Assembly (NCBI GenBank): GCA_963402885.1
Contig: OY727095.1
Coordinates: 16,621,001 to 16,685,000, forward strand
Direction: 5' to 3'
DNA length: 64,000 nucleotides
Source of the DNA: Antedon bifida
Taxonomy: Eukaryota; Echinodermata; Crinoidea; Comatulida; Antedonidae
Part shown: positions 1 through 64,000 of the stretch, in pieces
How positions within the stretch are numbered: position 1 is the stretch's first letter
How the letters are laid out: each line of letters begins with the position of its first letter
Translations under genes and position numbers: made by a program
Notes under the pieces: generated by a model
Seen by the model: only the letters and a program-made list of their open reading frames with translations
The model's database searches: none
Told to the model about the DNA's origin: nothing

Positions 1-90
1 CCATATGGGTACAAGTCAGCCCATGATGGGTACAAGTGAGCCAAAATGTTGGGTATGAGTTGGCATGCGTACGAGTTGACCTGTATTCCT
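1..90. repeat. End fragment of the GGGTAC-word element (family G)
   Basis: The start of the window carries four degenerate copies of a word like GGGTACAAGTNAGCCA and ends in GTTGACCTGTATTC. The reverse complement of that end, GAATACAGGTCAAC, recurs at 12559 and at 43000, where it begins two other copies of the family. This is therefore one terminus of a dispersed element cut off by the window edge. No coding capacity is seen. Confidence 0.7.
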
Positions 91-213
91 TAATCAGTCT
101 TGCATGCTAGCCTATTCAATAGAAAATAAAAGAGGTTATATAAACAGAGAACAAATTCACTTGCAGTTTTTGATGGGTTTTTATGATATGGTCTATTGGA
201 AATTAGTTTCTAC

Positions 214-371
214 AGCTCTGTCTACACTATCAAACTTTGTGTGACAAAAAAATTTGATGTGCCCATATATGGACATGATGTCATATCACTACCATATTTA
301 GGCATATCACTACCATATTTGGTCACATCACACTTTTTTTGTCATACTAATTTGATAGTGTAGACATAGCT
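214..371. mobile_element. Short MITE with 21-bp terminal inverted repeats
   Basis: The ends AGCTCTGTCTACACTATCAAA (214-234) and its inverse (351-371) match at 20 of 21 positions. They enclose 116 bp that also fold partly, with a CATATCACTACCATATTT word occurring twice. A one-ended relative of the same terminus lies at 51442-51463. The size and lack of coding fit a non-autonomous DNA transposon. The superfamily cannot be assigned because no clear target-site duplication is visible. Confidence 0.75.
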
Positions 372-982
372 TTACCTAGGGTACCAAAGCAAGCTAACAA
401 CTTTCCTGTACTTTACATCTAAATTTTTACAATGCGACGATGTTTTTCAGCTTTTATAAGCATAAACTTGTCCTAGACTAGGCCGGTATTATTTTCTTAC
501 ACGCCGGGTCGATCACGGTTGGTTGTGTGTGTGTGTGTGTGTGTGGCTGATGGTTTAAACGATTGTGAAAACTGACCATGTGGCTTCATCAGCTCTATTC
601 ATTGACTGTGATTGATCGTCGGTGGTACCGCTACTCCACAATACGGGAGTGACGATCACAAAGGATGCCGACCTGCTTAGTGTTTGCATAATCAAATCTG
701 AGCATAAAATCACAAATTGTATTCTAAATAAATCAGTATTTTCTAATCTTTTACTTTGCAGTTGACTGGCTAGATCTCTGTTTTTTTTAAAAATTATAAT
801 TGCTATAAAATGCTGTAAAAATTTATTCTGTAACATTTATTTCTCCAAATTAATTTGTTTAAGTAGGTTTCCAGTAATATCATTAACTAATTGATTTGAA
901 TGACATTTTATGCATTTGCTGCAATTGTGTCATCCATTCTGATACAAGTCCTCACACACTAAGTGGGCGTTAAAACAGGTAT
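372..982. other. No gene seen; GT microsatellite at about 524-544
   Basis: AT-rich sequence with a run of about ten GT dinucleotides. A 93-codon minus-strand frame is present here but has no recognisable motif and is not called. Confidence 0.6.
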
Positions 983-1100
983 TCACAATTAATACCTTAA
1001 TTTTGTCTTATGTGGTATCCCATGTTAGATCTGGTTAATTGCGTTGTCTTCTTTGGCCTCCAGAGGTCACTATTTAGTCAAAATTGGTCTTGCAGTACCT
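983..1100. repeat. Direct repeat, copy 1 (partner at 7047-7160)
   Basis: The text CACAATTAATACCTTAATTT followed by a TAGATCTGGTT word and CAAAATTGGTCTT recurs in the same order at 7047-7160. The two copies bracket the hairpin-ended elements at 1.4-7.0 kb, so they look like parts of an older repeat separated by later insertions. No coding potential. Confidence 0.65.
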
Positions 1101-1587
1101 CATATTTGATCTGGTCCATTTGTTGGGCTACAGGGGATACACAGAGTCATAAGACTTCAGCAAACATCTATTATCTAATAATCTAATTTGTTGTGTACAT
1201 TGCTCTGGTCGGACAGTTTATGATGATAAAAATTTCAATATAACATTTAAACAGAAAATCAGGGTAGACATTTTTATAAATGATTTGTTTGTTTTGATTA
1301 TTGAGTTTTTGTCAAAATATCAGATATAAAAATTCTTCTACATAAGATTTAGTCTCCGGAAAAATTGTGTGCGTCTTAATGCTGTGTGTGATTTAGACTA
1401 ATTTCACTACAAGCACGTGTATGCGAGATTGGTGTGATGGTTATGTAAAAACCAGCCTTTCAACTAACAATAGCTTCAGTTGACTAACAATAGAACAGCA
1501 ATGCAAAAAAAAAACGAATGAATTTGAAAAGAAATAGGTTTTTTTAAACTACTCGCATAAAAAAAACGTGTAGGCTACATTAAATCT

Positions 1588-3155
1588 AACTAGAATTTAA
1601 TTCGTCACTTTGACGAATTATAGGTGATCATTTTTATAATTTAATTGACATTAATATTTTTTAAACATGAACGTACGTTAACATACAATCGAAAAATGTT
1701 GATGTATGCCATCCTATTATACGCTTATAGTGCTGAGTTGTGCCTATTATATGCCATATACATTATGTACAGTATATACTGTATATCTATATACAGTGTA
1801 GCATTGGTGAAATTATGGACACACATCATGTTCTAATATTTTGGCACTGATGACATCATCAAAATAAACTTGTGGATAACAATATCGAAAGATAATGAAT
1901 TGAGCAATAAAATATAACAATTGGAAAAAAATTTGGAACGTAGAAGCGCGGTGCGCGCTCTTTAAAATGTGTATAACTTTGACGAAAAAGATGAAAAAAC
2001 TACTTTATAACTTAAACTGGCCATATGATAACGTTATAACATCCGATAGGCCTAATTTTTAAATAAATTCATATCTACATTTTACCAGCTCTCATAATAA
2101 GTTACAAACATCAAGGTCAACTTTAATTCAGAAGAGCTGTAAGCTATTCAAATATACGTTGTTGGTGAAATTATGTAACCACCGTTATTCAAATTTTAAT
2201 ACGTTTAAAAATGAAAATATTGGCAACTCATGAGTAACATAATTGGTTGAGGTAGAACATATTAAAAATTAAAAGAAAATCGATCACAGATAAGCAAGTT
2301 GCGCTCTGTTGAATATGGTGGTCTATGACAAAAGAGGTAAAACCCCTATTTTTAAAATTCATGTGGCCAAATGATGACGTTGTACCATTTTGTACGTCTA
2401 ATGTGTATATACACTTATATCTACAACTCATTGGCTTCCATAATAAGTTAAAAAAATTGGGGGTCACCTTCCATTCTGAAGAGTTATATTCATTTTAAAA
2501 AGGCCTTATTTTTTTACCATTTTTAGCACTTTTGTACAATTAATGTGCGCATTTTGTCATTTTGAACGTGCTCGTATAGCAGTATTTTAAGTCAAAATGG
2601 ACTCAAATTTGGTGAATGTACTAAGGAAGATGAGTAGAATGCAATTTGTACAAAAAATTGGTATTTTTTACGCTTTCTATGTACGCACACGCAAAAACGT
2701 GTTTTTGCGCAGTAATTTTTTAAAACACGCAAATGGCCTAATTCATGCTCTAAATTGATCAAAACGTAATTTTGAGCTTTTTTAATTTTTAACGCGCGAT
2801 TTCACGCGCATGACCCAACATGCACGTGCATTTTTATTTGCTAATATTTTTACCCTTGACCTGAAGTTTACGTGTAGTGAATTTCAATAATATGTGATGA
2901 TGAATTATGGAGATATGATTGATAATGTGATTTCACAAAATGGCGTATAAATGACGTCACGGATGAGTGATCACGCTGAAAAGCTTATTAGGACTAAGTT
3001 ACAGTATTTGAAAGACATTGTGAAATTTTGGTAATCATTGACATTTAACTTTTTGAGATATTTGTTACACAAAAAGTGTACAGAAAGAAGAAAAATATTT
3101 TAATGCAAGTACAATAACAATAGGTGATCATTTTATTCTAAATGATCACCTAATT
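1588..3155. mobile_element. Hairpin-ended element family A, copy 1 (Helentron-like, non-autonomous)
   Basis: The 5' end has a palindrome AATTCGTCA-CTT-TGACGAATT (1599-1619) followed at once by TAGGTGATCAT. The 3' end (3121-3152) is a hairpin made of TAGGTGATCATTT and its inverse. Sharing the GTGATCAT word between a 5' subterminal site and a 3' hairpin gives asymmetric terminal inverted repeats, as described for Helentrons. Inside, a module of about 150 bp (GCGCGCTCT ... TGACG ... GGCCATATGATGACG) occurs twice. No ORF of note. About 210 bp upstream (1375-1587) is also shared with copy 2. The Helentron assignment is inferred from structure only. Confidence 0.6.
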
Positions 3156-3534
3156 ATGTTTTAAAATTACAAACCACAAATTATATTTCTTGCCTCTTGA
3201 ACAAAAATGGACAAATAGTTCTCGACAAAATACAATTTTAGTTTACTCATTACTTGCTCACCGGCTTTTGAAAATTCTGTCTATCTTTTAACACTAGGAG
3301 GTCTGAAAATAATTTTAAAAAGTGGTCCAGAATTAGAACCGTGGTCCTGATTGCGTCCAAAATTTAATGGAGTGGTCCATGACCACATATCTATCTGTAT
3401 TTTCATTTTGGGAAAGATCTTGTAATTACTTTTTGAGTAATCCTGCTAACAAACAAACTAGCCTTCGCGCATAGCGCGATACCTGGCCAAATCAAAATTG
3501 GCCTCCTGACCTTGACCCGATTTTCACCAAAAGT
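3156..3534. other. Spacer between two family A copies
   Basis: No gene or clear repeat terminus seen in this stretch. Confidence 0.5.
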
Positions 3535-3802
3535 GTGTGTCTTAATGCTGATTTAGGCTAATTTCACTACAAGTACAATCATGTGTATGAGTTTTAGGGT
3601 AAAGGTTATGTAACCAGCCTTTCAACTAACAATAGAACAGCAACGCGAAAAACACACAGGTTAAATTGAAAAGAAATAGGTTTTTTAAACTATTCGCATC
3701 AAAAAACCTGTACATTAAATCTAATTATGTTTTAAATTTAGAAATGGTTGGTTAATTAAAATATATGATTCTGAGATTTTTTTTTTTAAATAATAAACCA
3801 TA

Positions 3803-6800
3803 ACTAGAATTTAATTCGTCACTTTGACGAATTATAGGTGATCATTTTTATAAATTTATTGACATTAATATTTTTTAAACATGCACGTATGTTAACATAC
3901 AATCGGAAAATGTTGATGTATGCCATCCTATTATACGCTTATAGTGCTTAGTTGTGCCTATTATATGCCATATACATTATGTACAGTATATACTGTATAT
4001 CTATATACAGTGTAGCATTGGTGAAATTACGGACACACATCATGTTCTAAGTTTTTGGCACTGATGACATTATCAAAATAAACTTGTGGATACCAATATC
4101 GAAAGATAATGAATTGAGCAATAAAATATAACAATTGGAAGACAATTTGGTACGTAGAAGTGCGGTGCGCGCTCTTTAAAATATGTATAACTTTGACGAA
4201 AGAGATGAAAAAAATACTTTTTAACTTCAACTGGCCATATGATAACTTCATAACATTCGATAGGCTTAATTTTTATATGCATTCATATCTACATTTCACC
4301 AGCTATCATAATAAGTTATAAACATCAAGGTCAACTTTAATTCAGAAGAACTGTAAGGTATTCAACTATACGTTGTAGGTGAAATTACATAACCACCGTT
4401 ATTCAAATTTTAAGACGTGATGACGTCATCAAAATGAAAATATTGGCAACTCATGATTAACATAATTGGTTGAGGTAGAATATATTAAAAATTTTAAAAA
4501 AATCGAGCACAGATAAGCGACTTGCGCTCTGTTGAATATGGTGGTCTATGACAAAGTGGGAAAAAACCCTATTTTAAAAATTCATGTGGCCAAATGATGA
4601 CGTCATACCATTTTGTACGTCTAATGTGTATATACATTTATATCTACAACTCATTAACTTCCATAATAAGTTAAAAAAAATGGGGGTCATCTTCCATTCT
4701 GAAGAGTTATATTCATTTTAAAAAGGCCTTATTTTTTACCATTTTTAGCACTTTGGTACAATTAATGTGCGCATTTTGTCATTTTTAATGTGCTCATATA
4801 GCATTATTTTAAGTCGGAATGGACTCAAATTTGGTGAATGTATTAAGGAAGATGAGTAGAATGCAATTTGTACAAAACAATTTTATTTTTTACGCTTCCT
4901 ATGTACGCACACGCAAAAACGTGTTTTTGCGCAGTAATTTTTTGAAACACGCAAATGGCCTAATTCATGCTCTAAATTGATCAAAACTTAATTTTGAGCG
5001 TTTTAAATTTTTAACGCGCGATTTCACGCGCATGACCCTACGTGCGCGTGTGTTTTTATTTGCTAATATTTTTACCCTTGACCTGAAGTTTACGTTTAGT
5101 GAATTTCATTAATATGTGATAATGAATTATGGAGATATGATTGATAATGTGATTTCGCAAAATGGCGTATAAATGACGTCACGGATGAGTGATCACGCTG
5201 AAAAGCTTATTATGGCTAAGTTAAAGTATTTAAAAGACATTGTGAAATTTTGGTAATCATTGACATTAAACTTTTTGAAATATTTGTTACACAAAAAGTG
5301 TACAGAAAGAATAAAAAGAAAACTAGACATGTAACTCGTCACTTTGACGAGTTTGGTTATCCGCCGCGCAAGTGGTGCAACATCAACATTAAGGGGATAG
5401 GTTGAGGACAAAAGGAAGTGTTCACGTATGACCTGAAGAATATGATATGTTGTTATTGCTGAATTTTATTATTTAGATTCATATATAGTATACACAGTAT
5501 AATCTGTATCCATATCACATACAGTGTAGAATAGGTGAAATTACGGGACCCGCTATTTTTTGCAATTTTTAACATGTTGACGGTTTTAAAATGAAACGCG
5601 AAGGTAGCAATTTCGGAAGAAAATTATCTCAGCAACAGCATATTAACGTGTAGAAGAAATTTGAATACGTGAAATATTGATGCGCGCTCTTTTAAATGTA
5701 ATGAATTATGACGCAAATGATGAAAATACGACCTTTTTTATTTAACTGGCCATATGATGACGTCACAACATCCGATTGGCAAAATGTTTACATGATTTCG
5801 TATCTACAATCCAATAGCTTCCAGAAAACGTTTTAATCGTGATTATCACATTTTATTCTTACGAGCTATAACAGATTAAAATTTACTGTAAAGATGAAAT
5901 TAATGCCACACGTAATTTAAATTTTTAGGCATGATGACGTCATAAAAAATAAAATATTTTTAACTCATGCGAAAGATAGTTGATTGACCTAGACAATATC
6001 AAAATCGGGGTGAAAATGGAAAACGAATAAGTGGAGATGCGCTCTATTCAATGTGATGAGCTATGACGAAAGATACAAAAATCCTAAATTTTATATTCGT
6101 GTGGCCATACGATGACGTCACAATGTCCGGTTAGCCATATTAATACCTGATCCGATATCTACAACTCATCAACTTCCAGAATATGTCATCCACAAAAAGT
6201 TGACCGTGTAGTTTAGAAATTACGACTGTTTAAAAAAAGGCATATTTTTAACGAATTTTTGAACTTTTTCATCAAAAATGCGCGCAAATTGTCCAATTCG
6301 ACGTGCTTGTATGACGTAACTTTAAGTCGAAATTGTTTAAAATTTAGTAAAATTACTAGAAAAGGCTGGAAAAACATAAATCACGCAAAAAAAATATGTT
6401 TTCAATGCTACGTGCGCACCGCACACGTAAAAATTTGCGCACGCGTGGGAATTTTTTTCATGCTTAAAACGACATGAAACGCGTAGAAAGTTGATTAGAA
6501 ATTAATTTTGCGCATTTTGAAATTTTAAATGCGCGTGCACGCGTAACTTTGTGTAAAACACGCAATTTTGTTTCAACAGAAAGTTAGCGCATGATATAAA
6601 TTAAACTTTTGGAAAGTTTCAATTTAAAATGTTATTTGGTTTTCGACCTATGTTGAATACGAGGAAATCGTTAAATCACGCGTAAGTCACGTTGCGCAAT
6701 TGTAAACGTCATGAAAAGCTTCGCAGCACATCTTCATGTGCATGACGATATGTTGAGAAAGTTACAAAATGTTATGTTTGCAAGTTTTAGAGAAAAGCGT

Positions 6801-6957
6801 TCCACAAAAATCATACAGAAAGAAAGAAGCCAAATAAAAAGATGATTTCGTAGAATCACAAGAGGTTATCCTGCAACTTCGTTGCGGATAACCAAAAAAT
6901 AAATAAAGATTTTATACAATAACAATAGGTGATCATTTTATTCTAAATGATCACCTA
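3803..6957. mobile_element. Family A, copy 2, split by a nested family C element
   Basis: The 5' palindrome is at 3813-3833 and the sequence follows copy 1 closely up to about 5317. It then stops and resumes near 6896, ending in the same 3' hairpin at 6926-6957. The interruption is occupied by the family C element. Copies 1 and 2 also share about 270 bp upstream of the palindrome (3535-3802), so the duplicated block is longer than the element. Confidence 0.65.
5318..6895. mobile_element. Hairpin-ended element family C, nested in family A copy 2
   Basis: The same architecture as family A with different words. The 5' palindrome AACTCGTCA-CTT-TGACGAGTT (5333-5353) is followed by GGTTATCCGC. The 3' hairpin at 6864-6893 has GGTTATCC and GGATAACC arms around GCAACTTCGTTGC. 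The interior carries two copies of a module with TGATGACGTCA and GCGCGCTCTTTTAAAT, like family A. A 72-codon frame at 6259-6477 has no recognisable motif. A decayed reverse-strand piece of similar sequence occurs at 44640-44880. Confidence 0.6.
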
Positions 6958-7046
6958 AAAATATTTGTATGATTGTCATGATGTAAATAGAATAGAGGGT
7001 TGTATTTATTTTACTCTGGGTCAATGTCAATGTGATTAGGGTGGCC

Positions 7047-7160
7047 CTCACAATTAATACCTTAATTTAGTCTTATGTAGTATCCCATGTTAGATCTGGT
7101 TGATTGCGTTCTCTCAGTTGGGCTCCAGTGGTTACTATTAGTCAAAATTGGTCTTATTTG
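7047..7160. repeat. Direct repeat, copy 2 (partner at 983-1100)
   Basis: Same word order as copy 1 (CACAATTAATACCTTAATTT, then TAGATCTGGTTGATTGCGTT, then GTCAAAATTGGTCTTA). It marks the right flank of the nested block. Confidence 0.6.
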
Positions 7161-8239
7161 AAATTTTATTTTTGGTTGATTTTCCTGTTATACAACAGAT
7201 AATCTTCAACCATAGATTTAATATTAACATTGTATTCTAATGTTAAACAAAGATAATAAATAGAACACACAGCAGTTTATAACTTTCGGTACTATTACCA
7301 TTTTGGTTATATTTACACAGAGTGATAATAAAATGAAATATGTCAATACTCTGTCAATCATTGTACACTACTATTACCAAAGTGATAATGAGGATGAACT
7401 GTGAGTGGGTTAACAATGGCACTGCCTAGCCCTAGTTCAAAATGATCAAAAGCATAGCATAGCAGATAGATTGTGGCGCGCCATACAAATACCAAAATAA
7501 AAGCTGACTGATATCCTCGTAAACCAATGTTTAGGCCTGATGATAGTGATTGTCTACACATCTAACTACCTGGTCTTGGATCTACCTGGATTTCAAGACT
7601 TAAAGCATTAATGCTTGTATGGCCCTCTTGACCGAAATGTATTCTTCGTTGATTCATATAGGATGTATTTCAACAGGTGGTCAGACACTCTTTATAGTGC
7701 GGTTTTAAATACAAGAGGTACGATTCTTTAATTAACATGGTGTCCTGAAATCCCCTGAAAACGCATGTTATTTTTGTCTTTACTAAAGAATATCAGAAGA
7801 ATAAGTAATCCGCGGTTTTCCCTGTAACTGTAATATTGTTCATGCGGTAGGGCGCCACCATACGTTGGGATGTATGTGATGATGATCTAAGCCTGGACCA
7901 CCTGTAATGTTTTCACGATAAAAAATGTTATCAACTACATGCTACCATCATATTAAATGCTATTTGGATATTTAATTTTGTTTTATGCACTTTATTTGGT
8001 AAAAACTGCCGAATAAACAGTTCACATCAACTACCAGGCGCCGCCGGGCACATTGTTGTTGACGTGTTTTCACGAAAGGATAGTTTAATAATATATCCAT
8101 TTAACTTGTTTCCAGTAGAAAAAATAAATATTAATTAAATTAACATTTATATCCTTAAAAACATTACTTAATTTACCGGGCGTAGATTATGACGCGGCAA
8201 AGAATAGACCATGCTGAGTACCTTCTTCCAATTTAGTGC
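7161..8239. other. No gene seen
   Basis: AT-rich unique-looking sequence between the nested hairpin elements and the 3' end of the LINE. Frames found here are short and without motif. Confidence 0.5.
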
Positions 8240-11200
8240 AAACTTCAGACTTGAATTGAAGACTATAGCACTTTGGTGGGATGTGGTGCGAGTGAGTTAG
8301 TTTTCGTAAAGAACCCCCTTAAATGATTTAAAAGTTGGTGCCTTTACAGTTAATTCTGCTAAGATGTTCCAATCTCTTGACGTTCTGGGGAAGAAGGACT
8401 TGAGCGTGGAATACTATATGATTGGCTGTTTTCTGTGTGAGAAGGGGCAGTGAGGTTTTTGGAGCTTAAGTATTTGTCTATATCAATTGCAACAAAGTTG
8501 TTGTGTATCTTGTAGAACATTGATAGTCTTGAGAGTTGACGTCTTTCAGCCAGGGTTTTCCAAGATAGTTTCGTGGAGCATGGCACTGACACTGGCTGTA
8601 CGTTCATATCTACTGAGAGTGAATCTTGCAGCACGGCGTTGAATTTTGTCTACTTTTTTCTTTAGGACATCTGTGTGGGGGTCCCAGACTACACTTCCAT
8701 ATTCCAGGATTAGTCGTACAAGTGATTTGTAGGCTTGTTCTTTTACTTTGGGGTTTTTAATATTTATGTTACGTCTGAGGAAATTCAGTGTGTTATTTGC
8801 TTTAGCAGCGACGTTTTCCAAGTGTTTATTCCATCTGAGGTCATTGGAAATTGTTATTCCTAGATACTTTGCGTGGTCTACATGTGCAAGTTGGTGACCA
8901 TGGAGGGTGTATGGATACTTTATGATGTTTTTCTTTCGTGTGATGGTTATGATTTGGCATTTTTCATGGTGGAATTCCATCATCCATTTTTTTTCCCAGT
9001 GTGATAAGGTATCCAAATCCTTTTGCATCAACTTCGCATCTGCTTCACTACTTATGGTCATGTAGATTAAGGTATCATCAGCAAATAGTCGTGTACAGGA
9101 TGTTAAATGTTCAGCTATGTCGTTTATAAAGAATTTGTCGACGCTTTGGAGAAATCCAGTAGGCATACGTCTGATTGGTACCCATCCTGCATGTTTGTAA
9201 CGATGTTGTGTACAAATTCTAGCAGCTGTGTTTCACACGATCTTTTACTGCGAAAACCATGCTGTTGGAAGAGGATATCATAGCGGCTTGCATGTGACAT
9301 TATACTGCTGTAGATTATGTGTTCCATCATTTTTAAGGCTATACATGTGAGACTGATTGGGCGGTAATTTGCTGGGTTGTATTTTTGGCCTTTTTTGAAG
9401 ATCGGGGTGATGTTTGCGTTTTTCCAGTCCTTGGGGACACTGCCTTCACGAAGTGATTTCCTAAATATGATAGTGAGAGGATCTGCGATGACATCACTCA
9501 ATTCTTTCAGTACTCTTGGGCTGATAGTATCCGGTCCTGGAGCCTTGCTTGGGTTTAGATTTTTAAGTAGTTTGAGTAGGCCTACACCAGGGGTTGAGAT
9601 ATCTATGTTGGGCATACTTGGGTAATTACAGTATACGACGAGGGTTGGCTACTTTCAATAAGTGGATTCCTTTGTGAAGACCGACTGGAATTGGTGATTA
9701 AGGGCTTCAGCTTTCTGTTTAGCATCTGTCATCAGTTTTCCATCTGATTTGATGGGTGAAACACCATTGAAGTCTGATTTCTTGTGTTTGATGAAGGTCC
9801 AGAATCTTTTCATACTACTGTAGATATTTATGTCTGAGGATTGTGGGGTGACAATATCTTCTATGTATTTCCAATAGGCTTTGCGCAGGTCACGTTGAAC
9901 AGACTTTTTTAGGTTCTTAAATCTAATTTCATCTTTAATTTTTCCATGTTTTTTACTGGCTTTGAATGCCTGGTTTCGTCTCCTAATTTTTCTTTTGAGG
10001 CCTATGTCTATCCATGGATGCGAGTCTTTGGTTTTTGTAGTTTTGTGGGGGATAAATAGTTGGATACCTTCTAGCAAGCCATCTCTAAAGAGGTTCCATA
10101 GCTCATCTGTGGTGGTACTAGACTCAGCTTCAACTATGACGTCTGCGAGTTTCTCAGCATGTTGCCGAAGTCCTGCCCATCCTGCTTTTTTATATAGGGG
10201 TATTCTGCTGGGAATTTGTTTCTTTCGAGTGGGCTTGATATCCAATTCAGTGTAGACAGCGTTATGATCACTAATACCAGGCATAACTTGTGTTCGGTTA
10301 ATTTGATTTGGTCTATTGATCAGGAACAGGTCAAGGGTTTAATCTGGTCGGTTCTTCAACAGTTTGTGTAAGGCCGTTGTCATCGAGATGTCTCCAAACT
10401 TGCTATGGAGGTTTAGGTAAGGAGTTCTTGGTTTAATTGACTTGGTTGCCCAGTCCCACCCTGGTAAGTTGAAATCACCTCCAACCAGAATGAGATTGTT
10501 GACTCGGCTTCAGATCTTTGATAACGCATCATCGAGGGCGTCGAGAGCGGTCTCGTCATTAACCTTAGCTCGGTAACAGCCAGCGACATATAAGGTTTTA
10601 CACCCTGCAATGTTGATTTTGACCCACACTGTTTCTGAAGTTTCTTTTTCTAGGGATTCTTCTCTGGTACTGATAAAGTCACTATTGACTGCAACGAGTA
10701 CGCCACCACCTGTGGTGTTTCGGTCGTTCCTATATACTGTGTATTTAGTGCTGAAGTACTTGGAGTTACAAACACTGCTATTAAACCAAGTTTCGGTTGC
10801 TATAATGACATCAGGTTTGGTGCTGTCAACTAGGTTGTAGAATTGTGGTTTTTTATTAATTAGGGATTGGCAATTTACGTTTACTATTCGTAACGGGCAT
10901 GGTCCAGAGACCGATCGTGGTTTAGGTTTAGTTGGCGATGAAGTTGCTTTGGGGTTTTCGAAATCTATAGATGCTTGGGAGTCTAGGCTCAAGTCTCCTA
11001 GTACGCTAAAACTATTTTGAGTTTCTACATCATGGAGGTCAAACAAAGTGCTGCTATAGTTAGGTGCGTCACAGATTAGGCCATACAACGCTTGATCCTC
11101 CCAATCTAACGTAAGATGTTTCACTAACATTTTGGCAGTCAAGTCTCACAATCTTCGCACATTATGCCTTTATCATCCCAGGTGACCGGCTCTTTGCAGG

Positions 11201-11610
11201 TTCCACACAGATATGCAGTAGAGTGTTGGGTGGTACATGAACTACAATCACTACTGTTTTCAATGGTGGGACCAGGATTGATCTCAATATCGCCGCACAG
11301 GAGTAAGAAATATGCAAGGATGCTAGGTCGTTTATACTTGGTGTTGTAATATAATAGGTATTTGTTTAGACTAAATAGTTCTTTTCCTTTGATTTGACAA
11401 TTTCCCTCTGATAGGGATATTCTGGCAATGAGGCGTTGACAATGATAAGGAAGTGATACCCACTTGATATGTTGGAGGTCCTCCGTCGGGCTAGGTTCGT
11501 TTGTCCTACCTTCCGTTGATAGGCCTAGGCCTAGGCTCTGGATGAAATTTCCGGTTGTTCTGAGTACGGCAAACACGAGAATAGCACGGTGAATATTGAA
11601 AGTAGACATT
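8240..11610 (-). pseudogene. CR1-like non-LTR retrotransposon, decayed copy
   Basis: Read from 11610 down, the element keeps the order of a CR1-clade LINE. An N-terminal part (11609-11139) has a hydrophobic stretch, the 2A-type motif GDIEINPGP and a PHD-like cysteine cluster. Next come an APE-type endonuclease (about 10890-10230) with NVNCQS, TETW and SDHN motifs in two frames, a linker (10284-9655), and a reverse transcriptase (9615-8546) with NYRPISLT, DFSKA and FADDT. The C-terminal part is shifted to another frame (8634-8359). Stops and frameshifts break it in at least four places. Between DFSKA (near 9140) and the FINDI/FADDT block the usual central RT segment is missing, so it cannot be active. 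The 3' tail is approximate. The clade is called from motif style by eye. Confidence 0.85.
11139..11609 (-). pseudogene. LINE N-terminal region with 2A-like peptide and PHD-type finger
   Basis: The 156-codon frame reads into the hydrophobic run ILAYFLLLCGDIEINPGP. The last nine residues fit the D-x-E-x-N-P-G-P signature of 2A ribosome-skipping peptides (coding bases 11268-11294). It is followed by a Cys-rich segment with CGTC and CEDC pairs, like the start of a PHD finger. A stop follows the second pair, and the finger seems to continue after it in a changed frame. 2A-like sequences are known at the N-terminus of some LINE proteins, where they cause skipping or affect localisation. Function in this dead copy is not expected. 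Confidence 0.75.
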
Positions 11611-12558
11611 TAATGTTGGATGAGGCTAATCAGCAATGCACAGTTCCACAAAATAATCTTGCAACATCAAAAACGAACTGAATTTCCCACGAAAGAATTA
11701 AAAAATTTCCGACAAAAAAAAATGGCCACCAAAAACGCGCAAAATTTACAGGCAGCTTCACAGACAGTACTCGAATCACAAAAACGCCGATCACAAATTC
11801 ACCAAAAAGTCACATATAAAACAACATCAGGAACATCAAAAAGCACCAAGTATAACACCAAGAAGTAAAATAAATGATTATATTAAGACAGGAACACCCA
11901 AATCGTAAATAAAATGGTTAAAATAGAGCAATCATTAAGATTGCAGAGAGCAACAAAAACACGTCCACTCGCGTCCAAATCCACAACATCAAAGATGTAC
12001 AGTAACGCTAGGTAGATGTTTGTAGTTGTGGTTCGGTCTTTCTTTCTTTAATTTAATCATTTTCTGTAGAAGTGAATGTACACTAGTTTGTTATTAAATA
12101 TGTTTTATAAAATTTATTTTTATTTCAACAATATTTTATGAGGGTGGTCCATCCAGCCGAAGCTGACCATTAGGGACCCTTACAAAAATATGACATGACG
12201 AGACATAAACATTTAACAATATAAATTAAATTAAAAGATATCAAATTTATATTATCATAATTCTATTTAATATGACATAATATCTGTCAAATCAAGTCTT
12301 CTTTAGTCTGTATACATCCACCCTCACGAGGGCGGGCATCCACGCTCTGTTAAGTGTTACAAATTTCTACTATTTCTATAGATTATTAATTCTTGTGATA
12401 TATATTCTCAGTTTTTACGCTCAGCTGGTCCTGACTGTTTGTCATCTCTGCAAGATGGCTTCGGTAGCACAAAAATCGAACCAATAGAGTTGTGAGAGTC
12501 ATTTATACCAATCGTCTTACAACATTATTGGGCTCCCCGATCGCCTGGGTCTGACCGT
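11611..12558. other. No gene seen; A-rich LINE flank
   Basis: The first 260 bp are A-rich and encode only low-complexity Lys/Thr/Gln in one frame. The rest is AT-rich with no recognisable motif. It could include the LINE 5' UTR. Near 12530 a CCCCGATCGCCTGGGTCTGACC word resembles the array at 16.4 kb. Confidence 0.45.
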
Positions 12559-14498
12559 GAATACAGGTCAACCCGTACCCATGCCAACTCGTACCCACCA
12601 ACTCGTACCCAAATTTTGGCTTACTCGTACCCAAAATTTTGGCTGATCCGTACCCATCATTGGCTGACCCGTACCCATCATTGGCTGACCCGTACCCAGG
12701 TTTATTGCTATTTAAAGTATATTTATATTACATTTAAACCCAGTTTTATTACATTTTTAGATACCAATCATATGTTCGATATTATAATGGCAAAAACTAT
12801 TGACCTAAAAAGTATAATTATATGTACAGACTCGTACGAAAAAAGCACAGCTTCCATCGTATTTGGGTACGTCGTATTTGGTCAAGTTGATACTTGAGGG
12901 CGCTGTTTACATGGAAGATGTCAGTGGTCGGCTGTGTGCTGCATTTAATTTTTTTCATTTATGAATAGTTATTAATCTATTATTTACTACGAATAGTAGT
13001 ACACGGAAATTGAAATACCCACTAGTCTGTGATGATGAAAACTTGAATTATTAAAAGTAAACATGAATTTCTTTTATACATAATAATTTGTATTTTAATT
13101 TTATTTTACACTAGATAATGAAGTAATGTCAGCAAAAACACGTAGCTGATATAGAAGAAAATCTGCCAAATTGCCTTACAGTACGTGTATATGATCATTT
13201 CACTGAATTATTAATAAATAAAATATATGGAAAACGATCATACGTCATTACTGAGTCGTCTCTTTGTTGCCCTATAAATGCGTGTTTTTTTATAACAAAA
13301 GATTAATCCCGGTCAGCAAAAACACGTAACACGAAATCTACGAGTAATTCGACCCCATAGCCCTGCAGGCCTTACAGTACGTGTATAATGATCATTTCAC
13401 TGAATTATTATAAAATATATGGAAAACGATCATACGTCATTACTGAGTCGTCTATTTGACGCCCTATAAATGCATGTTTTTTTTATAACAAAAGGTTAAT
13501 CCCGGTCAGCAAAAACACGTAACACGAAATCTACGAGTAATTCGACCCCAGCCCTGCAGGCCTTACAGTACGTGTATAATTATGATCCCCGATATGATCA
13601 TTTCACTGAATTATTAATAAATACAATATATGGGAAACGATCATACCGTACTGAGTCGTCTCTTTGGCGCCCTATAAATGCGTAATAAATAATAAATAAT
13701 AAAAGGTTAATCCTGGTCAACAAAAACACGTAACACGAAATCTACGAGTAATTCGACCCCATAGCCCTGTGGGCTTTTTGCTTAAAACAGGGCGTTGTTA
13801 ATTTCAACCAATTTTAAATTACCAATACAATAGTTAGAAATAATAATTACTTGATCGAATCTAATCAGGGAAGATAATTAGGTGATAAAAATTGAACGTT
13901 GTTGGTAGACCTACTTTACCTGGGCTTAATTGAGAATTGTAATACTATAGTTAGAATATACAATACAGTTAAAATATTTTTTAATTAATTAATGTTCTTT
14001 TACGTAAATAAAAAAGACACATCAAACATACGTTTATAAAACTATAATACTATTAAATAAATGTTAACAAATATATGCCTAATTAAACGAAGTTTACAAT
14101 CAAATCAATGGTCATTTTTATTAGCACACATTTCACCGAGACCTGTAAAATAAAAAAAACAATTTAAATATAAAAATATTCATACGGCAAAAGCATACCA
14201 CTAGTTTTGCGCCGATCAAATCATTACAAGTAATTATTAAAATTGGGTACGAGTAGGCCAAATAATGGGTACGAGTAAGCCAAAAATGGGTACGGGTAAG
14301 CCAAATAATGGGTACGAGTAAGCCAAATACTTGGGTACGAGTAAGCCAAATATTTAGGTACGAGTTGGCATGGGTACGAGTTGGTTTGGGTACGGGTTAG
14401 CCAAAGTGGGTACGAGTTGACCAATTATTTGGGTACGGGTTAGCCAAGTTGGGTACGAGTTGGCATGGGTACGGGTTGGTTTGGGTACGGGTTGACCA
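12559..14498. mobile_element. GGGTAC-word element (family G), full-length candidate
   Basis: The left end (12559-12700) is a run of words like CCAACTCGTACCC and GGCTGACCCGTACCC. The right end (14245-14498) is the same set inverted, such as GGGTACGAGTTGGC. The termini GGTCAACCCGTACCC and GGGTACGGGTTGACC are inverse. So the element has composite inverted termini built from many copies of a short word. The middle holds a tandem of about 185 bp. No transposase is encoded; the frames over the ends (12616-12897 and 14224-14424) only translate the repeats. A second copy starts at 43000 and an end fragment lies at 1-90. Confidence 0.6.
13128..13780. repeat. Tandem repeat of about 185-210 bp inside the family G element
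   Basis: The phrase CAGCAAAAACACGTA followed by CCTTACAGTACGTGTATA, TGATCATTTCACTGAATTA and a GAAAACGATCATAC word repeats about three and a half times, with small indels and a stable order. Confidence 0.75.
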
Positions 14499-14862
14499 GC
14501 ACCCAGCACCGTCTGTGGTCCCGATCAACCGTCTATTACACCCATAACTAGTCTATCCTAGTACAAGAGATTAGTAGGCCTAGGCTGTTTTTATTTCCAC
14601 TCCAAACTTATTGTGAATACCAAACCTTAGAATTGGGCCTCATAAGTACTTGTATGAAGAAGAATCACATAAAAAGTAACAGATAAATACTTTAAATTGA
14701 TGATTTTACAGACGTGTTTCTTGCACACTGTTCGCATATTTCGCATACACTAAGTTCAATATTTTCGTTTCTATGGAGCGCCAAAAGAGCCACTATAATA
14801 GAGGGTTAAAAATTCGGTGGAATGCGTCTACTTTTAATGCATCTATTTATAAAATACACGTT

Positions 14863-15171
14863 TTAAAGGATATTATTTAGATCATATAACCTACAGTACA
14901 TCTTATGATGATGAATTTGTTGATTTGTCGAAAACCGACAGTAAACAATCATATGGCAAGTGTGACGCCTAAGGAAGGAAGGTTTACTCCACGAGATGAG
15001 GGCTTCCTTGACCTTAAGTTTGAAAGCGGAATCTGCAGAATCCAGAACGGTGAAGCATTCCGCCTTAGCGAGGGCCTTACACCGTTCTGAAGCCCTCCAC
15101 ATCTCGTTGCCTAACTGGCGGATTTCAATAAACCTTGAAATACTCCGCAGGATTTCCTCATGCATAGCCAT
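14863..15171 (-). pseudogene. Probable Penelope-type retroelement C-terminal fragment
   Basis: This 102-codon minus-strand frame contains CFTVLDSADSAFKLKVKEAL followed by SWSKPS. The pattern V-L-D-S-A ... K-x-K-E-A-L ... KPS is typical of the region after the GIY-YIG nuclease in Penelope-like and related retroelements. Nothing upstream continues it as RT, so it is a short relic. The assignment rests on memory of the motif pattern and needs a protein search to confirm. Confidence 0.4.
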
Positions 15172-16340
15172 TTTGACAACGATAATTTTTGTTTACATTC
15201 CTTGTTGTTTTATTATGCTAATTACTTACTTATTTACATACAACATTGGTATATAAGCACTCTAGGCGTTGTTTACTGTTCTGATGATAAGAATAGTTTC
15301 TCGAAACATGTCACATTTTAAGCCTAGTACTAGCTCATTTAGTACACAGCACACATTAAAATAGTTTAAACTGTGTAGGCCTGGCCCTAGGTTTAGTAAA
15401 GGTTAAATAACATGGGTATTTTAAAATAATACACGACCAAAGCCTAGACAATCTGTCAATAGACTAAGTACAGAAATCAACATAATTTGACAAGTTTGGT
15501 TTATTTTTAGATCGTCGTTCAGGCTCATCATCGAGAGGGCTGGGCCTAGGGGCCTCGGCTAATGACTTTGTTTGGTGTTGAGACCGGTCACCAAAATCGA
15601 CTGCATACACAATAACTATAATATATGATCCTATTATTGAATGCAAACATATATATATTCACAACATAACATAATTAAAGTAATACTTACACAATCAAAA
15701 TATGTTCGATTATTATTACATGCAACGTTCGATTATTATGCAATCATAATATTTACATAGTAAAGCGCCCTCTATTCACGTATTTCGTTCGTTTTTTTAT
15801 TCAAAAAATAACTTTGACTTCCAGTCAATGTTTTCAATCAAAACATATCCCATAATGCAATGCGCTTGTTTGGCTACTCTGTATGCATATCATAAAACTT
15901 CCTTGCGATCTGTGTGAAAACACCTTTTCAACCAGGACGAGTTGTAAACAATCCTAATTAGCATATGCATAATGCATACTGGTGGTTTGAAATCTTTGTT
16001 TACTTTCGCTTGTGACGATTTTCCAGACGAAATTTAATCAAACTAATTTACCTGTTAATTATGTAAACGTGTTGTTTTTGGCTCGAATTTTCGGCTTAAA
16101 GTGAATAACTTAATATTACTTTGATATGGCCAATTTAAATTTATAATATTTTGACCTTCATTTTTTGTGTTTCAAGGGACAATACATCTTTAATGTTTGC
16201 AGTGTGATATAACTTGACTTCTCTCTCACGACAAAATTAATAGTACAAAACGCGTGAAACCTGATTCGGTAATAGTTTTAATACATATTTTCATATTTTT
16301 CTGACTTTAAATCAAATTTTTTATTTATTTTTTTATTTTC
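15172..16340. other. No gene seen; a hammerhead-like core at 15281-15307
   Basis: AT-rich sequence. At 15281 the plus strand has CTGATGA, a short pairable segment (AGAA/TTCT), then GAAAC, which is the order of a hammerhead ribozyme core. Stems I and III are not convincing and the strand is opposite to the neighbouring Penelope-type fragment. Confidence 0.4.
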
Positions 16341-16370
16341 CGAGAATGTTTTGGGTTCAATCGTATTATT

Positions 16371-16695
16371 CATTGGGCCCGATCGTCTTATTCATTGGGC
16401 CCGATCGTCTGGGCCCGGTCGTCTCTGGTCCCGATCGTCTCACGATATAAGGGTCTTTCACACCTGTTCCGGCACGGTTCCGGTCCGGCGCCGGAAAATC
16501 CAATCGAACGCCAATGTTTCGTTTTCACGCGGCTACGCACATATCGATTGGCGCATAGGCCTAGCCGCGTGAAAACGAAACATTGATGTTCGATTCGCCA
16601 GACCGGAACCGTGCCGGAACAGGTGTGAAAGACCCTTTAGGCCCGATCGTCTTGAAGTGGGCCCGATCATCCGTGGTCCCGATCGTCTGATAACC
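16371..16695. repeat. GGGCCCGATCGTCT word array, split by a MITE
   Basis: Words such as TTGGGCCCGATCGTCT and GGTCCCGATCGTCT occur four times from about 16375 to 16441 and three more times from 16641 to 16688, on either side of the MITE. The array resembles in style, not in sequence, the word arrays at the ends of the family G element. The frames through it (16351-16586) translate the array and the MITE and are not genes. Confidence 0.65.
16449..16638. mobile_element. Near-palindromic MITE (Harbinger/ISL2EU-like termini)
   Basis: The left arm begins AAGGGTCTTTCACACCTGTT and the right end is its inverse. Pairing continues inward through the CCGGCACGGTTCCGGTC word and the GTTTCGTTTTCACGCGGC word, leaving only a short loop around 16540-16560. 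AGGGTCTTTCACACC-type ends are common in PIF/Harbinger and ISL2EU MITEs. A one-ended relative of this terminus is at 43350. The flanks suggest a TA or TAA/TTA target. Confidence 0.8.
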
Positions 16696-16852
16696 CCTTA
16701 GACCTGGTCTAGGCCTAGGGGCCTAGAGGCCTAGGCCTAGTCTAGCTAGGCTAGTTTGTTAGCTAGCTAGGCTAGGTAGGGCCTATAGCCTAGGATACGA
16801 ATATAAGATCCAAATAAAGACCTGCTATTAAAACAATACAGTATAAAGAATT
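16696..16852. repeat. GGCCTAGG / GCTAGG simple-sequence tract
   Basis: Dense overlapping CTAGGCCTAG and TAGCTAGGCTAG words between 16710 and 16790. Low-complexity, not coding. Confidence 0.6.
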
Positions 16853-17344
16853 CCGGGCGCCGAATTCCGTATATGATATGGTATAATGAAACAAAACTTA
16901 CTTCTTGTTTTTCACATTCTTCTGTATAAAACTTGTGGTGGTTGTTGGTGGAGTCGGTAATAGTTAAGTTGTTGATAAACTTTATTTTTTATAGAGGGCG
17001 CAATCATAATTTGTCTACATTATTTTATATCGCTGCAATACAATATATCGAAGAACTTTATTACCCGATCTCCGGGTTGGTGAAATGAATATATATTATT
17101 CCTATAATATACAATACATTTTTAACAATAGCTAAGCACGTACAATTTGATATAATGATCTCATCGATGTTAAAATCTCCCCCTTCAAAAAACACTATCC
17201 TTACAAACAAACAAATATGTTTTTCATTCATTAGTATTTATTAAAAAATATGAATAACATTAAAACATAGCAGGCAGCATAAATACTGAATTGAAAGTGA
17301 AAAAACATCAAAATATAGAACTTCTCATTTAACAAATAGACATT
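16853..17344. repeat. Dispersed repeat R, copy 1 (partner in 27749-29412)
   Basis: From CCGAATTCCGTATATGATAT to about 17340 this matches 27749-27830 plus 28997-29412. Shared words include TTATAGAGGGCGCAATCA, TCGATCTCCGG and CAAATATGTTTTTCATTCAT. The partner has an extra 1.2 kb in the middle. It ends exactly where the LTR begins. No coding seen. Confidence 0.75.
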
Positions 17345-18655
17345 TGTAACCCAGTGCAAAATTACCAAAAGTTGTCAGATAAGCCTAGCCCCACATTCCA
17401 TTCTCCTGATGCACACAGATAAAACCAAGACATATAAAGAGTAACAACCTGTTTTTTAAAGTTTCTATCTGGCCCGTACGACTGGCTCTTTTAGGTAAGC
17501 AATTGTTTTGTATTAATTACCTTTATTGGTTTTTTTATATATTTAATAAGTTTTATAGGATAGATTAATAGACTAGTGACTTCTTTTTTGTTTATGATAG
17601 TACAGTGTGTATAAAGACACTAACGTACCAAGGATATGCATTATAGGCTACTTGTACACATTAAAGTAAAGGTCCCAAATTGTTTTAGCGAGTTTGTACC
17701 TGAATATCAGTGTATTAATTACAGTGTACTTATATTGTTAATATTATTATTTTAGTGATACATCGAATTTTATTAATTATTAGAAGCCAATGCTTTAGAC
17801 GAAAGGCCTTGTTACGATTGATGATCCATCTTTATATTATTTTAGATCATTAGTAATTACTTATTGATGAGTAATCAAGAAACGAACGTCTTGATTATGA
17901 CGACCGATATTGAATCGATGATAGGACTAATTCATGTATTATCAGTTTTATTAGATTGTATTAGAATTGTATTAATCTTTGTTGTTATTGTAGTATAGTT
18001 AACTTTATATTTGAACTCGTTTTTAATTATTATTTCTAAAATGAAGCTACTTGCTTGATTAATTATGATATGTGTGTATGATTGTTGTCTTACAATCAAA
18101 TAGTCCAATATATTATCAGGGTGAACTTTTAAGTGTAATTAGACCCTATGCTAGCATTCCTAATCACCGTCGAGGTCACATATGTTCGCTGAATTGGCTG
18201 AATGAATGATGATTCATAGGGGTATTAGCACACTTGTTAGAACTTTTATTACACTTTTGATCTAGTATGTTAAAGGATACGTTTGTATTAAAGATATTCC
18301 AAGGAATATGTTAGGCTTAGTAAATGTATAAAGTGATGAAGCATTAGCGTGTTTTATATTGAATTTTCACTTAATTACTATTTCTATAGCATTTATGTAT
18401 TGTTACGATGTTATTGATTTTGAAGACAATTTTGGATTAATTAGAGATCAAGAGTTACCTGTTTTAATAGGAATTACACATAGTATATTGTATTGTTTTA
18501 TTCGATTTATGTATGTTAGTTATGTTATAATACATGTATGTATTTTCTCTTTTAGTTTCAGATTAATCTAAACTTCAATTGGGATAAACTCCGGAATAAT
18601 ATAAATTTATTTGGAATCCGAGTTTTATTAGTATTTTCGAACAAGAAGGGTTACA
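17345..18655 (+). repeat. 5' LTR of a Ty3-type retroelement
   Basis: The 1,311-bp segment starts TGTAACCC and ends GGGTTACA, a perfect 8-bp inverted pair of the TG...CA kind expected for LTR ends. A tRNA primer site begins 4 nt beyond the end and gag follows. No second LTR is visible, so the boundary rests on termini and spacing. A 70-codon frame at 18359-18571 lies inside the LTR and is not called as a gene. Confidence 0.75.
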
Positions 18656-18658
18656 AAT

Positions 18659-18675
18659 TGGGGGCTCGTCCGGGA
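18659..18675 (+). promoter_or_regulatory. Primer binding site matching tRNA-Pro
   Basis: TGGGGGCTCGTCCGGGA lies 4 nt after the LTR end. It is the PBS used by retroviruses primed with tRNA-Pro, complementary to the 3' end of that tRNA. It fixes the LTR/body boundary and the direction of the element. Confidence 0.85.
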
Positions 18676-18729
18676 AACCCAATTGAAGCTTGGAAATTTA
18701 AGGAATATTGAGCCAGTGTACAAAAGATC

Positions 18730-20058
18730 ATGCCAGACTACGTTTCGTATGGAATCGAGTGGTGTGAGGAAAAAAACTACCCCGTAGATCGATGTTTGTT
18801 GTTAGTCAGCCGAAAATTGGAAATTCCTACAAAAAGAATTTATATTTCTCTGTGTGGGTCGCTTCCAACTGAAACAGTGGACAGACGAGAGGAGGTAGAT
18901 GCTCATGGCTGGCAGAAGACGCTAGTATTGGCAAAGCTTTCCATACATGTCAGAGAACTGAACATCCCAGAAACGATTGTGGTAGCCGAAGACATAGAGA
19001 TGCGAACCATCATCCTAAAGAAGACAGCCGTGATTTCAACACCAATGGTATCATCGTCTCCGGCACCAACAGCTTCTACAAACAACACTTCACCGGCAAT
19101 TGATCTGTCCAGACTTTCGCTTGGTAGCAACTACCGAAAGCTCCGTGTGTTCTCTGGTCACACAACCGACAAGTCAAAAGATGAGGACAAATACCATGTT
19201 TGGCGGGCGCAAGCCAAAGCACTGATAGAAGAAGCCGAAACTGAAGTCTCCCAATCGGAGAAGAAGAGAAGACTGAGAGAGGCTCTAAGATCCCCAGCAT
19301 TAGATATTATAGATGACTTGAAGAAAGATAACCCGCAAGCCACCGCCAAAGACTACGTGGACGCCTTGGAGGTGGTGTTTGGAACTACGCTTTCAGGAGA
19401 AGAACTATATCACCAGTTTGTGGGTTTGGATCAGCAAGCAGGTGAGAAGCCTTCTGATTATTTGTCCAGACTACAGTCTTCATTGAGGCAGATAGTACAA
19501 AAGGGAGGGATTACAGCAGACAAGGCAAACCAGGCGCTTTTGAAGCAATTCCTGAAGGGAACTCTCTTCGACCAACTTCTCCTCGTAGACCTGCATCTTC
19601 GAGATCAAGTTGTTAATGCACCGACCTACCTGACTCTTCTAGGACAGGTGCGTAGATGGGAAGAGGAATGCCAAGGGAAAACCAAGAAGGCAAAGGCGAT
19701 TGGTGCTAGAAACGCACATGTGGCGAAGGTTGAAGCGGTAAATGACCGGAAGTCAGAACAAGACCTGGCTGAGAGGTTAGGTAGGATTGAGCAACTCCTG
19801 GCTAATTCAGCTTGTAGCTACCAGCAACAATCGACTGAGTCTACAACACCACCACGTTCTTCTAGCCAACCACATCAGCCTAGACGGCCCCGACCATATT
19901 TTTGCTATAAATGTGGAGAAGAGGGACACATGAGACGTAGTTGCCAGAATAGCCAGAACCCAGAGCTAGTGAACGAAAAACTGATAGCTGCACTGCATCA
20001 GGGAAACGGAAGACGGCATCTGAGAAGGAGCGACCAGATGTCATCAGACGATCAGTAG
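18730..20058 (+). CDS. gag: Gag polyprotein, PNMA-like, with CCHC zinc knuckle
   Basis: An intact 442-residue frame. Residues about 1-110 have a leading tryptophan, a basic-hydrophobic LLLVSRKLEIP stretch and alternating strands, resembling the RRM-like N-terminal domain of PNMA proteins. Residues about 135-330 look like a Ty3-type capsid (RKLRVFSG, EKKRRLREALRSPALDII, KDYVDALEVVFG). A Ser/Pro/Gln linker precedes one zinc knuckle, CYKCGEEGHMRRSC (CX2CX4HX4C), near residues 392-405. The protein would form the particle and bind RNA. Start: the first ATG after the PBS in this frame. The frame ends 51 nt after a G-GGA-AAC heptamer, and the pol frame overlaps it in -1. The PNMA resemblance is by eye. 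Confidence 0.9.
   Translation: MPDYVSYGIEWCEEKNYPVDRCLLLVSRKLEIPTKRIYISLCGSLPTETVDRREEVDAHGWQKTLVLAKLSIHVRELNIPETIVVAEDIEMRTIILKKTAVISTPMVSSSPAPTASTNNTSPAIDLSRLSLGSNYRKLRVFSGHTTDKSKDEDKYHVWRAQAKALIEEAETEVSQSEKKRRLREALRSPALDIIDDLKKDNPQATAKDYVDALEVVFGTTLSGEELYHQFVGLDQQAGEKPSDYLSRLQSSLRQIVQKGGITADKANQALLKQFLKGTLFDQLLLVDLHLRDQVVNAPTYLTLLGQVRRWEEECQGKTKKAKAIGARNAHVAKVEAVNDRKSEQDLAERLGRIEQLLANSACSYQQQSTESTTPPRSSSQPHQPRRPRPYFCYKCGEEGHMRRSCQNSQNPELVNEKLIAALHQGNGRRHLRRSDQMSSDDQ
20001..20007 (+). promoter_or_regulatory. Predicted -1 ribosomal frameshift site G-GGA-AAC
   Basis: In the gag frame the codons are caG GGA AAC, an X-XXY-YYZ slippery heptamer. A -1 slip puts ribosomes in the frame that is open from here through protease and RT. 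The gag stop is at 20056-20058. The same heptamer is known from gag-pro junctions of D-type retroviruses. No pseudoknot was computed. Confidence 0.7.
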
Positions 20059-21665
20059 CTCCGAATAGTGACATTCCACATGGTTTAGTTGGAGAGAGTA
20101 TAGTTGATGTCTGTTACATTAATGGAATATGCCATCCTTGCCTCCTCGACAGCGGATCTCAAGTTACCGTTATTAGTAATTCCATCTTTGAGTCTTTAAA
20201 TACAAAGCTGTATCCACTTTCTGACCTTGTTCTTTGGCATGGCGGAGGCGGAAAGATACCGTATCTTGGCTGGACCAAGATAGAATTAGGCTTTAACCAA
20301 CATTTTGCTGGCACCCGACAGTCATTTTCAACTTTAACTTTAGTAATAAAAGACAATCCACAGGCACAACACCAAATTATAATTGGTACTAACACTGGAC
20401 TTTTTGATAATTTAAGACGACGATGTAAGAAAGATGCTGGTAATCAATATTTGCAAAAGTTGAATATGCATTCCTGGTGCGCCACATTGTATAGCAAGGC
20501 AGAGAAAGAAGCACAACTAGGTAGCCAAGGGAAGTTAGGAGTAGTAAAAGCGAAAGGCTCGACTACCATTCCTGCAGGTATGACCAAGGAAGTTCAAGGA
20601 ATTATACGAAACCGTTTGCGAACACCAAAGACTGTGCTTATAGATTCTCTCAGTAGAGGTAGTAATCGAGGTATAGTTCCAGTGGCAAGTATAGCAGAGG
20701 TTTCGCACACGTCAACTTGTAAACTAACTGTAAATATATACAATTCAACTAAAGATGATATCCATATTCCTACGGGTGCTCCGCTGGCGGAAGCAACTCT
20801 CCCAGATTTTATTTCTTCTCCAATTTATTCGACTGATGTAAATAGTAACAGTAATGTAACATGTGGAATGACTAATGTGTCCAGTACAGCTAGAAAAGAT
20901 GTTACTGTCTCTAAATTGCCGTTCAAGTGGGGACAAGATGTTTCACCCGAAATAAAGACCCGCATACTAGAGAAGTTTGAAACCAGATCGAACGTCTTTG
21001 CCAAGCATGAATGGGATCTAGGTCTTACAAAACATGCAGAACACGAAATCAACCTTACTGACGACAGCCCCTTCCGTGAGCGTACTCGGAAGGTATCACC
21101 TGCTGATCTTAAAGACTTACAGAATCACATACAAGAGCTGTTAGACCATGGAGTAATTCGTGAATCTAGGAGCCGATATGCCTCTCCAATAGTACTTGTT
21201 CGCAAGAAAAATGGAAGCTTGAGGATGTGTGTTGATTACCGACTACTAAATTCAAGGTCAGTTCCAGACCAGTACACTGTGCCTCTCATTCAAGATGCAG
21301 TAGACTATTTAAGCGGCTCGAGCTGGTTCTCAGTCATAGATTTGAAATCTGGATTTTACCAAATTCCCATGAAAGAGGAAGACAAAGAGCGAACAGCATT
21401 CACCTGTCCTGTAGGATTTTATGAGTTCGAGCGAATGCCGCAAGGTATAAAAGGAGCACCAGCTACCTTCCAACGTCTCATGGAAACCTGTATGTCTGGA
21501 CTAAATTACTTAGAAGTTCTTGTGTATATGGACGACCTAATTGTTTTCGCCAAAACCCCTGAAGAAATGGAAACTCGTCTCCTCAAAGTATTAGATCGAC
21601 TAAATGATTACGGTTTAAAGGTATCTCCAGAAAAGTGTCAGTTTTTCTGCAAGTCTGTCAAGTAA
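20008..21665 (+). pseudogene. pol: Pol part 1: protease and reverse transcriptase, ended by a premature stop
   Basis: The -1 frame is open from the heptamer to an in-frame TAA at 21663-21665. It has an aspartic protease with LLDSGSQVT (about 20146-20172) and a closing IIIGTN. A long linker follows, then RT: SPIVLVRKKNGSLRMCVDYR, YTVPLIQDA, FSVIDLKSGFYQIP, FERMPQGIKGAPATFQRLM and the catalytic YMDD near 21522. The coding sequence resumes in the same frame directly after the stop, which falls at the end of the RT palm/thumb, so this is a single nonsense lesion. The protein would copy the element's RNA into DNA. The enzyme order PR-RT-RNase H is that of Ty3-type elements. Confidence 0.9.
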
Positions 21666-22571
21666 TTAGGCCATATTGTTAGTGAAGAAGGAATCCAGAC
21701 TGATCCTGATAAAGTATCTTCAGTGAAGTTTTGGCCACGTCCAACTAACGCAAAAGAGTTGCGAAGCTTTTTAGGACTTACCGGCTACTATCGACGGTTT
21801 GTGGAAGGCTACTCCAAGATTGCTAATCCTCTTCATGCTCTGTCTAGTGGTTACGGATATGCCCCGAAGCGAGGACGTGTGAAGAAACGCAACCATCAGA
21901 AATCTGATTTGAAACGAGCATCAGATCCATTTGGTGACTCATGGACCGATGAATGTGAAAATGCCTTTCAGACTTTGAAAGATAAGTTGTCTTCATCTCC
22001 AGTTCTGGCCTATGCTGATATTACTAAACAGTTCATTCTTCACATTGATGCAAGTCGAGACGGGCTTGGTGCTGTTTTATGCCAAGAAGTTCAGGGAAAG
22101 TTGAAACCAGTAGCATACGCCAGCAGAAGTCTGATACAGAGTGAAAGAAATTATCCAGCTCATAAGCTTGAATTCCTCGCCTTGAAGTGGGCTGTCACCG
22201 ACCAATTTCGTGACTATTTGTATCATGCAAAAGGAACTCAAGTTTTGACAGATAACAATCCGTTAACCTATGTATTGACAAGCGCGAAACTTGATGCTAC
22301 AGGACATAGATGGCTTGCTGCCTTAGCAAATTTCGACTTTACAATCAAGTATAAACCTGGCCGCACTAACCAAGATGCTGACGCCTTGTCGAGAAGACCC
22401 ACACTGAATAACTCAGCCTCAAAGGACATCTCAGATCAACAAAACATCAAGGATCTATTAGAAACAAGACTCCAAGTATGTTCAAAAGATGCTATGGATG
22501 CAATATATACTCGGAACTCAGTTACTATTAATGAAACGTCGGGTAAGAAAGTAGAGAGGTATACGGTCTAG
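21666..22571 (+). pseudogene. pol: Pol part 2: RT thumb/connection and RNase H; integrase absent
   Basis: Continuing the pol frame after the stop, the sequence shows [20 protein letters not shown], a basic insert ([10 protein letters not shown]), the [18 protein letters not shown] block, then RNase H with [39 protein letters not shown] and [14 protein letters not shown]. The frame stops at 22569-22571, about 55 residues after RNase H. No HHCC finger or D,D-35-E integrase is found downstream, and no 3' LTR, so the element is cut off at its 3' side. The next sequence is an unrelated tandem duplication. Confidence 0.9.
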
Positions 22572-23300
22572 TCAGTCGTGATTATAACAATGGTTAACAA
22601 TGGGGACAATAGAGTATATCATTTGATGAATTAGTTGCTTGTGAACAATTGGTTTACAATGGTTGAAGTCAATAGGTGTTATGTTTCGGATATAATAATA
22701 CAATGGTTAACATTGGGTAAGGATGTAAAGGATTGTTGGCGGTATTTTTAAAAAGGGTACAATAAAGATGCACCTGGTTAATTAAAACTAGTTAATTGAG
22801 GTATTTGCTTGATGTATGCCGACATAATCCAAAGACATAAGTTATTTGATCCGGATATTATAACAATGACTAAAACAAAAAGATAAGAATGAAGTTAAAT
22901 AATAAGTATGTCTTGATTGAACTATTATATATTAATATACATTATAATATAAAATTAATAAATATTAAATAAAAATGATATGATGAATTAGTTGCTTGTG
23001 AACAATTGGTTTACAATGGTTGAAGTCAATAGGTGTTATGTTTCGGATATAATAATACAATGGTTAACATTGGGTAAGAAAGTGAGACAATATAGTTTTT
23101 GTAAGATTTGAATTAGTCATAGAGTCAATAAAGATGCACCTGGTTAATTAAAACTAGTTAATTGAGGTTTTTGCTTGATGTATGCCGACATAATCCAATG
23201 ACATAAGTTATTTGATCCGGATATTATAACAATGACTAAAACAAAAAGATAAGAATGAAGAAGTTAAATAATAAGTATGTCTTGATTGAACTATACCGAC
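22572..23300. repeat. Two tandem copies of a sequence of about 340-360 bp
   Basis: Copy 1 runs about 22623-22979 and copy 2 about 22980-23300. Shared words include GATGAATTAGTTGCTTGTGA, GGTGTTATGTTTCGGATATA, AAGATGCACCTGGTTAATTA and GACATAATCCAA. Copy 1 carries extra AT-rich bases at its end. It lies where the integrase and 3' LTR would be expected. No coding seen. Confidence 0.8.
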
Positions 23301-23309
23301 AGGTAATTA

Positions 23310-23545
23310 ACCATCTTCCGGAGCTTCGCAATGAATGATTGGTGTAACGTGAAGCAAGATGTTAAGTTTCACTATTTTTCAAAAATTACAACAATAATAA
23401 TAATAATAATAATAATAAGCTCAATGGAGCTTCACAATGAATGATTGGTGTAACGTGAAGCAAGATGTTAAGTTTCACTATTTTTCAAAAAATACAACAA
23501 TAATAATAATAATAATAATAATATGCTTTATTTAATCACGGATAC
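23310..23545. repeat. Two tandem units of about 115 bp, each with an AAT microsatellite
   Basis: Each unit has GGAGCTTC(G/A)CAATGAATGA, GTGAAGCAAGATGTTAAGTT and CACTATTTTTCAAAAA, then ACAAC and 8-10 AAT/ATA triplets. This is a local duplication with expandable repeats. Confidence 0.85.
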
Positions 23546-23746
23546 TTAACTCAACTAAAAGTTGTTTTTCAGTAAGACCGTGCTCAAAGGAAAACACCAA
23601 TAATAATAAATGTAAAAAGCAGATATCAAATCAAATAATAAAACAATTACAGAAGCAAAAAACAAAAGCAGATAATAAAACAATTACAATGAAATAAAAT
23701 GAAACAAGGATATGACAATGACAATTGGCTGAAAAAAATTTAGCAA

Positions 23747-24755
23747 ATGCCGAATGTAATCTTTTGGAAAACGGAACGGATTGATGATCTTGAATTGAAC
23801 AATTTTGGAAATGGGAGTACCCACTTACGCTACAGCCTGACAGACTTAGCATATTCAACCAAAAACCAACAACTAGTTACTATGGGTTCCGTGATTGAAC
23901 TTACTATGGACTGTGTGGGGAAGCTACTTATTGAAACAAAAGATACACGGCGCTTCGACACAATGTTCCGACAGGAAATACAACAATGACAATTGGCTGA
24001 AACAAATTCAGTAAATGCCGAATGTAATCCTTTGAATGTATATAACTCTCGAATATTTTGTCATCTTTACCTCATTCTACAACGCTACAGCCTGACAGAC
24101 TTAGCATATTCAACCAAAAACCAGCAACTAGTTACTATGGGTTCCGTGATTGAAATAATTGATCTTACTATGGACTCTGATGTCGAAGAAGATGTTATAT
24201 AATATAAGCAGTGATTCAGAATTTGAAGACGAAGACATACTAGCTATGACTGGTGCCTATTTTACAGCAAAGGAGGAGGAAGAGATGAGGGAAGAGATGG
24301 GGGATATGACGTGTTTAATGGCGATTCAACCCCCACCTCCAATGAACGTTGATTTCAATAATGTATCTAATACTGAAGAAGACGAACATTATAGATCGAG
24401 AATAATTTCTGAAGAGGAGAGGATTGTATACGACGACACGTCATCGGTAGTTGACTACCACCTATTTCTGGCAAGAAAAGCCGATGTAGAAGATGAGGTA
24501 GAAGATGGGGTGTTTGCGGAAGAGTACCTGAACCCTGTGCTGGAGGCGGAGATTAAGAAAGAAACTACCGAACTTGAGTACAAAGAGATAATGAGAACAA
24601 TTGAGAAGGTTTTCATAGAAGAATTTATATTCATTCTGAAGGACATGGTTGAACGTTATAACTTTCACGGCTCAAGATATGAACAACTCCTAACATTTTT
24701 TCGACCAATTCTGGCATTGAAACTTGTGGACAATAGCGCTACCCATTTTGAATGA
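23747..24755 (+). pseudogene. Acidic ORF cluster with SUMO-interaction-like motif, partly duplicated
   Basis: Not recognised as a known family. Three overlapping frames (23747-23989, 23993-24202, 24159-24755) share a repeated block: SLTDLAYSTKNQQLVTMGSV is coded twice. After the second copy comes EIIDLTMDSDVEED, a hydrophobic core plus acidic tail like SUMO-interacting motifs of the PIAS type. The frame stops at 24200-24202. In the overlapping frame the acidic run goes on (SSDSEFEDEDIL), which suggests a one-base frameshift in a formerly continuous gene. The last 150 residues are Glu/Asp-rich with a helical C-terminus. It lies 370 bp upstream of the Polinton-type integrase relic, so an accessory gene of that element is possible. 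Confidence 0.45.
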
Positions 24756-25125
24756 GCGCTAAACTACTTTCATTTACGTTGTATAAATGTTGATGCGTTT
24801 GCTAAAGCCATAAAGTTGATTACAAAATGATTCAGAACTTTTTAATAAGATTCTTTACCAATTGTAATTTGTACAAATTTAAAATAATATCTTAACACTT
24901 TTTTTTAATTAATGTTACATTATATTTTTATATTTCTTATTTCTTTTCGGTAAATTTATTATTATTATGGTTGTAAATTATATTGAAATAGAATATGTGT
25001 TAAAATAAAGGTTGTGTTTTTTCTTTTAAAAGCAACAACAACGAAAATGAATTTGATCTTTGCGTGTTATTTAAGTATTTTATTTATTTTTTTAATTTTC
25101 ATTTGGGTGAATGAGGGTAATGAGT
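24756..25125. other. No gene seen
   Basis: AT-rich spacer between the acidic ORF and the integrase relic. Confidence 0.5.
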
Positions 25126-25368
25126 ATGGATGAGTACTTAAGAAAAGTATATTATTACGATCCTAAGCATCCTGATAGTTTTGGTGGTGTGGACCGACTT
25201 TATCAAAATGTAAAATACGATTTAAATATTACCAAGAGACAAGTTCAAGACTGACTGAGCAAGCAAGATACATATACATTACACAAATCCATTCAACGTA
25301 AATTCAAACGAAACCGGGTACTTGTAAGTGTTATTGATGAACAATGGGGAATGGATTTGGAAAAATAA
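25126..25368 (+). pseudogene. Polinton/Maverick-type integrase, N-terminal relic
   Basis: From the ATG at 25126 the frame reads YYYDPKHPDSFGGVDRLYQN, ITKRQVQD, an in-frame TGA, then DTYTLHKSIQRKFKRNRVLV and IDEQWGMDL before the final stop. The pattern (DPKHP.SF ... LY ... QV.D.L..QD.Y.LH ... KFKRNR..V ... D.QW..DL) is that of the zinc-binding/chromatin-side N-terminus of Polinton-type and related retroviral-like integrases. The D,D-35-E core is not found after it. The copy therefore has one nonsense change and has lost its catalytic part. Other retroelement-like integrases share this motif, so the Polinton label is probable rather than certain. Confidence 0.7.
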
Positions 25369-26638
25369 CGTGTATAAAATTTGATTCAGACAAACTGTTT
25401 GACTTTAAATTTCCAAAAATCAAAGGAAGTCAATTTTGAAATAGTTGGTAGCATGGTACAAGGAATCGGACTGGAAAAAATAACAACAACTAATCCTAAC
25501 AAAATAACCCGTAAACCAAAATCTCACTCTCTACCATTCAAAAACAACATTTTTGATGTAGTGATTTTTTCAAGCGGTATTGTCATGAACGTATTGAAAA
25601 GAAAATAGTTTTATTGTCAATGATTTGTCAAGTGTTTTATTTTAATTTCAATTACTGTTGTATTGTATTTAGTTTTACCCGTTCATGTTGGCATGATCAA
25701 TATTTGCTCAAACTCCATTTTATCGTTATGTTTGTAGTATTTTAGAGCTTCCCGATCATCGTAATAATGATATAACTAGAATTCGTAACCGTGTGTTAGA
25801 TTCCACGCGTATTATATACATATTGTCTTACTTTAATTCCTTCTCTCGTTATTCACCCGATGTAGTTTGATCAAACAATTGTACCTGAGCCTGAAAGGTT
25901 AGTTGTTATGGTACAAGGAATCGGCCCGGAAAATAATTTGTTTTCTTTTCTGTTAAATTATTATTATGTTTGTGAATTGTGTATTGCAATAGATTTGTTT
26001 AATGAAATTAAATTAATTAGGCCTATGTTTTGACTTAATTTACTGTCAGTGTAAATTTGTAAAAGTAGTTTTCCTACTTTAATTCACGGTAAATTTATTT
26101 ATCGACTTAATTTAATTTGTTTTCTTTTCTGTTGTTGTTAAATGTAATTGCAAACACACATAATAAATGATTGTGATTATAAATATTCTGTTTACTTCTT
26201 TTAATTTTAAACAGTACAATAGATCTGTAATGTAAAGTTATATTTTATATATAATAAGTAATATTACAAAAATAAACATACAAAATGTATAAAGCATAGA
26301 TTAATTAAATTTAAATACAATTTCTTTATTTCAAAATGAATTTCATTTTCTACGTGTTTTCAATTTTAAATCTTTTAAGAAAGACACAATAGGTACTGCT
26401 AAAAAAAATAAAACGCACACAAAAGAAAACAAATTTGAGACGCACGATATGTAACGACGGTTTCAATAAAAAGGCATATTATAAATGTAATTTTTACCAA
26501 ATTTATAAAGTAAAGTGTTATTATTAAGAAATATACATTTTAGATAAATGATAACACATCTAAAATTAATTAGAGAGATCAATACAATATGGTGTTCATA
26601 ATAATGTTTTGATGACTAGAGGAAACATCTGAAGACAT
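25369..26638. other. No intact gene seen; short duplicated phrase
   Basis: ATGGTACAAGGAATCGG is present at about 25454 and again near 25909, hinting at a local duplication. Otherwise this is AT-rich with no recognisable frame. A possible polyadenylation signal for the Bcl-2-like gene (AATAAA on the minus strand) is near 26327. Confidence 0.45.
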
Positions 26639-26728
26639 TCAACAAAAAACAAGCGTTAACACCATACCAGTCACTAAGAATGCTACTACTCTGAAAAAAA
26701 CATCTCCCTTCAAGCACAGAAACAAATT
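26639..26728 (-). CDS. Bcl-2-like protein, exon 2 (C-terminal membrane anchor)
   Basis: This 90-nt exon codes 29 residues and a stop. After a short polar part it reads VFFRVVAFLVTGMVLTLVFC, a hydrophobic tail that fits the C-terminal membrane anchor of Bcl-2 proteins. The acceptor is TTCGTTCAG, with a TACTAAT branch-point-like word about 20 nt upstream. The junction is phase 0 and keeps the frame from exon 1. The 118-nt intron (26729-26846) starts GTTAGT. Confidence 0.65.
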   Translation of the reverse strand, partial: NLFLCLKGDVFFRVVAFLVTGMVLTLVFC

Positions 26729-26846
26729 CTGAACGAAAATAAAAATAATTAGTAAACGAAACACGCGCATTATAAATAAAATGAATAATTTAAGAATATT
26801 TGTTAAAATACCCACGAACAAAACAAAAAAAAAGAAACATACTAAC

Positions 26847-27203
26847 CGATTTATCGTCATTACGAAGTTCAAATAACGAAAATTTTTCCTTGAAAAATCC
26901 ACAAGAGACACGTTTTACATTTTCTAACTGCATTTCAGTGTCACATTGTTTCGCAACACATGTACATAAAACGAGTCCTGTCACAAATCTGCCGACATTT
27001 ATTTTTTTATCGCTCATCATTTGTTCTAATACATAATACAGCGCTTCCGAAGAAATATCTTTACACAATTCTAACACATTAAAATTGTTTTCCAACTCTT
27101 TACAAGCACGAATAGTACTCTGGATGATGGGTGAATCCAAAACAATTAACCCCGTCAATTTATATTCAATGTATACTAAAACTACTTCCTCTAAATCAAC
27201 CAT
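26847..27203 (-). CDS. Bcl-2-like apoptosis regulator, exon 1
   Basis: Start at the ATG with G at -3 and +4 (27203); total predicted length is 148 residues with exon 2. Motifs in order: VLVYIEYKLTG near the N-terminus, like the BH4 helix (Y-I-x-Y-K-L); IRACKELENNF, like a BH3 helix; and MMSDKKINVGRFVTGLVL, like BH1, where the family has N-W-G-R and here N-V-G-R. A BH2 tryptophan pair is not clear. Family members control mitochondrial permeability. The short size resembles compact Bcl-2 homologues carried by some large DNA viruses and invertebrates, but the intron points to a host-type gene. The neighbouring integrase relic leaves open an origin as mobile-element cargo. It could also be another all-helical protein. 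Confidence 0.65.
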
Positions 27204-27215
27204 AACGCTCGACAA

Positions 27216-27748
27216 AACAAATGATAATGGATGTAATTACCAAGAAAGTTACAACTTAAAACATTTATTTTTGTTTTTAAAAAGAAGTTGTAACATAGAA
27301 ACTAATTTTGTCAGGAAATGTGTTTTTATTATTTATGTGATTTATTTGTGTTTAGAAACTTACAACATTATCATTTAATTTTGTCAAAAAAAATGTGAAT
27401 ATACGGAGCCGAATGTAATTTTTAATCCTTAGTATACTAAATATTACATGAAATGTAAAATAAAACATGATATGATTTAACTGTTGATTAAAAAAACAAC
27501 ATGTTAGGGCCTATTCTATATAGTGTAAAAAATAATTTACAGACATGTAATAAAAGCTATAGGCTAACTACAGCAGCAGTTGTTTGTTTGTTTCTCAAAC
27601 ACAGTGAAATACAAAACAATTGGCACAATGACGCGAACAATAGAAGCTTCAACAAGCCTGGCACACCCAACCCAACATATTGACTAACACCCCTATAAAT
27701 AATAATGGAATAGTCCTATATTCAATACATGCCGAAAACTCAGGTTGA
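27216..27748. other. No gene seen; upstream flank of the Bcl-2-like gene
   Basis: AT-rich. The promoter of the minus-strand gene is expected here, but no TATA box or other element is convincing. Confidence 0.4.
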
Positions 27749-29412
27749 TCCGAATTCCGTATATGATATGGTATGATAATAATGAAACAAAACTTACTTC
27801 TTGTTTTTGTCATTCTTCTGTATATAGAGCTAGTCTGGGCTCCAGACGGAGTTTTGTAAAAATATAAATATTTTTGCACATATGGCGTTTCATACGTGTA
27901 TTACTTGAGTTTGGATACTCCGTCTGGGGAAACACGCATAAGTCACGTGGTTTGACACCAAGAATTCTTGGTGCATAAATTATCCAGTTGACTAGTTTCA
28001 GCCGCATGCCATTGGCTACTCACTCGTACGTCGTTTTAATATTCATATTTCAGAATTTCAAAGACTCAACATCTAAGACGATGTGCATGCGCTATGTTAC
28101 GTTTAGACAATGTGTACTTGAGTACATTGATGAAAGTTTTTGAAGGCTAGAAATGATTTTATATGCCTAGTAAGTAGTAAACATTTGATGAGATTTTTCC
28201 CAAGAACATGAAAACTCGTCTTGATATGATAGGCTAGCTTCTCCGCTAAATCAAACATTGAATGGATCATTTATTTAATTCCCACCCAGAGTGACCCTGT
28301 CCTGTTCTGGTTCTGTGTGGTGGTGTAGCCCTGTTGTGTGCCCGTCGGTGGTGGTATGTACCTTATTGGCGTTTTATTTGGCAGGTCATACGTACAAGTT
28401 GAGTAGCCCTACGAAGGAGGCCTAGGCCAGGACTAAACAATTAATAAACAAAACAACTTGGCAACACGATTTTATATTTCAACAGTTGTTCAGTCTCGAT
28501 CGTACATTCAGCACTGTACGTACGTACTCGATCTTTTTCATTTTGAAACAAAATGATCATTATTGGTTGATTCGAAATCCATATTTACATACCGCCCGCC
28601 CCATATAGCCAAATACGGTATGATAACCTACGTCATTCTTATCGGATGTTTGCGGTCTGCAAATCGATTTCTATACGTGTTTCACAAGTCTGTATTTTCA
28701 GACAAAAATCGCGGTCGAAATGAAAACAAATAAATAAAAAAAAAAGACAATAAATACAGACTTGGGTATTTTCAGACAAAAATCGCGGTCGAAATGAAAA
28801 CAAATAAATAAAAAAAAAAGACAATAAATACAATTCAGACAAAAATCGCGGTCGAAATGAAAACAAATAAATAAAAAAAAAAGACAATAAATACAGACTT
28901 GGGTATTTTCAGACAAAAATCGCGGTCGAAATGAAAACAAATAAATAAAAAAAAAAGACAATAAATACAGACTTGGGGCAAGTCTAACCTGGAGCATATA
29001 TAAAAACGTGTGGTGGGTATGGGGTGATAAACTTTATTTTTTATAGAGGGCGCAATCACAATTTTTGTCTACATTTTATCGCTGCAATATTATCGAAGAA
29101 CTTTATTACTCGATCTCCGGCGGCGGGTTGGTGAAATGAATAATATTATTCCTATAATAAACAATACATTTTTAACAATAGCTAGCACGTACAATTTGAT
29201 ATAATGATCTCCTCGATGTTAAAATCTCCCTCTTCAAAAAACACTATCCTTACAAATAAACAAATATGTTTTTCATTCATAATTTAGTATTTATTAAAAA
29301 ATATGAATAACAATAAAACATAGCAGCATAAATACTGAATTGAGTTTTAATTTACAAAATTGAATTGAAAGTGAAAAAACATCAAAATATATAACATTTC
29401 ATTTAACAGACA
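27749..29412. repeat. Dispersed repeat R, copy 2, interrupted by about 1.2 kb
   Basis: 27749-27830 and 28997-29412 correspond to consecutive parts of copy 1 (16853-17344). The interruption holds a 28.7-29.0 kb minisatellite and sequence with no recognised feature. Either copy 2 gained the insert or copy 1 lost it. Confidence 0.65.
28692..28980. repeat. Minisatellite, four units of about 64-75 bp
   Basis: Each unit reads CAGACAAAAATCGCGGTCGA, then AATGAAAACAAATAAATA, an A10 run and GACAATAAATACA, with a GACTTGGGTATTTT link in three of them. Minus-strand frames of 74-99 codons here only translate the repeat (the LFFLFICFHFDRDFC phrase). Confidence 0.9.
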
Positions 29413-30530
29413 TTATAAAATGTATTCATAAAAAATATAATTACTGTACAAAAAAATTGAACACTATAAACAATTCATTTATCAAACATTAATTTAGATT
29501 TAAGCATTGTTCGTTTAATAATCGGATCAAATATGGAACAGGGCTAGAGAAGTGGCGTTTAGTAGCACAGTGAGATTCAACAAAGTTGTGTCTATGTCTA
29601 GTATGGTAAGGGGAAGGATTAGAGGGCGCAAGGATTTAATTCTGTTGAGAGCCATATATATAGTTATGACTTTATATATATGGCTCTGATTCTGTTCTTC
29701 CGTTTACCTGGTCTCATTTGCATATATTTTTGTCCCGTTTTGTTTTTGTAATTCTGCATATAAAAAAAATAAATTAACAAACTATATAATTAACTGGTTC
29801 TCTGAAGTTAAACAAAAAATTGGAAGACATTCCAACTACTTCCAGTTCCTAGGTATTTTGCCTCTTTATTTTTAATATTTAAACTCTGTCCATTTACTGT
29901 ACTCTACTATAATGTTGTCGGTTGAATTCCTTCAGGAGAACATTTTTTGTTTTTAATAAAAAGGGGAATCAAGAGTGGACTTTGACCTTTGGATTATTTT
30001 TCAAACAGAAGAAACATTTTAAACAAAATTGGATCTCTTAATTGGTAGTAGAGATTTAGATTTTTAATTAGTAGAGAAAGTCTTGTTTGATCAATTTCTT
30101 TCATGGAAAAATAATATTCATAGTTTATTTCAAAATGTAAGAAAATAGGCATATTATTTAAGTTGAGATATTTTGTTCCTCAAGACATCCTAATTATAAT
30201 CTACAATTCATTTATTAATCCATTATTCGTTTAATAGTGCCAAATAGTTGATTTAACCCCATTAAAGGGACAGGGACACGTTGAGAGTGCCAAATGTTGA
30301 TTTAATCTTATTATAAGGGGACAGATATTTTTTTTTGGAAAGAAAACACCACAGACAATAACTTGTGTGTTTTAATTTCTAAAAATCTACGCTTTTGTAC
30401 ATTGAGGTATGACATGCTAACATTACATCGCAACCAAATCACTACTCAATTTGCAGATAAAAGAATTCACAGGTAGATTGTACTGGTACCAGTTTTTAAC
30501 AGTTTAACATCATCTAAAATTTGTATGAAT
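29413..30530. other. No gene seen; perfect 15-bp hairpin at 29648-29687
   Basis: AT-rich sequence downstream of the large minus-strand gene. AGAGCCATATATATA (29648-29662) pairs perfectly with 29673-29687 across a 10-nt loop. Confidence 0.5.
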
Positions 30531-30551
30531 AGAATGTCCATGTTTATTGCA

Positions 30552-30598
30552 TCATTGGGCTAAGTCTGTGACTAAGTCTTCATCATCCTCTGAGAGAT
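30552..30598 (-). CDS. Candidate last exon: acidic C-terminal tail
   Basis: Read in the frame handed over by the previous exon, it gives DLSEDDEDLVTDLAQ and a TGA at 30554-30552. The acceptor region is TTTGTAGAG, with AG at two adjacent places. The second AG (exon from 30598) keeps the frame; the first (exon from 30600) would give a different short tail and an early stop. An AATAAA word lies 3 nt past the stop on the minus strand (30548-30543), a plausible polyadenylation signal. This is the least certain exon of the model. Confidence 0.4.
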
Positions 30599-31244
30599 CT
30601 CTACAAATGAAAAACAGTATCAATCAATTTAGTATACCAGTTATCATGATTATTGTGGAAATTGTAATATTTTTTTAAGATTATGAATAATGAATATAAA
30701 AACACCACAATATTTTCCAATGTAATAAATTCAATAGATTAGAATCATAATCATTGTTGAAATCATAATAATTTTTTGAATATGATCGCAGTATAATTCA
30801 TGAAACGCCACAAAATCATTTCCAATTTCTTGTAATAAATTCAGTAGATAGCATTCTTATCATAATTACTGTTTTAAGATTATGAATAAAAATTCATGAA
30901 AAACCACAAAATCATTTAGTAATAAAATAGTAATAAAAGTAATAAATTCAGCATTGTTATTGTTTAATAATAATTGCTTGAATATGATTATAAAATTAAT
31001 TCAATTCAACAATTTTCTATCTATAATCAGCTTTTAGAAACAACTACAAAAAACTACTAACTCTAATTATTTTATTCCTATAATATTAATCTACATTATT
31101 ATATTCTTTGTTTTATAAATCCTACATTTTAGAGTAATATCCTCAATATCACCAACTTCTATGTCATTATATTCATATAATTTTTCTTTTTTTAAACTTT
31201 TTTTTATGTTTTTCTCCCATTCTTGTATAATATTTTTAATTTAC

Positions 31245-31295
31245 CTTCACTTTGTTCAAATTGGTGACTTGATGATGCTGCCTCATTTCTTCTCA
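31245..31295 (-). CDS. Linker exon (17 codons, phase 1-1)
   Basis: A 51-nt exon between CGATAG and GTAAAT. It encodes a polar stretch, RRNEAASSSHQFEQSE, linking the second DED unit to the acidic tail. A second AG lies 7 nt upstream, but using it breaks the frame. Length and phase match the other exons of the gene. The shortness limits confidence. Confidence 0.45.
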
Positions 31296-31468
31296 CTATC
31301 GCCTACAAATAATCATTTAATGTAAATAATCAACTTTAATAAATTTAAAAAAAACCAGATATTATTAATTTGAATCAAATTACAATTACTGAAACTGTTT
31401 AAAAATGAAAGATTCAATAACTTTACAAATAACTTAATACAAAACAAAGAATATATGCATACCATTAC

Positions 31469-32008
31469 CAAGTAGTATGTTACTTGCTATTGTGCTAAGA
31501 CGACCTGCAAAAATCTGTATTTTGTCTAAATCATCAGATAAATATTGCTTAAACTCCAGATGGAGAACTGCATCCCATACATTGGAGGAGTAATATTTTG
31601 ACAATTGATAGTAAGCAGTAACATTACGTAATGCATCTGGGTCAACTTGTTTCAGGGCCTTTAACAGTCGCTTTCTGTAAGGTGACAACTTGGTTCTATC
31701 ATCAGTATAATTCAGAATGTTGTTGTCTGTCATATACTTTGATACAAGATCTTTGGCCTTTTGGATTTCAGATGTATTTGTAATCTCTAACAGCAAGTTA
31801 ACATCCATTGGTGAGATGAAACCGTTGTCTTCAAGTGCATTGAGCAAGTCATTTGCATTAAAATCTTTATTTGTAATGTCACTGACATCCAACTTATCAA
31901 ATAGTAGGAACCTTAACCAATGGTATCTATCACCATCAAAGCACCTACTGAGACCAGCTTTTAGGTCTCGAAAACTGTTCAAAGATTCAAAATATGCCTT
32001 TGTGTTTC
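31469..32008 (-). CDS. Death-effector-like domain 2 with helical extension (exon)
   Basis: A 540-nt exon with acceptor TTATTTGCAG and donor GTAATG, phase 1 at both ends. The first half reads like a DED: WLRFLLFDKLDVSDI, ANDLLNALEDNGFISPMDVN and LLLEITNTSEIQKAKDLVSKY, matching the DED order LKFLC..I, LF..L...G.+...N and L...L. The second half starts LSPYRKRLLKALKQVDPDA and is all-helical, ending IQIFAGRLSTIASNILLG. The exon is paralogous over its whole length to the first exon at 55555-56077, including the SP.RKRLLKAL turn and the ILLG end at the donor. DEDs assemble caspase-8/FADD/FLIP-type complexes. The extension is not a domain I recognise. Confidence 0.75.
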
Positions 32009-32209
32009 CTGCAAATAAAATTACAGAAAAGTACTGAAATATGAAAAGCTTTATTTGTCAGGTATCATAATAAAATAACAATAGAAATTCTTCTTAAATA
32101 TAAACAACAATAACACACACACACACATTTATTGCACAAATTATTTGTGTCTTTTGTTTGCTTTTATGTGTGTGTAATTCTTAAATTGTTTAATACAGTA
32201 TATATAATG

Positions 32210-32455
32210 TGAGGCGTGTTTCGCAGTGTCTTGGACGTTGGACTACTGATCGTGAGACCAAGGTTCAAATCCAACTCTCGCCGCATTGCTTGTATCCGTA
32301 GGCAAAGATACTAAATATTACGTTTGCCTCTCTCCACCCAGGTGTATAAATGGGTACCCGGTTAGATCAAGACACAACTTTGCGCTGATTACTAGCTGCA
32401 TTATGGAAGCATGTTTCCATACGCGTTTGATCGAAGAAAAATGACTGGGGTAATA
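32210..32455 (+). repeat. tRNA-derived SINE, plus strand, in an intron
   Basis: The head resembles a tRNA gene: an A-box-like part near 32223-32245 and a B box GGTTCAAATCC at 32262-32272, about 40 nt apart. The tail has CTCTCCACCCAGGTGTATAA and ATGGGTACC, words shared with the SINE at 36.9 kb. The intron orientation is antisense to the gene. It is not a functional tRNA. Confidence 0.75.
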
Positions 32456-32785
32456 ATGTTCGGCACATTGAGAGCTTGCTTATATAAGAATGAACTATTA
32501 TCATTATTATTATTATATAATATTTATTTGAAAGTATGTGAAATTTATATTAAGGTGTTTGTAAAAAAATCCCCCAATTTAAATTTTTTGGCTGCTATGG
32601 ATTTTTATTTGTTTTGTATATTTTATGTTTAAAGATTGAAATTAAATAAAGATACCAGGAGATACAGTATCATTATTGTTTCCTCCAATTCTGAAAAAAA
32701 AACCAGTTTGAGACCAATTTGTAAATATTAAATTTGCTTTTATTTTCTCTCTCCACTTATTTTCCAACATATTTCAATCAATTAC

Positions 32786-32824
32786 CTTGATCCGTTTCTC
32801 TTCCTTTTCTTGGCCCACTTTTGT
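32786..32824 (-). CDS. Linker exon (13 codons, phase 1-1)
   Basis: A 39-nt exon between acceptor TTTTATTTGCAG and donor GTAATT, encoding KSGPRKGRETDQ. It bridges the ubiquitin exon and the second DED exon in frame. The boundary of the family A copy 3 element (32841) lies only about 17 nt upstream of the acceptor, so the element's end is nearly part of the splice site. Confidence 0.5.
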
Positions 32825-32840
32825 CTGCAAATAAAATAAA

Positions 32841-33721
32841 AACTAGAATTAAATTATATAATTAGGAGTATATGCTTTATTTTTATGTACAGTGTAGCAA
32901 ACGTGAAACTACGTGACACACCTCATCTTATAATTTGTTGGTATGATGACATTAACAAAATAAACTCAAAGATGACAATTTCAAAAGATAGTGAATTAAT
33001 TGAGAAAGCATATCGAGTCCAAATAAACAAGATCTGGTCTTTTTAATGTAATAATCTATGACGAAAGAAAAAATTCACGTTTAAAAATGCCTTTAAAATA
33101 ATTTTATGCAGTTTTTGCAATTAATGTGCGCATTTTGTCATTTTTAATCTGCTTTTATAGCATTATTTTAGATCAGAATTGACTAAAATGTGGTGAATGT
33201 ACTAAGGAGGGTGAGTAGAATGTGATTTGTATAAACAATTAGTAATTTCTTAAGTATTGTCTTAAGTAATTTTTTGAAACAAATTGCCTATTTCATGCTC
33301 TAAATTGATAAAAATGTAATTTTCAGCTTTTTAAATTTTTAACGTGCAATTTCTCGCGCATGACACTGGGTATGTGTGCGTTTTTATTTGCTAATATTTT
33401 TACCCTTCACTATGTGTAGTGAATTTTATTGATATCATATGACAAGTTATGGAGATATGATTGATAATGTGATTTCACAAAATGGCGTATAAATGACGTC
33501 ACGGATGAGTGATCACGCTGAAAAGCTTATTAGGATTAACTTAAATTGTTTGAAAGACCAGGGAGATGTAAAATTTTACATCTCCCTGGAAAGACATTGT
33601 GAAATTTTTGTCATCATTGACATTTAACTTTGTTACACAAAATAGTGTAGTGAAAGAAGAAGAATAACAAAGATTTCATACAAAAACAATAGATGATCAT
33701 TTTATTCTAAATGATAACCTA
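32841..33721. mobile_element. Hairpin-ended element family A, copy 3 (degraded)
   Basis: Aligns by eye with the family A copies at 1.6 and 3.8 kb: TATTTTTATGTACAGTGTAG, TGCGCATTTTGTCATTTTTA, AAAATGGCGTATAAATGACG and GTCACGGATGAGTGATCACG. It ends in the family hairpin with two changes (33690-33721). The 5' palindrome is eroded and the middle part shortened. A 32-bp palindrome has inserted at 33558. Confidence 0.7.
33558..33589. mobile_element. 32-bp perfect palindrome inserted with a 5-bp target duplication
   Basis: The arms are CCAGGGAGATGTAAAA and its exact inverse, with no loop. The flanks are AAAGA on both sides (33553-33557 and 33590-33594). The other family A copies have one AAAGA and no palindrome at this place, so the insertion is directly visible by comparison. 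Confidence 0.8.
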
Positions 33722-33743
33722 ATTATTTTTTTCCGCTCTACAC

Positions 33744-34372
33744 GATATCACAGCTAATAGCAGCATGTTGTAACAATGTATAGATTATCAATAATGATTC
33801 TGATAGTACTACTACTGGTAAGAGGAATGAAGATATCACAGCTAATACCAATAGAAGCCTGTTGTAACAATGTATAGATTATCAATAATGATCTGATAGT
33901 ACTATATACTGGTAAGAGGAATGAAGATATCACAGCTAATAGCAGCATGTTGTAACAATGTATAGATTATCAATAATGATTCTGATAGTACTACTACTGG
34001 TAAGAGGAATGAAGATATCACAGCTAATAGCAGCATGTTGTAACAATGTATAGATTATCAATAATGATTCTGATAGTACTACTACTGGTAAGGGGATTGA
34101 AGATATCACAGCTAATAGCAGCATGTTGTAACAATGTATAGATTATCAATAATGATTCTGATAGTACTACTACTGGTAAGAGAAATGAAGATATCACAGC
34201 TAATAGCAGCATGTTGTAACAATGTATAGATTATCAATAATGATTCTGATAGTACTACTACTGGTAAGAGGAATGAAGATATCACAGCTAATAGCAGCAT
34301 GTTGTAACAATGTATAGATTATCTATAATGATTCTGATAGTACTACTACTGGTAAGAGGGATGAAATTATCA
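33744..34372. repeat. 88-bp satellite, about seven units
   Basis: The unit starts GATATCACAGCTAATAGCAG and includes CATGTTGTAACAATGTATAG, ATTATCAATAATGATTCTGA and TAGTACTACTACTGGTAAGA. Units are nearly identical. The 62-64-codon frames on the minus strand recur every 88 bp and are translations of the repeat. Confidence 0.95.
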
Positions 34373-34987
34373 CAACAGGAGAAACCATATATTATGGACT
34401 GTCTAGAATATTAGGTACCCTTGTGACAGATTGCACTCCCTATAATATAACACTAATAACTATCTATTATAGGTGAAACAATATATTATGGACTGTCTAG
34501 AATATTAGGTACCCCTGTGACAGATTGCACCCCCTATAATATAATAGTAATAACTATCTATTATAGGGGAAACAATATATTATGGACTGTCTAGAATATT
34601 AGGTACCCTTGTGAGAGATTGCACCCCCTATAATATAACAGTAATAACTATCTATTATAGGTGAAACAATATATTATGGACTGTCTAGAATATTAGGTAC
34701 CCTTGTGACAGATTGCACCCCCTATAATATAATAGTAATAACTATCTATTATAGGGGAAACAATATATTATGGACTGTCTAGAATATTAGGTACCCTTGT
34801 GACAGATTGCACCCCCTATAATATAACAGTAATAACTATCTATTATAGGTGAAACAATATATTATGGACTGTCTAGAATATTAGGTACCCTTGTGAGAGA
34901 TTTCACCCCCTATAATATAACAGTAATAACTATCTATTACAGGGGAAACAATATATTATGGACTGTCTAGAATATTAGGTATCCTTG
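34373..34987. repeat. 94-bp satellite, block 1
   Basis: The unit reads GGTGAAACAATATATTATGG, ACTGTCTAGAATATTAGGTA, CCCTTGTGACAGATTGCACC, CCCTATAATATAACAGTAAT and AACTATCTATTATA. Unit starts at 34472, 34566, 34660, 34754, 34848 and 34942 are exactly 94 bp apart. The block is interrupted at 34987 by a transposon. Confidence 0.95.
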
Positions 34988-35618
34988 ACCCCATTTACAC
35001 TTACGATTTGGGTCGGCCCTGGGTCGGCAATTGATAAGTGTAAATACTCCAAAAAGTTAGGCCGGCCCTGGGCCGGACGCAGATCTGGGCCACTTCTCCA
35101 GGTAGGTTCAGGAGCGGCTTTTACGTTTGGGCCGGCTTACGCAGTGAACCGTGAACAACGTTTGACCTTTTTATGAGGTTGTTGTTATGACTATCCGACA
35201 TTCTCAGTACATACCTTCCTCCTTTTCGGGCTACAATTTGTTTTCTTCATCATTTATATAGTTAAATTTATTTTCAGACATCATCTTTCAATAAAGTATT
35301 CCTCCGCTTGTTTCGCATATACATAAAATACAGCCATATTATTATATATAAAACAGTGGGGTTCATTTTGTTTTTAATGGGACAAAAAACAACAATACAG
35401 TATCAATATAAAACGGTCGGTTCGTGCGGAGAGTTGAATTGACGATTGAGAGAGAAAAATGTAAACAAACTGTACTTCGTATCCCAGCATGCAATGGTAC
35501 TTCCGATAAAATTATTTACGACCAGTAATCTGCGTCGCTAGTGTAAACGCTCTGGGGCCGGCCTAAAAGGTAAATATTTGCAACCGGCCCTGGACCCAAA
35601 CGTAAGTGTAAATGGGGT
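34988..35618. mobile_element. 631-bp TIR element inside the satellite
   Basis: The ends ACCCCATTTACACTTACG and CGTAAGTGTAAATGGGGT are perfect inverses, and more GGGTC/GGCCGGCCC pairing follows inside. CCTTG flanks both sides (34983-34987 and 35619-35623) and occurs once in uninterrupted satellite units, so it is a 5-bp target duplication. The 63-codon frame at its left side has no recognisable product. The superfamily is unassigned. Confidence 0.85.
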
Positions 35619-35623
35619 CCTTG

Positions 35624-35954
35624 TGACAGATTGCACACCCTATAATATAACACTAATAACTATCTATTATAGGTGAAACAATATATTATGGACTGTCTAG
35701 AATATTAGGTACCCTCGTGACAGATTGCACACCCTATAATATAACAGTAATAACTATCTATTATAGGTGAAACAATATATTATGGACTGTCTAGAATATT
35801 AGGTACCCTTGTGACAGATTGCACCCCCTATAATATAACAGTAATAACTATCTATTACAGGTGAAACAATATATTATGGACTGTCTAGAATATTAGGTAC
35901 CCTTGTGACAGATTGCACATCCTATAATATAACACTAATAACTATCTATTATAG
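35624..35954. repeat. 94-bp satellite, block 2
   Basis: About three and a half further 94-bp units between the 631-bp element and the large palindromic element. Confidence 0.95.
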
Positions 35955-36069
35955 TAGGCATGTTAAGGTGCATATTTTAGGCAAATCCTTCAAATTGTGA
36001 TAATATTTTGAAACTTTGCACAGTTATTCATTAGGGTGTCAAAAACATGAAATGGAAGGGTTGCACAAA

Positions 36070-36640
36070 ATTTGGTCAGGGGAAAGCCGCCATTTTGGAT
36101 TTCAAAATGGCGGACCCCAAATTTTCACTTTTCAGGTATATCTCTGCTAAAAAGGCACCTAGAGTTCTGATTTTAGGTGCAAATTATATGGTAGTGGGGT
36201 CACCAAACATATTGGTATAACTAACATTTTGATTGCATGGCGGCCATGTTTGATTTCAAAATGGCGGACCCCAAATTTTCACTTTTCAGGTATATCTCTG
36301 CTAAAAAGGCACCTAGAGTTCTGATTTTAGGTGCAAATTATATGGTAGTGGGGTCACCAAACATATTGGTATAACTAACAATTTGATTGCATGGCGGCCA
36401 TGTTTGATTTCAAAATGGCGGACCCCAAATTTTCACTTTTCAGGTATATCTCTGCTAAAAAGGCACCTAGAGTTCTGATTTTAGGTGCAAATTATAATGG
36501 TAGTGGGGTCACCAAACATATTGGTATAACTAACATTTTGATTGCATGGCGGCCATGTTGGATTTCAAAATGGCGGACTTCAAATTTTCACTTTTCAGGT
36601 ATATCTCTGCTAAAGAGGCACCTAGAGTTCTGATTTTAGG
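36070..36640. repeat. Tandem of about 155 bp, left arm of the foldback element
   Basis: About 3.7 units with AAAATGGCGGACCCCAAATT, TTCACTTTTCAGGTATATCT, CTGCTAAAAAGGCACCTAGA and GGGGTCACCAAACATATTGG. The inverted counterpart is at 38800-39545. Frames of 80-115 codons here are repeat translations. Confidence 0.9.
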
Positions 36641-36762
36641 TGCAAATGATATGGTAATGGGTAACTTCTTTGATTGCATTGCCGCCGCCGGCCATTTTGA
36701 ACGTAGCTCAAACTGTACTGGCTTTACACTATTTGTTTATGTTCATAATTACATGCATTTAA

Positions 36763-37775
36763 CACAGACACTTATTGTAGGTCACATTTTCCCTGGAAAC
36801 CACACAGCTCTGTACATCGTAAATCACTCTTTCTGCATTTACAGCGTCCAAGATCACAGTCGGTGTGTCCAAAGCGAATTAAAACCTTTGTGACATCTGA
36901 GATGTGGAGCACTGTGGCGCAGTGGTTAGAGCATTGGACTTGCAATAAAGAGGTTGCTGGTTCAAGCCCGGTCGGTCACTGCAGTGTTGAGTCCTTAAGC
37001 AAGATTCTTTATCCACATTGTTCCTCCCCACCCGGATGATAGAAATGGGTACCGGTATGTAAAAAGTACTGGGAAGGTAAATCAGACTCGTTTGTGCAGG
37101 AGGAGTGGCGTACCCCCACAAACATACACACTTAGTGGAGTCTGGCTCAAACGCTAAAGAAATGGAGATGGGCACCACGGCCATTATCATTAGCTTAGGT
37201 CTCGACACTTTACCTTACAGACAATGACATCCTATCGAAAACTGAAGTCATTCATGGCATCTTTTTCCAAGTCGGGTTAAATTTAGCTTTACCTTTTCCT
37301 TGAACAGATGAAGTTGTATCACAACGGCTAAAGGAATGAAAGAACAAGTAAGCGGCTGATGCTTGTGGTCCAAGAGAAGAAACAATCTCGTGTATTGGGA
37401 TGTGCTTCCCCACTCCAAACTCGATCCAAAGCTCGTGGATCCTAGGTATTCTGTGGAAAGCTGACAATGCAATAACAATAACATCACTGTCTACAGTCTT
37501 GACAAGAATGCGCGGAAAAATGTCAGCGGCATGTTTAACATGAACAAACATACATTCATCTGCCTCTGTGTTGCATGGCATCAGCAGTTGTATATTTACA
37601 GACTGGTTTGTTACAGCTCTGTCTCCTAGAGACCCTACAAACATTCCGTGATTTGTGTCAACTTCGATCAGTGACACGACTAGATTTGTTTTTCGATAGA
37701 TAAATGACAGTTTAAAGTCTGGTACGCGTTCAAACCGCGTTTCTGGTGTAAGGAGGGTCGTTAAAGCCAGCGGGA
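36763..37775 (-). pseudogene. Transposon-associated protein relic, left arm copy
   Basis: Minus-strand counterpart of the right-arm relic. A 206-codon frame (37872-37252) reads EADECMFVHVKHAADIFPRI, VKTVDSDVIVIAL, HEIVSSLG and FFHSFSRCDTTSSVQGKGK. This pattern (EAD.RM..H, ..TVD.DV.V.A, H......LG, F...GCDT.S...GKGK) belongs to an uncharacterised family found in many copies in marine invertebrate and fish genomes, with a PIN-like acidic layout. It is then interrupted by the SINE. The Cys-rich end (GCCKCRKSDLRC pattern) is left at about 36890-36763. It is broken and not functional. Confidence 0.6.
36902..37200 (+). repeat. tRNA-derived SINE in the left arm of the foldback element
   Basis: The tRNA-like head TGGCGCAGTGGTTAGAGCAT has a B box GGTTCAAGCCC at 36959-36969. 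A body with GAAATGGGTACCGG and a 3' part with CATACACACTTAGTGGAGTC follow. It has no counterpart in the right arm, so it arrived after the arms were formed or replaced part of one arm. Confidence 0.8.
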
Positions 37776-38760
37776 GCATGCCCAACAATTGGACCACATT
37801 TTTTAGATTTGATGACAACAAATCAGAGTTGTTTTCATTTATTGTAACTGAAGTAGTAGAGAACATTGACACAAATCACGGAATGTTTGTAGGGTCTTTG
37901 GGAGACAGAGCTGTAACAAACCAGTCTGTAAATATACAACCGCTGATGCAATGTAACATAGAAGAGGCAGATGAACGTATGTTTGTTCATGTTAAACTTG
38001 CCGCTGAAATTTTCCACGCATTGTCAAGACTGTACACAGTGATGTTGTTGTCAGCTTTCCACAGAATACCTGGCATCCACAAGCTTCTGATCGAGTTTGG
38101 AGTGGGGAAGCACTTGAAGTACATCCCAATACACGAGATTGTTTCTTCTCTTGGATCACAAGCATCAGCCGCTTACTTGTTCTTTCATACCATTAGCGGT
38201 TGTGATAGAACTTCTGTTTAAGGAAAAGGTAAAGCTACATTTGACGAGACTTTGAAAAAGATGCCATGTATTACTCCAGTTTTTGAGAGGATGTCATTGT
38301 CTGTAGGGCATGTTAGTGAAACAGACACAGATTATCTAGAACAGTTTGTTGTAAGTATATCTACTGCAGAACATTTAATGATGCAATACGATATCTTTTT
38401 ACAACAAGAGAAAGACTATTGAAAATATCCCCCAACATCTGCGGCATTAAGAGAACATGTGAAACGGAAGCCAGGAAGTGGTACGACTGTCTAGATGCAT
38501 TCAGGGTTGGACAGGACCCAGCGAACTGGGGATAGAGGAAGGGCGGCAACAAATTTAGTCCAGCTTGGAGTTCATTGCTTGGAGAACTTTCAGATGTCAC
38601 AAAGGTTTTAATTCGCTTTGGACACACCGACTGTGATCTTGGATGCTGTAAATGCAGAAAGAGTGATTTACGATGTACAGAGCTGTGTGGTTTCCAGGGA
38701 AAATGTGACCTACAATAAGTGTCTGTGTTAAATGCATGTAATTATGAACATAAACAAATA
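37776..38760 (+). pseudogene. Transposon-associated protein relic, right arm copy
   Basis: The longer of the two mirror copies. The plus frame from 37778 reads DDNKSELFSFIVTEVVENID, NIEEADERMFVHVKLAAEI, a short deletion where the left arm has the TVDSDV strand, then HEIVSSLGSQASAAYLFFHT and GCDRT. A stop at 38219-38221 is followed by more of the family in shifted frames: LEQFVV, then PTSAALREHVKRKPGS, NKFSPAWSSL and a Cys-rich tail DLGCCKCRKSDLRCTELCGF near 38637-38700. The family is known from genome annotation as an uncharacterised, repeat-associated protein. No transposase catalytic core was recognised. Confidence 0.6.
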
Positions 38761-38799
38761 GTGTAAAGCCAGTACGGGTTGAGCTACATTCAAAATGGC

Positions 38800-39545
38800 C
38801 GCCATGCAATCAATGACGTTATACTAATATGTTTGTTGACCTCAATATTATATTATACTTTGTAGGCCTACCTAAAATTATAACTGTAGGTACCGCACTG
38901 AAACATTTTGAGTTCGCCATTTTGAAATTCAAAATGACCGCCATGCAATAAAAATGTCAGTTAAATACCAATATGTTTGGTTACCCATTACCATATAATT
39001 GGCACCTAAAATCAGAACTCTGTACCTTTTTAGCAGAGATACCTGAAAAGTAACAATTTGAAGTCCGCCATTTTGAAATCCAAAATGGCCGCCGTGCAAT
39101 CAAAATGTTAGTTATACCAATATGTTTGGTGACCCCATTAACATATAATTTGCACCTAAAATCAGAACTCTAGGTGCCTTTTTAGCAGAGATATACCTGA
39201 AAAAAGGAAATTTGAAATCCCCCATTTTGAAATCCAACATGGCCGCCATGGAATCAAAATGTTAGTTATACCAGTATGTTTGGTGACCCCACTACCATAT
39301 AATTTGCACCTAAAATCAGAACTCTAGGTGCCTCTTTAGCAGAGAAATACCTAAAAAGTGAAAATTTGAAGTCCGCCATTTTGAAATCCAAAATGGCCGC
39401 CATGCAATTAAAATGTTAGTTATACCAATATGTTGGGTGACCCCATTACCATATAATTTGCACCTAAATTCAGAACTCTAGGTGCCTATTTAGCAGAGAT
39501 ATACCTGAAAAGTGAACAATTTGGGTCCGCCATTTTGAAATCCAA
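38800..39545. repeat. Tandem of about 155 bp, right arm of the foldback element
   Basis: About four and a half units, inverse of those at 36070-36640, more diverged from one another than the left-arm set. Confidence 0.9.
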
Positions 39546-39675
39546 AATGGCGGCTTTCTCCTGACCAAATTTTGTGCAACCCTTCCATTTCATATTTTTG
39601 ACACCCTAATGAAAAACTGTGAAAAGTTTCAGAATGTTATCACAATTTGAAGGATTGGGTCACTTAACAGGCCTA

Positions 39676-41135
39676 CTATTATAGGTGAAACAATATATTA
39701 TGGACTGTCTAGAATATTAGGTACCCTTGTGACAGAATATTAGGTACCCTTGTGACAGATTGCACATCCTATAGTATAACAGTAATAACTATCTATTATA
39801 GGGGAAACAATATATTATGGACTGTCTAGAATATTAGGTATCCTTGTGACAGATTGCACCCCCTATAATATAACAGTAATAACTATCTATTATAGGGGGT
39901 GAATATATTATGGACTGTCTAGAATATTAGGTACCCTTGTGACAGATTACACACCCTATAATATAACAGTAATAACTATCTATTACAGGGGAAACAATAT
40001 ATTATGGACTGTCTAGAATATTAGGTACCCTTGTGACAGATTACACACCCTATAATATAACAGTAATAACTATCTATTACAGGGGAAACAATATATTATG
40101 GACTGTCTAGAATATTAGGTACTCTTGTGACAGATTGCACCCCCTATAATATAACAGTAATAACTATCTATTACAGGTGAAACAATATATTATGGACTGT
40201 CTAGAATATTAGGTACCCTTGTGACAGATTGCACCCCCTATATTATAACAGTAATAACTATCTATTATAGGGGAAACAATATATTATGGACTGTCTAGAA
40301 TATTAGGTACCCTTGTGAGAGATTGCACACCCTATTATAACAGTAATAACTATCTATTATAGGTGAAACAATATATTATGGACTGTCTAGAATATTAGGT
40401 ACCCTTGTGACAGATTGCACCCCCTATAATATAACAGTAATAACTATCTATTACAGGTGAAACAATATATTATGGACTGTCTAGAATATTAGGTACCCTT
40501 GTGACAGATTGCACCCCCTATAATATAACAGTAATAACTATCTATTATAGGGGAAACAATATATTATGGACTGTCTAGAATATTAGGTACCCTTGTGACA
40601 AATTGCACATCCTATAATATAACACTAATAACTATCTATTATAGGGGAAACAATATATTATGGACTGTCTAGAATATTAGGTACCCTTGTGACAAATTGC
40701 ACCCCCTATAATATAACACTAATAACTATCTATTATAGGGGAAACAATATATTATGGACTGTCTAGAATATTAGGTATCCTTGTGACAGATTGCACCCCC
40801 TATAATATAACAGTAATAATTATCTATTATAGGGGAAACAATATATTATGGACTGTCTAGAATATTAGGTACCCTTGTCAGAGATTGCACCCCCTATAAT
40901 ATAACAGTAATAACTATCTATTACAGGGGAAACAATATATTATGGACTGTCTAGAATATTAGGTACCCTCGTGACAGATTGCACACCCTATATTATAACA
41001 GTAATAACTATCTATTATAGGTGAAACAATATATTACGGACTGTCTAGAATATTAGGTACCCTCGTGACAGATTGCACACCCTATATTATAACAGTAATA
41101 ACTATCTATTATAGGGGAAACCATATATTACGGAC
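39676..41135. repeat. 94-bp satellite, block 3
   Basis: About fifteen units, mostly exact in length, with variants at a few fixed positions (GGGG/GGTG at the start, CACC/CACA and TATAATATAA/TATTATAA). One unit near 39725 has a short internal duplication. The block ends about 240 bp before the ubiquitin exon. Confidence 0.95.
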
Positions 41136-41373
41136 TGTCTAGACTATTAGGTATTAGGTACTAGGTCTTGGCAGGTCTTGGTATTTAGGAGGACCCGTTT
41201 ATACGTCCATAAGATGTGATAATTGCCATTGAAAAAATATATATCTAATCTAATGTGGTCAGCAACATATAATTTTTTTTAAATTTTAAGATTGTTAATT
41301 TTAAATTTAATTGTTATTTTATTAGCATCATAACAAAGTAGATAATGGAGTATCTCTTTTAAGATATACATAC

Positions 41374-41853
41374 CACCAGCTCTGCAACGGAGTACCAAAT
41401 TAAGGGTTGACGGATTCTGAATGTTGTAGTCAGACAGTGTTTGATGATCTTTAAGCTGGTTTCCAGCAAAGATAATTTGTTGCTGATCTGGTGGAATTCC
41501 CAGTTTATCTTGAATCTTAGCTTTCACATTCTCAATGGTGTTTGATGGTTCAACCTCAAGTGTGATTTCTTTTCCAGTGAGTGTTTTAACAAAAATCTCC
41601 ATGCCACCTAGGATAGGGAACAGCAAGTGAAGAGTTGACTTATCCTGGACGTTGTAGTATGACAGTGTTCGGTAATTTTCAAGCTGCTTTCCAGCCAAGA
41701 TAAGTCGATAACTATCTGGTGGAATACCCTCTTTATCCTGAATCTTAGCTTTCACATTCTCAATGGTGTCTGATGCTTCAACCTCAAGTATGATGTTCTT
41801 TCGAGTTACTGTTTGCAACAAAATCTCCATGCCACCTCTCGGCACAAAAGGCT
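41374..41853 (-). CDS. Two degenerate ubiquitin domains in tandem (exon)
   Basis: A 480-nt exon with acceptor TCTATCATCAG and donor GTATGT, phase 1 at both ends. It codes two 76-78-residue ubiquitin folds. Domain 1 starts [11 protein letters not shown] and keeps [21 protein letters not shown]44, K48 and a GG, but has Q at 6 and D at 63. Domain 2 starts [20 protein letters not shown] and keeps K6, K11, K27, K29, K33 and I44, but has N at 48, N at 63 and N at 68, ending LRCRAGG. Both thus lack K63, and only domain 1 keeps K48. The reading frame continues past the second GG through the splice donor, so this is not a polyubiquitin gene but ubiquitin-like modules inside a larger protein. Confidence 0.85.
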
Positions 41854-42455
41854 CTGATGATAGACAAAAATAAGACTTTAAAATTTTCCTAATATTTATA
41901 TCAAGGCCATATTTTGCTAAGATCAGATTTTAATATCTTGTAACATAATGAAAATTATAATTAAAATAACATCAATAAAAATCTCTTAATAATTTTTTAA
42001 TCCAACACTTTCTGATAAATGAAAAACAATTGTACATTTTTATATATAAAAAGAATAGGTATACTTAGTGCTGGTGCTGTGGGGTTGGGGGGGGGGGGGG
42101 GGTGGGTTGGGGTTTGTTAAGGAATGTTCATAATTTATGTAATTGAAATACTAGCTTGCGTTTCCAAGAAATAGCAGCTGTGGGGTGAAGGATGTTGAAG
42201 ACACTATTCTTTTATACACAGATATAATGTATCTCATTCTATTATCATATTGTATTAGTATTTATATATGTTGTATATTTCGATCTTGAAATAAATTTTC
42301 TAATTTATATGAAATTTTCTATAAACTTGCATGTTTAAATGTTATACTGTACAAAGTATTTAATTATCTGTTCAATCAGTGATTTTAACCTTAACCAATG
42401 AAAAGACACGACCACGATTAGCAGACAGCAACTACATACCTGTACCCAGCAAAAT
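41854..42455. other. Intron sequence; poly-G tract at 42089-42102
   Basis: AT-rich intron DNA with a G-rich run (14 G then GTGGGTTGGGG) that could form G-quadruplex on the plus strand. No exon seen. Confidence 0.5.
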
Positions 42456-42570
42456 AGCTACCACATATTTCGGTGTACAAGTCACACCTGTGTACAAGTC
42501 GCACCCATAACGCAGACTGAAATATTAGTATTTTTTATGTAGTATAAGACGCACTTATTTCTAGGCCGAA
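42456..42570. repeat. Probable MITE fragment with GTACAAGTCGCACC words
   Basis: GTGTACAAGTCACACCTGTG, TACAAGTCGCACC and GTATAAGACGCACTTATTT resemble ends of a common short DNA transposon. Complete termini are not visible. GT/AG signals here would outline a 77-nt exon that breaks the gene frame, so it is not used. Confidence 0.35.
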
Positions 42571-42994
42571 ATTAAAACATTTAACAATCAAAACAATGGT
42601 ATTTTAATAATAAAACAATCATATTTGAGACAAATTTATTAGAATCAAATGATATAATTTTGTTTGATTGCCTTTACTTTATTACATCGTAATCAGTCTC
42701 GAGTGAATGTTCAATGAAAAGGGAAATCCCCACATTTTTTCAGTTACGATGCACTGTGTGGTAGGGCTAGCCTATGTCTATAAGTGACTTTAATTTTTTA
42801 TATTATTTAAATATATACCTTGTTATTGTGTGTATGACCATTATATAAAATCAATCCAAATGATGTTCAGTTTTTTGGGCTGATAATGAACCAGGAATAT
42901 CATGGTACGTACAGTATATGAAAACCTTTCCTATTTCCATATGCATGCATACAGCAGAGGCTAGTAGTCTGTAAGATGTAGAGAGAACAAGAAT

Positions 42995-43275
42995 ACAGGT
43001 CAACCCGTACCAATACCAACTCGTACCCACCAACTCGTACCCAAATTTTGGCTTACTTGTACTCAAAATTTTGGCTCACCCATACCCATCATTGGCTGAC
43101 CCGTACCCATCATTGGCTGGCCCGTACCCATGTTTAATGCTATTTAAAGTATATTTATATTACATTTAAACCCAGTTTTATTAATTTTTAGATACCAATC
43201 ATAATGGTCGATACTATAATGGCAAAAACTACTGACCTAAAAAGTAGAATATATGTACAGACACGTACGGGGGGT
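42995..43275. mobile_element. GGGTAC-word element (family G), left part of a second copy
   Basis: From GAATACAGGTCAACCCGTAC the word array and the following unique part (TATTTAAAGTATATTTATAT, TTAGATACCAATCATA, AATGGCAAAAACTA) match 12559-12840. Similarity ends near the ACACGTACG word. The right terminus is not found. Confidence 0.75.
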
Positions 43276-43344
43276 GGGGGCACACGCGATCATAGAGAGA
43301 AAATGCATTTTATGGTGTTCGAGATCACTAACGCAGTCTGATTC

Positions 43345-43945
43345 ATCTGTAAAGGGTCTTGCACACCTGTTAGTTCACAGTTCCGAACTTCAGGGTGGCG
43401 AAAGTATTTTTCCCAAAGACTTTCTCTGAAAATCCGAGAGAGGGCGTCCTCTTTCGTCCCATTGTGTAGGGGGGAGCATTATGCATCTCTCTGCGCTCGC
43501 CTTTTGAATGAACATTTTAATATGCTGCGCTTTCCGAATGAATTGCCGATTCTTACAAAGGGAGGATATCGCCTTGTTGTAACTACGAATACGCCTTTTT
43601 CACGAAACGGAAGACATCTTCGATCGATGACGAACAATGCCGTGCAACGAAGCGTAACCAACAGAAATAACATAACGTTTTCAGGACACCATGTTAATTA
43701 AAAAATCGTAACTCTTCAACGGAGGATCGTATAAGAAAAAAAATTACTGTAAAACGTTCTTAAAAGATTTTCCTATATCACTGTGTGATTTTTTCACTGC
43801 TTAAAATCTATCGAAAAAAACACAACAGTGTATAAGCATAGGCTGAAAATGCTATGTTATTTCTGTTGGTTAAGCTTTGTTGCACGGCATTGTTTGTCAT
43901 CGATCGAAGATGTCTTCCGTTTCGTGAAAAAGGCGTATTGGTCCG
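43345..43945. mobile_element. Fold-back segment with arms of about 90 bp and a Harbinger-like end
   Basis: 43587-43675 (ACGAATACGCCTTTTTCACG ... ACAGAAATAACATAA) is inverted at 43852-43939, separated by about 175 bp. Near 43350 is AAAGGGTCTTGCACACCTGTTAG, similar to the terminus of the 16449 MITE. The matching outer right end is not found. The frame at 43462-43701 overlaps the left arm and is not called. Confidence 0.55.
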
Positions 43946-44639
43946 CGGCGGCGTGAGCTGAGCCAACTTCTAAAAATAGAAGAATTGTAACTTTAATTAA
44001 TTCGTACAAAGGGACACCGCCCGGGTAGTGCGTAACTGTACACGCTTTGGCCCTTGTAACTTGATACAGTCTAGATATCGACGCTTGGACCACAATGAAA
44101 ATAAGTTCGAATCGTTCACCTTTGTTCCCGGCCTCAAACCCCTCCCCCGCTCATTGCGCACGCGCCTAATATTCCTCCTCTACTACTACTACTAGGCCTA
44201 GTACTAGTACCAGATAGAGAGTACTACTACTCTAGACTATTTATATCGGTTATCCGTGGGTCTCTTATTTTATAGCAAAAATATCGCAGTATAGCCTAAA
44301 TACAGTATTATTATTATACAGTAATAGTAGGTTAAATGATGTTGCACCTTCTTTTTTTTGGACATGATGAATAGTGTGTGTCACGACGGTGGAGGCAGCA
44401 AGCAAATCAAACTTGTTTACACGCATATTAACCGATAGTTCGCACACGCGCGCGCTGTTGGATGTATCATATCTGTACAACAACAGCACGTGTGCTTTAT
44501 TTTGTCTAGACAATTCCAAATATTAAACGTGTCTGTTGAGCTATCGTATTTCGGTAATAAAACTGACTGTTATTGTCAGGCGTGTATCTCTAAATCTTCT
44601 CAACATAACATTGTATAACTTTATCAGAAGATTGACCTC
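43946..44639. other. Intron sequence, no feature recognised
   Basis: Contains a CTACTACTACTACTAGGCCT tract near 44180 and an 84-codon minus-strand frame without motif. Confidence 0.4.
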
Positions 44640-44880
44640 TATCTGAAGATGTCAAAATAAGGTTTTCGGTCGCGTCCGAGTTGCGCAGCGTAAGTTAGGC
44701 GCAATTTTATGAATTTTAAAGATTGATCATAGATTAAAAACCAAAAGTCATTTTGTATTGAAACTTGGTGAAAATTTAAGTCATATCAAGCGCAAACTTT
44801 CTATAAATGACAGGTTGCGCAGAAAGTTACGCGTGCACGCGCGTTTAAAATTTCAAATAGTGCACCATTTTAAAACTGCA
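44640..44880 (-). mobile_element. Fragment of a family C-like hairpin element, reversed
   Basis: GCGCAAACTTTCTATAAATG, CAGAAAGTTACGCGTGCACG and CGCGTTTAAAATTTC are close to the reverse of 6520-6600 in the family C element. The terminal hairpins are not preserved. Confidence 0.5.
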
Positions 44881-45339
44881 TTCGACATATTAAAAATAAA
44901 TTAAAAAGAAATAAATATTATACATTACATGGTTAAACCATGGACGTATGGTCTTATAACGAACACTATAGGCCTACCAAGCAGCGTGTTGCGAACATGT
45001 GCATGGGGAGGGCCATAAGAAAGCTTTACATTTCACACATGCATTGTATACGGTCAAACCTTACCCGCCGCTGAAAAAGGGGCCGTTTTGACCTGGTTTG
45101 CCATGTTTATGATATTTCGTGTACTAATCGAGTCGAATGCAGTTTTAATGATGCACTCTTGGCGTTCCATATCTGTTCGTTTGTTCGTGTCGACACATTC
45201 AGTATTAAATGGCGATATTTCTGTATTTTTTCAATCAATTGCTTGCTTGCGATAAGGTATGGTTTAAAGATCTTTGGCTATGTTAGGCTTCGGGATGTTA
45301 TACAACACTTAGGCCTAGGCTAGGCTAGGCTAGGGGTCG

Positions 45340-45435
45340 TCGGTTTCGTGTTATGGGTCGTCCAATTCTAGGTCGTCCAATTCGAGGTCGCCCGGGTCGT
45401 TGGGGTCGTCCAATTCGAGGTCGTCGCTTTCTACA
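45340..45435. repeat. GGTCGTCCAATTCGAGG word array
   Basis: Six variants of GGTCGTCCAATTCGAGGTCG in about 95 bp, preceded by TAGGCTAGGCTAGG. It is a third short-word array of the style seen at 12.6 and 16.4 kb. Confidence 0.6.
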
Positions 45436-45748
45436 CACCCGTAGCAGCTCGATCAAGTCGTAATAAATTAAGGCCATCAATAGTATGTTTATAGAAGATC
45501 AAATTTCTGTAGAAGATCTTTTTGGAATAGACTGAACAAGATAATATGTTCAATATAACATAAACCCAGTCAGAGGAATACCATTAAAATGACAGTTTTC
45601 ATGAGGGTCATAATAACCTAACTCGTTTTTTCTTTTCCCGAGTTGCACCAACCTTTGAGGACTTTACACAAGTTTCAGATTGTTTGGAGCAATTTCTAAA
45701 TCCATGAGTTACTTTTACTATGTCTAACATCTACCAACTGCAAGTGGC

Positions 45749-46750
45749 GTGATCAATACTTTGAATAAACTGAAGGCACGGCTATGGGATCTCCAGGAGC
45801 ACGAACATCTAGCACTCTACTCCGCCAACAAGCACCAAAACTTTGGCTTTGACACTTTTATCATCTGGCAGCACAACAAGGTGGACTTAGATAGTTTTCT
45901 AATACACCTCAACTCTCAACATTGCATTCACCATGGAAGAGGAAAACGACCACAGTTTACCATTTCTTGACGTATTTGTCACAAAGGAACCGGAGGGCAC
46001 TCTGTCCCACAAAGTATATCGCAAACCCACCCACAGACAGATATTTACATAAGCGATCTTTCCACCATCCGTCAACAAAGAAATCAGTTTGTAAAACTCT
46101 TATCAAAAGAGCGCACATCATCAGCGACAAGAAGTGTCTCCGACAAGAAATACATCATGTCAACAAAGCATTGGAACTCAATGGTTACAACAGGAAGGAC
46201 TTCAAGTTATCGTCAACCAACAACAGCGATCCTGCAGAGTTCAGAAAGTCTGTATGTTTACCATATTTGGGACAGCTTTCTCATCGTATCCAGCGAGTAC
46301 TACAAAACGCCGACATAAAGTATTTCATAGTGCAGTCAACAAGTTGTCACAGTGTCTTCAAACACACAATGACAAACCATCTAAACACAGCCAACCTGGT
46401 GTATACTGTATCCCATGTGAATGTGAAAAGGTATACATTGGGAAAACTGAACACGACCTTCAAACCAGGCTCAAGAACATCAAGACCATGCCAGAAGAGG
46501 GGAGCAAGACAAATCATCAATAAATATGCATTCTCACAAACAACAACAACGAGTTAATTGGAAAGATGCTGAAGTAATTGCTACCGTTCCTTCTTGGCAT
46601 TCCAGACCAAACCAGGGAAGCTATTGAAATCTACAAACACAACACTGTTCATCAAGATATTGGATTTGTTATCAGTGACATCTGGCTATCTTTATTCAAC
46701 AAGAATCTTCATCGAGAGTAAACCATGCCATAGTTTCTGGCCATTTTACA
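45749..46750 (+). pseudogene. Penelope-like retroelement relic (RT C-terminus and GIY-YIG nuclease)
   Basis: Across shifting plus-strand frames the order is: FGFDTFIIWQHNKVDLDSFL (degenerate RT catalytic region, family YVDDT), the SLPFLDV/YRKPTH block near 45955-46030, HKRSFHHPSTKKSVCKTLIK, then the GIY-YIG nuclease start GVYCIPCECEKVYIGKTEHD (about 46408-46467) and the conserved tail NWKDAEVIATVPSWHSR, EIYKHNT and DIGFVISDIWLSLFNKNLHR. Several frameshifts make it inactive. The GIY-YIG nuclease cuts target DNA for integration in this class. A degenerate hammerhead-like word follows at 47041. It lies in the gene's second-largest gap, on the opposite strand. Confidence 0.8.
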
Positions 46751-47040
46751 TTTCACAACCCTGTCTGGACACATGGTCTATGTTTGGCCAGTCTACACCA
46801 AACTTTGAGACAATGCTATTGTTTTTAGCTTGTCTCACCCTGCTTTTCACACCTATCAGAAACAATGCTCTTCTATAGCCAAGTTTTCATTCTCTATTGT
46901 TCATGAGAAACAATGCTTTGCTATAGCTAGTTTCAATCCCTCCCACTGTGTGAACTGTGTGAATTGTTTCTGGCTTTCACACCAGGCCCACCCTTTTCCA
47001 CTTATATTCCAAGTTTCCTGGACTTTCTGCATTCTCACTC

Positions 47041-47075
47041 CTAAGGACGATCAAAGCATATTGATCGAAACGTCG
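47041..47075 (+). other. Degenerate hammerhead-like motif downstream of the Penelope relic
   Basis: CTAAGGA, then a perfect 7-bp stem (CGATCAA/TTGATCG), then AAACGTCG. The order is that of a hammerhead core, CTGATGA-stem II-GAAA, with two substitutions in the first box. Penelope-like elements are known to carry hammerheads in their terminal repeats. If real, this is a dead copy. Confidence 0.3.
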
Positions 47076-47181
47076 AGAAACTCAACAGTTCTTTTCAGAA
47101 GTAATATACGTGGTGTACCGCAAACTTTATATCAACATTTGATTTCGCCATTCAAACCTTCAAACAATACATATCCCAGGT

Positions 47182-48460
47182 TCATAACAGCGCACAGTTA
47201 TACAGTCTTGCCAGCTTACTGAACAACTCGGCTATCAGGGTTTCACTCGATTTCAAACAAAACAAATTTTCTTTCCAGCTGATATTGAAAGCAGATCTCA
47301 GCATCCTGGTGTAGCAACCATCACATGATTTCCTCATTTGTTTGGTAATTGTCCAGGTTTCTGCTCCATAAAGGAGTACACTTTCAACTGTCACGGCTTG
47401 GAACAAGCATTGTTTGATCTTCCATGGGAGATTTGACTTCCATATTTTAGAAAGGGCATTGGAGGATTTCCAGGCAAGTGCCTTGCGTACACTGATATCA
47501 TGACCCGAGATATTTAAAGCGGTCACAGATTCAACTTTAAGAGCAGCTTCCTTGACTTTCATTAAGAGTTTCTGTGCTTGGTCTATAGTGTTTGAGGTAA
47601 GTCTAAGGGTTTGCCGAGGTTTGATAGTAAAACCCAGTTTTTCCTCCCTACCACAGGTGGCTGTCCTGAGGCAGTAGTAGTTTATTATAAATAAATACAG
47701 AGCAAGAGTATTTCCCTGTAGTACAGCAGTAAGCTTGGTCTCTCCATCAGGGGTAATGACTTTGACTTGTGTGTTACAGTAGGTATCTTCAATGGCATCA
47801 ATGATGATTTTTGGGATTCCATAGGCTGCGAGTATTTTCAGCATCTTTCCTCTGTATGGTATCGAATGATTATTAAGTAATTTCTTCAATGATTCGTCGA
47901 AGGGCTAGAATATGTGATACAGTTGATCTGCCCTCCCTGAATCCATTTTGATTTGTCTTCAGTAGATTGTCAATGTGTGGTCTAAAGCCTGTTCAAGATC
48001 ATCATGTTGTATGTCTTTGCAACAAGAGAATTTAGACAGATGCCTCTATAGTTGCCAGCCTGACTTGGGTCTCCTGGTGTTGGTACAGGGATCAGATTTA
48101 GCACAGACCACTGGTCAGGTTTCTGTCTCCCTATTAATGCCCTATTGCAAAACTCAAGGATCATGGCATCAATGTCACATTTGGTAAGAAGTTCAGGAGG
48201 GATGCAGTCATCTCCAAAGCTTTTTCCATTCTTTATGGACTTTTTGGCTTTCTGGTACTCCTCATTATCAAACTCATCACACCTTATTGGGAGCTCTTCA
48301 AAGATTGGTGATATTTCTTCATTTTCCTTTGTCACCATTGGTGGATTTCCTAACAGTTGCTTGAAGTGAGTGTACCCAGTTCTCAATTCTTTCTTCCTTG
48401 CTCTTTCCTTTCAGTTGTCCTCTTTACCTTTTTCTCCCACCGACTTCATTTATTAGTAAT
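47182..48460 (-). pseudogene. LINE reverse-transcriptase fragment
   Basis: Two minus frames in order. 48386-47982 has YQKAKKSIKNGKSFGDDCIP, CNRALIGRQKPDQWSVLNLI and GNYRGICLNSLVAKTYN. 47889-47182 has YGIPKIIIDAIEDTYCNTQV, VLQGNTLALYLFIIN, then IDQAQKLLMKVKEAALKVES and ESVLLYGAETWTITKQM, followed by CYTRMLRSAFNISW. These are fingers, palm and thumb of a non-LTR RT of the kind annotated widely as craniofacial/endonuclease-RT in invertebrates, probably RTE-like. The catalytic FADD segment between the glycine-rich LGFTI part and IDQAQ is missing, and about 90 nt lie out of frame between the two ORFs. Inactive. Confidence 0.8.
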
Positions 48461-51440
48461 AAATATAATATAAGTTTATTCAAACAGGTTATAAACATAA
48501 GTGTAACTTATATCAACATTTATGAGCACATATACCTAGGTCTACTATAGTAGATATGAAAAAATACATATTACTATTAAAGTTAAAAGTAATGTACAGT
48601 ATAATAATTCTAGATTTGATAGTAAAATACATACAGCATTTTCGGTCACCATTTGAAGCATCGATTTTTTACTTCATAGAACATGAATCCAGTCAGAGGA
48701 TACCATTAAAATAATTAAAGAGTGAAGCATGCAACAACCGTGAATCAATCACATGATAACCGGGATAAGCGATTATCATTATTATTTTTGGGGGATCCAA
48801 GTTTTAACTAAATACATGCTTTGATTACACAGTGGTCGAGACATGTTTTTAATAGTTATCAAATTTTTAAACACCCTCATAATTAATGGATTCTACTATT
48901 GCTGATCTGCAAAGAACAGATCACACATTGCATGAGGTTGTTTTTTGGTTTTACTGTACATACAGTACAGTACAGTACTACGATCCAATTACGAACTTGT
49001 AAAGTGATTTAAAAAGCATGGATTTGCCAAGCCAGTATACGTTTAATAAAAATTTACCCAAGATTGTCGTAAGCTCTTTTGTTTTCAATTCAAACTTACT
49101 ACTTATTTAGCTATAATCCACCCGTTCCAGCACGCATGCTAGGCCTCTCTAGCCTAGCTAGTAGTAGGCCTATGAGAAATTGGACTATTGATATAGCTAT
49201 AGTGCTATGAAAAGATAAACATAAGAAGTGTTTTCGAAGAAGTGTTTGCATCATTTGTGTACAATGTTTATTTTTAACACATTTTTGGTCTGGAAAAAAA
49301 AAAACTTTTCCTACCGACCTACCCATTTTTTAGATTTACCCAAAACGTGGCCAACACAATAATTTGTTTTTTGGCCTTATATTGACGTTACTCTATTTTA
49401 AAACGATGTGTGCAATTAATTATTGTACGGTAATTTCTGCTTTTAAAAGGCGCATGTATATTTCCTTAATTTTTTTCAGGACAGATTTTTATTTCCTTCT
49501 GAAACTATATATATAGACTTGAAAATAATTAGAAAAAAAAATTTGAGGCTATGTACAGTGCATACTTCATAGCCACACATAAATACTTTTTAGGGTTATA
49601 CACTTTTCAACATTCATGGCCCTGCTCATTTGCGGTTTACGTGTCTATACCTGGGCTTTTATGTTACATACAGGGACCGAAACACGTAGCAATTTAGCAG
49701 GCGGCTAGTATTGAGAATCGGAATTAGAAGTTTACCAGTTGAGTTTAAACCATGTTTTAGCTTACACGATCGATATGATTAATCATTGACATACCGTATT
49801 TTAATACAAAATTTTGAGTCAGCTTTACAATACATTACTACTGTACAGTATGGTACTAATTAACTTATACTGTATAAAATAATAAATACAATCAACTTTA
49901 GTGGTACATTAATATAAAACTTTATCATAACTTTAATAAAGGGTTATCCTGATTTTCTCCACTTTGTTCATTTCCGTATTGGTTTTTATGAGAATTTTGA
50001 ATAAAGTCATTCATTTTAAATTTTTAGACAAAGAAATAGGCCAAGTCACTAAACAATACTTTAAAAAAAAATTCTCACTTATTAAGACTCTTGGAGGTCT
50101 ACGCAATCGTTTGTAAAAGAGATCTGTGATCCTATCTCTATTTTGTTAAAATAAAAATACTTTTGTTGTTTGCCTTTGTATTAATTGAAAATACTATAGC
50201 ATCATAATACACAATTGTAATTACACAAGTTAAAAATAATGATAAAACATACGTTATAAAGTAGTTCATAAGATCAATACGCCTATAAAATATATTTTTT
50301 TAAACAAAATACACATGTATGAAGTCAAAACGGTTGTTAAATGTTAGGTTGTACTTGCGCACATTGATAATGAATACGGTAGGATACGATAAAAATCAGA
50401 GAAGTTTACCACAGTGGCTTTACGCTACTACTGTAGGCCTACAGTATACCCATTTTGCTTGTACTTGCGCACAGTGATAATGACTCTAGATATGATTAAA
50501 CACACAAAAGAATAATCATAGTCTGAAGAGTAAGCGTGTTATATTATTTAATTACTGATACATGTTAATGCCTTCTGTTGGGCTAACCAACAAAAAATAA
50601 TTCATATCCACTGTATAAAAGTAAGCCTACAGCCTAGGTCGACGCCTAGCTGATCCGGTTTCATTTACACACCAGCTTAAACACATGTTTTACAAACTAA
50701 AAAGTCACAACTCCGGATAATTATAATTTCGATTCCATACAGCAAGCTACCTTTTTGCACGAAGTCTACTGTACACAGTAGCTACAGATCGATCATTAAC
50801 ATCGCGTTACATGAGGACGAATGACCAATGACACAAGAAAACTAGTCGATACACCAATGATACACCGACGTCATCTGGATAATGTGTTCAAAAAAATACA
50901 AATCGACCAGTTTAGCCCCCTTATCTTCCGAACTCCGATAACAAACTCACGAACAAGCTATAATTCGCCAGGTAAGGGGCACAAGATCCCCAACTCGCAA
51001 GTCAATCTGACGCCCTGTTTAAAAGTTTTAGGCATTCTAAGGTTTGGCTTCAGAGAAACGCCCACTTCTACAGAATTTTTCTGACAGAGATTTAAACCCA
51101 GTCAGCATAGGCAGACTATTATGAATACTGTACTCCTAAAATAGGCGGTAAGAGTTTTCATAATCAAAAAATATTTCTTACAAAAAATGCTGCTCGATTT
51201 TTTGACGTAACAGTTTTAATCATTGTTCTTTCTTCAGATATAATGATTTATTATATCAATTTTTTTTTTAACCATCAGTAATAAACATTTTGTGTAAATA
51301 TAGTCTGGCCTACTGTACAGAACAAAATGTGAGAAAATTCTTCCGCAGTGTGTTGATTTGTGTCAACCAATCAAAGGGCGAGAATCCAAAATAGTTCAAC
51401 CATGAACCATTTAAATAGACTAGAAATCGTGTTGTGTAGC
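48461..51440. other. Intron sequence, no gene recognised
   Basis: AT-rich. Contains a short TACAGTACAGTACAGTAC run at 48960. The 87-codon plus frame at 50821-51084 and the 71-codon minus frame at 49111-49326 have no motif. Confidence 0.45.
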
Positions 51441-51441
51441 T

Positions 51442-51463
51442 CAGTCTACACTATCAAACTTTA
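51442..51463. mobile_element. Single terminus related to the 214-371 MITE
   Basis: AGCTCAGTCTACACTATCAAAC matches the MITE terminus at 214-234 with two changes. The opposite end is not found nearby. Confidence 0.5.
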
Positions 51464-51848
51464 TGTGGGGTTGTTTTTTACCCATTTAGTCGGCCGTTTT
51501 GGTTTTAACAAAGTAACATTTTTTTGCATTTCTCTGGAACCAGAGATCGTAGAAAAAATTTTGGTACCAAAGTACTCACAATATGTATGTTGACGAGCTA
51601 TTTGATTACTATAATTGGTCAGTTTAATACCACGGCCATTACAGATGCATAGTGCGTTTAAAAAAAATTACCTTGACACTATGTAAACCTGGTTACAACT
51701 TGTTAGAAGAAAAGTTGTTACTTCTTTTTGCAGATGTAAAAAAAGGTATAATTAATGCTTTTATTCAGGAACCTGGAAACTAACCAGTTTCTTCTTAAAA
51801 AGAACATACGACATTTGTTTTTAATTTAAACTAAAAATAATTTCTTAC

Positions 51849-52235
51849 CTATTTTATTCATCTTTCTCATTGCAAATTTAACATCCTGTTCCTCAATTTT
51901 AACTTTAAGCAATTCATGTTGAAATTCTTGCTGGAATTCCTCTGCAACTATTTTCACTAAATCTTTTTGTAGCGTTTTATTGCAATATGTTTTCCAGAGG
52001 TTTTCTAATGCTTCAGAGTCATACACAGTTAGATATAACACTAAAGATCCTGCTCCTATTTGCTCAATACGAATAGTCTTAAAATACGTAGTAAGTCGTT
52101 TCATAATATTGTAACAATGTGTGGGAGCTTTCTTTTGTCTTGCTAGGTTGTTGAAGAAAACTTCCAGAGCATGTGGTTTGTCCTCGTCTTCATATGACAA
52201 AAAACTTTGGTTTGTAACCAATAATAATTCCGCAC
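51849..52235 (-). CDS. TRADD-N-like domain 2 (exon)
   Basis: A 387-nt exon with acceptor TCTCTTAAAG and donor GTAAGA, phase 1 at both ends. It begins with a beta-strand-like GAELLLVTNQSFLSY, then helices (ALEVFFNNLARQKKAPTHCY), then IRIEQIGAGSLVLYLTVYDS and ALENLWKTYCNKTLQKDLVK, ending KVKIEEQDVKFAMRKMNKI. The order strand-helix-strand with the G-S-L-V core, followed by an amphipathic ..L...Y....L...L helix, follows the TRADD N-terminal fold (L-K-I-H ... L-I-V-Q-L ... F-L-R-A-Y). TRADD-N binds TRAF2 in vertebrates. The same domain type is often found after death-fold domains in invertebrates. Called by eye; a profile search would decide. It is paralogous to the exon at 53680-54024. Confidence 0.65.
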
Positions 52236-52324
52236 CTTTAAGAGATAATTTTAAATATTTACATTTTTTTTCATTTATTTTTCATGCATGTTTTGATGAA
52301 GACTACCATGTTTATTAAAAAGGC

Positions 52325-53475
52325 ATGCGAAACATTGACACTAATGCTAATTTATTCATTATCAAATTCTGTTGACATATAGTGCCCTAAAATGTACTTT
52401 TGTTTGTTCTAAAACCCTAATTTAGAAGGCCTAGGCCTACCTCCTAAATTAGCTTTACTAGGCGTAGGCCCCGGCGGAGCCGATCCACCACTCATGCGAG
52501 GCTCCATTTCAAACTGCCCGATTCGTGACAAATAAATTATTTTCTCAATAGAGTTCTGCGGTGTGACGTCACAACGATAGATGGCGCTGCGTGGTTGCTA
52601 GCGCAACCAAAAATGCGTTAAACGCTATATGTTGATAAACACTATAGATCTGTGTTTCTATGAAATTATGTATCTTAGCTTAGATTTTTTAAAACTTAAA
52701 CAGTCGCTGAAGAATAAATAGATTATTAAAAACAACTATTTAGTGACCTTTTGAAATTTTAGTTTGTTTTTATTGAAAGTTACTAAGTTTTAAAATGACT
52801 ACTTTAATAAGCCTATTCCAAACCATTGGTGACCTTGGAGTCACTGAGGCAGTTGAAAGCAATTTTTGGTTGGCTAACAACCATGCAGCGCCACCTACCG
52901 TCCATGCAGCGCCACCTACCATCGTGACGTCAGCACCGCAGAACTCTATATTACTAATTTAATTCTGCTATACTAAAGAAACTAACAAATTTTAGAAGTA
53001 TAAATTATGAACGATACACAAAATACACACAAAGGGAAATATATTGATAGAAATCATTGCACTAGGCTCTGTATCCCAGACAACGTTGCCAGGCTAATGT
53101 CTGTATTGCCAGAAAAAAGAAAAAAACCTGTTGATTTGGAGATTTTAAATCATAATTTACTCGATGAATAACCGTTTATACGGTAATAATTTTATCTTTA
53201 ACAAATTCTAAATACGTTTCTGCAAAAGCACAAGCATTTTATAAAAAAATACTCCATAGATTTCAAAAGTTATAGCCAAAAAACTGCAAATTGTCCATTG
53301 GAGGGATAGGAATATATTCACAAAGTGGATTTTCAAATGGGCTTACCCCAAAAGGGCGAATTTATATTTTGTAACAATATACCCTCTAGTAACACATAAT
53401 AGCCCCCAAAACATCATTTTAAAATGAAAAAAAATCGAAAATCCATTTTAGGTCCATTAGTTAAGGATGGTGTGT
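52325..53475. repeat. Duplicated intron segment, copy 1 (with a MITE insert)
   Basis: Matches 54700-55535: AGTGCCCTAAAATGTACTT, GAAGGCCTAGGCCTACCTCC, GATCCACCACTCATGCGAGG, TTGTCCATTGGAGGGATAGG and CATCATTTTAAAATG. Together with the two neighbouring TRADD-N-like exons it forms a tandem duplication of about 2 kb. Confidence 0.85.
52548..52949. mobile_element. 402-bp MITE with 25-bp TIRs, empty site preserved in the paralogue
   Basis: The ends ATAGAGTTCTGCGGTGTGAC(GTCAC) and the inverse of ATAGAGTTCTGCGGTGCTGA(CGTCAC) differ by a short indel. The paralogous copy at about 54993-55003 reads TCTCATATTAC with no insert, exactly where this copy has the element, so the insertion came after the duplication. 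AGATGGCGCTGCG near the left and CATGCAGCGCCACCTACC near the right extend the inverse relation. Confidence 0.85.
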
Positions 53476-53679
53476 AGCCATGGTCAGAAAATGATGAAAA
53501 CTATTTATCTTAAAAAATATTATTACTTTGACATTTCTACAAAATGATCTGTGATGGGAATTAAAAGGTGCCTTAAAAAGTTTAATGTTAATGTTAATTA
53601 ATTTGTTTGCAACTTAATTGATTCAAATGTTCATTAATTAAATAATTGATAATACTGTAATTCTGCAATAAGCAGTCAC

Positions 53680-54024
53680 CTTTTTTGTGTTTTTTGTCAT
53701 AAATTATTGTCGTCCATTTATCTAAAAACTGTTGTTGACTTCCAGTAAAAAAAACTGTTGCTAAACCTTCAAGAAGTGCTCCATTGGACTGTAAATCTTT
53801 TAATTTTGACAAGGCAGACTGACCATCTGTATCTAGGGAAAACACTAGTGATGTATTTGGAATCACTGCAGTTTTCATGTCCCTTAAACAGAGAGATGGG
53901 TATACGCTTTTAAAATGTTCACTAATCTTTTTGAACATTTCTTCACAATATTCTTCAACTTCCCGAACCCAGCGTAATGGTACACCATCTGGATTAAATT
54001 CGACATATACTTCAATTTCCACAC
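53680..54024 (-). CDS. TRADD-N-like domain 1 (exon)
   Basis: A 345-nt exon with acceptor TTTTTTACAG and donor GTGACT, phase 1 at both ends. The donor is weaker than the others. It reads GVEIEVYVEFNPDGVPLRWV, helix EVEEYCEEMFKKISEHFKSV, then MKTAVIPNTSLVFSLDTDGQ, SALSKLKDLQSNGALLEGLA and TVFFTG. The alternation and the S-L-V-F core are the same as in the exon at 51849-52235, so both carry one domain. It follows directly after the first DED exon. Together with the flanking intron it belongs to a tandem duplication, which explains the doubled domain. Confidence 0.65.
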
Positions 54025-54699
54025 CTGTAAAAAAGAAAATATTAGAACTTTGTTGTAAATCATTTTTAAATCCATTGTAAAGTAATAATACAGTAGGTTC
54101 TGTAAACTTTGAAACTCAAACTAAGTTTTGACAGTTTTCAGAAGGGGCGTCTTAAAGAAACAAATGACAGCCAACATAAGGCACAACCTAATATTTTCTG
54201 AAGAACAGCAAACATATTTAACTTCAGACTGTAAAAAATAATCAAATAAAACTTCTATTGGAATAACCTATCACTAATTTGTACAATATATAGATGTAAA
54301 TAAAGTAAGTAAAGTAGTGGATAGACAGTCATGGGTCATACGTATGTATCTTTTCAACAAACAACGGTATTACTGTAAAACTACCATTGTAAATGTTAAA
54401 TCTTCTTAAAATGGACATGAAATGGACTTTCGATTTTCAAGAAATTCACACATGTTATTTAAATGTATCAAATTAACACAAGTCCATACAAATAAAAACA
54501 AAATGTATAGTATTTTGAGAAAAAACGAAATTTTAAGATACCTTTGTAAATTAGCGAAAATTACTCACGCCATTGCAATGTTCTATTTCAACGGCCGTCG
54601 GGAGCATCTATATTCACGACGTCACATATACACACGACCACACGATATCAAGAGCGTGTATGCCGCCCGATAGTCCGTGAATGATCGACGGCCTGGAAA

Positions 54700-55535
54700 G
54701 ATACGCGAAGCGTTGACAATAATACTAATTTATAAAATATATAATGTTGTTGAAATATAGTGCCCTAAAATGTACTTTGTTCTAAAACCCGAATTTAGAA
54801 GGCCTAGGCCTACCTCCCAAACCTTTACTAGGCCTAGGCCCCAGCGCGCGGAGTCGATCCACCACCCACCCATGCGAGGCTCCGTTTTATGTGAATCCAA
54901 AGCGATATCAACAACTTGCTACTCATTGTCAAGCCAAAGTAAAATATGAATCAAATTTGTTTTCGAACTGTCTGATTCGTGACAAATAAATTATCATCTC
55001 ATATTACTAATTTAATTCTGCTAAACTAAAAACTAAAGAAACTAACACATTTTAGCAGTATAAATTACGAACGATATACAAAATACACGAACGGGAAAAA
55101 TATGGATACGCATCATTGCACACGGCGCTGTATCCCGGACAACGTTGCCAGGCTAACGTCGGTATTGCCAGAAAAAAACCGTTGATTTGGAGATTTTAAA
55201 TCGTCATTTACTCGGTGAATAACCGTTATACGGTAATAATTTTATCTAAAAAAATTCTAAATATGTTTCTGCAAAAGCACAAGCATTTTTTAGAAAATAC
55301 TCCATATATTTCAAGAGTTATAGCCAAAAAACTGCAAATTGTCCATTGGAGGGATAGGAATATATTCGCAAAGTGACGTCACCCGCGAATTTTTTTGATT
55401 TTCAAATGGGGCTTTCCCCAAAAGGGCGAATTTATATTTTGTAACAATATACATTCTAGCAACACCTAATAGCCTCCAAAACATCATTCTAAAATGAAAA
55501 AAATCGAAAATCCATTTCAGGTCCATTTTAATGAA
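54700..55535. repeat. Duplicated intron segment, copy 2 (no MITE)
   Basis: Partner of 52325-53475. It has about 75 bp not present in copy 1 (after GAGGCTCCG, around 54890-54965) and lacks the 402-bp MITE. Confidence 0.85.
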
Positions 55536-55554
55536 AAGGAACAGCTAAGATTAC

Positions 55555-56077
55555 CAAGTAGTATGACTTTTGCACGTTCTGTAAGAAGACCTGCAAACTC
55601 TTCTATTTTGGATCGTTTATCTTCTAACAGTAATTCTCTTTCCAGATGACAAACAACATCCCAAATATTTTTAAACTCAAAGGCTCTCAGGTTGTAGTAA
55701 GAAATAATGCTATTAAATGTAACTTTTCCAACTTCAATTAAGGCCTTCAACAGTCGTTTTCGAAGTGGTGAAAATGTTTTTGTATCAGTATATACAATAC
55801 CTCTTTCTTCCATATACTGACTTACAAGATCTATGGCCTCCTGTATATCAGAGAGTTTGGCAACCTCCAACAGAAGACAAACGTTATCAGCTTTAATATA
55901 ACCTTTTTCTTTAAGCACATTAAACAAATCATTTGCAATAAAATCTGCTGTAATGTATCCTTCAGGTATTTGATCCAGTAGGCAGAATTTCAACCAATTA
56001 TATTTTTCGCCTATATAATGTCTCCCGAGGAAAGATTTCAACTTTTCAAACTCTATGTTTCTTTCAGAGTGTGCCAT
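55555..56077 (-). CDS. Start exon: death-effector-like domain 1 with helical extension
   Basis: The ATG at 56077 has a strong context (GAAAATGG) and an in-frame stop 9-12 nt upstream, within an exon that starts after TTTTTGCAG at 56098; so translation starts here and an earlier 5' UTR exon is likely. 174 codons plus one base end at the donor GTAATC. The DED pattern: FEKLKSFLGRHYIGEKYNWL, KFCLLDQIPEGYITADFI, NDLFNVLKEKGYIKADNVC, LLLEVAKLSDIQEAIDLVSQ. The extension begins FSPLRKRLLKALIEVGKV, reminiscent of the start of the second DED in caspase-8-like proteins, and goes on as helices to RAKVILLG. The whole exon is paralogous to 31469-32008. A role in death-domain or NF-kappaB signalling complexes is inferred from the domain only. 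Confidence 0.75.
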
Positions 56078-56098
56078 TTTCCAGCATTATAATGTTTT

Positions 56099-59016
56099 CT
56101 GCAAAAAGATATGGTTAATAATACAGTTAATCCATTACATTGGTTGAAACATTATTGATTGTATATACCGGAATTTTATTGTAAATACAGTAGTGCTTAT
56201 CATAATTGTAGCAAATTTGTAGATTTTATATATTTACGTAAATGAATTACTGACTCGTTGAATCATAATTACTTTAGGTCGCTTTTGTTTTTCCTGACCT
56301 GTTTTTATTGTTTTTTGTTTATTTTTTTGGTCAAATAAATAATGAAATTATATCCAATATTTCAACTACAACTCAAAAAACAACATTTATATTTGAAAAA
56401 TAAAATTATGTTGATATGCAATAGATGCAGCATTGTTGCTGTCTTATTACATTTTCATGTATTTGATATAATACAGTGTTATTATCTCTTGATCAAAGCA
56501 CTTTCACTGTAATGAAAATCGTCTGCAATCAAATCACATAATGCATATCAATAAATAAAACAAAAAATACCGAGCTATGTAAACAATCAAACAGAACACA
56601 TAAATTGAATACAAGTTTATTTTAGTAGGTGAGTTAAAAAACACAATATTAATGAATGCTTTTTGTAATCATAGACAAATGACTGCTTTATTTTAACTTG
56701 TCTCCTCTCCATTAAATGAAGCACCTAATCTTTCAACTCATGAAATATTCTGACCATTCAATTCATAATTTGTATAATATCAAAAAAAAATAAACATTCT
56801 ATAAAATTATTAACTTCTACACTGCACTGAGGCTACAAAAAAATTAAATACTTCCTATAAGAAAAATATTAAATATTTCCTAAAGAGTACATGGTACTTC
56901 ATGCTAGGTTTCCTTAAAATGGATTAATAATCTAAAACCACCTTTCTTTTTTCCACGATATGATGACCTGTAACGCGAAATTTGGTCCGGGCCAAAATAA
57001 ATCAAGCACCGTTTGTTCTGCTGGTTTTATCAGTGGGTTATTCCATTCTAAAAATGTGGGTGCATTGTAACATGATCGATCGATATTGACCGAAAAACAT
57101 TCTGAAGAACAGGAATGACCATTAAATCATATCACTCAGAAATACATTAAGTATATTAAAACTCTGGTAATATCGGCCTACTGTATGTCTAATATTATTG
57201 AATATTGTATATTAATTATTATATAACAATTTGTAAGAAAACAGGAGAAACAATCATTGTTAATGAAATAACATTATTTCAAAAGTCCTTTTTTAAGTGA
57301 TTTGTTGAATTAATATAAAACATTATTAATAGTCTAGTAAGTCTTGAATTATTAACCGTTTCATAGTAAACCCTACCAACATTGGATTGCGAAAACTCAA
57401 GAGCTACTCAGTGGGAAAGCCAGTCGACAAATTGTGTCAAACTTCGACTAGGAGGGCGCCCTACTTATCGGAAAAATATTATTTGTGAAATATATTCAAA
57501 AATGGTTTTAATATATTGTCATGTCAAATTAAATGTCTTCGAACAAAACGATAATCTGTAATTTAATGACAAAATCCTAGCACCCTAGAAAATCGTAAAA
57601 ATAAAATATTTAGAAAAATTGAACAGATTGTGACAAAAATCCAATTTTTTAATCACTATTTATGGAAAAATATTATGAATTTTGGTATTAAATTATAGCT
57701 AAATCTACATTGAAATCGATAAAACATAGATTACAAACGTATTGTTCATGGTAATTGTGCGAACTACATTTTAAAATGGTGCATGAGGCGTAAATCCCGT
57801 TCAGAATTTTAAAGATTCAACCATTATAATCCGGTGAATATTGTAGTGAGTAAAATATTGTATTGTAAAAAATCTGCGCGTGTTTGTTGTGGCGTTTTTC
57901 CGTTAATACATTAATGCACCCTATCAGCGAATGGCACGTTCTATATTTTGAACACATTGTTTAGATTTCCTCGCTCGAGTTCGGCCGGCTCGACGCGTGT
58001 GACAGCAGCAATGTCGGAGATTGACATGTCCTTTTCCGTCGTAGAAAATTTGTTTTTAGATATTAATTTAACAACTTAAAATTGGTATAATGTGCGAAAG
58101 ATTTATTATGCAAGTATACAATGCAAATGCGTTATTAAGCTAATTTACCAACGTTACATTTGACTCTGTATATGGCGGTCGAAAGTCATTAACTGCGACC
58201 GAAATACTTTGACGTGAGCTACTGCTGATCGCGAGTAAGCCGTTACTTGGCCTAAACTTTAGCTTCGTATTTCAATTTAATAACATACTTACGGTTAGAA
58301 ATACGAAAAGAAAACCATTTTTAAAATGTTATATATACTATTCAGGTATCAACAGAGTACAACATCTCGCCTATACTAACACACGTGTCTCGCGTCGCCG
58401 AAACCACGCTAACAGCTACAAAATGTACCTACCTTTCGAGGCCTGAATAATAAATAACCATCATAACACTGTAAACAATATTTTTTTTTTATAAATGGGA
58501 TTTATAATAATTATAACTACTAGTACTAGTACTACTAATCTAGTTAGATAAATTGAGAATATATATATATACTATAGGCCTATATAATTAATAGGGCCTA
58601 TAGGGAGGCCTATAATTATATTATATAATAGTATATTGTTACATGCAAGGCACAAACAGAAGATAGGCAATACAAAGGATAAGTTATATAATCTAATCTA
58701 CGTTTTATTCTTCAAACAGAAAAGCAAAAGATAACAGAATCAATTCAAATGATTATAAAGATAAAGATTAATTAATAATATAAAATAATTATCAAAGTAT
58801 AAGATGGTGGTAACACACAATCAAAATACATAAAGCAATTCAAGACTTACAAATATAGCTGAGCCCAAGGCTAATATAACACTTTACTTCAGTTGTTCAA
58901 AACAGTCAAACAGACTTCTAGATACGTTAACAGCATTTAGTTTAGCTATGTCAGTATTCGTATTAGGACTGATTAAATATGGTTAATGTACCACTATTTA
59001 TATTCTTATGCAGGAT
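56099..59016. other. Upstream region of the DED gene; no coding seen
   Basis: AT-rich except for a CpG-rich stretch at about 57960-58260, which could be a promoter for the minus-strand gene or for an unseen neighbour. A 23-codon plus-strand frame at 58011-58079 follows GACAGCAGCA but has no support. CTAGTACTAGTACTACTA at 58520 is simple sequence. Confidence 0.4.
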
Positions 59017-59953
59017 ATATGAGGCATGGCATCACAAAATCGGCGTAGTGTCGAAAATAATAATTTTTTAGATTTTTATATATTCGTAATATATATTTAA
59101 TAAGCTTTATAACGAGCCGTTGTTTATTAAAATTGGTTTATTAAAATTGGTTTATTATATGAGGAGTTATTAATGAAAACATACGAGTCACTTTCTAGCT
59201 CATGAAATCTTCGTTTTGAGAAAATCAACAATGAAGTAGCGACGCTCTCTGTCATAACTCGCTATTTTCTTCTCAATGACGGCAAACTAGTCGAAAATAT
59301 ATCACTGTGTGGTACATAATATTATATTTTTTGTTATTTTTTTTAAATAAATGGATAAAACTAACGATTAACTTCCTAAATATTCACAAAATGTTGCAAC
59401 GTTCATTCGAGAAAGTACGGTGGAAGCCATGCTGTTTTATCGTAAACAAAAGCGTCAGCCAATCAGAGAGCGTAATTTATCTCTATAGCCAATCACAGTC
59501 AAGGATTCACAAATTCTTGTTAGAAATTTCAGCAACCTAACACCTTAATAAAACCAATTTTAATTGGCTAGATTACAAAATATCCCTTAGGTTGTTAAAA
59601 ATTATGGTAGCTGATATATTTTCGAACAGATAGGTACCAAACATGACGTGATTCGGATTGCGGTTTGTTTACAAAAGTGCCGTAATGAAAGTTGATTTTT
59701 GAGTGAACAAAAATACAATTTCCTAATGATTTTCAATGGAAACGACTTAATAAATGCAAAATACACATGCTTATGATATTTTTTGATGAACAAGAGTTTG
59801 ATATGTTAAAGATAAGTTATTATAGTATCGTTTTTTATTGAAATTTTAAAATGGATAGGTTAGGCCGTTTTTCACATTCTGAACTTCAAGGCTAAATACC
59901 TCAAAAGTTCGGGTTGCGACTCTGCGCCGCTTTTGTGATGCCAGGCCTCATAT
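59017..59953. mobile_element. TIR element with 29-bp ends
   Basis: The left end ATATGAGGCATGGCATCACA(AAATCGGCG) and the right end, inverse, agree at 27 of 29 positions. No transposase is coded; the 77- and 63-codon frames inside lack motifs. Its right part is duplicated in tandem at 59954-60405. Confidence 0.75.
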
Positions 59954-60405
59954 GACGCTCTCTGTCATAACTCGCTATTTTCTTCTCAATGACGGCAAAC
60001 TAGTCGAAAATATATCACTGTGTGGTACATAATATTATATTTTTTGTTATTTTTTTAAAATAAATGGATAAAACTAACGATTAACTTCCTAAATATTCAC
60101 AAAATGTTGCAACGTTCATTCGAGAAAGTGCCGTAATGAAAGTTGATTTTTGAGAGAACAAAAATACAATTTCCTAATGATTTTCAATGGAAACGACTTA
60201 AATAAATGCAAAATACACATGCTTATGATATTTTTTGATGAACAAGAGTTTGATATGTTAAAGATAAGTTATTATAGTATCGTTTTTTATTGAAATTTTA
60301 AAATGGATAGGTTAGGCCGTTTTTCACATTCTGAACTTCAAGGCTAAATATCTCAAAAGTTCGGGTTGCGACTCTGCGCCGCTTTTGTGATGCCAGGCCT
60401 CATAT
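59954..60405. repeat. Tandem partial duplication of the TIR element
   Basis: Repeats 59241-59414 and 59684-59953 joined directly, with 59415-59683 missing, and ends in the same GATGCCAGGCCTCATAT terminus. Confidence 0.85.
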
Positions 60406-60800
60406 GACGGGGTGATCATAATGATCTCATCAAATAACTTAAAGATGATGAAATTGGTTTTAAGATGAAATTCAAATGACATCATCATCTTAGTATGAAG
60501 TTGTTGTAACAATTTCCTTATATGGAATATCAAACAAGTGTCTCTGACAACTTGAGTTATGAGCAGTCTCATAGGTACAATTACTAACAACCTGGTTACT
60601 GAACTTTAGCCTAGTCTACAGCCAATATATATATACTAGTCCATGGGCCAGACATTTTTTCGGTATCAAATTGGTGGCAAATGCTACCATATATTTTTGG
60701 AAAGCTTACCGTAATATGTCTACTTTTCAGAAATCCATGATAGCAATGCCAATTGTACAGCTTAATAGTCATTTTTGAGGATTATCTAACACCGCCTATG
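60406..60800. other. No gene seen
   Basis: Sequence with no recognised repeat or frame of interest, between the TIR element and the diverged tandem repeat. Confidence 0.4.
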
Positions 60801-61990
60801 GAAAATATGCAACACAAAATTTTGGGGTAGGGGGTAACACTTTTGCTAATAACTAATGCTAATGCTTAAGTGTAATATATTTTTCTAAGTAAATCCAACA
60901 ATTATTGACGCCATTAGAGGTCAAAAGGTCATTGAACTCTAAATTAGCTTATAAATTTCAATTTTAAACACAAAAATACAAGATATCTTATGCAAACTAA
61001 TGTTTTCTTAAACCTATAGACACAATAAATAAAAAAATTGAATTTAACATTTTTTCAAAATTGAATATATGCTGTGCATTATAAAGAAACTTGTTCGTCA
61101 TTAGTAATCTTTGACAATAATGAGGTAGGGGGTAACATTTTTGCAAATAACTTAAGATTTAGTAAACAGATTTGCATTTTCATGTTATCATTATGTAGTG
61201 TATGGATTTTATTATTGTAATGTACTTTTTAAAAATGAATCCAGCATCTATTGATGTCTTTCGAGGTCAAAGGGTCAATGACCTTCAATCAAAAATGCAA
61301 TTTCTTCTAAATTAACTTAAACACAAACTTACAAGAGATCATATGTTGATGTTTTCCTAAACATATAGACACAATGAACAAGAAAATAAATTGAAATTAA
61401 ACAAACAAATATTCAGATGAATTTATGAAGACATTTTGTCTTAACATTTTTGTTAATAATAATTTGTTATTAACAATTATAGGGTAAGGGGTAACATTTT
61501 TTCTAATAACTTTGTATTTAGTGATCAAATTTGCATTTTTTGTATTAATATGTACTGTGTAGGTTGCCTAATTGTTATATTCATGTTGAAAAAATAAAAC
61601 ATAACATATTGACATCATTGTAGGTCAAAGGATCATTGAACATTAACAAAAAATACAATTCCGTCCAAATTTAACATTAATAAAGTTTCAATTTTAAACA
61701 CAAAAATACAACAAATCTATTACAAACTGGTGTTTTTTTTTCAAACCTATAAAAACAATGTACAAATACAAATTAAAGTTAAAGATTAAACACAAATAAA
61801 CATGTATAGGCCCTAACAATATGAAGAATTTTGACCGTATTAGTAATTTGTAATCCTTAAAAATTACGGGGTAAGAATTAACATTTTTGCTAATAACTTT
61901 GAATTTATTGAACATTTCTTGGTAACAATAAGTAGGGTACTGTATAAACTGTTTAATTAAAAATTGTTATATCAAAAAATTATGCAACAT
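60801..61990. repeat. Diverged tandem repeat of about 350 bp, about four units
   Basis: Each unit has GGTAGGGGGTAACATTTTTG or a variant (60827, 61126, 61486, 61870), then CTAATAACTTTGAATTTA, and most have a GAGGTCAAAGGGTCAATGA word and AAACACAAAAATACAA. Units are well diverged, so the array is old. Confidence 0.7.
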
Positions 61991-62069
61991 TTTGATCTCA
62001 AATAATATTACCAATAGTGGTTGTGTAGTTTTATTTAAAGCTGTAGACAAATTGAAACAAGGCCAACAG

Positions 62070-62165
62070 CCATTAAGTCGCGTGCTACAATGCATAGTGA
62101 TACCAGACTGACAGACAGACCGACAGACCGACAGACAGACAGACCGACCGACCGACCAACCTACC
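62070..62165. repeat. GACA/GACC microsatellite after a TAAGTCGCGTG word
   Basis: CAGACTGACAGACAGACCGA then GACC/GACA repeats. The preceding GCATAGTGATACC word recurs at 62738, just before the second such microsatellite. Confidence 0.8.
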
Positions 62166-62209
62166 AACTGACCAAAATTACTGAACATGTTTAAAAATGT
62201 TGAAATGTT

Positions 62210-62850
62210 TAAAAACATTTATATTTTTTTAATTTACATGTGCGTAGCCTGTCACTTTTGACGTGCTCGTATAACGTAATTTCGAGTTGAAAAGTAAGTC
62301 AAGAAAACAGAAATCGGGCAAAAAGAGTGCGCAATAACATTTAACGCGCAGTGTGCGCGCAAAAATCTGCGCACTCATGGCAATTTTGTAAACACTTAAA
62401 ATTGCCTGAAACATACTCTTATTTCATCGAAAATAAATTTTGAAAATTTTAAGCGCGCGTACGCATGCGTTACATACGCTACGCACGTAATTGTATTGCC
62501 ATATGATGATTTATGCCCTGAAATTTATGAGTACCAAATTTTATTTAATTGTGATTCATGGTTGTGAAGATATGATTACAAACGTGATTTCGTTAAATCG
62601 TGCGTAGACCGCGTAATTTTTTATTGCGCACCGTGAAAACATAACCACATCGATTCCTGGCCATAAGGAATATACTGTGAAAAATTGACTTAGCTAGATT
62701 AAACTGATATCAAGATAAGGTCAGAAAGTGATAAAACGCATAGTGATACCGGACCGACAGACAGACCGACAAACCGACAAACCGACAAACCGACAGACAG
62801 ACCGATCGACCGACATAGTGAACTATAGAGTCGCGTCCACGCGACTAAAA
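62210..62850. mobile_element. Third hairpin-ended element (family D)
   Basis: The interior resembles family C: TGACGTGCTCGTATAACGTA, AAAAATCTGCGCACTCATGG and GTGATTTCGTTAAATCGTG. Then comes a (GACA/GACC/AACC)n microsatellite (62753-62815) and a terminal hairpin AGTCGCGTCCACGCGACT at 62829-62846. The 5' palindrome was not found. The sequence TAAGTCGCGTG at 62073 may mark a related end upstream. Confidence 0.55.
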
Positions 62851-63059
62851 ATGTTAGTATTAATTTAGTGTTGTTGTGGGGTACAAAATAACATTATGCA
62901 TGACTAGACTTGTTGGAGGGTATACATTATTTTATTTATTGAAAAAAAAAAATGAGGATAGGAGCTTTATAAAACATTTATTTTACCGTGAAATTACAAG
63001 ATGGATAAACTATTTTATAATTTATTGTGATTATAAACTACTGTAAGTCTCACTTAAGG

Positions 63060-63172
63060 CTTAAGGAGTGGAGTTAAAAAAGTTGTGAGTTACAACCCTG
63101 GCACTAGGTCGGGATTGAACCCTGGACCTTGGGATTGGAAGGCAAGCACGTTAACCACCAAGCTACAGCTCC
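63060..63172 (-). repeat. tRNA-derived SINE, minus strand
   Basis: Read from 63172 down, GGAGCTGTAGCTTGGTGGTT has an A-box-like start and the B box GGTTCAATCCC lies at 63121-63111, about 50 nt later. The downstream body is short. A tRNA secondary structure with a 3' acceptor arm is not completed, so this is a SINE head and not a tRNA gene. Confidence 0.75.
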
Positions 63173-64000
63173 ACTACTTTAGATAGGGTATTTGGTTATT
63201 TTTTAAATACATATCCATTATCCTCCGGCTACTGTTTTTAGGCTATACTGTATAAATTGTTATTATTTTACAGATTGTACTTTAAATTTATTAATCGACT
63301 TTAATTAAAAATGACACTAGGGCCTACCAATTAAATTGATATTTAAAAGATATTCTTTTCTATAAATGTTCATCTGACATTTTCCTGTATCTTGGTTTAC
63401 AAAAATGAACTCAGTAACAATATGTAAATTTTTCAGATCTGCATATCAGCTGCAGTTTAACAATTCACACTTTCTAGAAAAATTAATTCTATTATATTAC
63501 ATCGTCAAATTCAAGTAAAGCCTACATCATTTAAAACAACTGGGTATATATATAAATCTTAAAGAGACATGATTTTGTTATCGCAAACTAAAGTATGATC
63601 TTGTGCAATGTTCCTTGACATTTTGGAATGTGATACTTTGCAAGTTTCCCGATTTTGATCAACGTTACCGTTAATATCTTTTAAAATGTTATGAAAAAGC
63701 TGACGAAAAAACTAGAACCAAGTACACTGGTACAGCACGATATAGTCTTCAGTCTGTATTCTCTAGAGATGTGAAGGACATCCAACAATGGATAGAAACA
63801 CTATTTGGCTCAGTGGCGTCTGTGAGCAATGAGGAAAATGTAAAGTATGCATGACAGTCTCTTCTGAAGATGTACCAGATATGATTTTTCCTTCCTGTGT
63901 AAATTGCATTAACTGGATCTTCTCACCTAACTTAACCTAGGTGGTTGTGTCAGAGTTATCCTCCAATATAATTGTTAATTTCCATGTCAATGTCTCTCTC
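63173..64000. other. No gene seen
   Basis: AT-rich sequence to the window end; no frame or repeat recognised. Confidence 0.4.

Follow-up and report, generated by a model that had tools for sequence, protein, structure and literature searches.

A predicted crinoid adaptor gene combining tandem DED, TRADD-N-like domains and a polyubiquitin-derived exon

On death-fold platforms, the attachment of ubiquitin chains is as a rule the work of ligases and is reversible. A precedent for combining such modules within one protein is the description by Kaur et al. 2021 (PMC8195603) of DEDD2-clade TRADD-N fusions to polyubiquitin in marine invertebrates. The same publication reports lineage-specific expansions of TRADD-N in echinoderms and cites a feather-star NCOA6 protein. 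An adjacent DED is usual in the invertebrate TRADD-N expansions, and the domain is marked, according to PMC8195603, by a tiny residue plus a serine (or cysteine) at the β2-β3 turn.

We have analysed a 64,000-nucleotide stretch of DNA from Antedon bifida (the window), in which a first-pass annotation had joined eight minus-strand exons at 56077-30552 into an 803-residue protein of a kind not previously described. The best explanation, to which we assign a probability of about 0.72, is that the window carries one gene of a large DED/TRADD-N-like adaptor family, which would encode a tandem DED, two TRADD-N domains in succession and two ubiquitin-like modules, the latter from a polyubiquitin-derived exon. 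Given that a sister gene with the same layout is present on another chromosome, the gene is probably real and evolves fast, and it seems to belong to an already known class of immune fusion genes in marine animals; a new kind of protein it does not appear to be. The supposed novelty would hold at most for the exact domain order, because TRADD-N-polyubiquitin fusions are among those described in PMC8195603.

Six of the eight exons have supporting relatives (Table 1). These six have AG/GT borders, and the five internal ones among them have lengths divisible by three and are phase 1-1, as had been noted; the 51-nt exon, counted as a sixth of this type, is not supported. The predicted protein would comprise 609 amino acids if the Ub exon is terminal and 777 if E5 is joined, instead of 803. 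The latter length follows from an acceptor seven bases upstream of the 51-nt exon (from 31302), which leads to the ending ...NILLGDSEKK and a stop. Antedon proteins P0003 and P0004 likewise end in GDSEKK, and P0006, P0009 and P0010 in GNSEKK (five of the 12 sequences compared), which argues against the acidic tail that had been proposed as well as against the 51-nt and 47-nt exons. The 51-nt peptide does resemble P0002 (10 of 13 residues, E 0.43), which would be consistent with some use of the later acceptor. P0002 and P0011 continue into a further DED after this point, and the window holds a trace of a further DED exon just past the last proposed exon (30544-30458, E 0.019), which is broken and contains a stop.

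Table 1. Exons and alternative 3' features in the window, with the relatives that bear on them
Feature	Position and length	Strand	Support
E1, first coding exon, putative tandem DED, 175 aa, donor phase 1	56077-55555, 523 nt	-	Pfam DED below cut-off; 63% vs Antedon P0001, 63% vs C7
E2, TRADD-N-like domain 1, phase 1-1	54024-53680, 345 nt	-	61% vs Antedon P0001, 63% vs C7
E3, TRADD-N-like domain 2, phase 1-1	52235-51849, 387 nt	-	69% vs Antedon P0001, 71% vs C7
Ub exon, leader EPFVPR and two divergent ubiquitin repeats, phase 1-1	41853-41374, 480 nt	-	Pfam; C7 paralogue
Linker exon DKSGPRKGRETDQ, phase 1-1	32824-32786, 39 nt	-	Antedon P0003/P0004: DKSGPKERKGRETDQ directly 5' of same DED
E5, putative second tandem DED, phase 1-1, candidate member of same transcript	32008-31469, 540 nt	-	76-78% vs closest Antedon proteins
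Revised 3' coding end of E5 unit, GDSEKK stop	31302-31283	-	Joined computationally; P0003/P0004 end alike
51-nt exon of first-pass annotation, later acceptor, other frame	31295-31245	-	Resembles P0002; not supported as ending
Acidic last exon of first-pass annotation	30598-30552, 47 nt	-	By eye like start of next DED exon of P0011 (...EDLSMDDF)

That E1-E3 and the Ub exon form one predicted gene is well supported, since their order is repeated at a paralogous locus (C7), since they appear to be under purifying selection, and since P0001, an uncharacterized protein of 638 aa from Antedon mediterranea found in a search that covered proteins of 230-731 aa, aligns over E1-E3 at 64%. The C7 locus has the same order of tandem DED, TRADD-N, TRADD-N and ubiquitin, which bears out the initial proposal that death-fold, TRADD-N-like and ubiquitin modules reside in one gene. 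Its Ub exon lies on the same strand at a distance of a further 3.2 kb and has an open frame. It shares with the window the acceptor AG directly before AGCCTTTTGT, the EPFV leader and the PILGG hinge; with this paralogous exon at C7, the notion of a Ub exon confined to the window was rejected. Between the window and C7, dN/dS amounts to 0.61 for E1, 0.71 for E2, 0.39 for E3, 0.56 for the first and 0.55 for the second ubiquitin repeat. Pooled, the exons show mild purifying selection (P=5e-6), as do both ubiquitin repeats together (P=0.019), while E2 and the two repeats taken singly are not significantly below 1 (P=0.25, 0.11 and 0.06). The dS values are alike across exons (0.32-0.48), which fits a single block. 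A further block common to the window and C7 (33725-33140) was discarded as a repeat with other copies in the window.

C8:27.88 Mb is a third locus, where six ubiquitin repeats follow a DED exon and a TRADD-N-like frame in order on one strand; the TRADD-N-like similarity there is weak (30% over 57 residues). A recent duplicate at C8:14.76 Mb contains E1-E3 but no Ub exon, and its exons show no sign of constraint (6 of 1257 exon sites versus 84 of 16151 others, P=0.52). The presence of E1-E3 without the Ub exon in this duplicate, and with a C-terminal DED pair in P0001, supports the modular shuffling that had been suspected from the symmetric phase-1 exons. P0001 resembles the window over E1-E3 in its order of tandem DED and two TRADD-N-like domains, and is 84-87% identical to the C7 locus. 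However, it ends in the DED pair and has no ubiquitin where the window gene carries two repeats.

With respect to the individual domains, Pfam DED matches E1 (E=9.7e-6) and E5 (E=0.0039) below the curated cut-off, and P0001 above it (59.9 vs 35.9 bits); E5 is 46% identical to E1. Each of the units first described as DED-like looks like a tandem DED, judging from residues 12-148 of P0001, which align to the tandem DED of caspase-8 (5-147, E=4.6e-4). Searched singly, E1 and E5 of the window gave no caspase-8 match, and a DED profile (A6) run against the PDB returned nothing relevant, caspase-8 included. A search with profile A2 matched a COR-type protein.

For the TRADD-N-like exons, neither a TRADD-N nor an NCOA6 Pfam match was obtained with E2, E3, P0001, the C7 copies or the C8:27.88 Mb frame, and the candidate assignment rests on the motif and the neighbouring domains, not on a profile. 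E3 contains GAGSLVLYL, and E2 the serine motif ...NTSLVF. Going by alignment position and not by structure, the published mark of a tiny residue plus serine is found in E3 (GAGS) and in the C7 copy of E2 (NAS); E2 itself has NTS, in which the threonine is not tiny, and the C8:27.88 Mb copy has KC at this position. A DED adjoins the TRADD-N-like domain in the window (E1 lies 5' of E2), at C7 and in P0001. E3 has 62 matches in its own genome at E<=0.01, and hhalign related the two TRADD-N-like domains to each other with a probability of 54% (E 1.3e-4, two rows each). A PDB search with the E3 profile gave nothing relevant. AlphaFold2 models of P0001 (8 rows) and E3 (2 rows), with a mean pLDDT of 44.8 and 41.7, were too poor for judging the RRM-like alpha/beta fold of TRADD-N; they contained helices only.

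The linker and the 540-nt exon are, as far as sequence comparison goes, genuine, and a chance frame was rejected for the linker, which is present in P0003 and P0004. Two readings of this unit are both compatible with the core gene and decide where the transcript ends. One of them, which falls just short of an even chance, is that the linker and E5 are what is left of the 3' end of a Roc-COR-DED gene that once stood here, or else belong to a separate gene, the first exon of which escaped detection. Among the compared sequences, the linker is confined to the COR-type proteins P0003 and P0004, in which it precedes this DED, and the region is rich in such exons, with 49 of the 150 listed E5 matches lying at C8:14.0-17.5 Mb. 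A COR-type gene upstream (C8:16.70 Mb) carries a DED exon with a frame open as far as a stop, as well as its own 39-nt linker-like exon (identified by eye); for this reason E5 as the 3' end of that gene was set aside, though a long-range splice is possible. What speaks against an orphan is that E5 is intact, its 76-78% identity to Antedon relatives being comparable to the 73% of another apparently intact copy at C8:16.614 Mb. This argument is qualified by the dN/dS of 0.79 between the two copies, which is indistinguishable from 1.

The other reading, which we regard as tentative, is a single 777-residue protein consisting of tandem DED, TRADD-N, TRADD-N, two ubiquitins, linker, tandem DED and GDSEKK, which would have death-fold nucleators at both ends. 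Every junction is phase 1 with AG/GT borders, and the linker and E5 are intact in a window where 14 Antedon relatives detected no COR-type or P0002-type upstream exon (E<=1e-3). Furthermore, E5 reads GNTKAYFE where Antedon P0005 has MADSE; the start methionine is thus lost, and an upstream exon is needed. Between the stop of the Ub frame and position 39000 there is no AATAAA or ATTAAA (0 seen vs 3.8 expected, P=0.02), and some 200 nt beyond the GDSEKK stop there is an AATAAA (31076). However, no E5-like DED exon was found downstream at C7 within the 27 kb covered (C7:24965201-24992443, searched for the exon rather than for the 13-residue linker), COR-type regions are what precedes the linker and E5 in Antedon (2 of 12 sequences compared), and for the 13 Antedon proteins related to E5 (276-877 aa) the domain listing contains no ubiquitin Pfam entry. 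In addition, the Ub frame, if unspliced, continues to a stop at 41281-41279, and an AATAAA just 5' of it (41323) could terminate the transcript at the Ub exon.

The Ub exon itself matches Pfam ubiquitin (PF00240) in two stretches at 4.6e-52, and its repeats are identical to canonical ubiquitin at 51 and 59 of the first 72 residues. K63 is absent in both and K48 in the second; they end in FPILGG (the hinge) and RCRAG(G or D), without a conjugatable LRLRGG. Across three loci, RLRGG is lost at 7 of 8 inter-ubiquitin junctions. With two divergent repeats and splice borders on both sides, the exon differs from a polyubiquitin precursor, and no decayed third repeat was detected beside it (equally good scores in 19 and 54 of 200 shuffles). 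A ubiquitin-containing query was swamped by polyubiquitins (7168 of 7956 scored matches; coverage of at most 51% among the best 120) and therefore was uninformative on Ub-DED fusions. The 160 codons carry neither stop nor frameshift, for which a neutral model gave a chance of 0.005 (45 substitutions, indel ratio 0.1; 0.06 to <0.0001 over the settings tried). That the exon has no coding role and represents polyubiquitin in decay, for which one could cite the near-neutral dN/dS of 0.88 between the window repeats, the C8:14.76 Mb duplicate and the ubiquitin-free P0001, is very improbable in view of that low chance, of the constraint on the pooled repeats and of the open C7 exon, in which acceptor, leader and hinge are alike. 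These three observations also weigh against the core gene, P0001 being the one annotated Antedon relative of E1-E3 among proteins of 230-731 aa, as do the P values of E2 and of the repeats taken singly, the weak TRADD-N-like similarity at C8:27.88 Mb, the missing Pfam support for TRADD-N and a borderline test of core against surface (3/28 vs 31/116, P=0.056).

In the canonical repeats matched in the genome, the Gly76-Met1 junction is spelled GGTATG in 16 of 16 cases (7 on C11, 9 on C15), and GGTATG also stands at the 3' border of the Ub exon in the window and at C8:27.88 Mb. It may represent a latent donor, predicted to cut as G/GTATG in phase 1, as the exon borders seen in this family do. A wider scenario, which we consider rather unlikely, is that the crinoid lineage repeatedly makes polyubiquitin, pre-adapted in this way, into a permanent uncleavable tail on death-fold adaptors, and that the window encodes the 777-residue protein with tandem DEDs flanking a linear diubiquitin.

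Exon order, phases, replication at C7 and mild purifying selection are observed in the sequence of the core gene. As to how its product might work, the tandem DED would assemble with other DED proteins, the TRADD-N domains may bind partners such as TRAF-type MATH domains, and the built-in linear diubiquitin could offer ubiquitin-binding signalling proteins a permanent docking site at the assembled platform. Since the hinge reads FPILGG and not LRLRGG, it should resist deubiquitinases. A genome that encodes such chains in cis, the cleavage site having been lost, would offer a natural experiment on the sufficiency of a fixed linear chain for signalling. It would also show how a highly conserved protein can be drawn into immune-gene shuffling as raw material. 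The predicted gene would add a crinoid member to the published TRADD-N expansions; what appears to be new is this crinoid case, its replicate locus and the loss of RLRGG.

Like caspase-8, the window DED units, as judged from P0001, would have two successive DEDs, but no caspase domain was found by Pfam among the window exons. The Antedon COR-DED proteins P0003 and P0004 share with the E5 unit the linker, the tandem DED and the GDSEKK end, while they have a COR-type N-terminal part where the window has TRADD-N and ubiquitin. Polyubiquitin of the UBB/UBC type consists of head-to-tail ubiquitin repeats, as does the Ub exon, which in contrast has only two, a hinge without RLRGG and a fusion to other domains. 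In its passages on TRADD-N fusions, PMC8195603 mentions neither a crinoid case nor a TRADD-N pair followed by two ubiquitins, both of which the window has, and likewise neither a second tandem DED after ubiquitin nor an uncleavable hinge. A close likeness is to the DEDD2-clade fusions described there, in which, as predicted for the window gene, DED and TRADD-N form the constant part and the partners vary, polyubiquitin among them.

The exons of the window were rebuilt from the sequence, and relatives were sought in a large protein collection, where the annotated ones found were proteins of the crinoid Antedon mediterranea, and, after that, across the 27 contigs (315.6 Mb) of the genome that contains the window. 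On the minus strand of another contig, C7, relatives of the first three exons (E1, E2 and E3) stand in order, 63, 63 and 71% identical to those of the window, and 3.2 kb beyond the E3 relative lies a ubiquitin exon with the same acceptor and AGCCTTTTGT start as in the window. In the window, this exon codes for the leader EPFVPR followed by two ubiquitin repeats (51/72 and 59/72 residues identical to canonical ubiquitin); its C7 counterpart shares the EPFV leader and the PILGG hinge and extends into a third repeat, followed by a stop. Between the two loci, dN/dS is 0.61 for E1, 0.71 for E2, 0.39 for E3, and 0.56 and 0.55 for Ub1 and Ub2. It differs from 1 when the five exon parts are pooled (P = 5e-6) and when the two ubiquitin repeats are pooled (P = 0.019), and E2, Ub1 and Ub2 tested singly showed no significant departure. 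Given the exon order at C7, these dN/dS values and a dS that is alike across exons (0.32-0.48), the picture is the one expected of a single fast-evolving gene that was copied as a block. On the other side, the two window repeats are near-neutral relative to each other (dN/dS 0.88), and P0001, an Antedon relative of E1-E3 that is nearer to the C7 locus (84-87%) than to the window, carries no ubiquitin.

P0001, an uncharacterized protein of 638 aa, aligns at 64% identity to the entire 418-residue E1-E3 query and was its sole match at E <= 1 (candidates of 230-731 aa). Since its residues 12-148 align to the caspase-8 tandem DED (E = 4.6e-4), E1 is probably a tandem DED and not a single unit. E5, the later DED exon, is 46% identical to E1 across almost the full length. 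Searched alone, E1 and E5 give weak Pfam DED scores (9.7e-6 and 0.0039), each under the curated cut-off, and neither retrieved caspase-8. The Pfam search gave no TRADD-N match for E2 or E3. According to Kaur et al. 2021 (PMC8195603), TRADD-N has a characteristic Ser at the turn that links strand 2 to strand 3; this Ser is present in E2 (NTS), E3 (GAGS) and the C7 copy of E2 (NAS), and a more distant frame has Cys. It is probable that E2 and E3 are TRADD-N domains. E3 gave 62 matches at E <= 0.01 in the own genome, and the window holds a short stretch with 88% identity to part of the C7 E3.

At a third locus, C8:27.88 Mb on the plus strand, a DED exon precedes a frame with weak TRADD-N-like similarity (30% identity to E2 across 57 residues, no TRADD-N Pfam match), and this in turn precedes a six-repeat ubiquitin exon. 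Across the three loci, RLRGG is lost at 7/8 junctions between successive ubiquitin repeats; the second junction at C7 still has it, yet no Met comes next. At C8:27.88 Mb, four of the five junctions resemble one another (Met is preceded by RSG or RSS), perhaps as copies of a single change. The canonical polyubiquitin array on C11 reads LRLRGGM at 7/7 junctions. Deubiquitinases require the RLRGG junction sequence, for which reason the junctions that have lost it would be uncleavable. In canonical polyubiquitin on C11 and C15, Gly76-Met1 is encoded by GGTATG at 16/16 junctions matched (7 and 9), which constitutes a latent phase-1 splice donor.

E1-E3 and flanks have recently been duplicated to C8:14.76 Mb (0.52% substitutions outside exons). 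The copy ends 776 nt before reaching the ubiquitin exon, and no ubiquitin match was found there among the 69 listed in the genome search. A gene of the type of P0002 (another Antedon relative) lies downstream of this copy, and a DED pair follows the same E1-E3 in Antedon, so that the block occurs with differing 3' partners. For the tandem DED of E5 type, the genome gave at least 151 matches (150 scored of 592 candidates). Among the 150 listed, 101 are on C8, 49 of those at 14.0-17.5 Mb, a region that harbors a large group of tandem-DED exons; 37 of the best 50 fall there. The upstream neighbour, a COR-type gene, includes a 39-nt exon of phase 1-1 that, by eye, looks like the linker, and its DED exon stays open until a stop.

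Positions of features in the window, on contigs of its genome (C) and in stretches of these (L)
Feature	Sequence	Strand	Positions
Window in own genome	C8		16621001-16685000
E1-E3 duplication, window copy	window		42629 to at least 61456
E1-E3 duplication, second copy	C8		14753383-14771823
34-nt C7 E3-like stretch, perhaps a relic	window		51164-51131
Broken trace of further DED	window		30544-30458
Long transposable-element-like frames (by eye), large introns and flank	window		36000-38800, 43300-48400, 18700-22600
COR-type neighbour	L023 (C8:16694801-16704800)	minus	9441-3027
CARD frame (Pfam 2e-8) with the frames and ubiquitin-like repeats after it	L025 (C11:28163000-28172900)	plus	1533-1790, 5398-7359
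Single ubiquitin-like frames in clusters (C9 and C10)	L011		846-1136, 6600-6872
	L012		3339-3599, 6426-6701

The 39-nt linker exon preceding E5 is real, as the Antedon COR-DED proteins P0003 and P0004 carry DKSGPKERKGRETDQ immediately before the same tandem DED. Both end in GDSEKK, which the window yields from an acceptor seven bases before the one chosen at first, and P0006, P0009 and P0010 end in GNSEKK. We place the end of the E5 unit at 31283. The 51-nt exon peptide of the first-pass annotation resembles P0002 (10/13 residues), and the later acceptor may therefore once have been, or sometimes be, used. However, P0002 and P0011 continue into a further DED, of which a broken trace is left in the window. 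The annotated tail is unsupported. That proposal joined eight minus-strand exons over 56.1-30.6 kb into 803 residues; the C7 sister locus supports a ubiquitin-containing adaptor gene, and the full double-DED protein of the proposal is possible but unproven. A 777-residue form with E5 in the same transcript as E1-E3 and the ubiquitin exon would fit with the absence of any COR-type or P0002-type upstream exon within the window, the loss of a possible start Met in E5, phase 1 at every junction, and the lack of a poly(A) signal for 2.3 kb past the ubiquitin-frame stop (0 seen versus 3.8 expected, P = 0.02). However, an AATAAA at 41323 could terminate the transcript within the ubiquitin frame, the Antedon linker comes after COR-type regions, the 13 Antedon proteins related to E5 are all listed with no ubiquitin domain, and the 27 kb examined downstream at C7 hold no E5-like exon, such that we rate this form at somewhat below an even chance.

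Elsewhere in the genome, frames that by eye resemble coiled coils come after the CARD frame on C11, along with five ubiquitin-like repeats that have diverged, perhaps another candidate fusion of death-fold and ubiquitin-like domains. A double Gly closes each of the four single ubiquitin-like frames, in one of them with an added Arg, which sets them apart from most fused repeats.

As far as sequence can tell, the window gene is a real, fast-evolving immune-type adaptor with built-in ubiquitin, replicated in the genome. No further paper on the DED/TRADD-N/ubiquitin combination was noticed among listings of open-licence papers, and the supplementary tables of PMC8195603 possibly include a crinoid case. 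That study describes expansions of DED plus TRADD-N in marine invertebrates, with 18-23 DEDD2-clade copies in echinoderms, as well as TRADD-N fused to polyubiquitin or to TRIM domains, and its authors suggest that new fusions arise in part by retrotransposition (Kaur et al. 2021). The window gene is a variant of this published class.
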